Assembly (NCBI RefSeq): GCF_001428895.1
Contig: NZ_LMJA01000012.1
Span: 1,313 to 65,312 of the forward strand
Reading direction: 5' to 3'
From: Mycobacterium sp. Root265
Lineage (GTDB): Bacteria > Actinomycetota > Actinomycetes > Mycobacteriales > Mycobacteriaceae
Length of the DNA stretch: 64,000 nt
Part shown: piece by piece, positions 1 to 64,000 of the stretch
Layout: the number at the start of each line of letters is the position of its first letter
Position numbering within the stretch: the stretch's first letter is position 1
Translations under genes and position numbers: made by a program
The notes under the pieces: generated by a model
Database searches by the model: none
The model's input: the letters and a program-made list of their open reading frames with translations, nothing else
What the model was told of the DNA's origin: nothing

Positions 1-50
1 CACGGACCTACCGCGACCGTGAACCCCATCCGGCATCATCAGTGTGAGCG

Positions 51-89
51 ATGTCTTGAGACATATGTGTACGCGATGTCCCGAGACAC
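51..89. promoter_or_regulatory. Tandem palindromes, probable repressor site
   Basis: Two similar dyads lie 25 bp apart: ATGTCTTGAGACAT at 51-64 (perfect 6-bp arms) and the imperfect ATGTCCCGAGACAC at 76-89. They sit beyond the 3' end of the leftward LLM gene, so they would serve a gene outside the window to the left. The binding protein is not identifiable. The rest of 1-123 shows no coding signal. Confidence 0.4.
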
Positions 90-123
90 CACATCGGAAT
101 GGTTCCGACGAAAACTCCACAAA

Positions 124-1161
124 TCACTGTCGGTACGTGGTCACGATCGGTTCGAGCTCGTCCGGGGTCGCGCCGTGCATGATGACCGCGTCCGCGCCGT
201 AGTCGAACTCCTTGCGGATCCGGTCCACACACTGCTGCGCCGAACCGGTCGCCGACGGTTCCAGCCACTCGTCGGGAATCAGCGTGGCGATGTGCTCGAT
301 CTGTTCGGCCGTGCCCTTGTGGTCGATTCCGCCGCCGATGGACTGCACCACGGGGTCGTCGCGGAAGCGTTGCAGCACTCCGGGATCCCAGCCGTTCGTG
401 TTGACCAGCAGATCGCCGTAACCCTGCAGGTAGGTGGCGAGCCGCGCCACGGTCTTCTTCAGCCGCAGTTCCTCGGGCAGGTGATCGCCGACGGTGGCGA
501 AACAGGACCACACCCGTACGTCGTCGGGATTGCGGCCGGCCTGCTCGGCGGCGTCCTTGACCGTCTTCACCGCGCGCTGCAGGGTCTCCGGCGTGAAGTA
601 GGTGTGCAGGATGACATCGTCGAATTCGCGGCCACCGAGCGCGAGGGTCTGCGGCCCGAACGCCACGATCGCCAGCCGGATGTCCTCCTTGAAGTCGGGG
701 TCCAGGAACAGCAGCTGATACTTGCCGATCGGACCGTCGTGATTGAAGATCAGCTCGCCGTGCCACAACCGGCGCATCACCTGAGCGAAATCCTCCATCT
801 GCGCCGTCGTCACCGGCGGCACGCCGAAGGCCCCGTACATCGCCGCGATCCCGCGGCCGAGCCCGAGGGTGAACCGGCCACCGGACAGCCGGTGCATGGT
901 GGTGGCCCACGACCCGGTGATGAGTGGGTGGCGGGTGTTGTGATTGGTTGCGGCGGTGGCGATCTGCATGCGGCTCGTGACAGCCAGGGCGGCACCGGTG
1001 AGCGACGACGCCTCCTTGACGTTCCAGCGCTCGGAGATGAACCCGGTGCCGAATCCGAGTTCCTCGCCGCGGCGGGCCTCGTCCATCAGCGTGGCCGGAC
1101 CCTCACCGCCGGCTCCCGCCAGCAGGTAGTAGCCCAGCTCGTCCAGTACCTTCTCGGTCAC
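124..1161 (-). CDS. LLM-class F420-dependent oxidoreductase
   Basis: A 345-residue TIM-barrel flavin/F420 oxidoreductase of the luciferase-like family. These enzymes use reduced or oxidised F420 for hydride transfer to ketones, alcohols or imines; the substrate here is unknown. The N-terminal strand, the GGRFTLGLGRG block (about residue 90) and the C-terminal segment with ADAVIMHG fit the family. The start chosen is GTG at 1161, because its GTGA overlaps the TGA of the upstream SnoaL gene (coupled translation); an upstream start would lie inside that gene. It is the last gene of a three-gene leftward operon with a kinase-like and a SnoaL-like protein. F420 rather than FMN use is inferred from family and host. 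Confidence 0.88.
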   Translation of the reverse strand: MTEKVLDELGYYLLAGAGGEGPATLMDEARRGEELGFGTGFISERWNVKEASSLTGAALAVTSRMQIATAATNHNTRHPLITGSWATTMHRLSGGRFTLGLGRGIAAMYGAFGVPPVTTAQMEDFAQVMRRLWHGELIFNHDGPIGKYQLLFLDPDFKEDIRLAIVAFGPQTLALGGREFDDVILHTYFTPETLQRAVKTVKDAAEQAGRNPDDVRVWSCFATVGDHLPEELRLKKTVARLATYLQGYGDLLVNTNGWDPGVLQRFRDDPVVQSIGGGIDHKGTAEQIEHIATLIPDEWLEPSATGSAQQCVDRIRKEFDYGADAVIMHGATPDELEPIVTTYRQ

Positions 1162-1529
1162 GCCCACACTCCTTGTTTGTAGCCACAATTCCAGACCTCG
1201 GTGATCCGCCCATCGATCACCCGGAAGATCTCCATACTGCCGATGGTCGTCTCGGTGCCGTCGGTGAGCCTCATCGGCGACTGGTACACGATCGCCACAT
1301 GCTCGCCGTCATCCCCGGCAACGACCAGGTTCAGATCGAACCGGATGCTCTCGAACATCGCCCAGTGGTCCACTACCCTGCTGACCGCCTCGGCGTGGGT
1401 CAGCACCGTGACCTCGCCGACGTCGTGACGGGTGACGGTGTCCCCCAACAGTTCATCGGCCAGCGCGAAGTCACGCTCGTTCCACACCACCAGGTTGTAC
1501 TGCTCGACGACCTCACGGGCGGTTCTCAT
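1158..1529 (-). CDS. SnoaL-like (NTF2-fold) protein
   Basis: A 123-residue protein of the SnoaL/NTF2 cone-fold family, which includes small isomerases, cyclases and hydrolases acting on hydrophobic compounds. The N-terminal helix (REVVEQYNLVVWNERDF), the central strands and the GSMEIFRVIDGRITEVWN end are typical. The ATG at 1529 overlaps the kinase stop as ATGA, and its own stop overlaps the next start as GTGA, so the three genes form a tight coupled operon. Catalysis versus simple binding cannot be decided; no function should be transferred beyond the fold. Confidence 0.82.
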   Translation of the reverse strand: MRTAREVVEQYNLVVWNERDFALADELLGDTVTRHDVGEVTVLTHAEAVSRVVDHWAMFESIRFDLNLVVAGDDGEHVAIVYQSPMRLTDGTETTIGSMEIFRVIDGRITEVWNCGYKQGVWA

Positions 1530-2593
1530 ACGTCGAACTCCTCCAGTGCCGCGATCTCGTCGATGGCGGCGACTGCCCGGTCGATCAGGGTGACGCAGAG
1601 CCGTCGCGATCGCTCGGGCACCACATCCCAGGTCAGCAGCGCCACCACCGGCATGAACAGCAGCAGCGCGACGGCGAAGCGGTAGTCCCGCCATACCTGC
1701 TCGAACTCGTAGTCGGTGACCCCGCGGCTTCTCAGCGCGGCGACGTACTCGCGGACCAGCGCATCGTCCTGGCCCCGGCGCACCGATGTGGGTAGTCCCT
1801 GGCTCACCAGGTAGGCGATGTCGGCGGCGCCCGCACCCCGCACCGCGAGCTGGAAGTCGACGATCTTGAGCTCGTCGCCCCGGAAGAAGAGATTGTCCGC
1901 CCGGATGTCCCCGTGCAGCAGCATCGTCCGCTGCGACAGTGCGTCCAGTGCCTGCGGCGCCAGTTCGGCGAACCGGTCCGCGAAGCGCGCCACCGCGGGC
2001 GGCACCGGCTGACCCGTCTTATCCAGGTAGAGCTGCCAACCCGGGGTGAAGGCCGGCAGGAACAGGTCGCGGGTCAGTGGGTTGTCGATATTCGGAAACT
2101 CCTGCAGACCAACGGTTTGTGGGTTCCGCTGCGACCAGGCGTGCAGATCGGCCAGCGCGGCGATACACAGCGTGGTGCGTTTGATCGACAGCCCGGCCAG
2201 GTGGTCGGCGTTGTCCCACTCGCACAGATCCTCCAGCACCAGCACGAAGGTGTCACCGTCGATGCGCGCCACATGGCAGGCGGGCGTGGAGATCGGTGCC
2301 TCAGGTGCGATGTGACGGTAGAACGCCAGCTCCCTGCGGTATCCGCCGAGCAGTTCCATACCGCCGCGCGCCTCCGAGTCCGCGGGCAGCTTCACGATCA
2401 CCGACGTCGGCAGGGTGGAATCGCCGCTCAGCGCCACGCGGTACAGCCGCGCGGAGAACCCGGTGTCCTCGGCAATCCGATGCGCCTGCACCGAGGTGAC
2501 GGTCGCATCTGCGGGCAACGCGTCGGTGAGCCACCGCGCGGTGATCTCGTCGATGCTCGACGGGACCGCGACGGGTACAGCGGGTGATGTCAT
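1526..2593 (-). CDS. APH-fold phosphotransferase (small-molecule kinase)
   Basis: A 355-residue aminoglycoside-phosphotransferase-fold protein. The catalytic loop LLHGDIRADNLFF and the metal-binding IVDFQLA (the DFQ variant of DFG) are both present, so it should be active. In actinobacterial catabolic clusters such kinases are thought to phosphorylate hydroxyl groups on small molecules or hydroxyacyl-CoAs rather than antibiotics; that is inference here. The start chosen is ATG at 2593, which follows a clear GGAGG ribosome site. It is first in its operon, divergent from the TetR gene at 2660, with a long perfect inverted repeat in the shared promoter, so that TetR is the probable regulator. 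Confidence 0.85.
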   Translation of the reverse strand: MTSPAVPVAVPSSIDEITARWLTDALPADATVTSVQAHRIAEDTGFSARLYRVALSGDSTLPTSVIVKLPADSEARGGMELLGGYRRELAFYRHIAPEAPISTPACHVARIDGDTFVLVLEDLCEWDNADHLAGLSIKRTTLCIAALADLHAWSQRNPQTVGLQEFPNIDNPLTRDLFLPAFTPGWQLYLDKTGQPVPPAVARFADRFAELAPQALDALSQRTMLLHGDIRADNLFFRGDELKIVDFQLAVRGAGAADIAYLVSQGLPTSVRRGQDDALVREYVAALRSRGVTDYEFEQVWRDYRFAVALLLFMPVVALLTWDVVPERSRRLCVTLIDRAVAAIDEIAALEEFDV

Positions 2594-2614
2594 CCTTGAC
2601 CTCCGCAGAAATTT

Positions 2615-2647
2615 GACGCTCGACAACTAAGTTAGTTGTCGAGCGTC
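2615..2647. promoter_or_regulatory. Perfect 15-bp inverted repeat, TetR operator
   Basis: Arms GACGCTCGACAACTA and TAGTTGTCGAGCGTC pair perfectly around AGT in the short gap between the leftward kinase operon and the rightward TetR gene at 2660. Position and symmetry indicate autoregulation plus control of the kinase/SnoaL/LLM operon. The dyad is unlike the TACTGTAA sites found elsewhere in the window, so it belongs to another regulator. Confidence 0.75.
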
Positions 2648-2659
2648 TAATATGCAAGG

Positions 2660-3259
2660 GTGTCCGAGCGCCTCACCCAGTATCAGCGTGTGGAACAGTC
2701 CTCGCGCCTGCTGTTGCAGGCCGCCGCCGAACTGATCGTCGAAAAGGGCTGGGAGGCAACCACGGCCGCGGAGATCGGGCGGCGCGCCGGCTACAGCAGA
2801 GCGATGGTGCACGCCCGCTATGGCAGCAAGGACGCCATCCTGGAGGCGTTTCAGCAGGTGTATGTGGCACGGCTGAATCCCGACCCCGAGCCGGGTTCCA
2901 CCGGCCTGGCACAGGTGCTTGCCCATTTCGACCGGGTGCAGGAGATCAACGCCGAGGACCCGTCGGTGACGCGGGCCATGTTCGTCTCCGCCTTCGAGGC
3001 CGTGAAGACGAGTTCACCTCTGCGCGAAGGGGTCCGCGACCAACTCAGCGGCGCGGCGAAGAAGGTGGACGCCGGGGTGCGGGCCGGCATCGCCGACGGA
3101 TCACTGCGCGCCGACATCGACGCCGACGCCGCGGTGCGCGACATCACCGGTTCGATCTTCGGCATCGCGTTCCAGTGGGTGGTGCTTCCGGAGGAACACG
3201 ACCTCGATCACGAGATCAACTGCGTTCGGACACGCATCATCTCCACCTACGGCAGCTAG
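2660..3259 (+). CDS. TetR-family transcriptional regulator
   Basis: A 199-residue TetR repressor. Helix-turn-helix residues about 35-60 (TTAAEIGRRAGYSRAMVHARYGSKDAIL) are followed by a variable ligand domain. GTG at 2660 is the likely start. It is transcribed away from the APH-fold kinase operon, and the perfect 33-bp dyad just upstream is its probable operator. Its stop overlaps the stop of the convergent hydrolase by 3 bp. The ligand is unknown; co-regulation suggests an intermediate of the neighbouring pathway. Confidence 0.88.
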   Translation: MSERLTQYQRVEQSSRLLLQAAAELIVEKGWEATTAAEIGRRAGYSRAMVHARYGSKDAILEAFQQVYVARLNPDPEPGSTGLAQVLAHFDRVQEINAEDPSVTRAMFVSAFEAVKTSSPLREGVRDQLSGAAKKVDAGVRAGIADGSLRADIDADAAVRDITGSIFGIAFQWVVLPEEHDLDHEINCVRTRIISTYGS

Positions 3260-4332
3260 GCCAACAGGAACCGCTCGGTCGCGGTCTGCACACCACCGGA
3301 GAACAGATGCCCGACATGGCTGCCGTCATGCCAGTGCAACTCACCGCCCCAGCGCTCGTGCATCGCCAGCGCCGAGCTGCGCATCGCCATCTGGTCGTGC
3401 CAGGCGCCCACGATCAGCCGCCGGTCGGTGACCGGTGTGGTCGCCAACGGATCGATCACCGAGGTCATCGCCGACACCGTGTCGGACTGCAGCTGCTCGG
3501 CGGCGCTGCGGCCGGCCTGGCCCCAGCGGCCCAGATGCAGTCCGATCATCGCGTTGAGCCCGAGGATTGGGGTGTACAACGCCACCGCGCCGACGCGGGC
3601 GTCCAGGCGCGACACCAGCGCGGCGACCGCACTGCCCAGCGACAACCCCGAGACCGTCACCGATCCCGAATCGGCTGCCAGCCAACCGATCAGCGCGCGC
3701 ACCTCGGACACCACTCGCATCGTCCCCGCCACGTTGGCCAGCGGGTCCCGCGCCGGATACTCCGGCCATTCCCGCCGCCGGACACCGTGCCCGGGCTGCA
3801 CCGGGAGCGCGACGTTGAAACCCAGCGCATCCAGTCTGCGCACCCGCGCCACCATGAGATCCATCGGGTCACCCTGGCCGGCACCGTGGATCCAGACCAC
3901 CCAGGGTCGCTGTTCGTCACGCCGGTACAGCCGCACCCGCGCCGTCGCCACCCCGCCGTGGCCATCGGCCAGCAGCGACTCCGGCAGGGCCGGGGTGTGT
4001 ACGAAGCTCAGCTCCTCGAACCGCAGCGCCCCGAAGGTCCGCCGCTCGATGCTGTCGACGTGCAGTGGCTCCGGATCGCGGTGCGCCCCGGCCACACCGA
4101 GTTCGCCGAGCTCGGTGGCGGCATCGACATAGGCCGCCAGTGGGCGCGGCAGCTCGGGCGGCGGACCGGTCAATGTCATCCCGGTGACCACCAGCTCGTC
4201 GAGTGCGACCTCACCGAGTTGCCGTAATCCGGCCCGCGACAACCTGTGCCAATCTCCGGAACCGTTGAGCGCGCCGACCGAGCGCGGCAGCACCCCGCCG
4301 AGTTCCCACGCGATCTGGATGGCTCTACGCAA
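3256..4332 (-). CDS. Alpha/beta hydrolase
   Basis: An alpha/beta hydrolase of about 358 residues. The oxyanion region VVWIHGAGQG (about 145-154), the nucleophile elbow GLSLG (serine about 231), an aspartate near GAWHDQ and a histidine in GSHVGH near the C-terminus give a full catalytic set. The N-terminal ~130 residues are a family-specific extension. The start is uncertain: TTG at 4332 overlaps the end of the upstream flavoprotein gene by 8 bp, and the frame upstream of that lies inside the neighbour. It is last in the SDR/SnoaL/epimerase/BVMO-like operon. It could hydrolyse the ester or lactone made by the flavoprotein (inference). Confidence 0.8.
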   Translation of the reverse strand: MRRAIQIAWELGGVLPRSVGALNGSGDWHRLSRAGLRQLGEVALDELVVTGMTLTGPPPELPRPLAAYVDAATELGELGVAGAHRDPEPLHVDSIERRTFGALRFEELSFVHTPALPESLLADGHGGVATARVRLYRRDEQRPWVVWIHGAGQGDPMDLMVARVRRLDALGFNVALPVQPGHGVRRREWPEYPARDPLANVAGTMRVVSEVRALIGWLAADSGSVTVSGLSLGSAVAALVSRLDARVGAVALYTPILGLNAMIGLHLGRWGQAGRSAAEQLQSDTVSAMTSVIDPLATTPVTDRRLIVGAWHDQMAMRSSALAMHERWGGELHWHDGSHVGHLFSGGVQTATERFLLA

Positions 4333-5935
4333 GGGTGAACCCCTGATAGCCCTGGGCCGCGATCTCATCGCAGCGCCGCCGGTACTCCGGGATGCCCGCC
4401 GTGTAACCCATGTACATCCGCTTCTTGCCGGGCACGTTGGCGCCGTTGTACCAGGAGTTGCACGACGGATGCACCAGTACCGTCGCCGCGACCAGCGAGG
4501 TGGCGTGCTCGATCCATTCGTGCTGCGCCTCGACCTGTGCGTCGATGGTCCGGTAGCCGTGTTCGCGCAGGTGGCCGATGCAGTCCGCGATCCACTCGAT
4601 GTGCTGTTCCATCGCTGCGATGAAATTCGTTGCCGCAGAGGGACTCCCCGGCCCCTGCACGGTGAACAGATTGGGGAACCCCGCCACGGCCAGACCGAGA
4701 TAGGACAGCGGCCCCTCCTCGGCCCAGTAGTCGCCGAGCAGCGCACCGTCACGGCCGCGCACCTTCATCTTGCTCAACGCGCCGGTCATGGCGTCGAATC
4801 CGGTGGCGTAGACGATGACGTCCAGGTCGATATCGCGTGCTCCGGTGGAAATCCCGGTCTCGGTCACCGCGCGGATCGGGTTCGCACGCAGATCCACCAA
4901 CGTCACATTGTCGCGATTGAAGGTTTCGTAGTAGCCCTGATCGATGATCGGGCGCTTACAGGCGAACGGGTGGGTGGGCACCAGGGCGACGGCGGTGTCC
5001 GGATCCGTCACGATCCGTGCGATCGCCTCGCCGTACAGGGCGGTGGCCATCCGGTTGGCCTCGATATCGAAGAAGACGTCACCCCAGTTGAGCGCGCCCA
5101 TGACACCGCGCTCCTCGATGGCCCGCAGTTGCTCCTCCCGGGTTGCCGTCTTGATCGGGGGGCTGGCCAGCATGTCGAGCAACACCGAGAATGCGGACAG
5201 CCGGGCCGCACCCACCGGATGCGCACGCTGAGCCGCGCGGATGTCCGCATAGCCGGCCTTCAGATCATCCAGTTCGCCCGGGCCGAAGGCGCGTACGGTC
5301 CACGGCAGCGTGAACGCCGGCGAGCGCTGAAAGACGACGAGCTCACCGGCCTGCTGCGCGATCACCGGGATCATCTGCACCCCAGTCGATCCGGTGCCGA
5401 TGACACCGACCCGCTTGCCGGCCAGGTCGACGGCCTCGGCCGGCCACCGGCTGGTGAACAACGACTCGCCGGCGAAGGAGGCCACCCCGGGGATGTTCGG
5501 CTCCAGCGGAACCGACAGGATGCCCGAGGCCGCCACCACGAACTGCGCCTCGAAGGTCCTGCCGTCGGCCACCTCGAGCCGCCAGACCGCGTCGTCCTCG
5601 TCGAACGTCATGCCGAGCACCTCGGTGCCGAACGCAATATCGCGACGCAGGTCGAGCCGGTCGGCGACAAAGTTCAGATAGGCCTCGATCTCCGGTTGGG
5701 CCGGCATGGATTCGGTCCACACCCACTCCTGCTGGATCTCCTCGGAAAAGCTGTAGGAGTATTCGATGCTCTCGATATCGCAGCGGGCACCGGGGTAGCG
5801 GTTGACCAGCCAGGTGCCGCCCACCGCATCGGCCTTCTCCAGAACCGCCACCCGCAGGCCCTGTTCGCGCAGCTTGTGCAGTGCATACAGCCCGGAGAAC
5901 CCGGCCCCGACAATGATGACGTCATAACCGTGCAT
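4325..5935 (-). CDS. BVMO-like flavin monooxygenase, atypical fingerprint
   Basis: A 536-residue class B flavoprotein like bacterial Baeyer-Villiger monooxygenases, which insert oxygen next to a ketone using FAD and NADPH. FAD site GAGFSGLYALH (about 10-20), GGTWLVNRYPGARCD (about 39-53) and NADPH site GTGSTG are present. The Baeyer-Villiger fingerprint FxGxxxHxxxWP reads FAGESLFTSRWP at residues 154-165, so the histidine is phenylalanine (codon TTC). Activity may therefore be altered. ATG at 5935 was chosen because it begins directly at the Rossmann motif; it overlaps the upstream gene by 14 bp. Ketone to ester followed by the adjacent hydrolase is a plausible pair of steps, but inferred. 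Confidence 0.87.
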   Translation of the reverse strand: MHGYDVIIVGAGFSGLYALHKLREQGLRVAVLEKADAVGGTWLVNRYPGARCDIESIEYSYSFSEEIQQEWVWTESMPAQPEIEAYLNFVADRLDLRRDIAFGTEVLGMTFDEDDAVWRLEVADGRTFEAQFVVAASGILSVPLEPNIPGVASFAGESLFTSRWPAEAVDLAGKRVGVIGTGSTGVQMIPVIAQQAGELVVFQRSPAFTLPWTVRAFGPGELDDLKAGYADIRAAQRAHPVGAARLSAFSVLLDMLASPPIKTATREEQLRAIEERGVMGALNWGDVFFDIEANRMATALYGEAIARIVTDPDTAVALVPTHPFACKRPIIDQGYYETFNRDNVTLVDLRANPIRAVTETGISTGARDIDLDVIVYATGFDAMTGALSKMKVRGRDGALLGDYWAEEGPLSYLGLAVAGFPNLFTVQGPGSPSAATNFIAAMEQHIEWIADCIGHLREHGYRTIDAQVEAQHEWIEHATSLVAATVLVHPSCNSWYNGANVPGKKRMYMGYTAGIPEYRRRCDEIAAQGYQGFTLA

Positions 5936-6929
5936 GGTGTCTCTCCACGTAGAACTCTGCCGCCCGGGCAATGGCCTCGGTCGCCGGACCTGGTTGCCAG
6001 CCGAGCTCGCGGGTCGCCTTCGAATGATCCAGCGGTGAGGTGTGATCCAGCAGTCGCACCGAGGTGAGCGTCACCGGGGTGTCGCGGCGCAGCACTCTGC
6101 CGAGCAGCTCGCCGGTGGCACCGACCGCGTAGAGCACCTGCACCGGCAGCCCGATACGCGGGGCGCGTTCACCGACAGCGTGTGCCGCCGTGGCGAACAG
6201 CTCACGCTGACTGATATAGCGCTCGGAGACGATGTAGCGCTCCCCCGCCGTGCCGTGTTCGGCGGCCAGGACCAGCGCCTCTGCGGCGTCCTCGACGCCG
6301 ACGACCTCCGAGCCGACACCGTCGACGTAGACCGGCACCCGCCCCAGGGCCGCGGCGGCGATCATCGCACCGTGCGGGGTGGGTTGCCAATCGCGCGGAC
6401 CGTAGGTGTTGGACACGCACATCGCGACGGCGGGCAGTCCCCGCTCACGGGCGTAGCTCAGCACCAGATCTTCTGCCTGACGCCGTGATTCGACATAGGG
6501 ACCGCCGATCCCCGGCCAGTTGAACGGGTCGTCCTCGGTCGCTGCCCGGCCGTCGTCACCGACCGCCACCGCGCCGATCGTGCTGGTGAAGACGAACTTC
6601 GGTAACCCGGCGGCGACCGCGATGTCGAGCACGCCGCGCAGGCCCTCGACGTTGGTGCGGAACAGCGGAGCCGGATCACGAAGCCAGGCACGGGCATCCA
6701 CCACGCAGTAGAAGACGGCATCGCAGCCGTGCATCGCGATGCGCACCGCGTCGGTGTCGAAGATGTCACCGTAGTGACGGTCGACGTCGAGATCGTCGAT
6801 GGCGCGGGTGGAACTGCTTTCCCGCAACAGCACCCGTACCCGGTCACCGCGTTCGACGAGCTTGCGGGTGACATGGGAGCCCAGAAAGCCGCTGGCACCC
6901 ATCACCAGCACGGTGCGCTGCTCGGTCAC
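5922..6929 (-). CDS. NAD(P)-dependent epimerase/dehydratase (extended SDR)
   Basis: A 335-residue extended short-chain dehydrogenase resembling dihydroflavonol reductases and 3-beta-hydroxysteroid dehydrogenase-like proteins. GASGFLGSH (11-19) binds the cofactor, and the serine region FTSTIGAV precedes the active-site tyrosine. The usual YxxxK is YVESR, Tyr145/Arg149, so the catalytic lysine is arginine. It probably oxidises or reduces a hydroxyl/ketone on a hydrophobic ring substrate. Six bases separate it from the SnoaL gene upstream, and its end overlaps the BVMO-like gene, so it is co-transcribed. Confidence 0.84.
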   Translation of the reverse strand: MTEQRTVLVMGASGFLGSHVTRKLVERGDRVRVLLRESSSTRAIDDLDVDRHYGDIFDTDAVRIAMHGCDAVFYCVVDARAWLRDPAPLFRTNVEGLRGVLDIAVAAGLPKFVFTSTIGAVAVGDDGRAATEDDPFNWPGIGGPYVESRRQAEDLVLSYARERGLPAVAMCVSNTYGPRDWQPTPHGAMIAAAALGRVPVYVDGVGSEVVGVEDAAEALVLAAEHGTAGERYIVSERYISQRELFATAAHAVGERAPRIGLPVQVLYAVGATGELLGRVLRRDTPVTLTSVRLLDHTSPLDHSKATRELGWQPGPATEAIARAAEFYVERHHARL

Positions 6930-6935
6930 CGCAGG

Positions 6936-7370
6936 CTACTTCGCCTGGGTGAAGCGCAGGATGGTCCGGGTCAGGTGCAGGCTGGTGATGACCCAGCCAC
7001 CGTCGCGTTTCTCGTAGGTCTCGTGGTAGTGCCCGGCACCGAAAAGCTCACCGCCATCGGGAAACAACAGCAGATCTTCCATGGCCCAGATGGCCGACGC
7101 CGTGGTGTCCGAGGTGAGGTCGATCTCCGGGGTGTGCACGTGATGCTTGGTTTGCGCGTGCTCGACGCCGCCCAGCACCACCGGCACGAACGCGTCGAGC
7201 CCGTTCAGGTCGGGTGCGGTCTGGCCGTCCGCGCCGCCGGTGGAGATCGCCATGTCCAGCTTCACCACGACGTCATGGGCGAACAGTGCCTTCCACGCCT
7301 CGTAGTCCTTGGTGTCCAGGAACCGGCAGTACCGTGCCTTGAGCCGGCGAATCGCCTCGTAGTCGTCCAT
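6936..7370 (-). CDS. SnoaL_4-type NTF2-fold protein
   Basis: A 144-residue SnoaL-like protein. The N-terminal RRLKARYCRFLDTKDYEAWKAL pattern, the aspartate of LFAHDVV and the HHVHTPEI histidines match the SnoaL_4 group, which includes dehydratases and isomerases acting on ring compounds and many partners of Rieske and SDR enzymes. It is the second gene of the operon, one base after the mycofactocin-type SDR. It does not closely resemble the SnoaL protein at 1158. Confidence 0.84.
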   Translation of the reverse strand: MDDYEAIRRLKARYCRFLDTKDYEAWKALFAHDVVVKLDMAISTGGADGQTAPDLNGLDAFVPVVLGGVEHAQTKHHVHTPEIDLTSDTTASAIWAMEDLLLFPDGGELFGAGHYHETYEKRDGGWVITSLHLTRTILRFTQAK

Positions 7371-7371
7371 A

Positions 7372-8193
7372 TCAGAACTGTGCCATTCCGTTGTCGATGG
7401 ACAGCGCCACCGCGCTGATGTGGCGGGCCTCGTCGGAGGCCAGCCACGCCACCGACGCGGCGATGTCCTCGGGTTCGGCCATCCAGTTCGGGGTGAACGG
7501 GGTGCCCATCTGCACCAGCGGCGGGTTGGTCTCGAATGCCTTGCCGAGCGCGCCGACCATGTCTCCGGTGCCCATCGCGGTGTTCACCGGCCCGGGATGC
7601 ACGCTGTTCACCCGGATGTGGTGCTTGCCGAGCTCGGCGGCGAACGCACGCGCCATCCCGGTGACGGCGTGCTTACTGGCGGTGTAATGCACCATGAAGG
7701 CCTGCATCTTCACGCCCGCAAGCGAACTCACCAGGATGATCGAGCCGCCCTTGCCGCCGTCGATGATGTGCTGGGCGCCGGCCATCACCGTGTTCCAGGT
7801 GCCGGTGACGTTGATGTCGATGGTGTCGCGGAAGGACTCCGGGGTGATGTCGTGCCAGGCCTCGGGGATGGTGATGCCGGCGTTGGCGACGATGACATCG
7901 AGGCGGCCCAGTTCGGCGACGCCGTCGTCGACGGCGGACTTGAGGCCCTCGTAGTCACGCACATCCACAGCGCGGTGAAAGATCCGCCGCCCGCTGGCCT
8001 TGACCAGATCGACCGTTTCGGCGAACTCATCGGGGGTCGCCGACAGATAAGGCACCTTCGGCGGGAGCGGACCGGCGATGTCGACGGCGATGATGTCGGC
8101 GCCCTCGTTGGCCATCCGCACCGCATGGGCGCGGCCCTGGCCACGCGCGGCGCCGGTGATGAAGGCGACCCTGTCGGTCAACAACCCTGGCAT
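7372..8193 (-). CDS. Mycofactocin-coupled SDR family oxidoreductase
   Basis: A 273-residue short-chain dehydrogenase with TGAARGQGRAHAVRMA (about 13-28) and an insertion after the second strand (DIAGPLPPKVPYL onward). That insertion is the signature of the mycofactocin-associated SDR subfamily, whose NAD is tightly held and re-oxidised through mycofactocin. Ser156/157, Tyr170 and Lys174 complete the active site. It should oxidise an alcohol of the pathway substrate. ATG at 8193 has a good AAAGGAG site. It is the first gene of the leftward operon ending at 3256, divergent from the Rieske operon across a TACTGTAA-type operator. The mycofactocin genes are not in this window. Confidence 0.88.
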   Translation of the reverse strand: MPGLLTDRVAFITGAARGQGRAHAVRMANEGADIIAVDIAGPLPPKVPYLSATPDEFAETVDLVKASGRRIFHRAVDVRDYEGLKSAVDDGVAELGRLDVIVANAGITIPEAWHDITPESFRDTIDINVTGTWNTVMAGAQHIIDGGKGGSIILVSSLAGVKMQAFMVHYTASKHAVTGMARAFAAELGKHHIRVNSVHPGPVNTAMGTGDMVGALGKAFETNPPLVQMGTPFTPNWMAEPEDIAASVAWLASDEARHISAVALSIDNGMAQF

Positions 8194-8231
8194 CGTGCTC
8201 CTTTGCATTTCACGGCTCTTGCGGACGATAC

Positions 8232-8250
8232 TACTGTAAGCTGTTCAGTA
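8232..8250. promoter_or_regulatory. TACTGTAA-type operator, copy 1
   Basis: TACTGTAAGCTGTTCAGTA matches the consensus TACTGTAAnnnTTACAGTA at 14 of 16 defined positions. It lies in the divergent promoter between the mycofactocin SDR operon and the Rieske/isochorismatase/ligase operon, so one protein bound here could control both. Confidence 0.65.
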
Positions 8251-8277
8251 GCAGGTTCGGATCTGGAAGGTGTTCCC

Positions 8278-9285
8278 GTGGAGGTTCCGTTCACCTGGAA
8301 GGTCACCGGCTGGTTCATGATCGGCTGGTCGGCCGAATTCGTCGCCGGCGAGACCCGTCCGTTGCGTTACTTCGGTGAGGACCTGGTGGCCTGGCGCGAT
8401 GAGGACGGCGCGCTGCACCTGATGGAAGCCCATTGCAAGCACCTCGGCGCCCATCTGGGTCACGGCGGCAAGATCGTCGGCGACTGCGTCGAGTGCCCCT
8501 TCCACGGTTGGCGGTGGGGACCCGACGGCACCAACCGCCACATCCCGTACCAGCCCGACAAACCCAACCGCGGCCTGCGGCTGCGGACCTATCCGATCGC
8601 CGAACAGCACGGCTGCGTGTTCATGTGGTTCCAGCCGCACGGCGAGCCCCCGCACTGGGAACTGCCCGATATCTTCGACAAGTTCCCGCAGTTCCCGACC
8701 GATCCCGACGCGTTCTACCGCCCTTACCCCGAGTTCTCCCGGTTCGCCGAGAACGAGCCGGTGCATCCGCAGATCGTGGCCGAGAACGGGCCTGACAGTG
8801 CGCATTTCCGCTATGTGCACCGCGCCACGGTCACCCCGGTCTGCCTGGACTGGAAGGTGGTCGACAACGAGTGGCAGTTCCTCACCGGCTGGCCCGATGC
8901 CCGAAGCGATGATCCCGACAAGATGTCGCTCTACATCCACAGCCACTTCTCCGGACTGGGCTTCGCGATCAGCGCCTTCGAGGGCGCGGCCGAGCACCGG
9001 CTGATCTTCGCCTGCACCCCGGTCGATGACCACGTGTCCAACATGTTCTATTCGATCTGGTGGCCCAAGGTGCCCGGCGACACCTCCGACATCCCACCCG
9101 AGGATGTCCGCAAGCGCGTCGAGAAGCAGTATCTGGTGACGGTCTGGGACGACCTCGACATCTGGCGCTACCAGAAGTACATCGAGCGGCCGTCACTGTC
9201 CAAGATCGACGCGAAACCGTATATGGCCATGCGTAAATGGGCGACACAATTCTATGAAGTCCCGCCGGTCGGCACACCGGTATGA
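8278..9285 (+). CDS. KshA-like Rieske non-heme iron oxygenase
   Basis: A 335-residue oxygenase component of a Rieske monooxygenase. The [2Fe-2S] ligands are Cys53, His55, Cys73 and His76. The mononuclear iron site is ENGPDSAHFRYVH, with Asp173, His176 and His181. Overall it is closest in plan to KshA, the 3-ketosteroid 9-alpha-hydroxylase oxygenase, but substrate identity cannot be claimed. No KshB-like reductase is adjacent, so electrons must come from elsewhere. The start is GTG at 8278 behind GGAAGG; the longer open frame upstream runs through the operator and the opposing SDR gene and is not real. First gene of a three-gene operon. Confidence 0.9.
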   Translation: MEVPFTWKVTGWFMIGWSAEFVAGETRPLRYFGEDLVAWRDEDGALHLMEAHCKHLGAHLGHGGKIVGDCVECPFHGWRWGPDGTNRHIPYQPDKPNRGLRLRTYPIAEQHGCVFMWFQPHGEPPHWELPDIFDKFPQFPTDPDAFYRPYPEFSRFAENEPVHPQIVAENGPDSAHFRYVHRATVTPVCLDWKVVDNEWQFLTGWPDARSDDPDKMSLYIHSHFSGLGFAISAFEGAAEHRLIFACTPVDDHVSNMFYSIWWPKVPGDTSDIPPEDVRKRVEKQYLVTVWDDLDIWRYQKYIERPSLSKIDAKPYMAMRKWATQFYEVPPVGTPV

Positions 9286-9872
9286 CGACAGCGGTCATCA
9301 CCCAGGAACTGCAGGGTGCGGTGGTCGGCCCGAACGCCGGGCTGGCCGTGCTCGCCGACGAGGCCCGACGGGTGGCACTGCCCAATATCGGCCGGCTGCT
9401 GCCTGCGGCGCGCGCCGCAGGCCATCACGTCGTGCACTGCCTGGTGCAGCGCCGGCCCGACGGACTGGGCTCCAATCACAACGCCCGGCTGTTCGCCGCG
9501 GGCAAGCGCGCCGTCGACATCACCCCCGGCAGTGCCGGAGCCACCCTGCTACCCGAATTCGGTCCGGAGCCGGCAGATCTGGTGTTGTCCCGCTGGCATG
9601 GGCTCGGCCCGATGGGCGGCACCGATCTGGATGCGATCCTGCGCAATCTCGGCGTCACCACCATCGTGGCTGTCGGTGTCTCGCTCAACATCGCCATCCC
9701 CAATCTGGTGATGGATGCCGTCAACGCCGGCTACCGGGTGGTGCTCCCCCGGGACGCGGTCGCCGGTGTCCCCGCCGCATACGGCGAGGCCGTCATCGAC
9801 AACAGCCTGGCCCTGCTGGCCACCATCACCACCACCGCAGCACTCATCGAAGACTGGAGCGTCCATGGCTGA
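9282..9872 (+). CDS. Isochorismatase-fold protein with altered triad
   Basis: A 196-residue member of the isochorismatase/cysteine hydrolase fold. Active members use an Asp-Lys-Cys triad. By alignment to the remembered family pattern, the three positions here are Glu9 (TQELQ), Arg104 (LVLSRW) and Ala138 (GVSLNIA), so the nucleophilic cysteine is missing. It may be a non-catalytic partner or use another mechanism. The ATG overlaps the Rieske stop as ATGA, and its end overlaps the ligase start by 8 bp, so all three proteins are made together. Confidence 0.8.
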   Translation: MTTAVITQELQGAVVGPNAGLAVLADEARRVALPNIGRLLPAARAAGHHVVHCLVQRRPDGLGSNHNARLFAAGKRAVDITPGSAGATLLPEFGPEPADLVLSRWHGLGPMGGTDLDAILRNLGVTTIVAVGVSLNIAIPNLVMDAVNAGYRVVLPRDAVAGVPAAYGEAVIDNSLALLATITTTAALIEDWSVHG

Positions 9873-11529
9873 GGTTTCCGCGATGTTCACCGTTTCCGCG
9901 GTGGCCGAGGCCGTCGCCGCGGCAATTCCCGACCGCACGCTGGTGGCCCAGGGTGAGCGACGCTACAGCTACGGCCACATCGTCGAGCGGTCGACCCGGC
10001 TCGCGGCATATCTGCATGCGCAGGGCCTGGGGTGCCACACCGACCGTGACACGCTGGCCGGGCACGAGGTCGGCCAGGACCTGCTCGGCATCTATGCCTA
10101 CAACGGCCCGGAGTTCGTCGAGGGGATGCTCGGCGCGTTCCGGGCCCGGGTGGCGCCGTTCAACGTCAACTACCGCTACGTGAAGAACGAATTGCAGTAT
10201 CTGCTGGCCGATTCCGAGGCGTCGGCGCTGCTGTATCACGCCGCGTTCGCACCGCGGGTGGCCGAGATCCGCGACGAGGTGCCCCATCTCAAGGTGCTCA
10301 TCCAGATCGCCGACGGCTCCGGCAACGAATTGCTCGACGGTGCCGTCGACTACGAGTCGATCGTCACCGCCGAGGCCCCGGCGCCGCCGGTGCAGCCCTC
10401 CCCCGACGATCTCTACGTCCTCTACACCGGCGGCACCACCGGCATGCCCAAGGGCGTGTTGTGGCGCCAGCACGACATTTTCATGACCGCGTTCGGCGGC
10501 CGCAACATGATGACCGGCGAGCGCGCCGGATCGGTCGAGGAGATCGTCGGCCGGGTCACCGAGAACCCCGGCACAAAGCTGCTGATCCTGCCGCCGCTGA
10601 TTCACGGCGCCGCGCAGTGGGCCGCCATGACGGCCATCACCACCGGGCAGACGCTGGTGTTCCCGAGCATCGTCGAACGTTTCGACACCGATGACGTGGT
10701 CCGCACCATCGAGCGTGAGCAGGTGCTGGTGGCCACCGTGGTCGGTGACGCGATGGCCCGCCCGCTGCTGGCCGCCCTCCAGCGCAGCCTGCGCGACGGC
10801 AGTGCGGATGTCTCCAGCCTTGCGGTGGTGGCCAATGGCGGCGCGCAACTCACCCCGTATGTGAAGCAGCAGTTGATCGATGCCAAACCCGGGCTCATCG
10901 TGATCGATGGTGTCGGCTCCTCGGAGACCGGTGCGCAGATGAGCCACATGTCGGCCCCCGGGGCGGTGTCGACCGGCACCTTCAACGCCGGGCCGGACAC
11001 CTGTGTGGTGGCAGAGGATTTCACCGCGATCCTGCCGCCGGCCCACGACGGACTCGGCTGGCTGGCCCAACGCGGCTTCGTGCCGCTCGGTTACAAGGGC
11101 GATGCCGCCAAGACCGCGGCGACGTTCCCGGTGATCGACGGTGTGCGGTTCGCCGTCCCCGGTGACCGGGCCCGGCATCTGGAGAGCGGCGCGGTCGAAC
11201 TGCTCGGCCGGGACTCGGTCACCATCAATTCCGGCGGTGAGAAGATCTTCGCCGAGGAGGTGGAATCGGCCATCGCCTCGCATCCGTCGGTGGCCGACGT
11301 GGTGGTGGCCGGACGGCCCAGCGAGCGGTGGGGCTCCGAGGTGGTCGCGGTCGTCGCGCTCGCCGAGGGCGCACAGGCCGACGCCGAGGAGCTCATCCGG
11401 CATGCCGAAAGTTCCATCGCCCGCTACAAACTGCCCAAGGCGGTGGTGTTCCGCCCCGTGATCGAGCGCAGCCCGGCGGGCAAGGCAGACTACCGGTGGG
11501 CCCGCGAGCAGGCGCTCACCGGTTCCTGA
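9865..11529 (+). CDS. Acyl-CoA synthetase (FadD19-like)
   Basis: A 554-residue ATP-dependent acyl-CoA ligase. It carries the AMP-binding loop YTGGTTGMPKGVLWRQ, the GSSETG motif, the GDRARHLESG hinge region, NSGGEKIF and the C-terminal lysine in SPAGKADYRWA. The TGGTTG form and the GKADYRWA end place it with the mycobacterial FadD17/FadD19 group, which activates steroid-type side-chain acids. A paralogue lies at 26251. Start ATG 9865 inside the end of the preceding gene. Third gene of the Rieske operon; its 3' end overlaps the convergent aldehyde dehydrogenase by 14 bp. Confidence 0.9.
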   Translation: MAEVSAMFTVSAVAEAVAAAIPDRTLVAQGERRYSYGHIVERSTRLAAYLHAQGLGCHTDRDTLAGHEVGQDLLGIYAYNGPEFVEGMLGAFRARVAPFNVNYRYVKNELQYLLADSEASALLYHAAFAPRVAEIRDEVPHLKVLIQIADGSGNELLDGAVDYESIVTAEAPAPPVQPSPDDLYVLYTGGTTGMPKGVLWRQHDIFMTAFGGRNMMTGERAGSVEEIVGRVTENPGTKLLILPPLIHGAAQWAAMTAITTGQTLVFPSIVERFDTDDVVRTIEREQVLVATVVGDAMARPLLAALQRSLRDGSADVSSLAVVANGGAQLTPYVKQQLIDAKPGLIVIDGVGSSETGAQMSHMSAPGAVSTGTFNAGPDTCVVAEDFTAILPPAHDGLGWLAQRGFVPLGYKGDAAKTAATFPVIDGVRFAVPGDRARHLESGAVELLGRDSVTINSGGEKIFAEEVESAIASHPSVADVVVAGRPSERWGSEVVAVVALAEGAQADAEELIRHAESSIARYKLPKAVVFRPVIERSPAGKADYRWAREQALTGS

Positions 11530-12991
11530 GCCGACGCCGGGTACGCCGGCGGGCCATGCTCAGGGTTACATCGGCGTACATCTGCATCCCGCGGCGGAAC
11601 GGCGGTGCCGCTGACCCGGTCATGCTGAACGGCAGATCGGTGCCCACCACCGTGCGCTGATGGCTGAAGGCGTCGAAGCCCGCCTTACCGTGGTAGGCGC
11701 CCATACCGCTGCGACCCACCCCACCGAATGGTGCTGCCGACGGAATCATCTGTGCGGCAAAATCGTTGCGCGCCACCCCACCGCTGCGGGTGTTGCGCAG
11801 AAAGGTGCGAAAGGTCTCGCCGTCCGGGCCGAACCAGTAGGCGACCAGCGGCGCGGGACGCGCGTTGATGTAGTCGATGACCTCGCCGAGCGCCGAGTAA
11901 CCGAGCACCGAGAGCACCGGCCCGAAGATCTCCTCGGAGGCGATGGCCATGTGCTCATCGACACCGCTGACAATGGTCGGCGCAATCTTGCGAGTCACCC
12001 GGTCGGGCAGTGTCTCCCCGGTCGGGACCACCGATTCCACGGTGGCGCCCCGGTCACGGGCGTCGTCGATCAGTCCGACCACGCGGTCGAAGTTGGCCTC
12101 GTTGACACTTGAGCAGTAGTCGTCATTGCCGATGATGCTGGGGAACATGCCCGCCCAGGTCCGGCGGACGGTGTCGATGAACGGCGCGACGCTGTCATCG
12201 GGGACGAACACGTAGTCCGGGCAGACGCAGACCTGGCCGCCATTGACCATGCGGGCCTGGGCGATTCGCGTCGCCGAGCGCTGGATGTCCGCGGTGGGGG
12301 CCACCACGACGGGATTCTTGCCGCCCAGTTCCAGGGTCACCGGGACGAGGTTCTCCGACGCGGCGCGCTGTACCAGCGATCCCACCGACGGGGAGCCGGT
12401 GAAGAAGAGGTGGTCGAACGGCAGCCGGGAGAATTCGGCGGCCACCTCGGGCCCACCGGTGACCACGGCGAGTTCGGTGGCCTCGAAGTACTTCGGGGCC
12501 AGCCTCGCCATCAGTTCCGCTGTGCCCGAGGTGACCTCGGACATCTTGATCATCACCCGGTTGCCGGCGGCGAAGGCCGCCGATGCGGGCAGCACCACGA
12601 GATTGAGCGGGAAGTTCCACGGCCCGATGATGCCGACGACGCCCAGCGGGGACGGTTCGACCTCGGCGCGCAGCCCGGCGACGCGCCCCGCGCGCATCAG
12701 CTTGGTGGCCTTCATCCAGTGCGGTACATGGGCCCTGGTGTGTTCGATGACCGGGATGATGCCGACGACCTCGGTGAACAACGATGCCGCGCGCGACCGG
12801 GTGCCGAAGTCGGCGGCCATCGCGTCGACGAACGCGTCGGTGTTCTCCAGCACCAGCGCCAGCAGCCGGTCGATGCGGTTTCGGCGCAGGGCCACGCTCG
12901 GCGGGCCTGCGGCGATGAACGCCCGCCGCTGACGTTCCAGCAGAGCCCGGGCGTCGACCTCGTGCTCGATGCGCTGGTCGGTTGTGCTCAT
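11516..12991 (-). CDS. Coniferyl-aldehyde-dehydrogenase-like ALDH
   Basis: A 491-residue NAD(P)-dependent aldehyde dehydrogenase of the CalB (coniferyl aldehyde dehydrogenase) and class 3 type. Catalytic Cys255 (GGQVC), general base Glu221 (LELGG) and the cofactor region GPWNFPLN are intact. The basic C-terminal tail (RRRTRRR) is slightly unusual. It should oxidise an aldehyde produced from an alcohol intermediate to an acid ready for CoA activation. ATG at 12991 with GGAGGGAG upstream. Divergent from the P450 gene with a perfect TACTGTAA operator between them. Confidence 0.88.
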   Translation of the reverse strand: MSTTDQRIEHEVDARALLERQRRAFIAAGPPSVALRRNRIDRLLALVLENTDAFVDAMAADFGTRSRAASLFTEVVGIIPVIEHTRAHVPHWMKATKLMRAGRVAGLRAEVEPSPLGVVGIIGPWNFPLNLVVLPASAAFAAGNRVMIKMSEVTSGTAELMARLAPKYFEATELAVVTGGPEVAAEFSRLPFDHLFFTGSPSVGSLVQRAASENLVPVTLELGGKNPVVVAPTADIQRSATRIAQARMVNGGQVCVCPDYVFVPDDSVAPFIDTVRRTWAGMFPSIIGNDDYCSSVNEANFDRVVGLIDDARDRGATVESVVPTGETLPDRVTRKIAPTIVSGVDEHMAIASEEIFGPVLSVLGYSALGEVIDYINARPAPLVAYWFGPDGETFRTFLRNTRSGGVARNDFAAQMIPSAAPFGGVGRSGMGAYHGKAGFDAFSHQRTVVGTDLPFSMTGSAAPPFRRGMQMYADVTLSMARRRTRRRLRNR

Positions 12992-13096
12992 ATCCTGAAC
13001 TCCCTCCGGTAACGCTCACGGTAGCAGCAGCGGTCCGCGGCGGGCGGCAGACCATCGCAGGAGGAAAACGCTATGTTTCGAACGGACGGGACGTGT

Positions 13097-13115
13097 TACT
13101 GTAAGTGTTACAGTA
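13097..13115. promoter_or_regulatory. TACTGTAA-type operator, copy 2 (perfect)
   Basis: TACTGTAAGTGTTACAGTA is a perfect 8-bp inverted repeat around GTG and defines the consensus. It lies between the CalB-like ALDH and the P450-TetR operon. Because the TetR at 14390 is encoded in that operon, this is the likely autoregulatory site. Confidence 0.8.
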
Positions 13116-13151
13116 TTAACGCGGATGACGGCACGAAGGCAGGTAGCGCGC

Positions 13152-14375
13152 GTGGACAGCCAGACGCAGGACGAGAGCGATCTCTTGGCGGATTTGGGCG
13201 ACACGGTCAACCTGCTCCGCGACCCGTACCCGTTCTTCGCCGCACACCGCGCCCGCCACGGCGTCTTCGCCGGCAGTGTCATGGACTGGTCCAAGACACC
13301 CTACGAGTTCCGGCCCGAGAACCAGTACGCGGCGGTGTCCTATGACGCCGTCAACACCGTCTTCCGGGACAGCAAGTCGTTCAACTCCAAGATCTACGAC
13401 GACACCATCGGGCTGTTCATCGGCCCGTCCATCCTGGCGATGGAAGGCACGCTGCATCGCGCACACCGCAATCTGGTCACCACCGCGTTCAAGGCGAAGT
13501 CACTGAAGCGCTGGGAGCCCGAGATCGTCCGCCCCATCTGCGAACAACTCATCGATGAGTTCATCGAGACCGGACGCGCGGACCTGGTCCGCGACTTCAC
13601 CTTCGAATTCCCGACCCGGGTGATCTCCAAGCTGCTGGGTCTGCCCGAAGAGGATCTCGCCTGGTTCCGCGCCCGGGCCGTCGAGCTGATCAGCTACCAC
13701 GTCAAGTACAAGCGTGCCTTCGAAGCCTCTGCGGCGCTGAAGGACTACTTCGTCAACCAGATCGATCTGCGCCGGTCCTCGCCCACCGATGACATCATCG
13801 GTGATCTGGTGACCGCCGAGGTCGAAGGCGCGAAGCTCACCGACGAAGAGATCTACTCGTTCCTGCGACTGCTGCTGCCGGCCGGCCTGGAGACCACCTT
13901 CCGCTCCTCGGGCAATCTGCTCTACCTGCTGCTGACCCATCCCGATCAGTTCGCCGCGGTGCAGGCCGACCACGAACTCCTCGGCCAGGCGATCGAAGAG
14001 GGCCTGCGCTATGAGACACCGCTGACCACCGTGCAGCGTTCGGCCAGCGTGGCCACCGAACTCGACGGCGTCGAGCTCCCCGCCGGGGCGGTCATCGATG
14101 TGTGCATCGGCGCCGCCAATCGCGACGAGGCCCGCTGGGAACGGGCCGAGAAATTCGACATTTTCCGCAAGCGCGTGCCGCACATCACCTTTGCCGCCGG
14201 CGAGCACACCTGCCTCGGTCTTCACCTGGCCCGGATGGAGACCCGGGTCGCCATCGAATGCCTGCTCGACCGGGTCACCGACCTCGAACTCGACGCCGGC
14301 GCGGACCCCCACATCTTCGGTCAGCCGTTCCGCTCGCCCACGGCCGTACCCGTCACGTTCCGACCGATCACCTGA
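13152..14375 (+). CDS. Cytochrome P450
   Basis: A 407-residue soluble bacterial P450. The oxygen-binding I-helix AGLETT (244-249), ExxR (Glu283-Arg286) and haem loop FAAGEHTCLG with Cys354 are all present. The family number cannot be assigned by eye. Probable role: hydroxylation of the hydrophobic pathway substrate, with ferredoxin and reductase supplied from elsewhere. GTG at 13152 was chosen because AAGGCAGG lies 8 bp upstream; ATG at 13125 gives nine extra residues and has no good site. Followed 14 bp later by a TetR gene. Confidence 0.9.
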   Translation: MDSQTQDESDLLADLGDTVNLLRDPYPFFAAHRARHGVFAGSVMDWSKTPYEFRPENQYAAVSYDAVNTVFRDSKSFNSKIYDDTIGLFIGPSILAMEGTLHRAHRNLVTTAFKAKSLKRWEPEIVRPICEQLIDEFIETGRADLVRDFTFEFPTRVISKLLGLPEEDLAWFRARAVELISYHVKYKRAFEASAALKDYFVNQIDLRRSSPTDDIIGDLVTAEVEGAKLTDEEIYSFLRLLLPAGLETTFRSSGNLLYLLLTHPDQFAAVQADHELLGQAIEEGLRYETPLTTVQRSASVATELDGVELPAGAVIDVCIGAANRDEARWERAEKFDIFRKRVPHITFAAGEHTCLGLHLARMETRVAIECLLDRVTDLELDAGADPHIFGQPFRSPTAVPVTFRPIT

Positions 14376-14389
14376 GCACGGGAGGCACC

Positions 14390-15079
14390 GTGAGCAGACC
14401 CGCAACGAAAAGACAGCGTCGTGAACGCGGGTCCATCAGTGTCGAGGAGATCCTGTCCGGCGCGTTCGACGTCGCCGCCGACGTGTCGATCGACCACCTC
14501 AGCATGCCGCAATTGGCCAAACATCTCGATGTCGGCGTCACCAGCATCTACTGGTATTTCCGCCGCAAGGATGACCTGCTCGACGCGATGACCAACCGGG
14601 CCCTCGACGAGTACGACTTCACCGCACCGAGCATCGATGCGGACAACTGGCGGGAATCGCTGGCACACCACGCGCGGATCATGCGAAAGACATTCCGCGG
14701 CAATCCGATTCTGTGTGATCTGATCCTGATCCGCGGATCCTATGGACGTGCGGCGGTGCAGGGCGCCATCCAGAAGCTCGAGCCGCCGGTGGCCGCCCTG
14801 GTGCGCGCCGGGCTGACCTCCGAGCAGGCCTTCGACACCTACTCGGCGATCGCCACCCATGTGCGCGGCACGGTCATCATGGAACGCCTGCAGGACAAGA
14901 TGCCCGGTATCGCACCGCGCCGGGACGGCGAGCGCAATCTCATCGATCCGGCCGCCACCCCGTTCATCGCCGAGGCCACCGGCCGCGGCCACCGGATGGG
15001 CGTGGCCGACGACATCAACTTCGACTACGTGCTGGAGTGCATCCTCGACCACGCCGAGATGCTGGCGCGTCAACCCTGA
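14390..15079 (+). CDS. TetR regulator, candidate master repressor 1
   Basis: A 229-residue TetR protein with a basic N-terminal tail (KRQRRERGSI) and a helix-turn-helix ending GVTSIYWYFRRKDDLL. It is clearly paralogous to the TetR at 31881; shared blocks include KRQRRERGSI, VGVTSIYWYFR and NPILCDLILIR. GTG at 14390 follows GGAGG. Because it is in the P450 operon, directly downstream of a perfect dyad, it is the best candidate to bind the TACTGTAA sites across the window (inference). Its end overlaps the convergent ALDH by 10 bp. Confidence 0.9.
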   Translation: MSRPATKRQRRERGSISVEEILSGAFDVAADVSIDHLSMPQLAKHLDVGVTSIYWYFRRKDDLLDAMTNRALDEYDFTAPSIDADNWRESLAHHARIMRKTFRGNPILCDLILIRGSYGRAAVQGAIQKLEPPVAALVRAGLTSEQAFDTYSAIATHVRGTVIMERLQDKMPGIAPRRDGERNLIDPAATPFIAEATGRGHRMGVADDINFDYVLECILDHAEMLARQP

Positions 15080-16605
15080 CGGGGCAGGCGCCACCCGATG
15101 GTCTTGGTCTCGGTGTACTGGGCGAAACCCTCGATACCGCACTGCCGGCCGACGCCGCTGTTCTTGAAACCGCCGAACGGTGCGTCGGCGCCGTAGTACA
15201 TGCCGCCGTTGACGCCGATGGCACCGGTCCGGATCCGCCGGGCGACGCCCATCGCGCGTTCCGGGGACTTGGACAACACCGCACCGGCCAGTCCGAAGGC
15301 GCTGTCGTTGGCCAGCCGCACCGCGTCGTCGTCATCGTCGAACGGGATGAGCACCAGCACCGGACCGAACACCTCGTCCTGCGCGATGGATGATCCCGGG
15401 TCCGCCCCCAGGATCACCGTCGGCGCCACGAAATGCCCGTTGGCCAGGTGGTCGGGCAGCCCGTCGGGTACGCCGCCACCGACGACGATCTCGGCGCCGT
15501 CACGTCGAGCACCCTCGATGGCGTCGAGCACCCGCTGCTTCTGCGCCGCGCTGATCAGTGGCCCCACCAGGGTGGTCGGAAGCGCCGGGTCACCCACGGG
15601 TACCCCGCCGAAGGCCATCGTCACATTGGCGACGGCCTCGTCGAACAGACTGCGGTGCACCAGCATCCGGGTGTTCGCCGCGCAGGCCTGCCCGGCGTGC
15701 ACGCAGGCGCCGATCGCGCCGGGGATGATGTGCGCCGGGTTGGCGTCGTCGAGGACGATCATCGCGGACTTGCCGCCCAGTTCGAGGAAGGTGCGCTTCA
15801 TGGTGTCGGCGCCGACCCGCATCAGGTGCCTGCCCACCGCGGTGGACCCGGTGAACGACACCATGTCGACGCGGGGGTCGGTGCCGAGCAGCCCGGCCAC
15901 CTCATTGGACGGGGTGGGCACCACGTTGATCACCCCGGCCGGAATGTCGGTGCGCTCGGCGATGAGGCGCCCGAGCCGGGTGGCGTTCCACGGGGTGTTC
16001 GGATCCGGCTTGAGCACCACGGTGTTGCCGGCCGCCAGCGCCGGGCCGAGCTTGTTGAGGATGACCTCGATGGGGAAGTTGGAGGGCGTGATGGCGGCGA
16101 CGACGCCGACGGCCTCCTTGACCACGGTGCGCGCGTTGCGCTCACCGAACAGGCCGCCACCGTCGAGGCGCCGTTCCCATTCGAACTCGTCGATCAGCCG
16201 GGCCGGGTAGCGCAGCGCGTCGGCGAGGGGCCAGTCGAGTTGCGCGTTCTGCGTCGTCATCGCCGGGCAGCCGACCTCGGCGATCAGTTCCTCACGCAGC
16301 TCTTCGGTTTCGGCTTCGATGGCGTCCTGCAACTGGAGCAGTGCTCGCTGCCGCAGTGCGCGGTTGGTGGACCAGTCGGTGCCATCGAAGGCGCGCCGGG
16401 CCGCGCCGATGGCGCGATCCATATCCTCGGGACCGGCGGCCGAGGTGCTGCCGAGCAGCAAACCTGTTGCCGGGCTGAGATTGTCGAACGCCGCACCGGA
16501 GGCCGCGGCGGTCAGCTCACCGTCGATGAGCATCCGCATCTCGGCGCGGTCCGCCGCGCGGCGCCCGATGTCGACACTCGACGCATCCGCCACCACCTCA
16601 CTCAC
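15070..16605 (-). CDS. NAD-dependent aldehyde dehydrogenase
   Basis: A 511-residue ALDH. Cys308 (GQAC) is the nucleophile, Glu275 (LELGG) the base, with TPSNFP and FTGSTAVG for cofactor binding. It is not closely similar to the CalB-like enzyme at 11516, so the pathway has two distinct aldehyde or semialdehyde steps. GTG at 16605 follows GGGAGG. Its promoter holds TACTGTAA copy 3. Confidence 0.9.
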   Translation of the reverse strand: MSEVVADASSVDIGRRAADRAEMRMLIDGELTAAASGAAFDNLSPATGLLLGSTSAAGPEDMDRAIGAARRAFDGTDWSTNRALRQRALLQLQDAIEAETEELREELIAEVGCPAMTTQNAQLDWPLADALRYPARLIDEFEWERRLDGGGLFGERNARTVVKEAVGVVAAITPSNFPIEVILNKLGPALAAGNTVVLKPDPNTPWNATRLGRLIAERTDIPAGVINVVPTPSNEVAGLLGTDPRVDMVSFTGSTAVGRHLMRVGADTMKRTFLELGGKSAMIVLDDANPAHIIPGAIGACVHAGQACAANTRMLVHRSLFDEAVANVTMAFGGVPVGDPALPTTLVGPLISAAQKQRVLDAIEGARRDGAEIVVGGGVPDGLPDHLANGHFVAPTVILGADPGSSIAQDEVFGPVLVLIPFDDDDDAVRLANDSAFGLAGAVLSKSPERAMGVARRIRTGAIGVNGGMYYGADAPFGGFKNSGVGRQCGIEGFAQYTETKTIGWRLPRQG

Positions 16606-16632
16606 CAGAAGACCTCCCAGGCCGAATGCATC

Positions 16633-16651
16633 AACAGTAAACGTTACAGTA
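16633..16651. promoter_or_regulatory. TACTGTAA-type operator, copy 3
   Basis: AACAGTAAACGTTACAGTA matches at 14 of 16 positions. It lies 28 bp upstream of the ALDH start at 16605 and immediately after the stop of the molybdopterin gene, so it can only serve the ALDH. Confidence 0.65.
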
Positions 16652-16653
16652 TC

Positions 16654-18849
16654 TCAGTGCGCAATGGTCACCGGCGCCACCTGCACCGGCACTCCGGTCA
16701 GCCACGACATCCCGGCCAGGGCCTCGACATCGGCCGGGTCACTGGACATCAGCTGGTTGACATTGACACCGCCGGCCCGGTTGGCGATCCGCCAGCCACC
16801 GGTCCCCCGATGACCCCAACCGTGCGGAATCGCAATGGTTCCCGGCACGATATCGACGGTCAGCGCCACCGGCACAGCGATCTCGCCGAACGGTGAGCGC
16901 ACCGTCGCGGTGTCGCCGTCGGCGATGTTGCGGGCGGCGGCGTCATCGACATGCATGAGTGCCCGCTGGGTGCGCTCCCCGCGCATCAGCAGCGGCGCGT
17001 TGTGCATCCACGAGTTCTCCGAGCGGGGCTCGCGCATCCCGATCATCCGCATCGGAAATCCCGCGGGCCGCGCGCGCCGCGTCAGTGCGACGATCTCATC
17101 GCCGATATCGCGATGCGCCAACTCGACCTTGCCGTGCCGGTAGGCGACCACCTCGTCGAGCACGCCGGTCCGGATGTTCGGCGCCACCACCACGCCGTGC
17201 GGGTGTGCGGTGGCCAACCGGCGAAAGTTCAGTCCGTCGCGGCGCAGCCCGAACCGATCTCCCCCGTCGGCCATTCGGATCATCATGTCGACCACCGGAC
17301 GCGGGCTCAACCGTCGACCGCCGCGTCCGGCCATCCGCTGACCCACCCGCAGCGCGGCGAAAACCGGTGTGCGCAGCTGAATTCGTGAGATCAGGTCCAC
17401 GATGATGTCCCATTCGGTGCGACATTGCCCGGCCGGCGCGACGACCGCGTCGGTGGCCTGGCGGAACGGGGTGGCCTGGAACTGCTGGAACGTGACGGCG
17501 AAATCGTCGCGCTCGTACATCGTGGTGACCGGCAGGACGTAGTCGCAGTGCGCGTGGGTCTCGTTCACGTACAGGTCGAGGCCGACCATGAGGTCCAGGG
17601 ATTCCAGCGCATCCTCCAGTTCCGCACCGTTGGGCAACGACAGCACCGGGTTGCCGGCACCGACGAACATCGCCCGGATCTGCCGGCGTCCCGGGGTGGT
17701 GATCTCCTTGGCCATCAGCGCGGCGGGTTCGGCGCCGATGACCGTTCGCATACCGCCGATCCGGGTGCGTTTGGTGCGGTATGTGCGCCGCAAGGAGGCG
17801 CCCATCAGCTTCGAACCCCATTTCTGCCCGGGGATTCCCAGCGTGCTGAACACGCTGCCGCCTGGGCGGTCCAGGTTGCCCGCCACCAGATTCACCGCGT
17901 CGATCAGATAGGTGACCAGGGTGCCGTTGCGCCCCACGCAGGTGCCCAGACGCCCGTACACCGCCGCCCGGGGCGCCGCGGCGAGATCACGCGCCAACGC
18001 GCGCACCGCATCCGGCGTAACCCCGGTGTGCACCTGGGTGGCTTCCGGCGTGAACGACGCGACTTCGGCGTCCAGCCAGTCCAGCCCGCGGGACTGTGCC
18101 CGGCCGATCCCGCTGACCAGTCCCTCGGCGAAGAACACCTGCAGCACCGAGAGCAACAGGTAGGCATCACTGTCGGCGATGACGCCCAGCCACTCGAACT
18201 GCGCTGCGGTCTCACTGCGGCGCGGATCGATCACCACCACCCGGCCGCCCTTGCGCACGATGTCGTGCATGCGGTCCTTGATCCGCGGGGCGGTCAGAAA
18301 ACTGCCATGGGACACCACCGGATTCGCGCCCATCAGCACCAGCAGATCGGTGCGCATCAGATCCGGGATCGGCACCGTCATCGGGGAGCCGTAGAGGAAC
18401 TGGCTGGCCAGTAGCCGGCTGCTGGTGTCCTGCGAGGAGGAGGTGAAGAAGTGACTGTGCCGGCCCACCCCCTCGGCGAAGGCCATCGCCCCGAAGAGGT
18501 GGGCGTAGCTGAAGGCGGCCGGATTGCCCATGTACCAGCCGAACGCGCCGGAACCGTGCCTGCGGTGGATCGCGTCGCACCGCGCGGCGATATCGTCGAG
18601 TGCGGAGTCCCAGCTCACCGCTTCGAAGCCGTCGGGGGTGCGCTTGAGCGGGGTGGTGACCCGGTCCGGATCGTTGACCACTTCGGTGAACGCGATGCCC
18701 TTCTGGCACGCGAACCCCGCCGACAGCGGATGCTCCTTGTCCGGCCGCAGCGCGGTCAGGCGCCCGTCCTCGACAGTCGCGATCATCCCGCACAGCGGCT
18801 CGCAGATCCGGCAGAACGTCGGCTTGTGTTCGATGCTGGTAGCCATCAT
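16654..18849 (-). CDS. Molybdopterin-dependent oxidoreductase
   Basis: A 731-residue catalytic subunit of the DMSO reductase/formate dehydrogenase superfamily. An N-terminal [4Fe-4S] site uses Cys13, Cys16, Cys20 and Cys48, followed by the three bis-MGD binding domains and a C-terminal MopB-type barrel with HGWGHRGTGG. No twin-arginine signal is seen, so it is cytoplasmic. No cysteine occupies the expected molybdenum position (HFFTSSSQDTSSR), pointing to a serine or aspartate ligand. No electron-transfer subunit is adjacent. A hydroxylation or dehydrogenation role in the pathway is inferred from its shared operator region. ATG at 18849 or 18846. Confidence 0.86.
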   Translation of the reverse strand: MMATSIEHKPTFCRICEPLCGMIATVEDGRLTALRPDKEHPLSAGFACQKGIAFTEVVNDPDRVTTPLKRTPDGFEAVSWDSALDDIAARCDAIHRRHGSGAFGWYMGNPAAFSYAHLFGAMAFAEGVGRHSHFFTSSSQDTSSRLLASQFLYGSPMTVPIPDLMRTDLLVLMGANPVVSHGSFLTAPRIKDRMHDIVRKGGRVVVIDPRRSETAAQFEWLGVIADSDAYLLLSVLQVFFAEGLVSGIGRAQSRGLDWLDAEVASFTPEATQVHTGVTPDAVRALARDLAAAPRAAVYGRLGTCVGRNGTLVTYLIDAVNLVAGNLDRPGGSVFSTLGIPGQKWGSKLMGASLRRTYRTKRTRIGGMRTVIGAEPAALMAKEITTPGRRQIRAMFVGAGNPVLSLPNGAELEDALESLDLMVGLDLYVNETHAHCDYVLPVTTMYERDDFAVTFQQFQATPFRQATDAVVAPAGQCRTEWDIIVDLISRIQLRTPVFAALRVGQRMAGRGGRRLSPRPVVDMMIRMADGGDRFGLRRDGLNFRRLATAHPHGVVVAPNIRTGVLDEVVAYRHGKVELAHRDIGDEIVALTRRARPAGFPMRMIGMREPRSENSWMHNAPLLMRGERTQRALMHVDDAAARNIADGDTATVRSPFGEIAVPVALTVDIVPGTIAIPHGWGHRGTGGWRIANRAGGVNVNQLMSSDPADVEALAGMSWLTGVPVQVAPVTIAH

Positions 18850-18892
18850 TCACCGCACTTCCGTGGCGTCGGGGGCCGGCCACCAAGTACGC

Positions 18893-18911
18893 TACTGTAA
18901 GAATTACAGTT
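18893..18911. promoter_or_regulatory. TACTGTAA-type operator, copy 4
   Basis: TACTGTAAGAATTACAGTT matches at 15 of 16 positions. It sits in the divergent promoter between the molybdopterin oxidoreductase and the DUF35/Ltp/amidohydrolase operon. Confidence 0.75.
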
Positions 18912-18947
18912 GGCATGTGGAGTTCGCAGTTTCTCAAGGAGAACGAG

Positions 18948-19370
18948 ATGCAGAAGGCGCTGGCGACCGAGATTTCGACGTGGCCCGACGCCGAGCCCGC
19001 CTTGATCGGTAGCCGCTGCGGGTCCTGTCGCGCGACGACGTTCCCGGTGCAGCGGCGCTGCCCCGGCTGCAGCAGTGCCGCGATGAGCCCTGAGCACCTG
19101 CCCCGGCGCGGCACCCTGGTCGCCTGGACCACCCAGGGCTTTGCGCCCGGTCCGCCCTATAAGGGACCCACCGGCAAGGACTTCGTGCCGTTCGGCGTCG
19201 GGCTGGTCCAGCTCGGGGATGTCCTCCGGGTCGAAGGGCGGCTCACCGAAAACGACCCGGCCAAGCTGACATTCGGCATGGAGGTCGAACTGACCATGAT
19301 TCCGTTCGCCACCGACGCCGAAGGTGACGAGTTGATCACTTTCGCCTTCGCACCTGTTGAGGGAGCCTGA
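18948..19370 (+). CDS. DUF35 OB-fold zinc-ribbon partner protein
   Basis: A 140-residue protein with a rubredoxin-like zinc ribbon (Cys24, Cys27, Cys38, Cys41) and a C-terminal OB fold. In steroid catabolism, DUF35 proteins form complexes with thiolase-fold Ltp2 or hydratase partners, and the gene immediately downstream is such a partner (TGATG overlap). ATG at 18948 was chosen for the AAGGAGAA upstream; an earlier start at 18915 lies close to the operator. Function as an acyl-CoA-binding subunit is by family analogy. Confidence 0.85.
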   Translation: MQKALATEISTWPDAEPALIGSRCGSCRATTFPVQRRCPGCSSAAMSPEHLPRRGTLVAWTTQGFAPGPPYKGPTGKDFVPFGVGLVQLGDVLRVEGRLTENDPAKLTFGMEVELTMIPFATDAEGDELITFAFAPVEGA

Positions 19371-20515
19371 TGTACGACGTAGCGATCATCGGTGTCGGCC
19401 TGCACCCGTTCGGCCGCTTCGAAGGCAAATCGGCTCTTGCGATGGGCGTGGACGCCATCTTCGCCGCCGTCGATGACGCCGGGGTCGATTGGAAGGACAT
19501 CGGTGCCGCCACCGGCGGCAGTTGGACGGTCGCCAACCCCGATGCCATCGTGGGCATGGTCGGGCTCTCCGGCATCCCGTTCACCAACGTCTTCAACGCC
19601 TGCGCGACCGCGGCCAGCGCGGCCAAGGTGTGCGCGGACGGTATCCGTCTCGGCGACTACGACATCGGGATCGCCGTCGGACTGGACAAGCACCCCCGCG
19701 GCGCCTTCACCGAGGATCCGGGTCTGGTCGGCATGCCGGCCTGGTACGCCGAGAACGGCCAGTACCTGACCACCCAGTTCTTCGGCATGAAGGCCAACCG
19801 GTACCTGCACGACCACAACATCTCGGCACGCACCCTGGCCAAGGTCGCCAACAAGAATCTGCGCAACGGCGCCCTGAACCCGAATGCCTTCCGGCGCAAA
19901 CCCATCGCCGAGGACGACATCCTCAACTCGACGATGCTGAACTACCCGCTGACCCAGTACATGTTCTGCGCCCCCGATGAAGGCGCGGCGGCGGTGGTGA
20001 TGTGCCGGGCCGATCTGGCCCACAAGTACACCGACAAGCCGGTGTATCTGCGGGCCGTCGAGATCCGCACCCGCAGCTACGGGGCCTACGAGGTGAACAC
20101 CACCTGCGCCCCCGTCGTCGAGGACGTCGCCCCCACGGTGTACGCCGCACGTACCGCGTTCGAAAAGGCCGGTGTCGCACCCGAAGACGTCGACGTGGTG
20201 CAACTGCAGGACACCGATGCCGGTGCCGAGATCATCCACATGGCCGAATGCGGATTCTGCGCTCATGGCGACCAGGAGAAGCTGCTGGCCGACGGCGCCA
20301 CCGAGATCGGCGGCTCACTGCCGGTGAACACCGACGGCGGGCTGATCGCCAACGGTGAGCCGATCGGCGCGTCCGGGCTGCGCCAGATCCACGAGCTGGT
20401 GCGCCAGCTGCGCGGCGAGGCCGGCGATCGCCAGGTTCCCGGCGAGCCCAAGGTCGGTTTCGCCCAGCTGTACGGCGCGCCCGGCACCGCGGGCGCCACC
20501 GTCCTGACCCTCTGA
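19370..20515 (+). CDS. Thiolase-fold lipid-transfer protein (Ltp2-like)
   Basis: A 381-residue thiolase-superfamily protein of the SCP-x/lipid-transfer group. A cysteine is kept in NVFNACATAAS (Cys78), but the thiolase GHP motif is GEPIGASG (Glu330 for His) and the C-terminal CxGGG loop is YGAPGTAGA. It is therefore unlikely to be a normal thiolase. Together with the overlapping DUF35 gene it resembles the Ltp2-type retro-aldolases that release propionyl-CoA from steroid side chains. Aldol cleavage of a branched hydroxyacyl-CoA is the preferred, inferred role. Confidence 0.82.
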   Translation: MYDVAIIGVGLHPFGRFEGKSALAMGVDAIFAAVDDAGVDWKDIGAATGGSWTVANPDAIVGMVGLSGIPFTNVFNACATAASAAKVCADGIRLGDYDIGIAVGLDKHPRGAFTEDPGLVGMPAWYAENGQYLTTQFFGMKANRYLHDHNISARTLAKVANKNLRNGALNPNAFRRKPIAEDDILNSTMLNYPLTQYMFCAPDEGAAAVVMCRADLAHKYTDKPVYLRAVEIRTRSYGAYEVNTTCAPVVEDVAPTVYAARTAFEKAGVAPEDVDVVQLQDTDAGAEIIHMAECGFCAHGDQEKLLADGATEIGGSLPVNTDGGLIANGEPIGASGLRQIHELVRQLRGEAGDRQVPGEPKVGFAQLYGAPGTAGATVLTL

Positions 20516-20523
20516 CATTCACC

Positions 20524-20582
20524 GCGAGCAGACGTGAATGGTCCGAAATCATGCCATTTGAGCGCCATTTGCGTCTGCTCGC
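20524..20582. repeat. Intergenic long inverted repeat
   Basis: Arms GCGAGCAGACG (20524-20534) and CGTCTGCTCGC (20572-20582) are perfect complements with an intervening 37 bp that itself contains AATGG...CCATT. It lies between the Ltp gene and the amidohydrolase. It could be an mRNA processing or attenuation structure, or a copy of a dispersed intergenic repeat. There is no T-tract, so it is not a classical terminator. Confidence 0.6.
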
Positions 20583-20601
20583 CGGATAGGGAGACATCAC
20601 C

Positions 20602-21834
20602 ATGACCGAACAGTTCCGGGACGCACCGATCTTCGACGCCGACCAGCACATGTACGAGACCGCCGATGCCCTGGTCAAGTTCCTGCCCGAGAAGTACAGC
20701 CGCGCTGTGCAATACGCCCAGTTCGGCAGGCAGACCAGGATCGTGATCAACAACCGGGTCACCGATTTCATCCCGAATCCGACGTTCGAGCGGGTTGCTG
20801 CGCCGGGGGCACATGAGAAGTTCTTCGCCGGCGAGAACACCGAGGGCCTGACACTGCGCGAGATGCAGGGCAAGGCCATCGAGGCACCCGAGGCCACCCG
20901 CAACCCCGAGGCGCGCGTCGCGGAATTGGACCGCCAGGGCGTCACCGAGGCGCTGAACTACCCGACCCTGGGCAGCCTGGTGGAGCATTCCAGCGCCGAC
21001 GATCCCGCGCTGACGCTGGCCATCGTGCACGCACTCAACGAGTGGATTCTCGAGCACTGGTCCTTCAATTACCGCAACCGGGTGTTCACCACCCCGATCA
21101 TCAACCTGTCCGAGGTGGACGCCGCCCAGCGGGAGTTGGCCTGGCTGCTGGAGAACGGCGCCAGGGTGGCCCTGATCAAGCCGGGCCCGGTGAACGGTCT
21201 GCACGGTTGGCGCTCCCCCGCGCTTCCGGAGTTCGACCCGTTCTGGCGCGACGTGGAGGCCGCCGGTCTGCCGATCGTGCTGCACGCCAGCTACCCGCCG
21301 CTGGACGATTACGTCGGCAAGTGGGAACCGCCGTACACCCAGAACTTCATGACGCAGAGCGCCTTCCGCTGGATGGTGCTGGGGCACCGCGAGATCGCCG
21401 ACATGATCACCGCGCTGATCTGCCACGGCACCTTCACCCGGTTCCCGAAGCTGCGGGTCGCGAGCGTCGAGAACGGCAGCGGCTGGATCTACCCGCTGTT
21501 CCACGATTTCGAGGATCTGCAGAAGAAGATGCCGCAGAACTTCCCCGAGCATCCGCACGACGTGTTCCGCCGCAACATCTGGGTCAGCCCGTTCTGGGAG
21601 GGCTGTGTCTCCGATGTGGTCAACACCGTCGGCTGGGACAAGGTGCTCTTCGGGTCGGACTATCCGCATCCCGAGGGGCTCACCGAGCCGAAGGGGTTCT
21701 GGAAGTACGCCGAGGGCATGGACGTCCGGCGCACCTACGATTTCATGGGCGACAACGCCCGCCGGTTCATGGGCCTGCCCCTCGCCAACCCGGACCCCGA
21801 GGCCGTCAAACCGCCGGTGATGGCCCGCGCCTGA
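20602..21834 (+). CDS. Amidohydrolase_2 family metal-dependent hydrolase
   Basis: A 410-residue TIM-barrel amidohydrolase of the ACMSD/Amidohydrolase_2 family. The N-terminal metal motif is the DADQH variant of DxH. A histidine in VLHASYP, ASVENGSGW and the aspartate of FGSDYPHPEG fit the active site. The family includes decarboxylases and ring-cleavage hydrolases. It is similar in plan to the protein at 27876 (shared FIPNPTF, ENGS and LFGSD blocks). It is third in the DUF35/Ltp operon after an 86-bp gap with a hairpin. The reaction is unknown. Confidence 0.87.
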   Translation: MTEQFRDAPIFDADQHMYETADALVKFLPEKYSRAVQYAQFGRQTRIVINNRVTDFIPNPTFERVAAPGAHEKFFAGENTEGLTLREMQGKAIEAPEATRNPEARVAELDRQGVTEALNYPTLGSLVEHSSADDPALTLAIVHALNEWILEHWSFNYRNRVFTTPIINLSEVDAAQRELAWLLENGARVALIKPGPVNGLHGWRSPALPEFDPFWRDVEAAGLPIVLHASYPPLDDYVGKWEPPYTQNFMTQSAFRWMVLGHREIADMITALICHGTFTRFPKLRVASVENGSGWIYPLFHDFEDLQKKMPQNFPEHPHDVFRRNIWVSPFWEGCVSDVVNTVGWDKVLFGSDYPHPEGLTEPKGFWKYAEGMDVRRTYDFMGDNARRFMGLPLANPDPEAVKPPVMARA

Positions 21835-21847
21835 TCACAGCGCGTGC

Positions 21848-22768
21848 TCAGCTGGTCGGTTCGAAGGTGATGTTGGCCACCGCGTCACGGATGAGCCCGA
21901 CCATGGCGTTGATCAGGTCACTCGACTGCCTACTGCGGGTGTAGCTGCGCATCACGATCCTGCGCATCCCGAGGCCCGGCACGTCCAGCCAGTCCACCCC
22001 GTCCTGGGGCAGGCCCTGCAACGCCAGCATCGGGATCAGCGCCATGCCCTCGCCCGCCGCCACCAGCGCCAGTCCGGTCTGGGTGTTGAAATAGCGGTGG
22101 GCGGTGGGTTGATCCATGCCGGTGGCCCGGCGCAGGCGTGCAATGGCGCGCGTGCTGGCCGCCGAGGTCCCGACCCCGAGCCAGGGCAGATTGAGCTTGC
22201 TGATCTCGGTGACGTCCGGGGCCAGGGTGCCCGCGGGCACCACCAGCTTCCAGGGATCATCGAGCAGGGGCACCTCGGTCATGCCCACCGGCAGTCGCCG
22301 GGGCGTGTCCTCGGCGTCCAATTCCACGATGGCAGCGTCCAACTCGTCGGACTTCATGGAGCGCATCAGCTCGTCTTCCTCGTCCTCGACGAGTTCGATG
22401 CGCACATCGGGTTGGACGCGACGCCACTCCGGCAGCGCCGGGGCGATGACTGCGCTCAGAAAACTCTGGAACCCACCGATGCGCATGGTGCCGTGAACCT
22501 CGGCATCACCGCGCGCCAGCCTGGCCTCGGCGGCCGCCAGCGTCTGCTCGATCTGCTGACCGGCCTCGGCCAGCGCCCAGCCCTCCGGCGTGAGGGCCGA
22601 TCCCTGGGTGGTGCGCGTCATCAGCACCCGGCCGGTTTCGCGTTCCAGCCGGGAGATCTGCTGGGACACCGCCGACGGCGTCAGGCGCAGTTCGTCCGCC
22701 GCGGCGAGGACGCCGCCTGCACGCGCCACGGCCAGCAGATAGCGCAGCCGGCGCGGGTCCAGATCCAT
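21848..22768 (-). CDS. LysR-family transcriptional regulator
   Basis: A 306-residue LysR regulator. The N-terminal winged helix-turn-helix (LRYLLAVARAGGVLAAADELRLTPSAVSQQISRLERE, about 8-45) is followed by a periplasmic-binding-protein-like effector domain. It converges with the amidohydrolase and diverges from a small membrane-protein gene; a dyad lies 3 bp before its ATG. It may act only on that neighbour and on itself. The effector is unknown. Confidence 0.88.
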   Translation of the reverse strand: MDLDPRRLRYLLAVARAGGVLAAADELRLTPSAVSQQISRLERETGRVLMTRTTQGSALTPEGWALAEAGQQIEQTLAAAEARLARGDAEVHGTMRIGGFQSFLSAVIAPALPEWRRVQPDVRIELVEDEEDELMRSMKSDELDAAIVELDAEDTPRRLPVGMTEVPLLDDPWKLVVPAGTLAPDVTEISKLNLPWLGVGTSAASTRAIARLRRATGMDQPTAHRYFNTQTGLALVAAGEGMALIPMLALQGLPQDGVDWLDVPGLGMRRIVMRSYTRSRQSSDLINAMVGLIRDAVANITFEPTS

Positions 22769-22770
22769 TA

Positions 22771-22798
22771 AGAAATGCTACATCGGATGTGCATTTCT
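22771..22798. promoter_or_regulatory. LysR-type dyad
   Basis: AGAAATGC (22771-22778) and GCATTTCT (22791-22798) are perfect inverted arms. The inner ACAT/ATGT extends the symmetry. It starts 3 bp upstream of the lysR ATG and faces the membrane-protein gene, fitting an autoregulated divergent promoter. Confidence 0.55.
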
Positions 22799-22868
22799 AT
22801 TCAATTGTGTTTAACGCAGCCGACCTCGATACTTTCCGGTGAAAGCAGCGAGATCGAAGGCGGAGCAC

Positions 22869-23147
22869 ATGATTGCGGCAACTCTGGGGTGGGTCGGGAC
22901 GGCAGGCACGCTGGTGGCGTACTTGTCCCTGAGTCGCGGCTGGTTGTCCAACGCCTCCCGGCGCTACGCCGCGCTGAACATCGTCGGCGGCGTGCTCGGC
23001 GGCACCGCGAGTGCGCTGTACGGCGCGTGGCCCAGCGCCGCATCGAACTATGCCTGGGCAGCCATCGGCGCCATGAGCGTCGCCGCCCTGTACCGGGACG
23101 GGGCCGCACGCACCCGGTTGCCGGCCGAGGCGTGTGCGGCGTCCTGA
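22869..23147 (+). CDS. Small CBU_0592-like membrane protein
   Basis: A 92-residue protein with about three hydrophobic segments (IAATLGWVGTAGTLVAYLSL, NIVGGVLGGTASALYGAW, WAAIGAMSVAALY). The plan matches the CBU_0592-type small membrane proteins of unknown function. ATG at 22869 is preceded by GGAG; an earlier ATG adds ten charged residues. It is divergent from lysR. A transport role is possible but unsupported. Confidence 0.65.
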   Translation: MIAATLGWVGTAGTLVAYLSLSRGWLSNASRRYAALNIVGGVLGGTASALYGAWPSAASNYAWAAIGAMSVAALYRDGAARTRLPAEACAAS

Positions 23148-23154
23148 CCTCGCG

Positions 23155-24333
23155 TCAGGACGCTCTCTTCGCTGCGGGCGGCGAGTAGTTGGGCTTGCCC
23201 AATCCGAGGACATGCTGGGCGATCATGTTGCGGAACACCTCGAGGGTCCCGCCGTAGATCCCCACCAGCGGGGCAAAGCGATACACGTACTCGCTGCGGT
23301 CGTCGCAGCCGCCGTCGGCGCCGATCGGCAGCGCGGCCACCGATCCGGCGACGTCCATCAGGTCGGGTGCAACATCACGCATGGTCTGCGCCAGCGCTAC
23401 ACGACCGAAGATGCTCGGCGCGGACAGCGATGCCTCGATACGGGCGATGCTGCGGCCCAGGCGGTATCCGACCGAGGCGTCATCGATGGCGCCCGAGCGC
23501 TGCACCACGGCGGCGACGTTGTCGGCGGCCTCGACCATGAAGCCGGCCTGATGCGCCATGATCGCCACATCGGCCAGGCCGTCATCGGCGGCCGCGACCG
23601 CACCGTGCTCGGCGTCCAGCGGTTCGCGCACCACGGTCCAGCCGCCGTTGACCTCACCGAGGCGGTACTTGTCGTCGACGCGGACATCGGAGTAGTAGAC
23701 GATGTTCGTGCGGTCCCCGTCCACGGTGCGGATGCCCTGGATCTCGACGCCGGGAAGATCCAGCGGTACGAGGAACATGGTGAGGCTCTTGTGCTTCGGC
23801 GCGTCCGGGTCGGTGTTGGTGATCAGGAAGGTGTACGTGCAGTTGTGCGCCCCGGTGGTGAACATCTTGGAGCCGTTGATGATCCATTGGTCACCGTCGC
23901 GCACGGCGCGGGTCTTGCAGGTGGCGACATCGGAGCCGCCCTCGGGTTCGGTGTAACCCAGGCACAGCCGCACCGTCCCGTCGAAGACACCGGCCAGCAC
24001 CTCGTCACGGATCTCGTCGGGCGCGAACTTGGCCACCGAGCGCGCCACCATCGACGTGGTACCCCAGGTCACCCAGGGCACCTCGGCGCGGCGCTTCTCC
24101 AGTTCCCAGATGCGCCGCCGCACCCGGCTGAACCCGCCGTCGGCCTCGGTCTTCCATTCTTTCTCCAGGTACCCGGCGGCCCCGAGCGCCAGGTGCACGC
24201 CCTCGTCGAAGTTGTCACCGGTCTCGCGGTCGCGGCGGATCACATCCTCGGTCACCACGCCCGCCAGGAACTCACGGACCTCGGCCTGAAACGCCTTGTC
24301 CTCCGCGGACAGTTCTACTGCTGAGAAGTCCAT
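23155..24333 (-). CDS. Acyl-CoA dehydrogenase, larger subunit of a pair
   Basis: A 392-residue FAD acyl-CoA dehydrogenase. Flavin/substrate motifs LGYTEPEGGSD (about 125-135) and KMFTTGAHN are present. The classical YEGT glutamate is glycine (IYGGTLEVFRNM), so the base is probably Glu242 (LDAEH), as in mycobacterial heterotetrameric ACADs. The neighbouring upstream ACAD at 24348 lies 14 bp away and would be the partner of an alpha2-beta2 enzyme. Start ATG 24333; the open frame further upstream is inside the neighbour. Last gene of a six-gene operon. Confidence 0.89.
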   Translation of the reverse strand: MDFSAVELSAEDKAFQAEVREFLAGVVTEDVIRRDRETGDNFDEGVHLALGAAGYLEKEWKTEADGGFSRVRRRIWELEKRRAEVPWVTWGTTSMVARSVAKFAPDEIRDEVLAGVFDGTVRLCLGYTEPEGGSDVATCKTRAVRDGDQWIINGSKMFTTGAHNCTYTFLITNTDPDAPKHKSLTMFLVPLDLPGVEIQGIRTVDGDRTNIVYYSDVRVDDKYRLGEVNGGWTVVREPLDAEHGAVAAADDGLADVAIMAHQAGFMVEAADNVAAVVQRSGAIDDASVGYRLGRSIARIEASLSAPSIFGRVALAQTMRDVAPDLMDVAGSVAALPIGADGGCDDRSEYVYRFAPLVGIYGGTLEVFRNMIAQHVLGLGKPNYSPPAAKRAS

Positions 24334-24347
24334 CGCTGTGCTGCTCC

Positions 24348-25409
24348 TTAGACCTGGGCCGACTGGCTCTCGCGCGCGGTGACGATCCGCGCGATGTGTA
24401 CTGCGGTGGCGCCCGGGTCTCCGCCGGCGAGCGCCCAGCCGCGGGCCCGGACCAGGTAGGCGGTGGCGGCGGCCTCGGCCGACACCCCGAGCCCGCCCTG
24501 GACATGCACGGCGACGGTGGCGGCCTTGGCGGCCTCCTCGGACATGAACACGAATGCCGACGGCGCGAGTTCGGGTCGTTCCTGTGGTTCGTTGTCCAGG
24601 AACCATGCCGCGCGCCGGGCCAGGCCGCGCCCGCTCTGGACGGTGATGGCGATATTGGCCAACGGGTGCGAGATGCCCTGCAAGGTGCCGATCGGCACGC
24701 CGAGGGTGTAGCGGGATTTGGCGAACTCGGCGGCGATGGTCATGGTTTCCTCGACGAGGCCAACCAGCGCGGCCGCCGTGAGCAGTCGCCACTCATCCAG
24801 TGCCCGTTGGTATTCGGCCAGGGCCTCGGCGCCACTGCCGAGCACGACGCGGTCGTCGGCGGCGGCCGGGTCCACCCAGGCCATCGGCAGTTTGCCGATG
24901 TTGTCGACCTTGGCCGGCGGGCTGGAGTAGCCGAGCTTCACGATGTCCTCACCGTCGCGGACGACGATGTGCCCGGCGATCGACCCGGCGGGGATCAGCC
25001 GCGCGCCGCTGGGCGCCACCTGTTGTGGGTCCAGCGCGACCAGGGTGGTGCCCGCCACGATGCCGTCGGCGTCATCACCGGTCAGCGCACCCAGGCGCGC
25101 CAGCAGCCGAGCGGCGACCACGTGGTCGATCCACGGGACCGGGGCCAGGTAGCGCCCGATCTCTTCGGCGACCAGCGTCAGGTCGACCAGGGTCGCCCCG
25201 TCACCGCCGACCGACTCGGGCAGGCCCATGGTCGTTGCGCCCATGCTGCACAACCGTTCCCACAGGCTCTTGTCGAATCCGCTTGCCTCGGCGGCGCGCA
25301 CGGTCTCGATATCGGAGTGCGTCTTGAAGAACTGTTTGTATGCGGCCTGCAGGTCCTTGTGGTCCTCGGTCAGGCTGTAGTCCAGCCTGCGCAATTCGTA
25401 GCGGTCCAT
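24348..25409 (-). CDS. Acyl-CoA dehydrogenase, smaller subunit of a pair
   Basis: A 353-residue ACAD-fold protein (start ATG 25409, two bases after the upstream amidohydrolase stop). N-terminal helices, a shortened middle domain and the C-terminal HVQGGLGVSAEA helix fit the beta subunits of mycobacterial alpha2-beta2 ACADs, which bind FAD at the interface but lack the catalytic base. It should act only with the product of the 23155 gene on CoA esters of bulky substrates. Confidence 0.86.
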   Translation of the reverse strand: MDRYELRRLDYSLTEDHKDLQAAYKQFFKTHSDIETVRAAEASGFDKSLWERLCSMGATTMGLPESVGGDGATLVDLTLVAEEIGRYLAPVPWIDHVVAARLLARLGALTGDDADGIVAGTTLVALDPQQVAPSGARLIPAGSIAGHIVVRDGEDIVKLGYSSPPAKVDNIGKLPMAWVDPAAADDRVVLGSGAEALAEYQRALDEWRLLTAAALVGLVEETMTIAAEFAKSRYTLGVPIGTLQGISHPLANIAITVQSGRGLARRAAWFLDNEPQERPELAPSAFVFMSEEAAKAATVAVHVQGGLGVSAEAAATAYLVRARGWALAGGDPGATAVHIARIVTARESQSAQV

Positions 25410-25411
25410 CG

Positions 25412-26254
25412 TCAGTTCTCCCGGTTCCCGGTTTCGCCGAAGAAGAACTCGGCGGCGTTGTTGTAGAGGTAGTTGTCCAGCACCTCGGCGGGCAGGTCCA
25501 GCGCGAGCGCTTCGGGCACCACGCGTTCCATCCGCAGTACCGGATAGTCCGACGCGAAGATGATCTTCTTCGGCCCGCGGGTGCGCATGTAGTGCAACAG
25601 GCTGTCCGGCAGCCGTTTCGGCGACCACGCCGAGGTCATCAACCGCAGGTTCTGGTACTTGATCAGCATTCTGATCGCGACATCCCACCACGGGTCCGCA
25701 CCGTGGATCATGCAGAGCTTCAGCTCGGGGAAGCGGACGCACACCCGGTCCAGGTGGATCGGGTTCTGCACCTCACCCGGGATCGGCGGACCCGGCATCC
25801 CGGTGTTGACACACAGTGGCAGTTCCAGCTCGGCACACTTGGTGTAGAGCGGGTAGTAGACCGCGTCGCTGGGCGGATACTGGCCGTCGGCCCAGAAGCT
25901 GGGGCCGACAACGGTATAGGCGACCGGCAGATCCTTCGTGATGGCGGCCAGCTCGCGCAGGGACGGGATGGGCCGCAGCAGGTTGACCCCGCCCATCGCC
26001 AGCGCGAACCGCTCCGGATGGGCCTCGACGAACTTGCGCGCCGTCACCGAGGGTTTGGCCAGTGAGTCCATCAGGATCGCCTTGCGCACCCCGTGGGTGT
26101 CCATCTCGTCGAGCAGGGCCGAAAGGTCGATCGGGTCGTACATCGACTTCGGGCCCTTGAAGTAGTCGTCGCGCACCTTCGTCATGAAGGTGGGCTGGTG
26201 TTCCGTCTCGCCGAAATGCACATTGGCCAGACAGTCGATAACTCGCGCTGTCAT
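25412..26254 (-). CDS. Amidohydrolase_2 family protein
   Basis: A 280-residue TIM-barrel amidohydrolase. The N-terminal DxH-type motif is degenerate (IDCLANVHFGE). A central MIHGADPWWD and IIFASDYPVLRMERVV with the conserved aspartate are seen, so metal binding may be partial. Start ATG 26254 overlaps the ligase stop (ATGA). Its position between a ligase and an ACAD pair suggests it acts on a CoA-activated or ring-opened intermediate; this is inference. Confidence 0.83.
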   Translation of the reverse strand: MTARVIDCLANVHFGETEHQPTFMTKVRDDYFKGPKSMYDPIDLSALLDEMDTHGVRKAILMDSLAKPSVTARKFVEAHPERFALAMGGVNLLRPIPSLRELAAITKDLPVAYTVVGPSFWADGQYPPSDAVYYPLYTKCAELELPLCVNTGMPGPPIPGEVQNPIHLDRVCVRFPELKLCMIHGADPWWDVAIRMLIKYQNLRLMTSAWSPKRLPDSLLHYMRTRGPKKIIFASDYPVLRMERVVPEALALDLPAEVLDNYLYNNAAEFFFGETGNREN

Positions 26255-27867
26255 ACCGTCCCCATCGCCGCTGCCTCGACCGCGTGGCTCTTCGCCCACC
26301 GGTAATCGGCCTTGCCGTTGCCGAGCCTGCGTACCTGCTCGACGAAGAGCACCTCCTTGGGCGCCTTGAAACGCGCCAGCACCGTGCAGCTGTGCTCGCG
26401 CAACAACTCTGCGGTCGCCGTGGCGTCCGGGTGCAGCGCGACGATCGCGACGATCTCCTCGCCCCACCGCTCACTGGGCCTGCCGACCACCAGGGCGTCG
26501 ACGACATCAGGGTGCGCCCGCAACGCTGCCTCGACCTCCTCGACGAAGACCTTCTCCCCACCGGTGTTCACCACCAGCGAGTCCCGGCCGTACAGCCGCA
26601 GGCTGCCGTCGGGATCCAGTGCCGCACGGTCCCCAGAGACCACCACCCGCTGGCCGCCGACCTCGGGGAAGGTCTTGGCGGTGGCGTCGGCGTCGTCGAA
26701 GTACCCCAGCGGGATCCGGCCGTTTCGGGCCACCCAGCCCACCTCGGCCTCACCGGGTTCCAGGAAGCGGGAGTAGTCCTCGGCGAGCACCAGACCGCCG
26801 GGCCGCAACTGGAAGGTGTCGGCGGTGTCGGTCTGGCGCTGGGTGTGCCCGAAACCCATGTTCCCGGTCTCCGAGGAACCGAAGCCGTTGATGATGGTGA
26901 TCTGCGGGATGTGATCCAGCAGGGCCCGTTGATGTTTCGGGTTGGTGGCCGCGCCACCGGTGCCGATGGCGAACATCGAGGACAGGTCATAGGACCGCCG
27001 GCCGAGCTCTTCGACGATGGGAGCGGCGTACGCGTCGCCCACCATCGTCATCAGCCCGACCTTCTCGCGCTCCGCGGTCTCCAGCACGGTGCGCGGATCG
27101 AACTTCGCCTTGGTGTCGTGCAGCACGACGGTCTGCCCGGACAGCAGCCCGGAGAACGCCGTCCACAACCCGGCAGCGTGCATCAGCGGCGAGACCGCGA
27201 ACCACGGCGGCCCGGCGTGCGCCACCTTGTCGTGGATCTCCCCGACCTCGTCGTGGTCGGCCCCGTTCATCGAGGACACGTAGATGTCCCCCTGGCGCCA
27301 CAGCACACCCTTGGGGCGCCCGGTGGTGCCGCCGGTACAGATCATCAACAGATCGTCCGGGGACGGTGCCGACACGCAATCCGAATCCCCCTCGGCCAGT
27401 GCGTCTTCCATTCGTACCGCACCGGGAAGTTCGTCCCCGTCGCCGTCATCGACCGAGATGAGCAGTTCGGCGTCCAACACGTCGGCGAACTTGGCCCCCA
27501 GCGAACGGTGATAGATCACCGCCCGCGGCTTCAGGTGGGCCAGCAGGTCGGCGACCTCGCCCGGCGAGTAGTAGTAGTTGACGTTGACCGGCACCGTCCG
27601 GGCCTTCAGGCACCCGATCACCATCTCTGGATACAGATCGTTGTGCAAGATCAGTGCGACGCGATCCTGCCCGCATTCCCATCGGTGCAGTTCATCGCGT
27701 TCGCGGTGCGCACCCAGCCCGCGACCGGCCAGGAAGTTCGCCAGCCGCCGGGTCCGGTCCGCACCCTCGGCGAAGGTGGTGCGCCGTGTTCCGCACACCG
27801 TCATCTCCCGGTCCGGGACTGCCTGGGCGATGGCGTCGATGACGGCGCCGATGGTCCATTCGCTCAT
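26251..27867 (-). CDS. Acyl-CoA synthetase (FadD, paralogue of 9865)
   Basis: A 538-residue acyl-CoA ligase with CTGGTTGRPKGVLWRQ, GSSETG, NTGGEKVF and the C-terminal GNGKADYRWA lysine. The same TGGTTG-type loop and YRWA end are found in the ligase at 9865, so these are paralogues. It activates a carboxylic acid intermediate. It is third in the 29958-23155 operon, 8 bp after an amidohydrolase, and overlaps the next by 4 bp. Confidence 0.9.
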   Translation of the reverse strand: MSEWTIGAVIDAIAQAVPDREMTVCGTRRTTFAEGADRTRRLANFLAGRGLGAHRERDELHRWECGQDRVALILHNDLYPEMVIGCLKARTVPVNVNYYYSPGEVADLLAHLKPRAVIYHRSLGAKFADVLDAELLISVDDGDGDELPGAVRMEDALAEGDSDCVSAPSPDDLLMICTGGTTGRPKGVLWRQGDIYVSSMNGADHDEVGEIHDKVAHAGPPWFAVSPLMHAAGLWTAFSGLLSGQTVVLHDTKAKFDPRTVLETAEREKVGLMTMVGDAYAAPIVEELGRRSYDLSSMFAIGTGGAATNPKHQRALLDHIPQITIINGFGSSETGNMGFGHTQRQTDTADTFQLRPGGLVLAEDYSRFLEPGEAEVGWVARNGRIPLGYFDDADATAKTFPEVGGQRVVVSGDRAALDPDGSLRLYGRDSLVVNTGGEKVFVEEVEAALRAHPDVVDALVVGRPSERWGEEIVAIVALHPDATATAELLREHSCTVLARFKAPKEVLFVEQVRRLGNGKADYRWAKSHAVEAAAMGTV

Positions 27868-27875
27868 CGCGCTGG

Positions 27876-29123
27876 CTACGCCGACACCAGGTGCGCGACG
27901 CCGGGCGCGACCCGGGTGACATCGCCGAGCAGCTCGAGTGCGTTGTCGCGCATGACCTTCCTGGTGTCCTCCAGACTGAACTCCGGGAATTGCGGGATGT
28001 CGGCGGTGAACGTGGTCGGGTCCGCCAGGCCCTCACCGTGCGGCCAGTCCGAGCCGAACAGGATCTTGTCCACACCGATGGTGGCCGCGAGCAGCTTCAC
28101 ATCGTCCTCGTAGTACGGCGCGATCCAGACGTTGTTGCGCAGCTGTTCCACCGGGTCTTCCTTGAAGTGGTACGGCGCATTGTTGGCGGCCTTCTTGAGA
28201 CGCTTGATCAGCCGGTAGACGAAGTAGGAGCCGTTCTCGATGCTGGCGACCTTCAGCGTGGGATGCCGGGTGAACACCTGGTGCACGATCATCGAGGCCA
28301 TCGTGTCGTGGATGGCGCGGTCGTCCATGATCACCATGTCCAGCGGGTCGCGCTTGCCGAATCCCTTGAACACCCCGCTGCCGCCCCACAGTGCCGGGAT
28401 CGCCATGTATCCGGAGTCGGACAGGTGGAACACCACCGCGACGCCGGCCTCGGCCAGCCGGGCCCAGACCGGGTCGTGCGACGGGTCACCCAGCGACCGT
28501 GGCCTGGCCACCCCGGGCACCGGAGCCGGGCGCACGCAGACCAGCTTGGCACCGCGGCCGATGACGAATTCGGCCTCCTCGACCGCCTTCTGCGGATCGG
28601 CCAGCGAGATGATCGGCGCGGAGATGAAGCGTCCGTCGGGCCGCTCGAAGCCCCAGTCCTCGTCCAGCCACAGATTGAAGGCGTGCACCGAGGCCATGGT
28701 GGCCTCGATATCGTGCTTGAGCCCTTCCTCCACGCCGCAGGCGAACGTCGGCAGCATGAACACCGTTTCGAGGTGCTGACGGTCGAGCACCTGCAGCCGG
28801 GCGTCACGGTTCTGGTACTCGGGATGCTCGGAGAGCCGGTCGACCTTCATCAGCGACGCGGGGTCGACGCCCTCGGGGATCTCGCCGCGGAACAGCAGGT
28901 CCAGGCAGCCGGGTTCGATGATCGGGTCGAAGGTCGGGTTGGGGATGAAGTGGTTGACCGTCCCTCCGAACACCGCCAGCGTCCGCTTGCCGTCCTGCAC
29001 CATCTGCACACCGCGGCTCCTGAACTCCTTGGGCAGGTGCCGGGTGAAGGCATCGATCGGCTCGTAGTAGTGGTTGTCGACGTCGACGGCCAGGTAGGGC
29101 AGACGCTCTGGTGTGTCAGACAT
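27876..29123 (-). CDS. Amidohydrolase_2 family protein (paralogue of 20602)
   Basis: A 415-residue TIM-barrel metal hydrolase. The N-terminal VDVDNHYYEP is the DxDxH-like motif; FIPNPTFDP, a histidine in FHLSDSG, ASIENGSYF and LFGSDWPHGEG complete the site. It shares several blocks with the 20602 protein, so both probably act on related compounds. ATG at 29123 was preferred; a TTG three codons earlier is possible. Second gene of its operon. Confidence 0.86.
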   Translation of the reverse strand: MSDTPERLPYLAVDVDNHYYEPIDAFTRHLPKEFRSRGVQMVQDGKRTLAVFGGTVNHFIPNPTFDPIIEPGCLDLLFRGEIPEGVDPASLMKVDRLSEHPEYQNRDARLQVLDRQHLETVFMLPTFACGVEEGLKHDIEATMASVHAFNLWLDEDWGFERPDGRFISAPIISLADPQKAVEEAEFVIGRGAKLVCVRPAPVPGVARPRSLGDPSHDPVWARLAEAGVAVVFHLSDSGYMAIPALWGGSGVFKGFGKRDPLDMVIMDDRAIHDTMASMIVHQVFTRHPTLKVASIENGSYFVYRLIKRLKKAANNAPYHFKEDPVEQLRNNVWIAPYYEDDVKLLAATIGVDKILFGSDWPHGEGLADPTTFTADIPQFPEFSLEDTRKVMRDNALELLGDVTRVAPGVAHLVSA

Positions 29124-29136
29124 GTGGGTCAACCTT

Positions 29137-29958
29137 TCAAAGCTGTTTCAGTGCAGGGAAGTTCGGCGGCCGCTTCTCGAAGAACGCGGTGATGCCTTCG
29201 ACCAGGTCGGGGCGCACCATGGACTCGTGCATGAGGGACTCGGCGCGCGCACTCACGTCGGTGACCGCGTCGTGGGCATCGCCGTAGATCTGGCGCTTGA
29301 TGACCGCCATCGAGGCCGGTGAACAGTTGCGGGCCAGATCCTCGGCGTACGCGAGCGCGGTGGAGAGCAGATCTTCGGGCGGCACAACCTCTTTGACCAG
29401 GCCGAGCTTGGCGGCTTCATCGGCGAAGAAGGTGCGCCCGGACAGCAGCAGGTCTGCGGCAGCACCCCATCCGGCCAGCCGGGGCAGAATCCAGGTGATG
29501 CCGTACTCGCCGATCAGTCCGCGCCGCGGGAAGGCGGTGGCGAACTTCGCGCCGTCCGCGGCGAACCGGACATCGCACATCAGGGCATGGGTCAGGCCGA
29601 TACCGACGCACGCGCCGTTGATCGCGGCGATCACCGGCTTACGCAGGGTGGTCAGAAAGTGCGGATGGCGTTCACCGACGATCTTGCTGACATCGGTGTC
29701 CGCGCCGATGGACGCGCCGAGATCCTGCATGGCACCCATATAGGCCCCGGCGCAGAATCCGCGGCCGGTGCCGGTGAGCACGACGGCCCGGACCGCCTCG
29801 TCGGCCTCGGCACGGTCGAAGGCCGCGTACACCCCGCGGGAGATGTCGGCGGCCCAGGAGTTCAGCCGCTCCGGGCGATTGAGGGTGATGACGGCGACGC
29901 CACCGGCGGTGACCTCGTACAGCACCGCCTCTGTACTCACACTGTCCGCGACGGTCAC
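29137..29958 (-). CDS. Enoyl-CoA hydratase/isomerase family protein
   Basis: A 273-residue crotonase. The oxyanion-hole regions GFCAGAYMG and NGACVGIGLTHAL and the RRGLIGEYGITW segment (a glutamate at the second catalytic position, none at the first) are visible. This pattern is common in mycobacterial EchA proteins of uncertain reaction. It is the first gene of the six-gene leftward operon and follows TACTGTAA copy 5. Confidence 0.87.
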   Translation of the reverse strand: MTVADSVSTEAVLYEVTAGGVAVITLNRPERLNSWAADISRGVYAAFDRAEADEAVRAVVLTGTGRGFCAGAYMGAMQDLGASIGADTDVSKIVGERHPHFLTTLRKPVIAAINGACVGIGLTHALMCDVRFAADGAKFATAFPRRGLIGEYGITWILPRLAGWGAAADLLLSGRTFFADEAAKLGLVKEVVPPEDLLSTALAYAEDLARNCSPASMAVIKRQIYGDAHDAVTDVSARAESLMHESMVRPDLVEGITAFFEKRPPNFPALKQL

Positions 29959-29987
29959 AGGTCGGCCACCTCCCGTTTAAGCATACT

Positions 29988-30006
29988 TACTGTATACCTA
30001 TCGGTA
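29988..30006. promoter_or_regulatory. TACTGTAA-type operator, copy 5 (degenerate)
   Basis: TACTGTATACCTATCGGTA matches at 12 of 16 positions. It lies 30 bp upstream of the crotonase start at 29958, the only promoter position available for the six-gene operon down to 23155. Confidence 0.45.
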
Positions 30007-30059
30007 GTGCATTCCGCAAGCCCCCCGGATGCGCTTCGACCAGCGAAAACTTGCCGAAA

Positions 30060-30857
30060 TCAGAGGAAGTCGCTGCCGCCGTCGACGTTGATGTTGGCGC
30101 CGGTCATGTAGGAGTTGCGCCTGGACGCCAAAAAGGCGGCGACGGGCCCGATCTCACTGGTCTGCCCGGCCCGCGGCAGGTGCGCGGGGTGACCGAAGTG
30201 CTCGTCGATGGCCGACATCAGCGCATACGGATCGCTGCCGTCCACGCCCACCGATTCAGCCCAGCCCAGCAGGGCCTCCGAGGAGATGCTGCCAGGGGAC
30301 ACCACATTCACCATGATCTCGTCGGGCGCCAACTGCAGCGACAGGTTCTTCGAGACACTGTTCACCGCAGCCTTGGCCGCGGTGTAGGCCGGCAGCCGGG
30401 TGCTCTGCCGTTGGGTCGAATGTGCCGAGAAGTTCACGATGCGCGCCCATTCCGCCTTGCGCAGCAACGGGAGTGCGGCTCGCACGCAGCGCACCATGCC
30501 CATCAGGCCGGCATCGAAGGCTTCCTGCCACTGCTGGTCGGTCAGCTCTTCGAAGTTGCCTGCCGCGCCGGGGCCGACGGTATTGATGAGCGCGTTGAGC
30601 TCCCCGTCCCAGCGTTCAGCCAGGTCGGCAAACACCCGTTGCACCGCGGCGTCGTCACCGATGTCGGCGACGATCGCCACGGCGTCCGGACTCCCCCGTC
30701 GGGCCAGATCCGCCGTGGCGGCGTCGAGCACGTCCGCGGACCGTCCGATGATCGCCACCCGGGCCCCGTCGTCGGCAAGGCACTGCGCCGTGGCGAATCC
30801 CATGCCACGGCCACCGCCGACGACGACGGTTGCGGCACCGGCGAATCCGAGATCCAC
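30060..30857 (-). CDS. Short-chain dehydrogenase/reductase
   Basis: A 265-residue classical SDR. The cofactor loop is GGGRGMG, and the active-site serine (NFSAHST), YTAAK tyrosine/lysine and the INVDGGSDFL end are present. The N-terminal VVVGGGRGMG differs from the usual TGxxxGIG but should work. It probably oxidises a hydroxyacyl or ring alcohol. It follows the crotonase at 30902 by 44 bp in the same direction, so it is likely co-transcribed. Confidence 0.87.
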   Translation of the reverse strand: MDLGFAGAATVVVGGGRGMGFATAQCLADDGARVAIIGRSADVLDAATADLARRGSPDAVAIVADIGDDAAVQRVFADLAERWDGELNALINTVGPGAAGNFEELTDQQWQEAFDAGLMGMVRCVRAALPLLRKAEWARIVNFSAHSTQRQSTRLPAYTAAKAAVNSVSKNLSLQLAPDEIMVNVVSPGSISSEALLGWAESVGVDGSDPYALMSAIDEHFGHPAHLPRAGQTSEIGPVAAFLASRRNSYMTGANINVDGGSDFL

Positions 30858-30901
30858 GAGCTACATCACTTTCGGGTCGCTCCGCTCCTGCCCTCCGCCT
30901 G

Positions 30902-31663
30902 CTAGCTGCCGGTCCAGTTCGGGGCGCGCTTCTCGGCGAACGCCGTGGCGCCCTCGATGGCGTCCTTGGACGCGAACACCGGGCCGATGAGCTCGTTCTG
31001 CTTCTGCCACATCTCGGCCTGGCTCCACTCGGCCGACTTCACGATGACCTCCTTGGTCGCCGCCACCGCCAGCGGACCGTTCGCGGTGATCTTCTCGGCC
31101 AGTTCCAGCGCACCGGCGAGCGCCTCGCCCGGCTCGGTCAGCTTGTTGACGAAGCCCCACTGGGCGGCGTCCTCGGCGGTGAAATGCTCACCGGTGAGCG
31201 CCAATTCGAGAGCCTTCTGATACGGGATGCGATGCGGCAGCCGCAGCAGCCCGCCGCCGGCGGCCACCAGTCCGCGCTTGACCTCCGGGATGCCGAACTT
31301 CGCTGTCCGCGAGGCCACGATGAGGTCGGTGGCGAGCACCATCTCGGTGCCACCGGCCAGCGCGTAACCCTCGACGGCGGCGATCACGGGTTTGCGGGGC
31401 GGGCGCTCGGTGAAACCGATACCGCGCCCTTCGACATAGGGCAGCTCGCCGGAAGCGAAGGCCTTCAGGTCCATCCCGGCGCTGAAGTTCCCACCGGCAC
31501 CGGTGAGGATCGCCACCGACAGCTCCGGGCTGTCGTCGAGCTCATCCATCGCGGCCGCGAGGCCTTGTGCCACCGGCAGATTGAACGCATTACGCGCCTC
31601 GGGCCGGTTGATGGTGATGACCAGGGTGCGGCCCCGGCGCTCGGTCAGGATTTCGTCGGCCAC
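30902..31663 (-). CDS. Enoyl-CoA hydratase/isomerase (crotonase)
   Basis: A 253-residue crotonase. Oxyanion blocks NFSAGMDLKAF and GYALAGGTEM are intact. Glutamate is kept at the first catalytic position (KFGIPEVKRGL); the second is glycine/alanine (VAAGGG). This fits hydratases or isomerases with a single acid. GTG at 31663 follows GAGGA and replaces a longer ATG frame. First gene of a two-gene operon with the SDR, downstream of TACTGTAA copy 6. Confidence 0.88.
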   Translation of the reverse strand: MADEILTERRGRTLVITINRPEARNAFNLPVAQGLAAAMDELDDSPELSVAILTGAGGNFSAGMDLKAFASGELPYVEGRGIGFTERPPRKPVIAAVEGYALAGGTEMVLATDLIVASRTAKFGIPEVKRGLVAAGGGLLRLPHRIPYQKALELALTGEHFTAEDAAQWGFVNKLTEPGEALAGALELAEKITANGPLAVAATKEVIVKSAEWSQAEMWQKQNELIGPVFASKDAIEGATAFAEKRAPNWTGS

Positions 31664-31714
31664 TCTCGGTCCTCGCATTCGAAGAAATGGGGCGGGTCGG
31701 ATCCCGGAAAACAT

Positions 31715-31733
31715 TACTATATTGATTACGGTA
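31715..31733. promoter_or_regulatory. TACTGTAA-type operator, copy 6
   Basis: TACTATATTGATTACGGTA matches at 13 of 16 positions. It lies in the divergent gap between the crotonase/SDR operon and the TetR gene at 31881, the expected place for autoregulation by that TetR. Confidence 0.55.
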
Positions 31734-31880
31734 GCCGGACGAGAGCGCCGTATAACCCACCCGAGAACGTGCGTACCGGCCACGACGGTATGGCTACCGG
31801 TAAGCTTGACGGTTCACTGCCCGAGCCCGGAAAGTGAACCGCTGCGAGCCGCAGCATCGATCGCGAAAGAGGTGCCCGCC

Positions 31881-32627
31881 GTGGCGAAGCAACCGGTTGC
31901 CGAGAAACGACAGCGCCGCGAGCGCGGATCGATCAATCCCGACGACATCATCAAGGGCGCCTTCGAACTCGCCGAGCAGGTCGGTATCGACAACCTCAGC
32001 ATGCCGTTGCTCGGAAAGCACCTGGGTGTCGGCGTCACCAGCATCTACTGGTACTTCCGCAAGAAGGACGACCTGCTCAACGCGATGACCGATCGCGCGC
32101 TCAGCGAGTACGTGTTCGCCACGCCGTATGTGGAGGCCAGGGACTGGCGCGAGACGCTGCGCAACCACGCGCGCACCATGCGCAAGACCTTCACCGGCAA
32201 TCCGATCCTGTGCGATCTGATCCTCATCCGCGCCGCGCTGAGCCCGCGCGCCGCGAAACTCGGTGTGCTGGAGATGGAGAAGGCGATCTCCGGGCTCGTC
32301 GAGGCCGGGTTGAGCGCCGAGGACGCCTTCGACACCTATTCGGCGGTCACGCTGCATGTCCGGGGCTCGGTGGTGCTGCAGCGCCTCGCGGAGAAGAACA
32401 CCGGCGACGAGGGGCCGGGCGCCTATGACCAGACCCTGGTCATCGATCCGGAGGTCGCACCGCTGCTGGCGCAGGTGACCAGTGAGGGTCACAGCTTCGG
32501 GGCCTCCGACGAGAACAACTTCGAGTTCGGCCTGGACTGCATCCTGGAGCACGCGAGCCGCCGGCTTGAGGGTGGCAGCAAAGCGAAAACCCCGGCCCCG
32601 AAGGGCCGGGGTAAGTCCGCCCGGTAG
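31881..32627 (+). CDS. TetR regulator, candidate master repressor 2
   Basis: A 248-residue TetR protein strongly similar to the one at 14390: same basic tail KRQRRERGSI, same recognition region GVTSIYWYFRKKDDLL and same MRKTF.GNPILCDLILIR segment. It has an extra lysine-rich C-terminal tail. GTG at 31881 preceded by AAAGAGG. With near-identical recognition helices, both TetRs should read the same TACTGTAA dyads but may respond to different ligands (inference). Confidence 0.9.
   Translation: MAKQPVAEKRQRRERGSINPDDIIKGAFELAEQVGIDNLSMPLLGKHLGVGVTSIYWYFRKKDDLLNAMTDRALSEYVFATPYVEARDWRETLRNHARTMRKTFTGNPILCDLILIRAALSPRAAKLGVLEMEKAISGLVEAGLSAEDAFDTYSAVTLHVRGSVVLQRLAEKNTGDEGPGAYDQTLVIDPEVAPLLAQVTSEGHSFGASDENNFEFGLDCILEHASRRLEGGSKAKTPAPKGRGKSAR
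32590..32611 (-). terminator. GC hairpin, probable terminator of the thiolase mRNA
   Basis: CCCCGGCCC (32590-32598) and GGGCCGGGG (32603-32611) form a 9-bp stem with loop CGAA. Read leftward it is followed by GTTTTCGC, a weak T-tract, about 50 bases after the thiolase stop. It lies within the last codons of the convergent TetR gene. Confidence 0.6.
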
Positions 32628-32659
32628 TTCAGACTCTCGAGATCACACCTCGATGCTGA

Positions 32660-33835
32660 TCACACTTCAATGACGAGTCCGCCGCCCTGACCGCCGCCGG
32701 CGCACATCGCCGCCACGCCGATACCGCCGCCGCGACGCTGCAGTTCGTAGATCAGGGTGGTGATCATCCGGGCGCCTGAGGCGGCGATCGGATGGCCCAG
32801 GCTGCAGCCGCTGCCGGAGAAGTTGACCAGTTCTTCGTCGAGGCCGTATTCGCGCACCGCCGCCACCGGTACCGAGGCGAAGGCCTCGTTGATCTCCCAC
32901 AGCGCCACGTCGGAGGGCTTGAGGCCGGCGCGCTCGAGGACCTTGCCGATCACCTTCACGCCGCCCAGACCGGTGTCCTTGGCCGGCACGCCGACCGAAC
33001 CCCAGGCCCGCACCTTGGCGAGCACATTGAGGTTCTCCCCGGCCGCGTAATCGTCGGCGACCACCGCGACAGCAGCGGCAGCATCATTGGTGCCACTGCT
33101 GTTGCCCGCGGTGATGGAGAATCCTTCGATCTCCGGGTGCAGGACCTTGAGGCCGGCGAGCTTCTCCACGGTGGTGTCCCGGCGCGGATGCTCGTCGACG
33201 CTGAATTCGATGACCGAGCCGTCGGGCTGGGTCACCTTGAGGGGCACGATCTCGTCGAGGAACTTTCCCGCATCCTGCGCGGCGACCGCACGCTGATGGG
33301 AGCGCGCCGCCCAGGCGTCGAGTTCCTCGCGGGTCAGCCCGTAGGACTGTGCGGTGTTCCATCCGACGGTGATGGACATATCGCGGGACGGTGCGTCCGG
33401 GGCCTCCGGGTGAATGGGCGGCAGCCAGCGCTCCTCGAACTTCAGCTCCGGACCGGGAATGCGCTGGTTCATCAGCGGCGTCATCGACAGCGATTGCACA
33501 CCACCGGCGAGCAGCACCCGCTCCATACCGGAGCCGATCTGGGCCGCTGCGTTGCCGATCGCGGTGAGGCTGCCCGCGCAGTGCCGGTTCACGGCCTGGC
33601 CGGGCGCATTCTCGTAACCTGCCACCAGTGCGACGTAGCGCGCGAGGTCGCCGCCGCCGTAATGCGATTCGGCGATGATGATGTCGTCGATGACCGATGG
33701 ATCGATACCTGCGCGGCGGACCACTTCGGGCATGACCGCGCCGAGCAGTGCCTCCGGCGGCGTGTTGACCAGCGTCCCCTTGAAGGACCGGCCGATGGCG
33801 GTGCGGGCAGCACCGACGATCACGGGTTGGGGCAT
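32660..33835 (-). CDS. Thiolase (acetyl-CoA acyltransferase, FadA-type)
   Basis: A 391-residue thiolase with all catalytic parts: nucleophile Cys86 (NRHCAGSL), the His of GHPIAASGARM and the second Cys of CAGGGQGGG. It performs the final thiolytic cleavage of a 3-ketoacyl-CoA. Start ATG 33835. It stands alone as a leftward gene; its short promoter contains the dyad GTTTATGTAAAC but no recognisable TACTGTAA site. Confidence 0.91.
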   Translation of the reverse strand: MPQPVIVGAARTAIGRSFKGTLVNTPPEALLGAVMPEVVRRAGIDPSVIDDIIIAESHYGGGDLARYVALVAGYENAPGQAVNRHCAGSLTAIGNAAAQIGSGMERVLLAGGVQSLSMTPLMNQRIPGPELKFEERWLPPIHPEAPDAPSRDMSITVGWNTAQSYGLTREELDAWAARSHQRAVAAQDAGKFLDEIVPLKVTQPDGSVIEFSVDEHPRRDTTVEKLAGLKVLHPEIEGFSITAGNSSGTNDAAAAVAVVADDYAAGENLNVLAKVRAWGSVGVPAKDTGLGGVKVIGKVLERAGLKPSDVALWEINEAFASVPVAAVREYGLDEELVNFSGSGCSLGHPIAASGARMITTLIYELQRRGGGIGVAAMCAGGGQGGGLVIEV

Positions 33836-33861
33836 ATCTTTCCGCCTTTACGATATCCGTT

Positions 33862-33873
33862 GTTTATGTAAAC
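33862..33873. promoter_or_regulatory. Short dyad in the thiolase promoter
   Basis: GTTTATGTAAAC has perfect 5-bp arms around TG, 26 bp upstream of the thiolase start. The regulator is unknown; the dyad is short, so chance symmetry is possible. Confidence 0.3.
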
Positions 33874-33909
33874 GTAGCACCCACTGTAGGCGCTCCGTTG
33901 TGCGGTTGG

Positions 33910-34782
33910 CTACTGCGGTTCCGGCACGTGGAAATGCTCGTCACGCAGCCGGAACGCCTCCTTGGTCCCGTGCTGGGCGCGGGTCTTGACGAAGTTGAAC
34001 TCCCCCGGCGAAAACTGCAGGTTGGTGCCGTAGGCGTGGAACATGTAGCTCGCGACCTCTTCGCCCTGATACGCCTGACTCTGCTCGACCCACCGGAAGG
34101 CTTCCTTGGCGATGACCACGCCGTCGGCGGGCATCTTGGCGGCCTTCTGTGCCCAGTACTGCGCCCGGGCCGCGACCTTGTCGGCATCGCAGGTGTCGGT
34201 GAAGACACCGAGGTGCTCGACGGTGCCGGCTTCGATGATGTCGCCGGTGAGCAGCATCCGGCGCGCCAGCACCGGGCCGAGCCGGTGGAAGAACATGTGC
34301 AGGCTGCCCAGCGCCGGACCCAGGAAACGGGTGGCGGGCATCCCGATCTTGGTGTCGCGGGCGATCACCGAGATGTCGGTCATCAGTGCCATCTCGAAAC
34401 CGCCGCCGAGGGCGTAGCCGCTGATCTCGCCGACGGTGACCTTCGGGAAGCCCAGGAAGTTGTGGTAGAAGTCAAACGACTTGCGGTCCACCGTGAGTCG
34501 GCGGCGCTGGCTGGGCCGGGACTTCTTGGGAGCGGACTCCTTCTCCTTCTCGCCATACCAGCCGTAGGCATTGTTCATATCGGCGCCGGTGCTGAACACG
34601 CCCTCGGCACCGCGCAGCAACACGACGGTGATGTCGTCATCATCGGCGACGGTATCGAGGTGGCGCGCGATCTCATCGCGCATGGCCGCGTCATAGGAGT
34701 TGCGCTGTTTCGGGTTGTTGAAGGTGATGGTGGCGATGCGTCGATCCGCATCGACCTCGAAGAGCACCCGGTCGTCAGTCAT
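33910..34782 (-). CDS. Atypical crotonase-family protein
   Basis: A 290-residue crotonase-fold protein. Oxyanion blocks GVFSTGADMNNA and GYALGGGFEMAL are kept, but the region carrying catalytic glutamates reads IGMPATRFLGPALGS with no acid at either site. An extra basic stretch (about residues 75-100, rich in Lys/Arg) interrupts the usual fold after the first oxyanion loop. It may catalyse a non-hydratase reaction or be structural. It overlaps the GntR gene by 8 bp and so is co-expressed with it. Confidence 0.82.
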   Translation of the reverse strand: MTDDRVLFEVDADRRIATITFNNPKQRNSYDAAMRDEIARHLDTVADDDDITVVLLRGAEGVFSTGADMNNAYGWYGEKEKESAPKKSRPSQRRRLTVDRKSFDFYHNFLGFPKVTVGEISGYALGGGFEMALMTDISVIARDTKIGMPATRFLGPALGSLHMFFHRLGPVLARRMLLTGDIIEAGTVEHLGVFTDTCDADKVAARAQYWAQKAAKMPADGVVIAKEAFRWVEQSQAYQGEEVASYMFHAYGTNLQFSPGEFNFVKTRAQHGTKEAFRLRDEHFHVPEPQ

Positions 34783-35533
34783 GCGAAATCAGCCTCGCTT
34801 CAATGGTTTTATCGGTTCCGGCGGCCAGCGTGGTCCGCCGGGCCGCGGTCAGATGGTCGGCCGCCAGCTTGGTGGCGCGCGCGACATTGCCCTCGGAGAT
34901 CGCGGCGAGCAGACGCTGATGGTCACGCAGGGCTGCCCGCATCGTCTTCTCGTTCACGTCGTCGCCCCACACCTGCGACTCGTGGGTGGACCAGATCAGT
35001 TCCAGCGAGCCGATCAGCAGGATCATCGGCTCGTTACCGCACCGCGCCACCAGGACCTCGTGGAAGCGGCGAGCATTGCGCACGTACTGCGCCGAATCAT
35101 CGAACTGTGCCGTCTGGGTGTCGATCTCGGCCTGCAGATGCGGTACCACCTCGGTGGCGCGATCCGCGCGGGCCGCGCACATGCCCGCGCAGATCGGCTC
35201 CAGGTGCAGCAGGGCGCCGCTGACATCGGCCGGGGTGGCGGCGCGGGTCTGCAGCACCATGCTGATCATGTGTGCGGTGCGTTCCGCGGACGGCAGCTGG
35301 ACCACCGCCCCGCCCATGTTGCCCCGTCGCACCGAGATCAGGCCGTCGGTCTCCAACAGGTGGATCGCCTCGCGCAGCGCCGGCGGGCTGACGCCGAACT
35401 CCTGGAACAAATTCTCCTGGGTCGGCAGGATGTCACCGGCACGCAGCCGACCGGACAGGATGTCGTCACGCAGTTTGGACGCAACGATCTCGGCAACCCG
35501 TGGCTGCCGGATGCGCCGGGCGCGTCCTTCCAT
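34775..35533 (-). CDS. GntR/FadR-family transcriptional regulator
   Basis: A 252-residue GntR regulator of the FadR/FCD type: N-terminal winged helix (IVASKLRDDILSGRLRAGDILPTQENL then SPPALREAIHLLE) and an all-helical FCD ligand domain. Start ATG 35533, because the longer frame upstream crosses the opposing operon's promoter. A near-perfect dyad with CTTGTACAAG lies 17 bp upstream, between this gene and the divergent crotonase/ligase operon. It probably controls both in response to an acyl-CoA or organic acid. Confidence 0.89.
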   Translation of the reverse strand: MEGRARRIRQPRVAEIVASKLRDDILSGRLRAGDILPTQENLFQEFGVSPPALREAIHLLETDGLISVRRGNMGGAVVQLPSAERTAHMISMVLQTRAATPADVSGALLHLEPICAGMCAARADRATEVVPHLQAEIDTQTAQFDDSAQYVRNARRFHEVLVARCGNEPMILLIGSLELIWSTHESQVWGDDVNEKTMRAALRDHQRLLAAISEGNVARATKLAADHLTAARRTTLAAGTDKTIEARLISHD

Positions 35534-35549
35534 CGACGACCTTTCCTTG

Positions 35550-35567
35550 CTAACTTGTACAAGATAG
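35550..35567. promoter_or_regulatory. GntR/FadR operator
   Basis: CTAACTTGTACAAGATAG is an 18-bp dyad with one mismatched pair around the perfect core CTTGTACAAG. The TTGTACAA core and its position just upstream of the gntR ATG fit a FadR-subfamily site. Confidence 0.65.
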
Positions 35568-35580
35568 TAACCGCATCGCC

Positions 35581-35599
35581 TACTGTATGGGCAACTGTA
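35581..35599. promoter_or_regulatory. TACTGTAA-type operator, copy 7 (degenerate)
   Basis: TACTGTATGGGCAACTGTA matches at 12 of 16 positions. It lies 26 bp upstream of the first crotonase of the six-gene rightward operon and 14 bp after the FadR-type dyad, suggesting dual control. Confidence 0.45.
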
Positions 35600-35624
35600 T
35601 AGATATGGAAAGGCCGGGTGCCAG

Positions 35625-36419
35625 GTGAGCGACGGTTCGGTGACCACCTCCCGCAGAGACTCCGTCCTGCGGATCACGCTCGATCGGCAGGCACGCCGAA
35701 ACTCCCTGGACCACGAGATGATCGACGATCTGGTCGGCATCCTGACCGCTGCCGCCAGTGATGATTCGCTGCGCGCCCTCTTCATCACCGGCGCCGGTGA
35801 CCACTTCTGCACCGGTGCCGACTGGGTGTCCACCAATGCGTCCGACGAACGTCCCCGCACCGGCGACCTGGTCCGGCGCATCCCGCACACCGCCCACCGG
35901 GTGATCGAACTCGTCGCCACCATCCACCTGCCGGTGGTCTGCGCTGTCCGCGGCTGGGCCGTCGGGCTGGGCTGCAACCTGGCCCTGGCCGCGGACTTCA
36001 CCGTCGCCGACACCGGCGCCACCTTCTGGGAGCCGTTCATCTCCCGCGGGTTCAGCCCGGACTCGGGTTCCACCTGGTTGCTCCCCCGGCTGGCCGGCGT
36101 GGCCCGCGCCAAGCGGATGCTGTTGCTCGGCGAGAAGGTCAGCGGCACCGACGCCGCCGACTGGGGGCTGATCCACGGCGCGGTGCCCGCCGACGAGGTG
36201 CAGACCGCCGCCGATGAACTGCTGGCCCGGCTGTCCAGTGGACCCACGGTCGCCATCGGGCTGGCCAAACAGGCCATCGCCTACGGCCAGCACGCCACCC
36301 TGCCCCAGTCCATGAACCAGGAGCTCTCCAATCTGGAACTCTCCTGCCGCACCGCCGATTTCAAAGAGGGCCTGGCCGCGTTCCGGGAACGCCGCGACCC
36401 CGACTTCCAGGGGCGCTGA
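35625..36419 (+). CDS. Enoyl-CoA hydratase family protein, first of three
   Basis: A 264-residue crotonase. Oxyanion segments HFCTGADWVS and GWAVGLGCNLAL are present. The catalytic region reads FWEPFISRGFSPDSGSTW: the first acid is displaced and the second is Asp rather than Glu. GTG at 35625 is the start. It opens a tightly packed operon of three crotonases and three AMP-ligases ending at 42332. Closest in plan to paaG/EchA-like proteins; reaction unknown. Confidence 0.86.
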   Translation: MSDGSVTTSRRDSVLRITLDRQARRNSLDHEMIDDLVGILTAAASDDSLRALFITGAGDHFCTGADWVSTNASDERPRTGDLVRRIPHTAHRVIELVATIHLPVVCAVRGWAVGLGCNLALAADFTVADTGATFWEPFISRGFSPDSGSTWLLPRLAGVARAKRMLLLGEKVSGTDAADWGLIHGAVPADEVQTAADELLARLSSGPTVAIGLAKQAIAYGQHATLPQSMNQELSNLELSCRTADFKEGLAAFRERRDPDFQGR

Positions 36420-36427
36420 AAGGAATC

Positions 36428-37231
36428 ATGAGCTACGACACGATCACCTATGACGTCGACGGCCACAAGGCCACCATCACCATGAACCGGCCCGACGCGC
36501 TCAACGCGTTGTCACCGCACATGATCACCGAACTGCGGGCGGCCTATCAGCAGGCCGAGGACGATAACAACGTGTGGCTGATGATCGTCACCGCCAATGG
36601 GCGGGCGTTCTGCACCGGCGCCGATGTCAAGGAGATCCCCGGCGACGGCAAGGTGCTCAACGAACGCCCATACCTGTCCACCTACGAACAGTGGGAGGCC
36701 CCACAGGAGGGCACCCCGCCGTTTCGGACCATGACCAAACCCGTCATCGTCGCCGTCAACGGAATCTGTTGCGGTGCAGGGCTGGACTGGGTGACCACCG
36801 GGGATATCGTCATCGCCTCGGACAAGGCCACCTTCTTCGACCCGCATGTCAGCATCGGCCTGGTCGCCGCCCGGGAGATGGTGCGCCTGGCCAAGGCGCT
36901 GCCCCGGTCGGTCGCCCTGCGGATGGCGCTGATGGGCAAGCACGAGCGGATGACAGTGCAACGCGCCTACGAACTCGGGTTGATCACCGAGATCGTCGAG
37001 CACGACAAACTGCTGGAGCGCGCGCACGAGATTGCCGACACCGTGAATCTCAATGCGCCGCTGGCGGTACGGGGTACCCGGCTCGCCATCCACAAGACCC
37101 TGGACCTGCCGTTGCACGAGGGTGAGATCCTGGCCGAGACGTTCCGGGAACGGGTCACCCGCACCGAGGATGCGCTGGAGGGGCCGCGCGCGTTCGTGGA
37201 GAAGCGCAAGCCCAACTGGCAGGCCCGGTAG
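36428..37231 (+). CDS. Enoyl-CoA hydratase family protein, second of three
   Basis: A 267-residue crotonase with FCTGADVKEIP and NGICCGAGLDWV. The catalytic loop FFDPHVSIGLVAAREM places Asp where hydratases have Glu. The next gene has a similar FFDSHVS loop, so these two are close paralogues. Nine bases separate it from the first crotonase gene. Confidence 0.87.
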   Translation: MSYDTITYDVDGHKATITMNRPDALNALSPHMITELRAAYQQAEDDNNVWLMIVTANGRAFCTGADVKEIPGDGKVLNERPYLSTYEQWEAPQEGTPPFRTMTKPVIVAVNGICCGAGLDWVTTGDIVIASDKATFFDPHVSIGLVAAREMVRLAKALPRSVALRMALMGKHERMTVQRAYELGLITEIVEHDKLLERAHEIADTVNLNAPLAVRGTRLAIHKTLDLPLHEGEILAETFRERVTRTEDALEGPRAFVEKRKPNWQAR

Positions 37232-37233
37232 TC

Positions 37234-38010
37234 ATGGCAGCCACCATCCTGCTCGATTTCGACCACCACACGCACGTCGCCACCATCACGCTCAACCGCC
37301 CCGACGCGCTGAACTCGTTCAACCGCGCCATGTGCCACGAGATGCGCGATGCCTGGCACACCATCAAGGACGACGAGGGCATCAACGCCGTGGTGCTGCG
37401 CGCCGCCGGTGACCGCGCCTTCAGCGCGGGACTGGACGTCAAATCCAGCTATGGACAACCCGGGATCGTGTGGAACCACGAGGATCCGGGCGAGCTGCTC
37501 AGCCCCAAATGGCAGAAGATGTGGAAGCCGGTGGTCTGCGCGGTACAGGGCATGTGCACCGCGGGAGCGTTGTACTTCGTCAACGAGTCCGATGTGGTGA
37601 TCTGCTCACAGGAGGCCACCTTCTTCGACTCCCATGTCAGTGCCGGGCTGGTGTCAGCGCTGGAGCCGATCGGGCTGATGCGCCGGGTCGGTCTCGGGGA
37701 CACCCTGCGGATGGCGTTGATGGGCAACGACGAGCGCGTCGGCGCCGACACCGCGCTGCGGATCGGACTGGTCACCGAGGTGGTGTCCCGAGACGCACTG
37801 TGGAGCCGGGCCGAGGAGATCGCCACCGCCATCGCCGCGAAACCACCGACCGCGACCCAGGGCACCGTCAAGGCCATCTGGGAGTCACTGGACAAACCGT
37901 ACCGGGCCGCGATGGACCACGGACTGATCTACACCCGGCTGGGCAACCCGATCGCCAAGGATGAGCTCGCCGCACGACCGATCCCCAAGACGCCGCCACG
38001 GATCCGTTGA
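37234..38010 (+). CDS. Enoyl-CoA hydratase family protein, third of three
   Basis: A 258-residue crotonase, paralogous to the preceding one (FFDSHVSAGLVSALEP versus FFDPHVSIGLVAAREM). Oxyanion blocks AFSAGLDVKSS and GMCTAGALYFV. The C-terminal helix is longer and proline-rich (PIPKTPPRIR). It starts two bases after the previous gene and overlaps the first ligase by one base (TGATG). The two paralogues could be subunits of a mixed crotonase (speculative). Confidence 0.87.
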   Translation: MAATILLDFDHHTHVATITLNRPDALNSFNRAMCHEMRDAWHTIKDDEGINAVVLRAAGDRAFSAGLDVKSSYGQPGIVWNHEDPGELLSPKWQKMWKPVVCAVQGMCTAGALYFVNESDVVICSQEATFFDSHVSAGLVSALEPIGLMRRVGLGDTLRMALMGNDERVGADTALRIGLVTEVVSRDALWSRAEEIATAIAAKPPTATQGTVKAIWESLDKPYRAAMDHGLIYTRLGNPIAKDELAARPIPKTPPRIR

Positions 38011-39443
38011 TGTCCCATCCGCTTTCGCGACGCATCAGCACCGTACTGGACCTGGATCCGTCGGCGCCGGCGCTGCAGTACGACGGCCAGTGGTCCAGCT
38101 GGGGGCAACTCGCCACCCTGGCGCGGCGCATCGGCGCGCTCACCGGCCCCGTCCGGGTCGGGATCATGCTGCGCAATCAGCCCGCCCACGTCGCCGCCCT
38201 GCTCGGCGTGCTGGAGACCGGCGGCACCGTCGTGGTCATCAACCCGTCCCGCGGCGATGACCGCACCCGCGCCGATATCGCCGCACTCGGGCTGCCGGTC
38301 CTCATCGGGCTGGACGACGACATCGCCAACCTGGTGACACCGTCGGTCACCGGCACGGTGATCACCATCTCCGATCTCCACACCGCCCCGACGGAGTTGT
38401 TGGGCACCACCATCGATGACGCCCGCCGCCCCGGCGTCGCGGTGTGGATGTTGACCAGCGGGACCACCGGACCACCGAAGCGCGTCGACCTCACCTACGA
38501 CATGCTGGCCCGCAGCGTGCTGGGACAGCTGCCGTGGCACGAACCCACCGAGCTGCGGCGCGGGGTGGCGATAGTGAACTCCCCGCTGGTGCACGTCGGC
38601 GGGGTGTTCCGGATCCTGCTGTGTATCAGCGAAGCCCGGTCATTCGTGCTGCTCCCCAAGTTCGACCTGCAGCGCTGGGCCGACGCCGTGCGTGAGCACA
38701 CACCGCGCGCGGTCTCTCTGGTGCCGGCGGCGCTGCGGATGGTGCTGCACTCCGAACTCACCCGTGAGGATCTCGCCGGCGTGCGTGCGGTCACCTCCGG
38801 GACCGCCCCGTTGTCCGCCGACGATGCCGACGCCTTCACCGCGAAGTTCGGCATACCGGTCCTGACCTCTTATGCGGCCACCGAATTCGGCGGCGGGGTG
38901 GCCGGTTGGACGCTGGCCGACCATCAGCAGTACTGGCAGGCCAAGCGTGGCAGCGTGGGCCGGGCGAATCCCGGTGCGCAGTTACGGGTGGTCGACGAGG
39001 CGGGGCGCGTCCTCGGCCCGGACGAGCACGGGTTGTTGGAAGTCATTCCTGCCCAGATGTCTTCCAGGGACTGGATCCGCACCACCGACCTCGCGCGCAT
39101 CGACGCCGACGGGTTCGTGTGGATCTTGGGCCGCGCCGATCAGGCCATCATCCGAGGTGGCTTCAAGGTGATGCCCGACGATGTGCGCACCGCCCTGGAG
39201 AGCCACCCCGCGGTACGCGGCGCGGCGGTGATCGGCCGGGCCGATGAGCGCCTCGGCGAGACCCCGGTCGCGATGGTCGAACTGCACGGTCAGGCCTCCG
39301 CCGAAGAGTTGGCGGAGTACCTCGGCGCTCGACTGGCCCGTTACGAAATCCCCACCGACATCGCCATCGTCGAGGTGATACCGCGCACCCCGTCCGGCAA
39401 GGCCGATCTCGGGGCGGTACGAGAGCATTTCGCCGGCTCATGA
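38010..39443 (+). CDS. AMP-dependent acyl-CoA ligase, first of three
   Basis: A 477-residue ligase, shorter than classical FadD proteins. Loop LTSGTTGPPKRVDLTY (the usual glycine after PPK is Arg), YAATEFGGG, the TTDLARIDADG hinge and the C-terminal lysine PSGKADLG are present. The altered loop may lower activity or change specificity. Start ATG 38010 overlapping the crotonase stop. Its AMP-forming reaction would activate a carboxylic acid before the crotonases act. Confidence 0.88.
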   Translation: MSHPLSRRISTVLDLDPSAPALQYDGQWSSWGQLATLARRIGALTGPVRVGIMLRNQPAHVAALLGVLETGGTVVVINPSRGDDRTRADIAALGLPVLIGLDDDIANLVTPSVTGTVITISDLHTAPTELLGTTIDDARRPGVAVWMLTSGTTGPPKRVDLTYDMLARSVLGQLPWHEPTELRRGVAIVNSPLVHVGGVFRILLCISEARSFVLLPKFDLQRWADAVREHTPRAVSLVPAALRMVLHSELTREDLAGVRAVTSGTAPLSADDADAFTAKFGIPVLTSYAATEFGGGVAGWTLADHQQYWQAKRGSVGRANPGAQLRVVDEAGRVLGPDEHGLLEVIPAQMSSRDWIRTTDLARIDADGFVWILGRADQAIIRGGFKVMPDDVRTALESHPAVRGAAVIGRADERLGETPVAMVELHGQASAEELAEYLGARLARYEIPTDIAIVEVIPRTPSGKADLGAVREHFAGS

Positions 39444-40879
39444 TTGGGTCGCTTGTCGACCTGATCCGCCGCCGGGCGGATCACGTCCTGCTGATCTGCG
39501 ACGACGAACGACTCACCTATGCCGCGGCGGACCTGCGATCCACGGAACTCGCGCGTGGCCTCGTCGGGCTGGGTGCCGGGAAGGGCACCCACGTCGGGCT
39601 GCTGTACCCCAACGGCGCCGCCTTCGTGGTCGGGATGCTGGCCGCCGCGCGCATCGGTGCGGTAGTGGTGCCGTTCTCCACTTTCCAGACCGCCGCGGAG
39701 TTGACGACCCAGCTGATCGACAGTGACACCGAGATCCTCTTGGCGGCAGCATCGTTCCGCCAGCACGACTATCGGCAGCTGTTGGCCGGCATCGATGCGC
39801 CATGCCTGCGCCATGTGCTCTTCGACCCGCCGTCGGCGGCCGAACCCGACCTGACCGGGCTGCAAGCTGACGTCGACGGCTCCGATCCACTGGCGATCAT
39901 CTACACCTCCGGGTCGACCGGCCCACCCAAGGGCGCGGTGCACACCCACGCCGGGTTGCTCGGGCATCAGCGCAATCTCAACGAGATCCGCGGGCTGACG
40001 GCCTCGGACACCTTGTTCTGCAATTCGCCGTTCTTCTGGATCGGCGGCTTCGCGTTCGGGCTGCTCGCCACCATCGTCGCCGGGTCCACGTTGGTCTGCT
40101 CGAATGCCAGCGATGCGGGCGAAACCCTGGATCTGTTGGAGGCGGTGCGCCCCAACGTCACCAACGGCTTTGCGGCGGGTATCGCGCATCTGACCCGTCA
40201 CCCCAGCTTCGCCGACCGGGACCTGTCCGCGCTGCGACGCGGCAATCTGTACCCGATCATGGCGCCGGACGTCCGGCCGTCCGATCCCGAGTTGCGGCAC
40301 AACATGCTGGGGATGACCGAGGCCGGCAGTGTGCTGCTGATCGACGGTGACGAGTCCGATCAGCCCGAGCACCGGCGCGGTAGCTTCGGCCGTCCCGCAC
40401 CGGGTTTCGACACCAAGGTGCTCGCCACCGGTGAGCTCTGTATCCGCGGGCCGTACGTCATGCAGGGCTACTACGGACGCAGCCGCGAGGACTGCTTCGA
40501 CGCCGACGGCTGGTTTCACACCGGCGATCTGGTGCGTGTCGACGCGGACGGCTACTTCTATTACCTGACCCGCGCCGGTTCGATGATCAAGACCTCCGGA
40601 GCCAATGTCACGCCCGGCGAGGTGCAGAAAGCCCTCGCGGCGCAGGGATTCGTCGCCCATGTGCTGGGTCTGCCCGACGCGCAGCGCGGACAGATCGTGG
40701 CCGCCGTGATCGTCAGTGACGGTCCGGTCGACACCGAGGCGCTCCGCCGGGGCTTGCGGGAGACGCTGTCGTCCTACAAGGTGCCCAGACGGTTCCTCAC
40801 GTGCCGCCCCGCCGATGTCCCGATGTTGTCCAGCGGGAAAATCGACATGCCCGCGTTGGCGAGGCTCTTCGATGACTGA
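39440..40879 (+). CDS. AMP-dependent acyl-CoA ligase, second of three
   Basis: A 479-residue ligase with the standard loop YTSGSTGPPKGAVHTH, LGMTEAGS, the HTGDLVRVDADG hinge and the SSGKIDMP lysine. It overlaps the preceding gene by ATGA and the following by 8 bp. All catalytic positions look intact. More similar to the third ligase than to the first by eye. Confidence 0.89.
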   Translation: MIGSLVDLIRRRADHVLLICDDERLTYAAADLRSTELARGLVGLGAGKGTHVGLLYPNGAAFVVGMLAAARIGAVVVPFSTFQTAAELTTQLIDSDTEILLAAASFRQHDYRQLLAGIDAPCLRHVLFDPPSAAEPDLTGLQADVDGSDPLAIIYTSGSTGPPKGAVHTHAGLLGHQRNLNEIRGLTASDTLFCNSPFFWIGGFAFGLLATIVAGSTLVCSNASDAGETLDLLEAVRPNVTNGFAAGIAHLTRHPSFADRDLSALRRGNLYPIMAPDVRPSDPELRHNMLGMTEAGSVLLIDGDESDQPEHRRGSFGRPAPGFDTKVLATGELCIRGPYVMQGYYGRSREDCFDADGWFHTGDLVRVDADGYFYYLTRAGSMIKTSGANVTPGEVQKALAAQGFVAHVLGLPDAQRGQIVAAVIVSDGPVDTEALRRGLRETLSSYKVPRRFLTCRPADVPMLSSGKIDMPALARLFDD

Positions 40880-42332
40880 CACCATCGACGGACTGATCCG
40901 CGCGCGGGCCGCCGAGAGCAAGCCGATGGTGATCGACCCGGACACCCGGATCAGTTACAGCGAGCTCGCCACGAGCACCGCCGCGTTGGGCGCCGGCCTG
41001 CTCGCCGCCGGAATCGTCAAGGGCACCCGGGTCGGGCTGATCATGCCCAACAGCGCTGACTGGGTGCGGATCGCGCTGGCCGTCACCCGGATCGGCGCGG
41101 TGCTGGTGCCACTGAGCACACTACTCACCACATCGGAGGTCACCGCACAGCTGCGTACGGCGTCGGTCCAGCATCTTATCGCCGTCGAGGAGTTCCGCGG
41201 CCGCCGCTACACACCGGATCCGGTGCCATCCCTGCGCCGGGTCTGGACGCCGAGCGAGGTGCTGGCATTGCGCGGCGCCGCGGCGTTCCCACCCGTGCGG
41301 CCCGCCGACCCGTTGGTCATCATGTTCACCTCGGGCAGCAGCGGGCCGCCGAAGGGGGTTCTGCATTCCCACGGCAGTGCGCTGGCCGCGGTGCGTTCCG
41401 GGCTGGACGCACGCCTCATCACCGAGGACACCCGGCTGTATCTGCCGATGCCGTTCTTCTGGGTGGGTGGTTTCGGGGCCGGGATCCTGTCGGCGCTGCT
41501 GGCGGGCGCCACCCTGGTGACCGAGCCGATCCCGCAGGCCGAGTCGACGCTGGATCTGCTTCGCCGCGAACGGGTCACGCTGTTTCGCGGATGGCCGGAC
41601 CAGGCAGCGGCGCTGGCACGCTATCTGTCGGAGCCGTTACCCGATCTGCGGGTGGGAAGCCTGGAGGCGCTGTTGGCGCCGGAGCTGCGATCGGCATCGG
41701 GTGCGCGCGCCTCACTGTTCGGGATGACCGAATCGTTCGGGCCGTACAGCGGATACCCCGCCGACGCCGATATGCCGCAATCGACTTGGGGCAGTTGCGG
41801 GAAGCCGTTCGCCGGGATGGATGTGCGGATCGCCGATGTCCAGACGGGTGCGCCCATGCCCGCCGGCGAGGTGGGCCAGATCCAGATCCGCGGACCGCAC
41901 GTCCTGCGCGGGATCTGCCGGCGCAGCCGCGAGGAGGTGTTCACCCCGGACGGGTACTACCCCACCGGTGATCTCGGGTTTCTCGATGCGGACGGGTTCC
42001 TGTTCTACCGGGGCCGGTCCGATGACATGTTCAAGGTCAGTGGCGCGACGGTGTACCCCAGCGAGGTGGAACGTGCGCTGCGTGGGATCGCCGGGATACG
42101 GGCGGTGTTCGTGGTCGATGTGGACGGCCGTGTCGCCGCCGCCGTGGTGACGAGTCTGTCCGCCAACGAGTTACGCGCGGCGGCCAAAGAGGTGCTCAGC
42201 GCCTTCAAGGTCCCGACGGTCTGGTTGATCCTGGACAGCGAGGACGCGGTTCCGTTCGGCGCCACCGGCAAGGTCGACAAGCACCGGATCCGCGAGATGA
42301 TCCAGGCGTCAGACGATGGCGCCGGCCCGTAG
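40872..42332 (+). CDS. AMP-dependent acyl-CoA ligase, third of three
   Basis: A 486-residue ligase with FTSGSSGPPKGVLHSH, FGMTESFG, PTGDLGFLDADG and ATGKVDKHR. Start ATG 40872 inside the end of the previous gene; the longer frame upstream is a shadow. Ends the operon and overlaps the convergent CoA-transferase by 24 bp. Three adjacent ligases suggest either several acids in one pathway or a diverging family. Confidence 0.88.
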   Translation: MTDTIDGLIRARAAESKPMVIDPDTRISYSELATSTAALGAGLLAAGIVKGTRVGLIMPNSADWVRIALAVTRIGAVLVPLSTLLTTSEVTAQLRTASVQHLIAVEEFRGRRYTPDPVPSLRRVWTPSEVLALRGAAAFPPVRPADPLVIMFTSGSSGPPKGVLHSHGSALAAVRSGLDARLITEDTRLYLPMPFFWVGGFGAGILSALLAGATLVTEPIPQAESTLDLLRRERVTLFRGWPDQAAALARYLSEPLPDLRVGSLEALLAPELRSASGARASLFGMTESFGPYSGYPADADMPQSTWGSCGKPFAGMDVRIADVQTGAPMPAGEVGQIQIRGPHVLRGICRRSREEVFTPDGYYPTGDLGFLDADGFLFYRGRSDDMFKVSGATVYPSEVERALRGIAGIRAVFVVDVDGRVAAAVVTSLSANELRAAAKEVLSAFKVPTVWLILDSEDAVPFGATGKVDKHRIREMIQASDDGAGP

Positions 42333-43496
42333 CCCGGCGATCTGCGCTGCGTCATAACCGATCTCACCGAGCACCGCATCGGTGTGCTCGCCGAGCAGTG
42401 GCGCCCGATGCCGGATGCTGCCGGGGGTCGCCGACATGCGGAACGGGGTCTCGATGATCGGCACGTCGCGGGAGGCGCCGGGAAAGGGCACCCGCTTCAG
42501 GTAACCCATGGCCTGGATGTGCGGATCGTCGAGCACCTCCTGGGTGGAGTACAGCGGCGCGGCAGGCATCTTGGCCTGCTCCAGTAGTTCGAGGACCTCC
42601 GCCTTGGTCTTGTCGGCACACCACTGCGACATGATGTCGTTGAGGACATCGCCGTTCTCCCAGCGGATGTCGTCATTGGCGAAACGCGGGTCGTCGAACA
42701 GTTCTTCTCGGCCCATGAGACGGCACCATCGTTTGAACATGGGTTGTCCAGCCACCTGCAGCAGCACCCATTCGTTGTCGGCGGTGCGGTACAGGTCGCA
42801 GGGCGCGACCGACGCGCCCCGGTTGCCCATGCGCGGCTTGTCCGTCTGCAGCAGTTCTCGCTCGATGAGAAAGGCGTTGGACAGCATCAGCGCTGTCGGC
42901 AGCAGGGCGCCCTCGACGTGCTGGCCCTCGCCGGTGCGATCACGGTGGTAGAGCGCCATCATGACGCCGATCGTCAGGGTGAGGGCGGTGCCGAAATCGG
43001 TGTAGGGCACCACCGTTCGGATGGGCTGCTCGGGTAGCCCCTGCCGGTACACCGCCCCGGACATGACCTGTCCCGCGCCGTCGAAGCCAACTTTGTTGCT
43101 GTACGGGCCGCCCTCGCCGTACGCGGTGGCGCTGGCCAGGATGATGTCCGGCTTGACGGCGCGCAGGGTGTCATAGTCCAGACCGCTCGCCCGCATCCCG
43201 GCGGCCGGCATATTGGCGACGACGATATCGGCCCGTGCCACCAGGCGGCGGGTGATCTCCGCCCCCTCAGCGGTGGTGGAATCCAATGTCAGCGAACGCT
43301 TGTTGCGGTTGCACTGCAGGAAGGTGCCGCCCTCACCGCCGTCGGTGACCGCCTGAACCCAACGGTCCTCGCCGCCCTCCCGTTTCTCCACCCGCAGGAC
43401 GTCGGCGCCCATATCGGCCAGGATGGCGCTGCACCACGGCGCGGCGATGAATCGGCCGTAATCGAGGACCCGTATCCCGTCGAGGACGCCTGGCAT
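42309..43496 (-). CDS. CaiB/BaiF family CoA-transferase
   Basis: A 395-residue class III CoA-transferase, which moves CoA between acids without ATP. N-terminal GIRVLDYGRFIAAPWCS, the catalytic Asp in VVPYTDFG and the LGEHTDAVLGEIGY end are typical. It could recycle CoA from an end product onto a new substrate acid, avoiding ligase cost. ATG at 43496 was preferred over a GTG four codons earlier. Its promoter has TACTGTAA copy 8. Confidence 0.9.
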   Translation of the reverse strand: MPGVLDGIRVLDYGRFIAAPWCSAILADMGADVLRVEKREGGEDRWVQAVTDGGEGGTFLQCNRNKRSLTLDSTTAEGAEITRRLVARADIVVANMPAAGMRASGLDYDTLRAVKPDIILASATAYGEGGPYSNKVGFDGAGQVMSGAVYRQGLPEQPIRTVVPYTDFGTALTLTIGVMMALYHRDRTGEGQHVEGALLPTALMLSNAFLIERELLQTDKPRMGNRGASVAPCDLYRTADNEWVLLQVAGQPMFKRWCRLMGREELFDDPRFANDDIRWENGDVLNDIMSQWCADKTKAEVLELLEQAKMPAAPLYSTQEVLDDPHIQAMGYLKRVPFPGASRDVPIIETPFRMSATPGSIRHRAPLLGEHTDAVLGEIGYDAAQIAGLRAGAIV

Positions 43497-43523
43497 GACT
43501 GGACCCACCTTCGTCGAGTATCC

Positions 43524-43542
43524 GACTGTAAGTATTACAGTA
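43524..43542. promoter_or_regulatory. TACTGTAA-type operator, copy 8
   Basis: GACTGTAAGTATTACAGTA matches at 15 of 16 positions. It lies 28 bp upstream of the CaiB start, beyond the 3' end of the broken HNH gene. It is the rightmost copy seen, marking the edge of the putative regulon. Confidence 0.75.
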
Positions 43543-43559
43543 TGGTGCGGTACAGGCGG

Positions 43560-45022
43560 TCATGGGCTGTCTTCATCGTCGGGTTTCTCCCTGGGTGGGA
43601 GGAGTTCTTCGGGGTGGAAGTGGTGGTTGAGGGTGTCCCCACCGGTGTCCATGAGTGGTGGTGGGTGCCAGTGGCAGCGGCCGGTGGCGGGGTCGATGCT
43701 GTTGGTCCACCCCAGTTCGGCGAGCCGGTTGTCCGGTCCGCAGCCGAGTGCGAGGTCGGGGGCGTCGGTGTACCCGCCGTGGTGCCAGCTGGGATGGGCG
43801 TGATGTGCCTGGCAGTGACAGGCGCCTTTGGTGCAGCCGGGTCGGGTGCAGCCGCGGTCGCGGTTGTAGAGCAACAGGCGTTGAGCCTTGGTGGCCAGGC
43901 GTTTCGAACGCCCCAGGTAGAGCGGTTCGGCGGTGTGGCGGCGGTAGACGATCAGGTAGTGATGGGCGTGCTCGGCCAGGCGGATCAGATCGCGCATGGG
44001 CATGCGGGTTCCGGAGCCGGTGACCGCGATCCCGGCACCGGCTTCGAGTTCGGCCAGCGTGGTGGAGACGACGACGGTGACGGGTAGCCCGTTGTGTTGG
44101 CCGAGGCGTTTGGACATCAGGGTGTCGCGCAGGACCGCTTTGATGGCGTCGTGGTTGCGTTGGGCTTGGGTGCGGTGATCACCGGCCGGCGGCTCCAGGT
44201 CGCGCTTGATCGGTGGGGGCAAGGTGTCAGCGAGATCAGCCAGCTCGCCGAAGTCGCGTGGAAGTGGGCGCTCCTCGGCAGGCCCAGGTTCGTCCCCCAC
44301 CTCGGGCCCGGGTGCCACCGCCGATTCTTCTTCGAGCGGGTTGGGCACCGGATTGTGCTGGGGCTGTGGGTCGTCGGGGTTGTTGATCCCCGGCCGCGCC
44401 CACACGTCCAGGATGGTGCGCAGGTAGGCCGCAAACTCCGAATCCACCCGCCCCGACACCTTGGCCAGCCCATCGATATCGGGTTTTCCGATCGTCAAAC
44501 CCACCTTGTGCCGCGTCAGGTCCGGGCCATCGCCGTTCTGGTTGAGCACGTAGACCATCTGTTCGGCGAGCTCGGCCAGCGTCTCGGGGGCATTGGTCTC
44601 GGCGACCGCGACCAGGGTGGCCTCCATCTGGGCCCGCTCGCCGGCATCGAGATATCGCGAGGCCTGCTTCAACGCCGACCGGATCACTGTGATGTGGGCG
44701 GTGTTGATGCTGCCGGCCGCCAGCGCCACCGCGCACCCGGGTAGGAGCGGCTCCAACACCTCACCATTGAGCGCGTGGCGGGGTCCGAGGTCGCGGGCCT
44801 GCGCGATGCGGCGCCCGGCCTCGGCGCTGCTGAGGCGGTCCCGGGTGGCCAGTACGTCGTTCCAGGATTTCCCGCCGATTGCTCCCGCTCGGACAACAGC
44901 CCCAACAACTCCGCGGTGTCGAACACGGTGAAATCGGCATCCAGCAGTGCCTTGACCGACCCGGCACGATCGGAGAGTGCATGCTGCACCGCCTCCCGAC
45001 CACCCACCACGTCACCGTTCAT
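43560..45022 (-). pseudogene. Broken 13E12-family (DUF222) HNH endonuclease
   Basis: The N-terminus (MNGDVVGGREAVQHALSDRA) reads in one frame to about 44882. Then the family continuation GGKSWNDVLATRDRL...AEAGRRIAQARDLGPRHALNGEVLEPLLPG appears in another frame down to 43560. The usual helical segment between these parts is missing, so an out-of-frame deletion (roughly 25-35 codons by memory of the family) has broken it. The C-terminal HNH region (RDRGCTRPGC, HCQAHHAHPSW, CGPDNRLAELGW) is intact. A LexA box precedes the start. This is a typical mycobacterial 13E12 repeat relic; any internal start would give only a partial protein. Confidence 0.85.
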
Positions 45023-45025
45023 ACC

Positions 45026-45041
45026 TCGAACATACGTGCGA
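45026..45041 (-). promoter_or_regulatory. LexA (SOS) box
   Basis: Reading leftward, TCGCACGTATGTTCGA differs at one base from the mycobacterial SOS consensus TCGAACNNNNGTTCGA. It ends 4 bp before the ATG of the broken 13E12 gene, the known arrangement for SOS-induced 13E12 copies. Confidence 0.8.
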
Positions 45042-45052
45042 TCACCGACAAT

Positions 45053-45071
45053 CCGTCACGAAAAGTGACGG
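45053..45071. repeat. Hairpin upstream of the 13E12 relic
   Basis: CCGTCAC and GTGACGG flank GAAAA. It lies between the hydrolase 3' end and the LexA box and might end the leftward hydrolase transcript, but there is no T-tract. Confidence 0.4.
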
Positions 45072-45186
45072 CCGTGATCAATGAGTCCAAAGAAATTTCT
45101 GGGACTCGGCTGTCGCTCGAAAGTCGCTCAGAGGCGGGCACTTTCGCACCCAGGTTCCGGCGGAGCGAATGGGCGAAGTGGCGCGA

Positions 45187-46080
45187 TCAGCCCACCGCGA
45201 GCACCCGACGCAGAAACACCAGCTGGTCCTCGACGGTCTTGTCGAACCATTCATTGCCCGGCCACACGTCGAAATGATCGCAGGCATACCGATGCACCTG
45301 TGCCCTGGCCAGTTCCGCGGTCTTGGCCACCGCGCCGGCGGGCACGAACCGGTCGAAGTCGCCGATCTGCACCAGCACCGGACACGTGATCCGGCGCACC
45401 GCCGCCTTGACGCTCATCCGCCCCAGTTCCATGCCGACCGAGGAGTCGATCTGGTTACGCCAGGTCGGACCCGCCATCGCCAGATAGCTCTCATACGCTC
45501 CCGACAGCGTCAGCGCACCGGGCTCACCCGGTCTGCCCACGATCGGGACCAGCGTCGGGGTGCCGCCCCGCGCCACCGAAACCTTGCTGCGCACACCGGT
45601 CGCCGTCCAGCGCAGTGAGGTCAGCACACCGCGCTCGCCGATCGCGGCCCGGCCGGCGGCCAGCCCACTCGTCAACGGCGTCAAGGAGATCACCGCGGCG
45701 ATATCGTCCCGGTCACCGGCCACCTGCAGCACGTGACCGCCCGACATGGACGCACCCCACAGCGCGATTCTGTCGCGGTCCACGCCCGGCAACTCCCCCG
45801 CCGCGGCGATGGCGCTGTGGAAGTCCGCCAGCTGGGCCTCCAGCGACACCGTCTGGCGCGGCTGGCCTTCGGAGGCGCCGAATCCGCGGTAGTCGAACGC
45901 GAACACGTCGATACCGGCCGCCGCGAAGCGCTCCGCGAAGGGCTCCAGGCCGGAGTCCTTGGTGCCGCCGAATCCGTGCGCCATCACCACCGCGGGTCGC
46001 ACGTGGTCGACGGGTGCACGAAAATGCCATGCACTGCATCGGGTTCCGTGCGAGGTGAAGGACAGTTCCCGATAGCTCAT
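45187..46080 (-). CDS. Alpha/beta hydrolase (GxSxSGG type)
   Basis: A 297-residue hydrolase. Oxyanion motif AHGFGGTK, nucleophile region WGASMSGGH, acid in IGDFDRFVP and C-terminal histidine in CDHFDVW. The GASMSGG elbow is the variant used by a group of dienelactone-hydrolase-like esterases. ATG at 46080 overlaps the TetR stop (ATGA). Last gene of the FMO/TetR/hydrolase operon; it may hydrolyse the ester made by the FMO. Confidence 0.86.
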   Translation of the reverse strand: MSYRELSFTSHGTRCSAWHFRAPVDHVRPAVVMAHGFGGTKDSGLEPFAERFAAAGIDVFAFDYRGFGASEGQPRQTVSLEAQLADFHSAIAAAGELPGVDRDRIALWGASMSGGHVLQVAGDRDDIAAVISLTPLTSGLAAGRAAIGERGVLTSLRWTATGVRSKVSVARGGTPTLVPIVGRPGEPGALTLSGAYESYLAMAGPTWRNQIDSSVGMELGRMSVKAAVRRITCPVLVQIGDFDRFVPAGAVAKTAELARAQVHRYACDHFDVWPGNEWFDKTVEDQLVFLRRVLAVG

Positions 46081-46676
46081 CGATTCTCTCCATAGATCGT
46101 GCTCAGCCACACCGCGGCCGCACCCTCGATCAGCTGCGCACGTGTGAGTTGCCCGCCGGTGATGAACCGCTCCAGCATCCGGTCGTTGAATTCCAGCAGC
46201 ACCGCCGCGAGGATCTCCGGCTCGGGGGTGTTGCCTGGCCTCTCCGCCCGGATCAGCTCGGCCACCGACGGCGTGAACGCATCGCGCGCGTCGTCCCAGA
46301 TCTGCCTGACGGTGGCGCTGGAACCACGCGCCTCCAACATCGCGCTGAAAACATGGCGGTACCGGTCGCTGCTGTCGAACAGCCCGTTCAGCATGGTGTA
46401 CACCCGGTCGCGCGGCGCTCCTCCGCCAGTGGTGAATTCCTCGTTCACGACGAAGATCTCGGTGACCAGACGCTCCATCAGGGCGGCGACGGCGGCCGCC
46501 TTGTTCTCGAAGTAGAAATAGAACGCCGAGCGCGTGACGCCGGCCTGCGCGGTGATCTCGGCGACGTTGACGGCGTCCAGACTGGAGTCCTGCAGCCAAC
46601 CGTCGAGGGCATCGAGGATGGCTTCGCGGCGCTCGTCGCTGCGCAGGGACGGCCGGCGATCCGTCGGCGACCTCAC
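46077..46676 (-). CDS. EthR-like TetR regulator
   Basis: A 199-residue TetR protein resembling EthR of M. tuberculosis: helix-turn-helix VAEITAQAGVTRSAFYFYFENKAA and the C-terminal VWLSTIYGENR (EthR ends WVTSIYGENR). EthR represses the Baeyer-Villiger monooxygenase gene ethA; here the gene directly upstream encodes an FMO, which fits. It starts at GTG with GTGA overlap of the FMO stop. Paired palindromes before the FMO are the likely targets. Confidence 0.86.
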   Translation of the reverse strand: MRSPTDRRPSLRSDERREAILDALDGWLQDSSLDAVNVAEITAQAGVTRSAFYFYFENKAAAVAALMERLVTEIFVVNEEFTTGGGAPRDRVYTMLNGLFDSSDRYRHVFSAMLEARGSSATVRQIWDDARDAFTPSVAELIRAERPGNTPEPEILAAVLLEFNDRMLERFITGGQLTRAQLIEGAAAVWLSTIYGENR

Positions 46677-48019
46677 GCCGGCACCAGCGCAGGACGAGAC
46701 GCCGCACGCTTGACCCCGGCCGGGATCTCCTTGGTGCGGATGTCGTGCTCGTAGTAGAAGTAATCCACCTGCTGGGTGTGCCGCGCCCGGTTGGTGCAGT
46801 GTCCGGCATGCAGCTGCTGATCGGCGTCGATCACGCGCTCCATCTCATCGACTGCCGGTAGCGCGTACTTGCCGGCGGCGTAGGCGGCCAGCAATCGGGC
46901 CTGGCATTCCACGAACGGGAACAGCGTCGGAATGGCCTGGGCGAAACCGATGAAGACCAGATCGTCGAACCCTGGCTTGAACATCCGCTTGTACAACCGG
47001 ATCTGGTTTTCCGGCGCGCTGATCAGGTCGGGCTCGAAGAACGGGAAGGTGATGTTGTATCCGGTGGCGTAGATGATGACGTCGAACGCATCCGATGTCC
47101 CGTCGTCGAAGTGCACGGTGTCCCCGTCGAGCAGCGACACATTCGGTTTCGGGATCACGTCGCCAGAACCCAGCCGCAGCGGCAGTTCGACCGACTGCGT
47201 CGGGTGCGCTTCGAACAGTTTGTGATTGGCCGGAGGCAGGCCGTACTTGGTCGGATCCGCGCCGACCAGTGGGGCGAACGCCTGGGCGGCCTTGCGCTGC
47301 CAGGACAGCGGCAGGTACGGCGTCGTCTTGAAGATCTTGTCGCCGGGCTGCCCGGCAAGGTATTTCGGAACGATCCAGGCACTCGACCGTGTCGACAGCG
47401 TCACCTTGTTCTGCAATGCCTTCGACGACAGTTCCACGGTGATATCGGCGGCGCTGTTACCGATCCCGATGACCAGAATGCGTTTGCCGGTGAGCGCCAA
47501 CGGTGTCTGCGGATCGATGTAATGGTGCGAGTGGATCGATTCGCCGGTGAAGGTGCCGGGAAACTCGGCCCACCGTGCGTCCCAGTGATGGCCATTGCCG
47601 ACAACCAGCAGATCGAACTCCCGCACCGTGCCGGCCTGGTCCTCGATCAGCCAGCCGCCGCCCTCGCGCCGGCGGGCGCTGCGGACCGCGTTGTTGAACT
47701 CGATGTTCTCCAGCAGACCGAACGCCTCGGCATAGGAGTCCAGGTAATCCTTGATATCGCTGTGATGCGGGAACGACGGGAAATGGCTGGGCACCGGAAA
47801 GTCCTTGAAGGACAACCGATGCTTGGAGGTGTCGATGTGCAGTGACCGGTAGGCACTGCTCAGACCGTTGGGATTGCCGAAGGCCCAGTTACCACCGACG
47901 CGGTCGGAGATCTCGAAGGTGGTGTACGGAACGCGGTAGTCCTTGAGCATCTTGCCGGCGGTCAGCCCACTGATACCTGCGCCGATGACCGCCGTACGCG
48001 GCAGGGTTCGCACCACCAT
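46673..48019 (-). CDS. Flavin-containing monooxygenase
   Basis: A 448-residue class B flavoprotein monooxygenase. FAD site GAGISG (13-18), FMO fingerprint FTGESIHSHHY (157-167, intact FxGxxxHxxxY), NADPH site GIGNSAAD and IYATGYN are present. FMOs oxidise soft nucleophiles or, in some bacterial types, ketones. ATG at 48019 follows GAGGAG. It leads an operon with an EthR-like repressor and a hydrolase, reminiscent of ethA-ethR logic but with a different gene order and orientation. Confidence 0.89.
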   Translation of the reverse strand: MVVRTLPRTAVIGAGISGLTAGKMLKDYRVPYTTFEISDRVGGNWAFGNPNGLSSAYRSLHIDTSKHRLSFKDFPVPSHFPSFPHHSDIKDYLDSYAEAFGLLENIEFNNAVRSARRREGGGWLIEDQAGTVREFDLLVVGNGHHWDARWAEFPGTFTGESIHSHHYIDPQTPLALTGKRILVIGIGNSAADITVELSSKALQNKVTLSTRSSAWIVPKYLAGQPGDKIFKTTPYLPLSWQRKAAQAFAPLVGADPTKYGLPPANHKLFEAHPTQSVELPLRLGSGDVIPKPNVSLLDGDTVHFDDGTSDAFDVIIYATGYNITFPFFEPDLISAPENQIRLYKRMFKPGFDDLVFIGFAQAIPTLFPFVECQARLLAAYAAGKYALPAVDEMERVIDADQQLHAGHCTNRARHTQQVDYFYYEHDIRTKEIPAGVKRAASRPALVPA

Positions 48020-48061
48020 CACTCCTCGAGTCGCTGTGATGGGCGACACTACCGAGGGTTC

Positions 48062-48093
48062 TGACGCGCGTCAATGATTACTGACGTACGTCA
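48062..48093. promoter_or_regulatory. Two TGACGYRCGTCA palindromes before the FMO gene
   Basis: TGACGCGCGTCA (48062-48073) and TGACGTACGTCA (48082-48093) are both perfect 12-bp palindromes spaced 20 bp centre to centre, about two helical turns. The second overlaps the stop codon of the GntR gene. They lie 43-74 bp upstream of the FMO ATG and probably bind the EthR-like TetR as two dimers. Confidence 0.72.
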
Positions 48094-48774
48094 AATCGGC
48101 CGGATCACGCCCAGCTTGGTGAGGTGCTCGCATAGCGGGTCGACCCCGATGGTGAAGTGCTCGGCCATCGCCGCGCGGGCCTCGTCGGCGTCCCGGCGTT
48201 CGAAGGCGGCGATCACCCGGCGGTGGTCCTTGATGGACTGGGTGGGCCACCCATCGAGGGTCGGGAACACCGACTCCGGCTGATACCGCGTGATCCCCGA
48301 CATGAACTGGGTGAGCTTGGGCGAGTCGGCCGCGACGTTGATCAGCCGGTGATACTCGTGATTGAGCCGTACGGCGCGGTCCGAGTCCGGCTGCTCGTAG
48401 GCCTGTTCCAGTTGGTCCTGGATCGCCTTCAGCTCGGAAAGCTGTTCGGCGCTGATGTTCTCGGCTGCTCTGGCCGCCAGTTCTCCCCCGACGTAGGCCT
48501 GCACGTTGGCGACATCGGCCAGGTCACGGGCGGTGAATTCGAGCACCATGAAACCGCGTCGCGGATGCTGCACCAGCAGACCCTCGGCCCGCAGATTCAG
48601 CAGGGCCTCCCGCACCGGAGTGACACTGATGCCCAGGTCGACGGCCAACTGGTCCAGCCGCAGATACTCACCGGCGGGGTAGGTGCCGTCGAAGATCCGC
48701 CGGCGGACTACGCGGGCGACATCATCGGAGAGTTGCGGCCGGACCGCGAACTCCGGATCAGATCCGGTACTCAT
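48091..48774 (-). CDS. GntR-family transcriptional regulator
   Basis: A 227-residue GntR/FCD regulator: DNA-binding RRRIFDGTYPAGEYLRLDQLAVDLGISVTPVREALLNL, then the helical ligand domain. ATG at 48774 was chosen because the longer frame lies inside the ACAD gene; it overlaps that gene by 17 bp. As the fourth gene of the SDR/thiolase/ACAD operon it probably regulates that operon, sensing an acyl-CoA or acid. Confidence 0.87.
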   Translation of the reverse strand: MSTGSDPEFAVRPQLSDDVARVVRRRIFDGTYPAGEYLRLDQLAVDLGISVTPVREALLNLRAEGLLVQHPRRGFMVLEFTARDLADVANVQAYVGGELAARAAENISAEQLSELKAIQDQLEQAYEQPDSDRAVRLNHEYHRLINVAADSPKLTQFMSGITRYQPESVFPTLDGWPTQSIKDHRRVIAAFERRDADEARAAMAEHFTIGVDPLCEHLTKLGVIRPI

Positions 48775-49960
48775 CGAGCAAACTCTTGCTGATGATGGTC
48801 TTCTGGATCTCGCTGGTGCCCTCACCGATCAGTAGGAACGGTGCGTCCCGCATCAGCCGTTCGATCTCGTACTCCTTGGAGTAGCCGTACCCGCCGTGAA
48901 TCCGGAAGCTCTGCTGGGTGACTTCCGCGCAATACTCGCTGGCCAGATATTTGGCCATCCCGGAGGCCACATCGTTGCGGTCACCGGAGTCCTTGAGCCG
49001 CGCGGCGTGCACCATCATCAGGTGGGCGGCCTCGACCTTGGTGGCCATCTCGGCGAGCTGGAACGCGATCGCCTGATGCCCGGCGATCGGCTTGCCGAAC
49101 GTCTCCCGTTGCTGCGCATAGCGAATCGCCAGCTCGAAAGCCCGCAGCGCGATGCCACATGCACGCGCCGAGACGTTCACCCGGCCGACCTCGACGCCGT
49201 CCATCATCTGGAAGAAGCCCTTACCCGGCGCCTCGCCGAGCACATCGCCCGCACCGGCCCGGTAGCCGTCGAAGATCAGCTCGGTGGTGTCGATGCCCTT
49301 GTAGCCCATCTTGTCGAGCTTGCCCGGAATCGTCAGTCCCGGCAGCACCTCACCGAAACCGGAAGGCTTCTCGATCAGGAATGCGGTCAGATTGCGGTGC
49401 GGTTTGTCCGCTCCCTCATCGGTTTTCACCAGCGCGGCCACCAGCGTCGAACTGCCGCCGTTGGTCAGCCACATCTTCTGACCGGTGATCACATAGTCCG
49501 CGTCGTCTCCGGAGCCGTCGCGCACACCCCGGGTGCGGATCGCCGCGACATCGGAGCCCAACTCGGGCTCCGACATCGAGAAGGCACCGCGCACCTCGCC
49601 GGTCGCCATCCGGGGCAGGTAGTGCTGCTTCTGCGCGTCCGTGCCGTGCTGGCGGATCATGTAGGCGACGATGAAATGCGTGTTGATGACCCCGGATACG
49701 CTCATCCAGCCGCGGGCCAGTTCCTCCACACACAGTGCATAGGTCAGCAGCGACTCCCCGAGCCCGCCGTACTCCTCGGGGATCATCAGACCGAACAGAC
49801 CCATATCGCGCATCTTGTCGACGATGTGCTGCGGGTAGGTGTCGGAATGCTCCAACTCCTGCGCGTTCGGGATGATCTCCTTGTCCACGAACTGCCGCAC
49901 GGTGGCGACGATTTCGGCCTGCACGTCGGTGAGGCCGGGAGTCTGAGCGAGGCGGGTCAT
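48758..49960 (-). CDS. Acyl-CoA dehydrogenase
   Basis: A 400-residue ACAD of the short/medium-chain homotetrameric type. FSMSEPELGSD, KMWLTNGGSS, RIHGGYGYSKEY and the catalytic glutamate in GEGTSEIQKTII (Gly replaces Tyr before it) are seen. It introduces the alpha-beta double bond of an acyl-CoA. ATG at 49960 overlaps the thiolase stop as ATGA. Confidence 0.9.
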   Translation of the reverse strand: MTRLAQTPGLTDVQAEIVATVRQFVDKEIIPNAQELEHSDTYPQHIVDKMRDMGLFGLMIPEEYGGLGESLLTYALCVEELARGWMSVSGVINTHFIVAYMIRQHGTDAQKQHYLPRMATGEVRGAFSMSEPELGSDVAAIRTRGVRDGSGDDADYVITGQKMWLTNGGSSTLVAALVKTDEGADKPHRNLTAFLIEKPSGFGEVLPGLTIPGKLDKMGYKGIDTTELIFDGYRAGAGDVLGEAPGKGFFQMMDGVEVGRVNVSARACGIALRAFELAIRYAQQRETFGKPIAGHQAIAFQLAEMATKVEAAHLMMVHAARLKDSGDRNDVASGMAKYLASEYCAEVTQQSFRIHGGYGYSKEYEIERLMRDAPFLLIGEGTSEIQKTIISKSLLDEYRI

Positions 49961-51171
49961 GCAGTTGTCCGTTCGAATACGGCGGCCAAGCCCTGACCGC
50001 CACCGATGCACATGGTTTCCAGCCCGTACCGGGCGTCGCGCAGTTCGAGTTCGCGAGCCAGGGTGGCCAGCATCCGGCCGCCGGTCGCGCCGACCGGATG
50101 GCCGAGAGAGATACCGGACCCGCGCACGTTGGTGCGCTCGAAATCGGTATCGGTGAACTTCCATTCGCGCGTGCACGCCAGCGCCTGCGCGGCGAATGCC
50201 TCGTTGAGTTCGATGAGGTCGATATCGGCCAGGGACAACCCGGCCTTGTCCAGCGCTCGTTCGGTCGCCGGCACCGGGCCGATACCCATGATGTCGGGCG
50301 CCACCCCGGCCACTCCCCAGGAGACCAGCCGGACAAGGGGTTTGAGCCCGAGTTCGGCCGCGCGCTCGGGTGTGGTGACGATGCACATGGATGCCGCGTC
50401 GTTCTGACCGCTGGAGTTACCTGCGGTGACGGTGGCTTCGGGATCGCTCTTACCCAGTACCGGGCGCAGCGTGCTCAGCGCCTCGACGGTGGTATCCGCG
50501 CGGGGGTGCTCGTCGGTGTCGATCACCTCGGAACTTTTACGGGATGTCACGGTGACCGGGATGATCTCGGCCGCAAGGACCCCACTGGTCTGAGCGGCGA
50601 CGGCCTTCTGATGCGAACGCACCGCGAGTTCGTCCTGCTCGACGCGTGAGATGCCGTACTGGCGGCGCAGATTCTCGGCCGTCTCCAGCATGCCGCCGGG
50701 CACCGGATAGTGCTTGCCGCCGGCCGTGACGCGGCCTCGGGCCAGTCCGTCGTGCACCGTGACACCGCCGCGGGAGCCGCCCCAGCGCATATCGGTGGAG
50801 TGGAAGGCCACGTTGCTCATCGATTCGGCGCCGCCGGCGATGACCAGATCGTTGTTACCGCTGGCCACCTGCATACATGCCTGGATGACGGCCTGCAGGC
50901 CGGATCCGCAGCGACGGTCCAATTGCATACCGGGCACGGTGATGGGCAGACCCGCATCCAGTGCGACCACCCGACCGATCGCCGGCGCCTCGCTGGACGG
51001 GTAGCAATGGCCCAGGATCACGTCCTGCACCGCATCGGCCGGAATTCCGGTGCGCGCCAACAGGCCCTGCAGTGCCGCGACGCCCAGGTCGACGGCGGTC
51101 AGGGAGGCGAACATGCCGCCGTAGCGGCCGATCGGGGTGCGGACGGGTTCACAGATGACAGCTTCAGACAT
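49957..51171 (-). CDS. Thiolase (acetyl-CoA acetyltransferase type)
   Basis: A 404-residue thiolase with Cys88 (DRRCGSGL), the His of GHPVGATGGRM and Cys of CIGGGQGLA intact. It cleaves or condenses 3-ketoacyl-CoAs. It sits between a FabG-like SDR and an ACAD, giving a short beta-oxidation set together with the MaoC hydratase at 53203. Confidence 0.91.
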   Translation of the reverse strand: MSEAVICEPVRTPIGRYGGMFASLTAVDLGVAALQGLLARTGIPADAVQDVILGHCYPSSEAPAIGRVVALDAGLPITVPGMQLDRRCGSGLQAVIQACMQVASGNNDLVIAGGAESMSNVAFHSTDMRWGGSRGGVTVHDGLARGRVTAGGKHYPVPGGMLETAENLRRQYGISRVEQDELAVRSHQKAVAAQTSGVLAAEIIPVTVTSRKSSEVIDTDEHPRADTTVEALSTLRPVLGKSDPEATVTAGNSSGQNDAASMCIVTTPERAAELGLKPLVRLVSWGVAGVAPDIMGIGPVPATERALDKAGLSLADIDLIELNEAFAAQALACTREWKFTDTDFERTNVRGSGISLGHPVGATGGRMLATLARELELRDARYGLETMCIGGGQGLAAVFERTTA

Positions 51172-51172
51172 G

Positions 51173-51913
51173 TCAGATGTGCCGCCCGCCGGTCACTTCG
51201 AGCACGGTGCCGGTCATGTACGAGGACAGATCGGAGGCCAGGAACAGGGCGACGGAGGCGACCTCGCTGGGTTCCCCGGCGCGCGCCATCGGGATCTCGG
51301 CCAGCTTCTGGTCCCAGATACGTTGCGGCATGGCCTCTGTCATCGCCGAGCGGATCAGGCCCGGCTGGATGGCGTTGACCCGGACACCCAGATGGGCCAC
51401 CTCCTTGGCGGCGGCCTTGGTGAGGCCGACGATGCCGGCCTTGGCCGCGGAGTAGTTGGTCTGGCCGATCAGGCCGACCTTGCCCGAGATCGACGAGATG
51501 TTGACGATGGCACCGCTTTTCGCCTCGCGCATGATGTTGGCGGCGAGCCTGGTGCCGTTCCACGACCCCTTCAGGTGCACCGAGACGACCTGGTCGAACT
51601 GCTCCTCGGTCATCTTGCGCATGGTGGCGTCACGGGTGATGCCCGCGTTGTTGACCATGACGTCCAGGCTGCCGAAAGTGTCGACGGCGGCGCGGACGAG
51701 CGCTTCGACCTGGCCGGCATCGGTGACATCGCAACTGACCGCCTTGGCAACGGCCGAACCGCCGAGTGCGGTGACCGCGGCATCGGTTGCCTCCGGATTC
51801 AGGTCACCGAGCACCACCCGGGCGCCCTCGGCGACATACCTTTCGGCGATCGCAAACCCGATTCCCTGTGCACCGCCGGTGATCACCGCGGTCCGACCGT
51901 CAAGCAGACCCAT
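51173..51913 (-). CDS. FabG-like 3-hydroxyacyl-CoA dehydrogenase (SDR)
   Basis: A 246-residue classical [22 protein letters not shown] serine, YSAAK tyrosine/lysine and the [13 protein letters not shown] end. In this operon it probably oxidises 3-hydroxyacyl-CoA before the thiolase. ATG at 51913. First gene of the operon, divergent from the ACAD at 52022. Confidence 0.9.
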
Positions 51914-51955
51914 GGGAGCCCATCCCTTCCTGAAGCCCGAACAATTCCAAACATA

Positions 51956-51968
51956 AAATATGATATTT
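51956..51968. promoter_or_regulatory. AT dyad in the divergent SDR/ACAD promoter
   Basis: AAATATGATATTT has perfect 6-bp arms around G, midway between the leftward SDR operon and the rightward ACAD. It may be an operator for the GntR protein at 48091 or simply an AT-rich promoter element. Confidence 0.4.
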
Positions 51969-52021
51969 CTTGTATCAAACCACCCCCCGAGGTGATCGCA
52001 CCAATTCAGGAGAGCCCGCCG

Positions 52022-53215
52022 ATGGCCGACAACGCCAGCGCCGCCGTATCGGACGCAGATTTCGCCGATATCCATGCCGCCACCCGCCAGTTCATCCGTA
52101 ACCAGGTGGTCCCCCGCGAGCTGGAGATCATGTCCGCCGACCGGGTGCCCGACGACATCCGCGACCAGACCAAGAGCATGGGGTTGTTCGGATACGCGAT
52201 CCCGCAGGAATGGGGCGGCCTCGGACTGAACCTGGCCCAGGACGTGGAACTGGCCATGGAATTCGGCTACACCAGCCTCGCGCTGCGGTCGATGTTCGGT
52301 ACCAACAACGGCATCGCCGGTCAGGTGCTGGTCGGTTTCGGCACCGACGAACAGAAATCCCGCTGGCTGGAGCGGATCGCCTCTGGCGACGTCGTCGCCT
52401 CCTTCGCCCTGACCGAGCCCGGCGCCGGCTCCAACCCGGCAGGCCTGCGCACCAAGGCCGTCAAAGACGGTGACGAGTGGGTGATCAACGGGCGCAAGCA
52501 GTACATCACCAACGCTCCGACGGCCGACCTGTTCATCGTGTTCGCCCGCACGCGCCCCGCCGATGCCGACGGACCCGGTATCGCGGTCTTCCTGGTTCCC
52601 GCGGACGCGCCCGGCATCGAGGTCGGCGCGAAGGACGCCAAGATGGGCCAGGAGGGCGCCTGGACCGCCGATGTCAGCTTCGACGACGTGCGGGTCGGCC
52701 AGGACACCCTGGTCGGCGGCAGCGAGGACATCGGGTACCGCGCCGCCATGACGTCGCTGGCCCGCGGCCGCGTGCACATCGCGGCGCTGGCCGTCGGCAG
52801 CGCGCAGCGTGCCCTCGACGAGTCGGTGGCCTACGCCGCGACCGCCACCCAGGGCGGCACCCCGATCGGCAATTTCCAACTGGTGCAGGCGATGCTCGCC
52901 GACCAGCAGACCGGCGTGATGGCCGGGCGCGCGCTGGTCCGGGAGGCCGCCCGGCTGTGGGTGACCGACGAGGACCGGCGCATCGCACCGTCATCGGCGA
53001 AACTGTTCTGCACCGAAATGGCGGGCAATGTAGCCGACCTCGCCGTCCAGATCCACGGTGGCAGTGGCTACATGCGCGAGGTGGCGGTCGAGCGCATCTA
53101 CCGCGAGGTGCGTTTGCTGCGCCTCTATGAGGGCACCAGCGAGATCCAGCGCCTCATCATCGGGGGCGGCCTGGTCAAGGCCGCCCAGCGGCGCGTCTCG
53201 AATCAGGCGATATAG
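52022..53215 (+). CDS. Acyl-CoA dehydrogenase (divergent)
   Basis: A 397-residue ACAD with [42 protein letters not shown] and the canonical base in [14 protein letters not shown] at 52022 follows GGAGAG. It is divergent from the SDR/thiolase/ACAD operon, so the two ACADs could be co-induced and cover different chain types. Confidence 0.91.
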
Positions 53216-53655
53216 CGCACGATCGACTCTGCCACCGCTGCAGGCTTTTCCGATCCCTCGATCTCGACGGTGATGGTGACCGTCGACTGGGCAGCGCCCT
53301 CGAGTGCGGTCACATCGGTGACCACGGCGCGGGCCCGCACCTTGGCGCCGACCTTCACCGGGGTGATGAAGCGGACCTTGTTGTATCCATAGTTGACCGC
53401 CAGCGAGATGCCCTCCACCCGGTAGAGCTGGTGGCTGAAATGCGGCAGCAGGGAGAGGGTCAGCAGACCGTGGGCAATGGTTCCACCGAACGGCCCGTCG
53501 GCGGCACGTTCGGGATCGACGTGGATCCACTGGTGATCTTCGGTGGCTTCGGCAAATTTGTTCACCCGGTCCTGGCCGATCTCCAGCCACTCCGTCGGCC
53601 CCAACTCGGCGCCCTTGGCCCCCACCAGCTCATCGAGATTCTTGAAAACCTTCAC
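53203..53655 (-). CDS. MaoC-like (R)-enoyl-CoA hydratase
   Basis: A 150-residue hotdog-fold hydratase. Hydratase-2 motif DHQWIHVDPERAADGPFGGTIAHGLLTLSLL holds the Asp/His pair. GTG at 53655 was chosen over the ORF start at 53676 because GGAGGAGG lies just before it. It overlaps the convergent ACAD by 13 bp. It would hydrate the double bond made by ACAD, completing a short beta-oxidation set with the SDR and thiolase. Confidence 0.88.
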   Translation of the reverse strand: MKVFKNLDELVGAKGAELGPTEWLEIGQDRVNKFAEATEDHQWIHVDPERAADGPFGGTIAHGLLTLSLLPHFSHQLYRVEGISLAVNYGYNKVRFITPVKVGAKVRARAVVTDVTALEGAAQSTVTITVEIEGSEKPAAVAESIVRYIA

Positions 53656-54068
53656 CGTTCCTCCTCCGGTCGCCACGTCTATTTTTCACATCCATACATA
53701 GCGCCTCGATCGCGGGAGCCGGTCACCGGGTCCGCGATCGCGGGATCGACGTGACCTTGAAAACGTAGCGAATGGCGGACACGTTGCCATCTACGTGATC
53801 GATTTAGAAAACTCGTCGGCAGCTGAATAGTATTTGCCACTACTTACGCCGGTGACAATTTTTATGAAGTTAGCCACTATTAACTTCTTACCGACTAAAT
53901 TGCTAGAAACCCACTTGTGCGATGCTGGCAACCTATTGTCAGGCCCGGTAATAAATTGCGGCTGGTATCTCCCCTGGATATGGCGATACTTAACTGCACT
54001 ATTTGAAATTACCTCAGGAACGTACCCGCATGGGGCAACGTTCCGGCAACTGATCGGTGGGCCTGGGA
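53656..54068. other. AT-rich stretch without recognisable genes
   Basis: About 410 bp lacks a convincing gene and is visibly AT-richer than its surroundings: 71 of the 120 bases at 53821-53940 are A or T. Short open frames on both strands here give unfamiliar, compositionally odd peptides. It holds the upstream region of the MaoC gene and of the unknown protein at 54069. Possible meanings: a recent insertion, a regulatory region or an unannotated RNA; nothing distinguishes these by eye. Confidence 0.7.
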
Positions 54069-54818
54069 ATGAGCGTGTCTGTCGCCGAAACCACGTTTCG
54101 TGGACTTCCCGAAAATGCATCGGCCCAGTGGTGGGATCGGGACACCGACTGCACCCTCGTGGTGTCCACTCCGTGGGCGGAGCCGGAACTCTGGGACGAT
54201 TTCATCGACGGTGCTATGCGTAGTTACCGCAAACACGGAGTCGAACGGGCGATCGACCCGAGCGCACTGGCCGACCCCGCCACCACGTCGCTGTTCCTCG
54301 CGGCGATCGACGACTCCGGCCGGGTTGTCGGCGGGGTTCGAGCGCAAGGCCCGTACGGCGGTGCCGACGAAAGCCATGCGACGGTGGAATGGGCCGGACA
54401 GCCCGCCCTTCCCCTCGTGCGCAAAATGATCGACGACCGCGTTCCGTTCGGCGTCGTCGAGATCAAGACCGCATGGACCGACGACGGATTTGCGCGCAGC
54501 CGTGCGCTCACGCCGGTACTCGCCCGTATGCCCCTGCACGCCACCCTCGTCCTCGGCGCCAAGTTCGCCATGGCGACCGCGGCGGCACATGTTCTGGATC
54601 GCTGGCGATCCTCGGGCGGCGTGGTTGCCGACCGTATCCCGGCCACACCGTATCCCGACGAGCGGTACGAGACCAAGATGATGTGGTGGGACCAGGCCGA
54701 GTTCACCAGAACCGCTGACCCGCAACAGATTATCGCCACCCGCGCCGAGGCACGCGTGTTGCTGCCGCTGCTCGACGAAGTCGGCGCGCTGGGCGGGACG
54801 GCCGAGTCCGGGTTGTAA
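54069..54818 (+). CDS. Conserved-looking protein of unknown function
   Basis: A soluble protein of about 249 residues not recognised with certainty. The middle has WDDFIDGAMRSYRKHG and IDDSGRVVGGVRAQGPYG, followed by alternating strands and helices. The pattern is loosely reminiscent of N-acyltransferase (GNAT/autoinducer-synthase-like) folds, which is a weak guess. Codon use is normal for the window. ATG at 54069 or GTG at 54057. It sits 185 bp before the diguanylate cyclase gene. Confidence 0.7.
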   Translation: MSVSVAETTFRGLPENASAQWWDRDTDCTLVVSTPWAEPELWDDFIDGAMRSYRKHGVERAIDPSALADPATTSLFLAAIDDSGRVVGGVRAQGPYGGADESHATVEWAGQPALPLVRKMIDDRVPFGVVEIKTAWTDDGFARSRALTPVLARMPLHATLVLGAKFAMATAAAHVLDRWRSSGGVVADRIPATPYPDERYETKMMWWDQAEFTRTADPQQIIATRAEARVLLPLLDEVGALGGTAESGL

Positions 54819-55003
54819 CCGGCAGCCCGGCGCGCACGCGGCCGCACCGAATACCGCTCAGATAACGAATCGTCTGACCCATGGGATGTCACGAATCAAA
54901 GGCGGCGTCTGGAATACACTTTTCGCAGGGCTGACCGGACGCCCGCCGGTGCCCGTGCGTCACAACGCGGCATTGTCAGGTGTCGCCACACAGAGAGGTC
55001 TAG

Positions 55004-56812
55004 GTGCCCCGCAGCCTCGAACTCGTCGTCACCGCGGTCGCCACTCGTCTGATCGCCGTGGACGCCGCCACCGCGACCGGCGTCAGCCAGCAGGTGCTGG
55101 CCGAACTGGTCACCTACTTCGATGTCGATTCCGGCTTCCTGCGGCACAACGACCACGACATTCACGCGACCCGGCTCATCGCCGAGTGGCCTCCCCGCAC
55201 CCCGGAGGTCCAGCCCGACCCCCACCAGCTCGTGTACTTCGTCGACGCGGACCCGGTTTTCGCCGTGGCCGAACGGCTCAAGGAGCCGGCGGTGTTCCGG
55301 CCCGCCGACAGCGGGAGCATCCCGACCACCACGATGGCCTGTGTGCCACTGCTGTCCGGCGACGTGACCACCGGGGTGATCGGCCTCGCCAAGGCCGGCG
55401 ACCGGGATTGGACCGCCGAGGAACTCAACGCCCTGGCGGCCATCGCGTCACTCTTCGCCCAGGTGCAGGCCCGCGTGTACGCCGAGGACCGACTGCGCTT
55501 CCTGGCCGAGCACGACGACCTCACCGGACTGCACAACCGCCGTGCCTTGATGGCCCACTTGGACGAACGCCTCAAGCCGGGTAGCCCCGGGCCGGTCACC
55601 GCCCTGTTCTTCGACCTGGACCGCCTCAAGGCGATCAACGACTACCTCGGGCACTCCGCCGGCGATCGTTTCATCCGGGTGCTCGCCGAGCGGCTCGCGC
55701 TGGCCGCAGGGCCCAGCATGATCGCCCGCCTCGGCGGTGACGAATTCGTGGTGGTCCCCGAGGTCCCCACCGATGGCCCGGTGGCCGAGGAACTCGCCCA
55801 CCGGCTGCAGTCCGTGCTCTCCCGGCGCGTTCCGATCGACGGCGAGATGGTGACCCGCACGGTCAGCATCGGTGTCGCCGTGGGCATCCCCGGTCAAGAG
55901 ACCACCTCGGACCTGCTGCGCCATGCCGACCAGGCTGTGCTCACCGCCAAGAACACCGGCGGCAACCAGGTGACCGTCTACTCCGACGCGATATCGCTGG
56001 AGAACGAGTTCCGCAACGACATCGAGCTGCACCTACAGAGCGTGATCGAGACCGGCGCGCTGTTCCTGCGCTATCTGCCCGAGGTCGATATGCGCACCGG
56101 GAAGGTTCTCGCGACCGAGGCGCTGGTCCGCTGGCAGCACCCCACCCGCGGCCTGCTTGCCCCGGACGCGTTCATCGGCGTCGCCGAATCCATCAATCTG
56201 GCAGGCGAGCTGGGACGTTGGGTGATGCGTACGGCGTGCGCGGAGTTCGCGCGCTGGCGGGCCAACGGCGTCGGGCTGGACGCGGTGCTGCGGGTGAATG
56301 TGTCCCCGGTGCAGCTCGTCGCGGACGGGTTCGCCGAGTCGGTGGCGGCGATCGTCAACGAGTTCGATCTGCCCCGCGGTTCGGTATGCCTGGAGATCAC
56401 CGAAAGCATTGTGGTGCAGGACATCGACGTCACCCGGATCACGCTGGCCAAGCTTCATGACGTCGGGGTCCAGGTCGCCATCGATGACTTCGGCACCGGC
56501 TACAGCGTGCTGTCGCTGTTGAAATCGCTTCCGGTGGACGCCCTCAAGATCGACAAGAGTTTCGTGCGTGACCTCGGCGCCGACCCCGGCGATCTGGCCA
56601 TCGTGCGGGCGATCATCGCCCTGGCCGAAGCATTCGGCCTGCAGTTGGTGGCCGAGGGTGTGGAGACCGAAACCGCGGCCATCACGTTGCTGCGGCACGG
56701 CTGTCATCGCGCGCAGGGCTTCCTGTTGTCACGCCCGATCTCCGGCGACCAGATGGAGGCCCTGCTGCGCCGCGGCCGGGTGTCGGTGGACTTCTCGGCC
56801 GGTCTGACTTAG
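55004..56812 (+). CDS. GAF-GGDEF-EAL c-di-GMP enzyme
   Basis: A 602-residue protein. A GAF-like sensor (about 1-160) precedes a diguanylate cyclase domain with intact GGDEF (244-248) and a phosphodiesterase domain with EAL (372-374), DDFGTGYS and EGVET. Both activities could be present, as in the mycobacterial bifunctional proteins of the same layout (Rv1354c, DcpA). No RxxD inhibitory site is seen five residues before GGDEF. GTG at 55004. No membrane segment. It has no obvious metabolic tie to its neighbours. Confidence 0.92.
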   Translation: MPRSLELVVTAVATRLIAVDAATATGVSQQVLAELVTYFDVDSGFLRHNDHDIHATRLIAEWPPRTPEVQPDPHQLVYFVDADPVFAVAERLKEPAVFRPADSGSIPTTTMACVPLLSGDVTTGVIGLAKAGDRDWTAEELNALAAIASLFAQVQARVYAEDRLRFLAEHDDLTGLHNRRALMAHLDERLKPGSPGPVTALFFDLDRLKAINDYLGHSAGDRFIRVLAERLALAAGPSMIARLGGDEFVVVPEVPTDGPVAEELAHRLQSVLSRRVPIDGEMVTRTVSIGVAVGIPGQETTSDLLRHADQAVLTAKNTGGNQVTVYSDAISLENEFRNDIELHLQSVIETGALFLRYLPEVDMRTGKVLATEALVRWQHPTRGLLAPDAFIGVAESINLAGELGRWVMRTACAEFARWRANGVGLDAVLRVNVSPVQLVADGFAESVAAIVNEFDLPRGSVCLEITESIVVQDIDVTRITLAKLHDVGVQVAIDDFGTGYSVLSLLKSLPVDALKIDKSFVRDLGADPGDLAIVRAIIALAEAFGLQLVAEGVETETAAITLLRHGCHRAQGFLLSRPISGDQMEALLRRGRVSVDFSAGLT

Positions 56813-57600
56813 ACGGAATTCATCTCGGCGGCGGGCACATCGGCCGTGCTGAGCACCTCGACGCGGCCGAACCGGCTGGCCGTCAACCCCACGAGCGCGA
56901 TACGGCTGTCGGTATCAAGGATCCGGGGGTCGGGTGGGGCGGGCCGCTCGGAGGTCACCGCGATGCCGACGCGGGCGCGCACCGCCCACGGGCCGTCCGG
57001 GGAGTCGACCACGACACCGACGATGCGGCCCTCCTCGAACACGATGCGCTGCAGCCGATGGTCGTCGTACACGTCGATGTCCCGGTCTGCCACCAGCGCG
57101 TCGAGCCGGTCGGTGAAGGTGCTTGCGGCAGTTGTCGCCTCATCGAGCGCAGCCACCTGGAACGACTTTCCGTTCGTCGTCCGCATGGTGGTCGTCGGCC
57201 AGTGGTCCACGCGGGTGAACAGCAGTCCGTAGGGCGATGCGATACAGCCCGCTGCCCAGGTGCCCAGCCGCGATCCGACGAAGGTCTCGACCTGCGCACG
57301 GCGGGAGGTGTCGACCTTGACTTCGTGCAGGGCGCGGATCTGCAGCGCGGCGGGATCCCCCGGCAGCATCACCGTCGGGAGCTCTTCGGCGAGCGCATCG
57401 AAGAAGGCCATGGTCTCTGCGTCGGAGACGACGGGCAGCCAGCCGCGGGTGTCGGCGTTGTCCGGGACGGCATCAGGGGCGACATCGGCGCCCGGTAGCG
57501 CGACGAACACGTCGAGCCCGGCGTCCGCTGCCGCGACCGCGCAAGCCAGCCCACCGGGCCCGGCTCCCACCGACACCACATCGACAATCTCGTCCCACAT
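56809..57600 (-). CDS. FAD-dependent oxidoreductase (short)
   Basis: A 263-residue flavoprotein. The N-terminal GAGPGG dinucleotide site (12-17) and a central VRARVGIAV strand suggest an FAD-binding fold like fumarate reductase/ketosteroid dehydrogenase flavoproteins, but it is about half their length, so the substrate domain is reduced. It may be a degenerate or specialised member. It overlaps the stop of the c-di-GMP gene by 4 bp. A dyad lies 8 bp before its ATG. Confidence 0.75.
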   Translation of the reverse strand: MWDEIVDVVSVGAGPGGLACAVAAADAGLDVFVALPGADVAPDAVPDNADTRGWLPVVSDAETMAFFDALAEELPTVMLPGDPAALQIRALHEVKVDTSRRAQVETFVGSRLGTWAAGCIASPYGLLFTRVDHWPTTTMRTTNGKSFQVAALDEATTAASTFTDRLDALVADRDIDVYDDHRLQRIVFEEGRIVGVVVDSPDGPWAVRARVGIAVTSERPAPPDPRILDTDSRIALVGLTASRFGRVEVLSTADVPAAEMNSV

Positions 57601-57607
57601 GCTCCGT

Positions 57608-57623
57608 TATCAACCTTTTGATA
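57608..57623. promoter_or_regulatory. Dyad before the short flavoprotein
   Basis: TATCAACCTTTTGATA has 6-bp arms around CCTT, just upstream of the flavoprotein ATG at 57600. Possible operator or, on the leftward RNA, a leader hairpin. Regulator unknown. Confidence 0.4.
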
Positions 57624-57968
57624 GCTCTGTAACTCTTGCGGCACGCCGGAGACGTTCTCTGGCAATTCTGTCCGCGCTTGTCTTGTGCCGGCTCACATCG
57701 CGCGATGCGACGTTCTCATGACGCGTGGCTACAAGTGTCGCAGTCCGTACGGAGATCCCAAGAACTTTGCCACTGCGGACCGCGGCAAGACCATCAGCCT
57801 ATCACTCACAAAAGCGCCCCGACCTGCGGCGACGGAATAGCGACACCGGCCCGACCCACCCTAGGCCAGTCGCGGCACCGACGGCCGCCACCCAGAGATT
57901 TCACAACCGGCCATTCAGCTGCTACTTATATATCTAAGTTAGACAGCAGATGGAGAGGGCGGGGAGTC
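57624..57968. other. Long upstream region of the ACAD pair
   Basis: About 345 bp without a convincing gene. Near its right end TCTAAGTTAGA (57933-57943) is a perfect dyad 26 bp before the ACAD start and shares the core CTAAGTTAG with the TetR dyad at 2615-2647. Otherwise no structure is evident. Confidence 0.5.
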
Positions 57969-59201
57969 ATGGACCTGAGCTGGTCGAAGGCGGACACGGC
58001 ATTCCGCGACGAGGTGCGACAGTTCCTCGCCGACAAGATGACGCCCGAGATCCAGCGGGCCGGACGCCTGATGACCAGCGTGTACAGCGACCACGAGGCG
58101 AGCCTGGCGTGGCAGGCGATCCTGCATGAACGCGGCTGGGCGGCGCCGGCGTGGCCCGTCGAGTACGGCGGCTGCGACTGGACCCTGACCCAGCACTACA
58201 TCTTCAGCCGTGAATCCCAGCTGGCGGGGGCGCCCACCCTGTCCCCGATGGGTATCCGGATGGTCGCGCACGCGATCGTGAAGTTCGGCACCGCGGAGCA
58301 GAAGGATTTCTACCTGCCCCGCATCCTCACCGGCGAGGTGTTCTTCTGCCAGGGCTACTCCGAGCCCGAAGCGGGATCGGATCTGGCCGCGCTGACCATG
58401 GCCGCCGTTGATGACGGTGACGACCTGGTCTGCACCGGCAGCAAGATATGGACCACCCACGCCACCGAGGCCAACTGGATGTTCGCCCTGGTGCGCACCT
58501 CACGCACCGGCAAGAAGCAGCAGGGCATCACCTTCGTGCTGATCGATATGGCCACCCCCGGAATCGAGATCCGGCCGCTGGTCATGACCTCCGGCGAGGA
58601 GGTGCAGAGCCAGGTGTTCTTCGATGAGGTGCGTGTCCCGAAGGCCAACGTCATCGGCGCCATCGACGACGGCTGGACGGTCGCCAAGTATCTGCTCGAA
58701 TTCGAGCGTGGTGGCGGCGCGACCGCCCCGGCCCTGCAGGTGATGGCCGAGAACATCGCCACCGTGGCCGCCGAGCAACCTGGCCCCGGCGGCGGCCTGT
58801 TGATCGACGATCCCGCTTTCTCCCGCAAGCTGGCCGACGCCCGGATCCGCACCGAGGTGCTGGAGATCCTGGAGTACCGGGTGCTCGCGGCGCTGGCCGG
58901 CGGCGGACATCCCGGCGCGGCCTCCTCGATGCTCAAGGTGATCTCGACCGAGCTGAGCCAGACACTGACCGAACTCGCCATGGAAGCGGCCGGGCCGCGC
59001 GGGCGCGCCTACCAGCCGCACGCGGCCTGCCCGGGCGGGCCGATCGCCGACTTCGAACCGCCGGCCGACGGATACGTCAGCGGCGAGCCGTGGCAGGCCG
59101 TCGCGCCGCTGCGCTACTTCAATGACAGGGCCGGGTCGATCTATGCCGGCAGCAACGAGATTCAACGCAACATCCTCGCCAAAGCAGAGTTGGGACTGTA
59201 A
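57969..59201 (+). CDS. Acyl-CoA dehydrogenase, larger subunit of a second pair
   Basis: A 410-residue ACAD with GYSEPEAGSD (129-138) and KIWTTHATEAN. The usual YEGT glutamate is alanine (IYAGSNEIQRN), and a glutamate in LLEFERGGG (Glu244 or Glu246) is the probable base, as in mycobacterial FadE26-type subunits. Start ATG 57969 behind GGGGAG. The next gene begins at the base after its stop and would be the second subunit. Confidence 0.89.
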   Translation: MDLSWSKADTAFRDEVRQFLADKMTPEIQRAGRLMTSVYSDHEASLAWQAILHERGWAAPAWPVEYGGCDWTLTQHYIFSRESQLAGAPTLSPMGIRMVAHAIVKFGTAEQKDFYLPRILTGEVFFCQGYSEPEAGSDLAALTMAAVDDGDDLVCTGSKIWTTHATEANWMFALVRTSRTGKKQQGITFVLIDMATPGIEIRPLVMTSGEEVQSQVFFDEVRVPKANVIGAIDDGWTVAKYLLEFERGGGATAPALQVMAENIATVAAEQPGPGGGLLIDDPAFSRKLADARIRTEVLEILEYRVLAALAGGGHPGAASSMLKVISTELSQTLTELAMEAAGPRGRAYQPHAACPGGPIADFEPPADGYVSGEPWQAVAPLRYFNDRAGSIYAGSNEIQRNILAKAELGL

Positions 59202-60317
59202 ATGGACTTCACGCTTTCCGACGAGCAGGAGCTGCTGCGCGATGGGCTCGGCAAGTTCCTGTCCACTCGCTACGGCCTGGAATCGAGCCGGGCGGCGGCC
59301 AAACTGGGCCCCGGCTGGCAGCCCGAGATCTGGCGCGCCTTCGCCGAGGACCTCGGCATCCTGGGCGCCGCATTGCCCGAGGAGGTCGGCGGAATCGGCG
59401 GCGGCCCAGTGGAAATCATGGTGATAGCCGAGGCGCTGGGCCATGCGCTGGTGGTCGAGCCCTACGTCGACACCGTCGTGGTGGCCGGCGGCCTGCTGCA
59501 GCGGGCGCAGAGCCCGGTCGCCGATGTCCTGCTGGAGAAGATCGCCGCAGGGCAGGCCATCGTCGCGCTCGCAGCGGCCGAGGCGCAGTCCGGTGACCGC
59601 TGGCAGGACGTCGCCACCTCCGCGCGCGCCGACGGTGATGACTGGGTGCTCGACGGCACCAAGATCCTGGTCCTCAACGCGCCGCTGGCCACGCACCTGC
59701 TGGTCACCGCGGTCACGCCGGCGGGACTGTCGTTGTTCCTGATCGACGTCTCCGACGGCCCGGCCGGCCTGACGCTGCACGGCTACCGCACCGTCGACGA
59801 CCGGCGTGCCGCCGACATCGAGTTGGCCGGCGTGCGCGCCGTGCTGCTGGGCACCGACGGCGGGGCCTGGGAATCGCTGTCCCGGGCCCGCGACGAGGGT
59901 GCCGCCGCGGTGGCCGCCGAGGCCGTCGGGAACATGCGAAAGGTGTTGGCCGACACCGTCGAATACTGCAAGCAACGCCAGCAGTTCGGCACCCCGATCG
60001 GCGCCTTCCAGGCGCTGCAGCACCGCATGGTGGACATGCACATGGAGCTCGAACAGTCGGTGGCCGCCGTCTATCTGGCGGTGCTGAAACTGGAAGCCGA
60101 TCCGCCAGAGCGCGCCCGCGCAGTGTCGGCCGCCAAGGCCACCGTCGGTCGGGCGGCGCGATTCATCGGCCAGAACGCGGTGCAACTGCACGGCGGCATG
60201 GGGATGACCGAAGAACTGGCCATCGGGCACTATTTCAAGCGCCTGACCGCCATCCAGTACGAATTCGGTTCCACCGACCACCATGTCGCGCGGTACGCGG
60301 AGCTGACCCGGCCGTAG
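59202..60317 (+). CDS. Acyl-CoA dehydrogenase, smaller subunit of a second pair
   Basis: A 371-residue ACAD-fold protein, N-terminal DEQELLRDGLGKFL and C-terminal LHGGMGMTEELAIGHYFKR. The shortened middle domain and close packing with the preceding ACAD fit the second subunit of an alpha2-beta2 dehydrogenase for bulky acyl-CoAs, like the 23155/24348 pair. Confidence 0.88.
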   Translation: MDFTLSDEQELLRDGLGKFLSTRYGLESSRAAAKLGPGWQPEIWRAFAEDLGILGAALPEEVGGIGGGPVEIMVIAEALGHALVVEPYVDTVVVAGGLLQRAQSPVADVLLEKIAAGQAIVALAAAEAQSGDRWQDVATSARADGDDWVLDGTKILVLNAPLATHLLVTAVTPAGLSLFLIDVSDGPAGLTLHGYRTVDDRRAADIELAGVRAVLLGTDGGAWESLSRARDEGAAAVAAEAVGNMRKVLADTVEYCKQRQQFGTPIGAFQALQHRMVDMHMELEQSVAAVYLAVLKLEADPPERARAVSAAKATVGRAARFIGQNAVQLHGGMGMTEELAIGHYFKRLTAIQYEFGSTDHHVARYAELTRP

Positions 60318-60320
60318 CCG

Positions 60321-60605
60321 TCATTCGGCGCGCGGTCGGTACTCCCAGCTCGCCCCCGCGGTCAGGGTGCCCGGTTCCAGTTCGGTGCGGCCCGCATCAC
60401 GGATGTGCACGGTCTGCTCCAGTATTTCGTCGGGTTTACCGCCGATGACGATCACCGGATGGTCGTACTCGATGCCGTAGAGCTTCAGTGCCGCATGCAC
60501 GGCGTGCGCGGCCGCCTTACCGCGCGACATCTTGGCGTTCGAATTGACCCTGATGACGAGCCGTCGCTCCGCACCCGCCGCCTCTGCATCGCTGCTGGCA
60601 TCCAT
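60321..60605 (-). CDS. PTH2-fold small protein
   Basis: A 94-residue protein with VIRVNSNAKMSRGKAAAHAVHAALKLYG and HPVIVIGGKPDEI, resembling the peptidyl-tRNA hydrolase 2 fold (GK.AAQ pattern, here GKAAAH). PTH2 recycles peptidyl-tRNA in archaea and eukaryotes; bacterial proteins of this type are mostly uncharacterised, so activity is uncertain. ATG at 60605 was preferred to a start 14 codons upstream. Confidence 0.7.
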   Translation of the reverse strand: MDASSDAEAAGAERRLVIRVNSNAKMSRGKAAAHAVHAALKLYGIEYDHPVIVIGGKPDEILEQTVHIRDAGRTELEPGTLTAGASWEYRPRAE

Positions 60606-60705
60606 GGCCCAGAGTCTAGGGACGCCTCGGCGCGGCACGGTCGTCACCCAACCGCCGCAAGCTTTGCCACAAGCCGTAACACGCGCGCGGTACGCTGAAT
60701 TTCCT

Positions 60706-60936
60706 ATGGGGATCTCGACGCTGACGGTGGCCGCCTACCTGCTGGTGGGCGGGTTTTGTGGCGCCTGGTTCTGGCGGGTCATCCGGTCCACCGGCCACCG
60801 CGCCAACGTCGCCCTGATCGTCGTCAGCGTCGCCTTCGGCGCGCTCTGGCCCGTGATGATGCCCGGCGTCACCGTCTACCGGTGGATGCTGCGGCGTCCC
60901 ATCGAGTTCCGTGAGGACGCCACCGTTTCTCGCTAA
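60706..60936 (+). CDS. Small two-helix membrane protein
   Basis: A 76-residue protein with two hydrophobic helices (LTVAAYLLVGGFCGAWFW and ANVALIVVSVAFGALWPVMM) and a basic tail. Function unknown. Its stop overlaps the FprB-like gene's stop by 3 bp. No clear ribosome site before ATG 60706. Confidence 0.6.
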   Translation: MGISTLTVAAYLLVGGFCGAWFWRVIRSTGHRANVALIVVSVAFGALWPVMMPGVTVYRWMLRRPIEFREDATVSR

Positions 60937-62498
60937 GGCGTACCGAGCGCCGCGGTGCGCATCTCCGGGATGCCGATGAACTTCACCCTCGGCCGCGATG
61001 CGGCGGTGCCGCGTTCCCGTTCGGCGGCGTCGATCGCCCGCCATCCCGACCAGTCGACGGCCTGTACTCCCCTGTCCTGCAGCAGTTTCCGCAACCCGTC
61101 CGGGCCGGCAACGGCACGGCTCAGCGCGCCGTCGAGGTGGTCACGCCACAGCTCACCGACGGTTTCCTCGGCGCAGGTCCGGTTGGTGCCGATCACTCCG
61201 CGCGGCCCACGCTTGATCCAGCCCGTCACGTAGCTGCCGGGCGCACCGTCGACCCGGCCGCCCGTATTGGGCACCACACCCACGGTCTCATCGAACGGCA
61301 GACCCTCGACGGGGACTCCCCGGTATCCGATGGACCGCAGCACCAGACCGGTGGAAAGGTCGCCACCGGTCACCCGCAGCGCCTGCACCTTCTCGTCGCC
61401 GACGATCTCGACCGGGCTGCTCATGAACCGGAACACGATCCGCTTGTTGCCGGGAGTCGTCGGCCGCTCGGCGTACTCGCGCGCGATGTCGAGTTTCAGG
61501 GTGGCCCACAGGTCGGTGTCATCGACCGGGTCCTCCAGCGGCCCGTCGATGATCACGTCGATACCGTCGAGATGGCCCAGCGCCAGGAACTCGCCCACCG
61601 AGAAGGCCGCGTCGGCCACGCCGCGCCGGCCCAGGATCACCACCTCCTCGATCATGCTGTCGCGCAGCGCCTCCAGCGCATGCGCGGCGATATCGGTCTC
61701 ACCGAGTGTCTGCTGATCCATCAGCAACACACGGGCGACGTCGAGGGCCACATTGCCGTTACCGACGATCACCGCCCGCTCGGTGCCGAGATCGAAGGTG
61801 CGGTCGCCATGATCGGGATGTCCGTTGTACCAGCCGACGAAATCGGCGGCCGGATGACTGCCGGGCAGATCCTCCCCCGGGACGCCGAGGTCGCGGCTGG
61901 TCGCCGCACCGACCGCGTAGATCACCGCATGATGGTGCGCAAGCAGATCCTCGTGGGTGAGATCGCGGCCGATCTCGACGCCGAGATGGCAGCCGAACCG
62001 CGGGTTGGTGAAGATGCGCTCGAAGATGCCGACCACCGATTTGGTGTGCTGGTGGTCGGGTGCGACGCCGGCGCGGATCAGCCCGAACGGGGTGGGCAGC
62101 CGTTCGAACAGATTCACCTCCACCCCGTCGATGGCGATCAGTTCCGCTGCGGCGTAGCAGGCCGCCGGCCCCGCGCCCACCACGGCGACCCACAGGTCGC
62201 CTGGCGCGACACCGTGGCGGGACGCGGGAGGTGCGGTGGTGTCCGGCTCCAGCGGATGCCGCTCGAAGTAGGCGGCGTTGATGTCCTTGAATCGTTCCTG
62301 CCCGGCCGGGAGGTCCTCCTCATAGTGGATCGCGCCGACGGGACACTCGTCGAAGCAGGCTCCGCAGTCGATGCAGGATTCCGGATCGATGTAGAGCATG
62401 TCCGCGGCGGAAGCGCCCACCGGCCGGATGCAGTCGACCGGGCAGACGGGCACGCAGCTGGCGTCCTTGCAGCAGTTCTGCGTGATCACGTAGGCCAT
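60933..62498 (-). CDS. fprB: Ferredoxin / ferredoxin-NADP reductase (FprB-like)
   Basis: A 521-residue fusion. The N-terminal 7Fe-type ferredoxin domain has cysteine motifs around residues 9-23 and Cys42, Cys45, Cys48, Cys52. An adrenodoxin-reductase-like FAD/NADP domain follows (VVGAGPAACYAA; GNGNVALDVARVLL). This matches FprB of mycobacteria (slightly shorter). It moves electrons from NADPH to iron-sulfur partners and could serve P450 or Rieske enzymes. ATG at 62498 with GAGGGGG. Divergent from a TetR gene with shared dyads. Confidence 0.88.
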   Translation of the reverse strand: MAYVITQNCCKDASCVPVCPVDCIRPVGASAADMLYIDPESCIDCGACFDECPVGAIHYEEDLPAGQERFKDINAAYFERHPLEPDTTAPPASRHGVAPGDLWVAVVGAGPAACYAAAELIAIDGVEVNLFERLPTPFGLIRAGVAPDHQHTKSVVGIFERIFTNPRFGCHLGVEIGRDLTHEDLLAHHHAVIYAVGAATSRDLGVPGEDLPGSHPAADFVGWYNGHPDHGDRTFDLGTERAVIVGNGNVALDVARVLLMDQQTLGETDIAAHALEALRDSMIEEVVILGRRGVADAAFSVGEFLALGHLDGIDVIIDGPLEDPVDDTDLWATLKLDIAREYAERPTTPGNKRIVFRFMSSPVEIVGDEKVQALRVTGGDLSTGLVLRSIGYRGVPVEGLPFDETVGVVPNTGGRVDGAPGSYVTGWIKRGPRGVIGTNRTCAEETVGELWRDHLDGALSRAVAGPDGLRKLLQDRGVQAVDWSGWRAIDAAERERGTAASRPRVKFIGIPEMRTAALGTP

Positions 62499-62539
62499 GA
62501 GATCCCCCTCGGCTTGGTCCGGAACGCCTCCGAGAATAC

Positions 62540-62695
62540 TGGACACTTGTCTGATTAGTCCAAGCGAGCGCGACTGCATCCCACTCCCGCCAGACTGTCG
62601 ACTTGGCGTTTTCGGTATATAAGTGCACGTCAAAGGCACTCAAGCCAGAGCTGTTGCCAATCGTCCGGCACCGCTATACCTTGGACACATGTCCA
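62540..62695. promoter_or_regulatory. Two TGGACA-NN-TGTCYR sites
   Basis: TGGACACATGTCCA (62682-62695) is a perfect dyad overlapping the ATG of the TetR gene. TGGACACTTGTCTG (62540-62553) is a near copy 42 bp before the FprB-like start. The TetR at 62689 probably represses itself and the reductase. Confidence 0.55.
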
Positions 62696-63270
62696 GCCCA
62701 GCGGTGGCTGAAGTCACCTACCTGCAGGATCCGGCGTATCGCCGCAAGCACACCCACCGACAGGTGTTCGGGGCGGCGGCGGCGATCCTCGACGCACGAG
62801 CCGAACTGTCCATCGCCGAACTGGCAGCCAGGGCCCGGGTCACCCCGTCCACCGTGTCCGCGCACTTTCCGTCCATCGACGCGATGTTCGCCGAGTTGTA
62901 CCTCAACCGGGTGTACGAGCTGCCGCTGACCATCGATCCCCGCGCGGGGATGGGCGCCCGGGTCAGCGCCCAGTTGCGGGCCGTGACACTGGTGCTCGCC
63001 GACGAACCCCTGCTGGCCTCGGCCTGCGCACGGGCACTGCTCAGCGATGGTGACGACGCGGTGGCCGGGGTGCGCGCCCGGGTCGCCGCCGAGGTACACC
63101 GCCGGACTGCCGCCGCCCTCGGAATGGGCGCCTGGCCGGAAGTGCTGGACGCGTTGGAGACCATGTTCTGGGGCGCCCTACTGCAGGTGCAGACGAGCGT
63201 GATGAGCTACCACGCGATGGCCGACCGGCTCGACACCATGATCTCGCTCATCCTGCCCGACACCGACTGA
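62689..63270 (+). CDS. TetR-family transcriptional regulator
   Basis: A 193-residue TetR protein with HTH SIAELAARARVTPSTVSAHFPSIDAMFAEL. No clear ribosome site precedes ATG 62689, and TATACC lies about 10 bp upstream, so the mRNA may be leaderless; the start codon lies inside a dyad. The ligand is unknown. It is followed 36 bp later by an AMP-ligase gene and is divergent from the FprB-like reductase. Confidence 0.85.
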   Translation: MSSPAVAEVTYLQDPAYRRKHTHRQVFGAAAAILDARAELSIAELAARARVTPSTVSAHFPSIDAMFAELYLNRVYELPLTIDPRAGMGARVSAQLRAVTLVLADEPLLASACARALLSDGDDAVAGVRARVAAEVHRRTAAALGMGAWPEVLDALETMFWGALLQVQTSVMSYHAMADRLDTMISLILPDTD

Positions 63271-63306
63271 ACTCCGCGGGGTGCACGTGCGTAACGTCAC
63301 CGGCAC

Positions 63307-64000
63307 ATGACCATCGACCTCATCCACGAACTGGTGACCGCCGCGGCAGGCATCGCCCCGGATCGCGCCGCGCTCATCGCCGCCGACGGCACCGCGGTTT
63401 CGTTCGCGCAGTTCGACTCTCAGGTGCGCGAGCGCGCCTCCTGGATCATCCAGCGCAGCCGGCCCGGTGACCGGATCGCAGTCCTCGCCGACAACAGCGC
63501 CGACTACGCCCGCCTGTACTACGCGGTGCCGCGCAGCGGGCGCATCCTCACATTGATCAATCAGCGGCTGAGCGTCTCTGAGCACCTCGACCAGCTGCGC
63601 CGGGTTCAGCCCGCGCTCGTGCTGGGTGACGCCCGCTACCTGGAGCCCCTCACCGGAGCGGCCGACGGGTTGTTTTCCTTCGAAAGCACCCAGTGGCAAC
63701 AGCATTCGATGACGGAGCCGGATGTCGCGGTGCACCCCGACGATGCGGTCTGGCTGCTGTTCACCAGTGGATCCACCGGACCTCCCAAAGGTGTGCTGCA
63801 CACCCACCGTTCCCTCACCACTGCGGTGCGTGGCACGGTCGCAGGCCGCTCGGTGCGCGCGGGCGGGGTCTACCTGCTGCCCTTTCCGATGTGCCATATC
63901 GCCGGTTACAACATGCTGGTGCACCACAGCGCGGCGTCCACGGTGTTGCCGGTGCCCGCGTTCCGGCCCGACGCGTTCGTCGCGGCAGTCAATGCCCATG
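63307..64000 (+). CDS. AMP-dependent acyl-CoA ligase, 5' part
   Basis: The first 231 codons are visible; the gene runs off the window. Residues 1-150 form the N-terminal ligase domain, and the AMP-binding loop FTSGSTGPPKGVLHTH is intact. It resembles the short ligases at 39440 and 40872. ATG at 63307, 36 bp after the TetR stop, likely co-transcribed with it. Confidence 0.88.
   Translation, partial: MTIDLIHELVTAAAGIAPDRAALIAADGTAVSFAQFDSQVRERASWIIQRSRPGDRIAVLADNSADYARLYYAVPRSGRILTLINQRLSVSEHLDQLRRVQPALVLGDARYLEPLTGAADGLFSFESTQWQQHSMTEPDVAVHPDDAVWLLFTSGSTGPPKGVLHTHRSLTTAVRGTVAGRSVRAGGVYLLPFPMCHIAGYNMLVHHSAASTVLPVPAFRPDAFVAAVNAH

Follow-up and report, generated by a model that had tools for sequence, protein, structure and literature searches.

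The window, by which we mean the whole 64,000-nt stretch of DNA analysed here, contains a catabolic island in which oxidative enzymes and CoA-linked genes lie alongside two TetR-type regulators, TetR-A and TetR-B, and in which copies of a palindromic dyad stand in the promoters (Table 1). Gene calls were made with our own codon-usage script and are not an annotation; the start of g18 was set by eye at 18948 instead of the script's 18915 because of a better ribosome-binding site there. Searches against the PDB indicated no substrate for the P450s.

Table 1. Genes and predicted operators of the island, in order of position
Feature	Position	Strand	Match	Description
O1	8232..8250		14/16	between divergent g09 (SDR, -) and g10 (+)
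g10	8278..9285	+		KshA-like Rieske oxygenase (Pfam Rieske and KshA_C)
g11, g12	9282..11529	+		isochorismatase-like; acyl-CoA synthetase (PRK07798)
g13	11516..12991	-		aldehyde dehydrogenase
O2b	13005..13023		12/16	directly upstream of g13
O2	13097..13115		16/16	upstream of the g14 P450 - g15 TetR-B unit
g14	13152..14375	+		cytochrome P450
g15	14390..15079	+		TetR-B, apparently optional paralogue; follows the P450 in the unit preceded by the perfect dyad
g16	15070..16605	-		aldehyde dehydrogenase (Rv0768 model: 612 bits, cut-off 775)
O3	16633..16651		14/16	upstream of g16
g17	16654..18849	-		molybdopterin oxidoreductase, formate-dehydrogenase-like
O4	18893..18911		15/16	between g17 (-) and g18-g19-g20 (+)
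g18, g19	18948..20515	+		ChsH2-type OB/zinc ribbon; thiolase-like
g20	20602..21834	+		Amidohydro_2, dinuclear-oxygenase ligand set (DQH, H, E, SDYPHPE)
g23, g24	23155..25409	-		paired acyl-CoA dehydrogenases
g25	25412..26221	-		Amidohydro_2 lacking the C-terminal histidine ligand (SDYPVLR)
g26	26251..27867	-		acyl-CoA synthetase (PRK07798)
g27	27876..29123	-		Amidohydro_2, dinuclear-oxygenase ligand set; closely related to PDB 4dzi
g28	29137..29958	-		enoyl-CoA hydratase
O5	29988..30006		12/16	upstream of g28 and the g28-g23 operon (-)
g29, g30	30060..31663	-		SDR; crotonase
O6	31715..31733		13/16	TACTATA variant, between g30 (-) and g31 (+)
g31	31881..32627	+		TetR-A, likeliest dyad reader (TetR_N and TetR_C_1; co-occurrence with dyads)
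g32, g33, g34	32660..35533	-		thiolase; crotonase; GntR/FCD regulator
O7	35581..35599		12/16	between g34 (-) and the g35-g40 operon (+)
g35-g40	35625..42332	+		three crotonases and three AMP-dependent ligases
g41	42309..43496	-		CaiB-type CoA transferase
O8	43524..43542		15/16	upstream of g41

The three amidohydrolase-like proteins of the island, g20, g25 and g27, are not alike in their predicted metal sites. In an alignment to PtmU3, the DxH, H, E and DxxH motifs and the acidic positions are conserved in g20 and g27, which gives six metal ligands plus an acidic residue two positions beyond the last histidine; this is the ligand set of amidohydrolase-related dinuclear oxygenases as set out in an excerpt of PMC7782822. 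The motifs DxH and SD[WY]PHx[DE] recur in 80/80 and 79/80 relatives of g27, in 9/9 and 9/9 of g20, and in 0/77 and 0/77 of g25, all counted at partly overlapping loci. Ligand positions are shared with PtmU3, AibH2 and SfbO, and both proteins are remote from PtmU3 in sequence (E 6e-12 and 3e-15). A search criterion for such oxygenases in PMC10811679 is that their unit also encodes a small Rieske ferredoxin; none was found among the 33 called genes g09-g41, where g10 is a 335-aa Rieske protein of the oxygenase type. From their ligand sets, two of the three ‘amidohydrolases’, g20 and g27, are likely oxygenases.

Dyads in the window and in the genome

The dyads share the consensus TACTGTAAnnnTTACAGTA, a 19-bp palindrome of which 16 positions were scored. 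An earlier note on this DNA had listed O1 to O8, and all eight were found again where it had placed them, with exactly the scores it had given; its further statement that copies end with the island also held, since no dyad of at least 12/16 lies outside 8.2-43.6 kb of the window. It had overlooked a ninth copy, O2b, which shares the g13/g14 intergenic region with O2. The nine window dyads of at least 12/16 compare with a mean of 0.03 and a maximum of 1 in 100 shuffles, and the six with at most three mismatches with 0.00 in 100 dinucleotide shuffles; both comparisons rule out a chance or compositional origin. Most predicted operators lie 30-140 bp 5' of a start codon, either that of a catabolic operon or that of tetR-A.

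Across the whole genome of this strain, nine palindromic places carry at most three mismatches (one with none, two with one, three with two and three with three), six of them within the window, and a reversed control pattern has eight (one with one mismatch, seven with three). At up to two mismatches the dyad thus has six places against one for the control; at exactly three mismatches it has three against seven, and the number of three-mismatch matches outside the window does not exceed chance. Judged by the script-called genes, and for the dyad places only, all nine are intergenic, and the scatter of good matches through coding DNA that the earlier note had named as one refuting outcome is absent from this genome at up to two mismatches. 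A more permissive pattern designed for the weak sites, TACTRTAWNNNWWWCNGTA, occurs at three places in this genome, all inside the window (control, one). Of the two three-mismatch places outside the window, C28:131312 has no supporting evidence, and C4:2673 may be a genuine site: its letters recur unchanged in genome G049, where a P450 with 83% identity to the C4 P450 lies nearby. Moreover, dyad-bearing P450s of one family (62-87% identity) lie off the island in this genome and in G020 and G049, on another contig or more than 2 Mb away. The earlier proposal of a single regulon, with promoter operators and a TetR of this family as reader, is supported, except that the regulon is not confined to 35 kb.

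Conservation of dyads and TetR-A across genomes

Within the genus, dyads with at most one mismatch are present in 96/148 genomes, compared with 3/148 for the reversed control. A TetR-A orthologue, defined as a best match of at least 65% identity, was found in 113/148, and dyads of this quality occur in 95 of these 113 genomes against 1 of the 35 without TetR-A (Fisher 4e-19, kinship ignored). A TetR match as such is present in 118 genomes, of which five (G050, G055, G088, G092 and G147) were counted as lacking TetR-A; they hold no more than a weaker homologue (E 3e-41 to 2e-60; four at 46-47% identity, G055 without a figure), and none of the five has a dyad with at most one mismatch. Ten genomes that the TetR listing did not name were identified by elimination. 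Exceptions occur in both directions: 18 of the 113 TetR-A genomes have no dyad with at most one mismatch, among which the four TetR loci examined (G012, G023, G029 and G140) all carry a 13-14/16 site, and G115 has one 15/16 dyad and no TetR-A.

Dyad position is conserved as well. Of 182 strong sites (at least 13/16) in 123 loci that overlap in part, 181 are intergenic, where 9.1% of the DNA is; these sites are not all independent, L097 and L099 being on the same chromosome and L082 and L115, judged by length, on the same contig. In 80 named loci, sites of at least 12/16 precede TetR-A (O6) in 74/79 cases and ECH-2 in 38/40, and the weak sites are kept before ECH-1 (O5) in 71/73 and ECH-4 (O7) in 58/68, shuffles in this promoter comparison being mononucleotide. 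Operon-internal genes of the same loci have almost none, with 0/63, 0/40, 0/13 and 0/66 for g23-g26, 2/51 for g27, and 0/58, 0/20, 0/60, 0/18 and 0/16 for g36-g40. The TetR-A/ECH-2 and ECH-4 promoters are conserved beyond the dyad, so that conservation there is not that of the dyad alone; in the dyad itself the spacer varies and the half-sites are constant.

Individual operators have counterparts elsewhere. For example, other genomes carry sites before g10 and/or its divergent neighbours (O1), two loci (L086 and L098) likewise have two sites in the g13/g14 intergenic region (O2b and O2), and loci of other genus genomes support the positions of O3 and O4. A site of 15-16/16 precedes the P450 in 9/9 genus genomes examined at the O2 locus, and one of 15/16 does so in G381 and G167, which belong to another genus; O8 has counterparts in L095 and L097 and, at 12/16 or better, in 3/6 named loci. 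Furthermore, in three genomes from two other genera dyads lie near 61-66% TetR-A homologues, with 12 sites reaching 12/16 or more where 60 shuffles predict 0.20, and precede orthologues of P450, ECH, thiolase and FadD genes. In the two-copy genomes of another genus (n=2), no dyad lies directly upstream of the TetR genes, the best match there being 9-10/16.

Candidate readers of the dyad

The two TetRs lie where the earlier note had put them, and the near-identity of their recognition helices is borne out, VGVTSIYWYFR being common to both in the stretch taken as that helix; overall they are 55% identical. Both belong to the TetR family, with 40.4 (TetR_N) and 30.1 bits (TetR_C_1) for g15 and 49.7 and 44.8 bits for g31, at gathering thresholds of 24 and 21. 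Their ties to the dyads are unequal, TetR-A being conserved and TetR-B missing from genomes that keep dyads. Helix identity has limits as a guide: class C homologues (46-47%) at L184-L186 share the helix yet have no dyad of at least 12/16 within 20 kb, so that a dyad cannot be predicted from the helix by itself. At L183, a homologue of 43% identity has an altered helix and two 12/16 sites, the only ones in L183-L186 jointly (0.10 expected).

If the near-perfect dyads were read mainly by TetR-B, and TetR-A read only the imperfect ones near its own gene, it would make sense that the best site precedes the P450-tetR-B unit and that genomes with TetR-B seem, on a reading of the site listings, richer in sites with at most one mismatch. 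We regard this division as improbable, however, given the helix common to both proteins and the 13 genus genomes that keep at least three dyads with at most one mismatch and have a single TetR match. In ten of these, hand-picked for rechecking with a TetR-B query (E 1e-15), the single TetR was TetR-A in 10/10 and no second family member was found; the remaining three (G004, G028 and G085) have dyads and no TetR-B in the island. Because the rechecked dyad-rich genomes with one TetR match lack a second family member, TetR-A appears sufficient alone and TetR-B is, on this genomic evidence, an optional paralogue, which with its shared helix probably reads the same dyad. Very unlikely, too, is a reading by another regulator of the island, be it g04 (TetR), g21 (LysR) or g34 (GntR). 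Although g04 and g34 are present at the locus in several genomes and O7 adjoins g34, no g21 match is listed in the 20 regions examined, and by locus content only, G065 and G081 have no g04 between the genes that flank it elsewhere, and the examined stretches of G020 and G049 have no g34, with dyads kept in each; a separate CTTGTACAAG palindrome, moreover, stands beside g34.

The dyad might also be the published ‘motif X’ of an Rv0767c-type regulator, which according to an excerpt of PMC6593523 is likewise a palindrome before P450, aldehyde dehydrogenase and TetR genes. We give this little credence, as the strain's own presumed Rv0767c orthologue has a different helix and TGGACATGTGTCCA in its promoter, and no dyad of at least 11/16 lies in the 16 kb examined there; identity of the two motifs was set aside through the identity of the orthologue and its promoter, not through the letters of motif X. 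A last alternative invokes back-to-back -10 elements in place of an operator. The -10 pattern TANNNT is fitted by TACTGT, which is present on both strands of the palindrome, and several sites lie in divergent promoters. The dyad also precedes single units (g16, g28 and g41), however, and is tied to one TetR across genomes, and a general promoter element would be expected genome-wide, which is not how the dyad is distributed; we consider this explanation extremely unlikely.

The proposed regulon and known systems

We hold it highly probable that TACTGTAAnnnTTACAGTA is the operator of TetR-A, acting as a ligand-released repressor over catabolic operons, and, as far as sequence can tell, the TetR regulon is real and widespread. 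Ligand-free TetR-A dimers would occupy the palindromes and block transcription of tetR-A and the catabolic operons alike, repression being what we infer from site position only; a pathway compound or its CoA ester would release them. The P450, aldehyde dehydrogenase, molybdoenzyme, aldolase/thiolase and CoA-transferase units have near-perfect copies upstream, whereas tetR-A/ECH and the g28-g23 and g35-g40 operons have imperfect but conserved ones, and such graded sites could yield a graded response of the operons. Our guess is that the pathway oxidizes a cyclic isoprenoid- or steroid-like compound and breaks it down in CoA-linked form. A fuller scenario is tentative and, taken whole, rather doubtful: an undescribed regulon in about three quarters of the sampled mycobacterial genomes, in which TetR-A senses a CoA-linked intermediate of such a compound, g20 and g27 are dinuclear metal oxygenases beside the P450 and Rieske oxygenases, and imperfect operators were selected so that repressor, core and peripheral operons answer different ligand levels.

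The analysis gives the island a testable list of operator, regulator and targets, and the ligand of TetR-A, once found, would indicate the substrate. It also flags two widespread ‘amidohydrolases’ as likely oxygenases, one of them near the solved structure 4dzi. Among the papers listed by literature searches, none dealt with TetR-A or the dyad in its title or abstract; among the matches listed for the dyad letters TACTGTAA all were unrelated, and among those listed for DitZ none was about the enzyme.

Among known systems, the Rv0767c regulon comes close. Rv0767c presumably neighbours Rv0768, and its orthologue in this genome was assigned by that adjacency, not by the Rv0767c sequence: the sole Rv0768 equivalog above cut-off is C13:3437-4873, and the TetR beside it is L208:5146-5706, neither g15 nor g31. 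Like the island, the mycobacterial Rv0767c or ‘motif X’ regulon, as excerpted from PMC6593523 and PMC4482099, combines a TetR-type regulator with a palindrome in several catabolic promoters, including those of P450, aldehyde dehydrogenase and TetR genes, which in a Mycobacterium are phytosterol-induced P450, aldehyde dehydrogenase and TetR genes (PMC6593523, excerpt). The orthologue here, by contrast, is a different gene, whose recognition helix differs as well and which has a TGGACAnnTGTCCA palindrome, and the two regulons appear to be different. KstR and KstR2 of cholesterol catabolism are likewise TetR repressors over mycobacterial catabolic operons (PMC6593523, excerpt); they are set apart by protein model match, not by operator letters, the KstR model NF033703 giving no match for g15 (3 families) or g31 (5 families) at E 0.001. 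The two TetRs reach 37.7 and 41.8 bits against the cut-off of 285 for the mycofactocin regulator MftR2 (NF038211). The TetR-TetO pair of tetracycline resistance shares with the island the TetR_N and TetR_C_1 domains and the operator form, TetO being a 19-bp palindrome centred on one base, and the solved sequences nearest to g15 are TetR classes. Unlike tetracycline TetR, however, g15 and g31 score 66 and 79 bits where the cut-off is 265, and their predicted targets are catabolic.

Dyad sites and their conservation

The earlier note had claimed eight copies of the 19-bp palindromic dyad, scored over 16 positions; rescoring of the window recovered all of them (8232, 13097, 16633, 18893, 29988, 31715, 35581 and 43524) with exactly the coordinates and scores claimed, and a scan added a ninth in the same region, at 13005 (12/16). 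Shuffled sequence yields on average 0.03 sites of 12/16 or better, against the nine observed. By our gene calls, one or two start codons lie downstream of every site, while the opposite flank is a gene end at 16633, 29988 and 43524.

The stretch upstream of each relative in 80 named loci was scored with a cut-off of at least 12/16 (see table). Weak sites hold their own letters across loci, for example TACTGTATACCTATCGGTA and TACTGTATGGGCAACTGTA, and this conservation at their promoters indicates that those at 29988 and 35581 are real. Some flanking letters besides the dyad are also conserved at the promoters of TetR-A (the proposed reader)/ECH-2 and ECH-4. Among sites of at least 13/16 in 123 loci, the centre is intergenic in 181 of 182 (intergenic share of DNA, 9.1%), at a median of 54.5 bp from the nearest start codon; from site position we infer repression of the dyad promoters.

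Island features and sites of at least 12/16 upstream of their relatives
Feature	Window position	Relatives with site	Remark
TetR-A (g31)	31881 (+)	74/79	
TetR-B (g15)	14390 (+)		
ECH-2 (g30)		38/40	
ECH-1 (g28)	site 29988	71/73	
ECH-4 (g35)	site 35581	58/68	
GntR (g34)		17/30	region common with ECH-4
SDR (g29)		33/69	
CaiB (g41)		3/6	
g23–g26		0/63, 0/40, 0/13, 0/66	operon-internal
g36–g40		0/58, 0/20, 0/60, 0/18, 0/16	operon-internal
g27	27876-29123	2/51	PF04909; dinuclear-oxygenase ligand set (PtmU3, AibH2)
g33		2/17	
g32		11/43	
g20	20602-21834		PF04909; dinuclear-oxygenase ligand set (PtmU3, AibH2)
CTTGTACAAG	35554-35563		palindrome
DUF222 protein	43560-44729		
g60	62704-63270 (+)		TetR gene
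TGGACACATGTCCA	62682-62695		g60 promoter
TGGACACTTGTC	62540		further upstream of g60

Beside the GntR gene, about 18 bp from dyad 35581, lies the palindrome CTTGTACAAG, likely a GntR operator. The DUF222 protein adjoins the last dyad and occupies the same place in two other genomes (G034, G096); we read its C-terminus as HNH-like.

In the whole 6.67-Mb genome, whose contig C12 contains the window, nine places match the dyad with at most three mismatches, and six of these fall within the window. For the reversed control pattern there are eight, seven of which carry three mismatches. At two or fewer mismatches the count is six for the dyad versus one for the control. Beyond the window there is a single strong place, C27:14365, in front of a P450 (L179) sharing 62-63% identity with P450s from two other genomes, G020 and G049. 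Those P450s likewise have a 15/16 dyad, off the island (more than 2 Mb away in G020, on another contig in G049). In G006, a P450 of this family with a 15/16 dyad upstream lies within the island region, and thus the surroundings of the dyad differ among members of one P450 family. A weak dyad, TACTGAATTGCTTACTGTA (L180, G000:C4:2673-2691), is flanked on one side by a carboxyltransferase and on the other by a luciferase-like monooxygenase/SDR/P450 unit; it recurs at L084:3041, with identical letters in both genomes. The reversed control matches ATGACATAGGCAATGTCAT with one mismatch once, at G000:C12:239032-239050 (L245), and occurs at one or fewer mismatches once each in G103 and G129; ATGACATAGGCAATGTCAT is possibly another regulator's operator.

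Candidate readers of the dyad

Near-perfect dyads (at most one mismatch) occur in 96 of 148 genus genomes, against 3 of 148 for the reversed control, and their spacer is variable. A TetR-A protein search (E 1e-40) matched 118 of the 148, five with a weaker homologue only; with presence counted at 65% identity or more, near-perfect dyads are found in 95 of 113 genomes with TetR-A versus 1 of 35 without. The single genome that breaks this pattern is G115; its one dyad (15/16) has no called gene closer than about 900 bp on one flank or 1 kb on the opposite flank. Eighteen TetR-A genomes have no near-perfect dyad; a 13-14/16 site was present in all four whose TetR locus was inspected. At 55 TetR-A loci from the genus and order searches, the best site reaches at least 13/16 in 51 and at least 12/16 in 54. 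The 80 TetR relatives listed come from organisms called Mycobacterium, Mycolicibacterium or Mycolicibacter; among the matches listed, the nearest TetR-A is from Mycolicibacterium sp. P9-22 (98% identity).

TetR-B, the paralogue in the P450 unit, shares its helix stretch with TetR-A, bearing out the claimed likeness of the two recognition helices, by which both may bind the dyad. Dyads of 15-16/16 are kept in G004, G028 and G085, where TetR-B is not in the fetched island region. A TetR-B search (E 1e-15) covered ten genomes that we picked from thirteen with one TetR hit and at least three sites, leaving out these three; in all ten the single family member is TetR-A. Island order is mostly kept in regions from nine genomes, with sites at the same promoters. 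TetR-A is common to these islands, located past the fetched stretch in G085; the LysR gene g21 has no match among those listed for the regions of the nine genomes, and in G065 and G081 the neighbours of g04, a TetR gene, are present without it between them.

The order search (E 1e-40) gave a match in 38 of 298 genomes, mostly of the same genus. Homologues of 61-66% identity occur in three genomes belonging to two other genera of the family, with two copies in two of these genomes. In the regions from the three, 12 sites reach 12/16 or better (0.20 expected) and eight reach at least 13/16 (0.05 expected), preceding relatives of P450, crotonases, thiolase and FadD, with no good dyad directly upstream of the TetR genes in the two-copy genomes. 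In a further genus (G224), a 14/16 site lies between a 42-44% homologue and the next gene; of two remoter homologues (36-39%), one locus has two 12/16 sites and the other none. Class C homologues (46-47%, L184-L186), with the same helix letters, have no 12/16 site within 20 kb. At L183, a 43% homologue with a changed helix (VPLTSIYWHFR) is accompanied by two 12/16 sites (L183:8373 and L183:16216), one of which separates a KshA-like Rieske gene from an Amidohydro_2-like gene; the locus may represent a sister regulon whose operator has shifted.

Pathway and comparison with motif X

The island combines oxidative genes (P450, KshA-like Rieske oxygenase, aldehyde dehydrogenases) with CoA-type genes (ligases, paired acyl-CoA dehydrogenases, crotonases, thiolases, an OB-fold/thiolase pair). 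Its proteins g20 and g27, which would be annotated amidohydrolases, retain, when aligned to PtmU3, the metal-ligand positions that passages of PMC7782822 give for AibH2, as do their relatives. PDB 4dzi is closely related to g27 (E 6e-213), and a third such protein, g25, lacks the C-terminal histidine ligand. Passages of PMC10811679 define proteins with such a ligand set as amidohydrolase-related dinuclear oxygenases, and those of PMC7782822 describe PtmU3 as acting in diterpenoid biosynthesis and accepting CoA-ligated substrates. Given the enzyme set and the PtmU3 likeness, a plausible substrate is a cyclic isoprenoid- or steroid-like compound.

The TetR encoded by g60 is 39% identical to this genome's Rv0767c orthologue, and with TGGACACATGTCCA and TGGACACTTGTC the g60 region probably forms a second, separate putative TetR operator system.

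Motif X, a palindrome adjoining 14 operons in phytosterol-grown Mycobacterium, is tied to an Rv0767c orthologue in passages of PMC6593523; the predicted Rv0767c motif appears as a logo only in the relevant part of PMC4482099, and the passages of PMC10312376 contain no operator letters. The orthologue here, placed via the sole Rv0768 equivalog above its cut-off, differs from TetR-A and TetR-B in its recognition helix and has TGGACATGTGTCCA in its promoter (L208:5088-5101, G000:C13). On these two grounds identity of the dyad with motif X, published as a figure, was set aside: the dyad is probably distinct, and TGGACATGTGTCCA is itself a candidate motif X.
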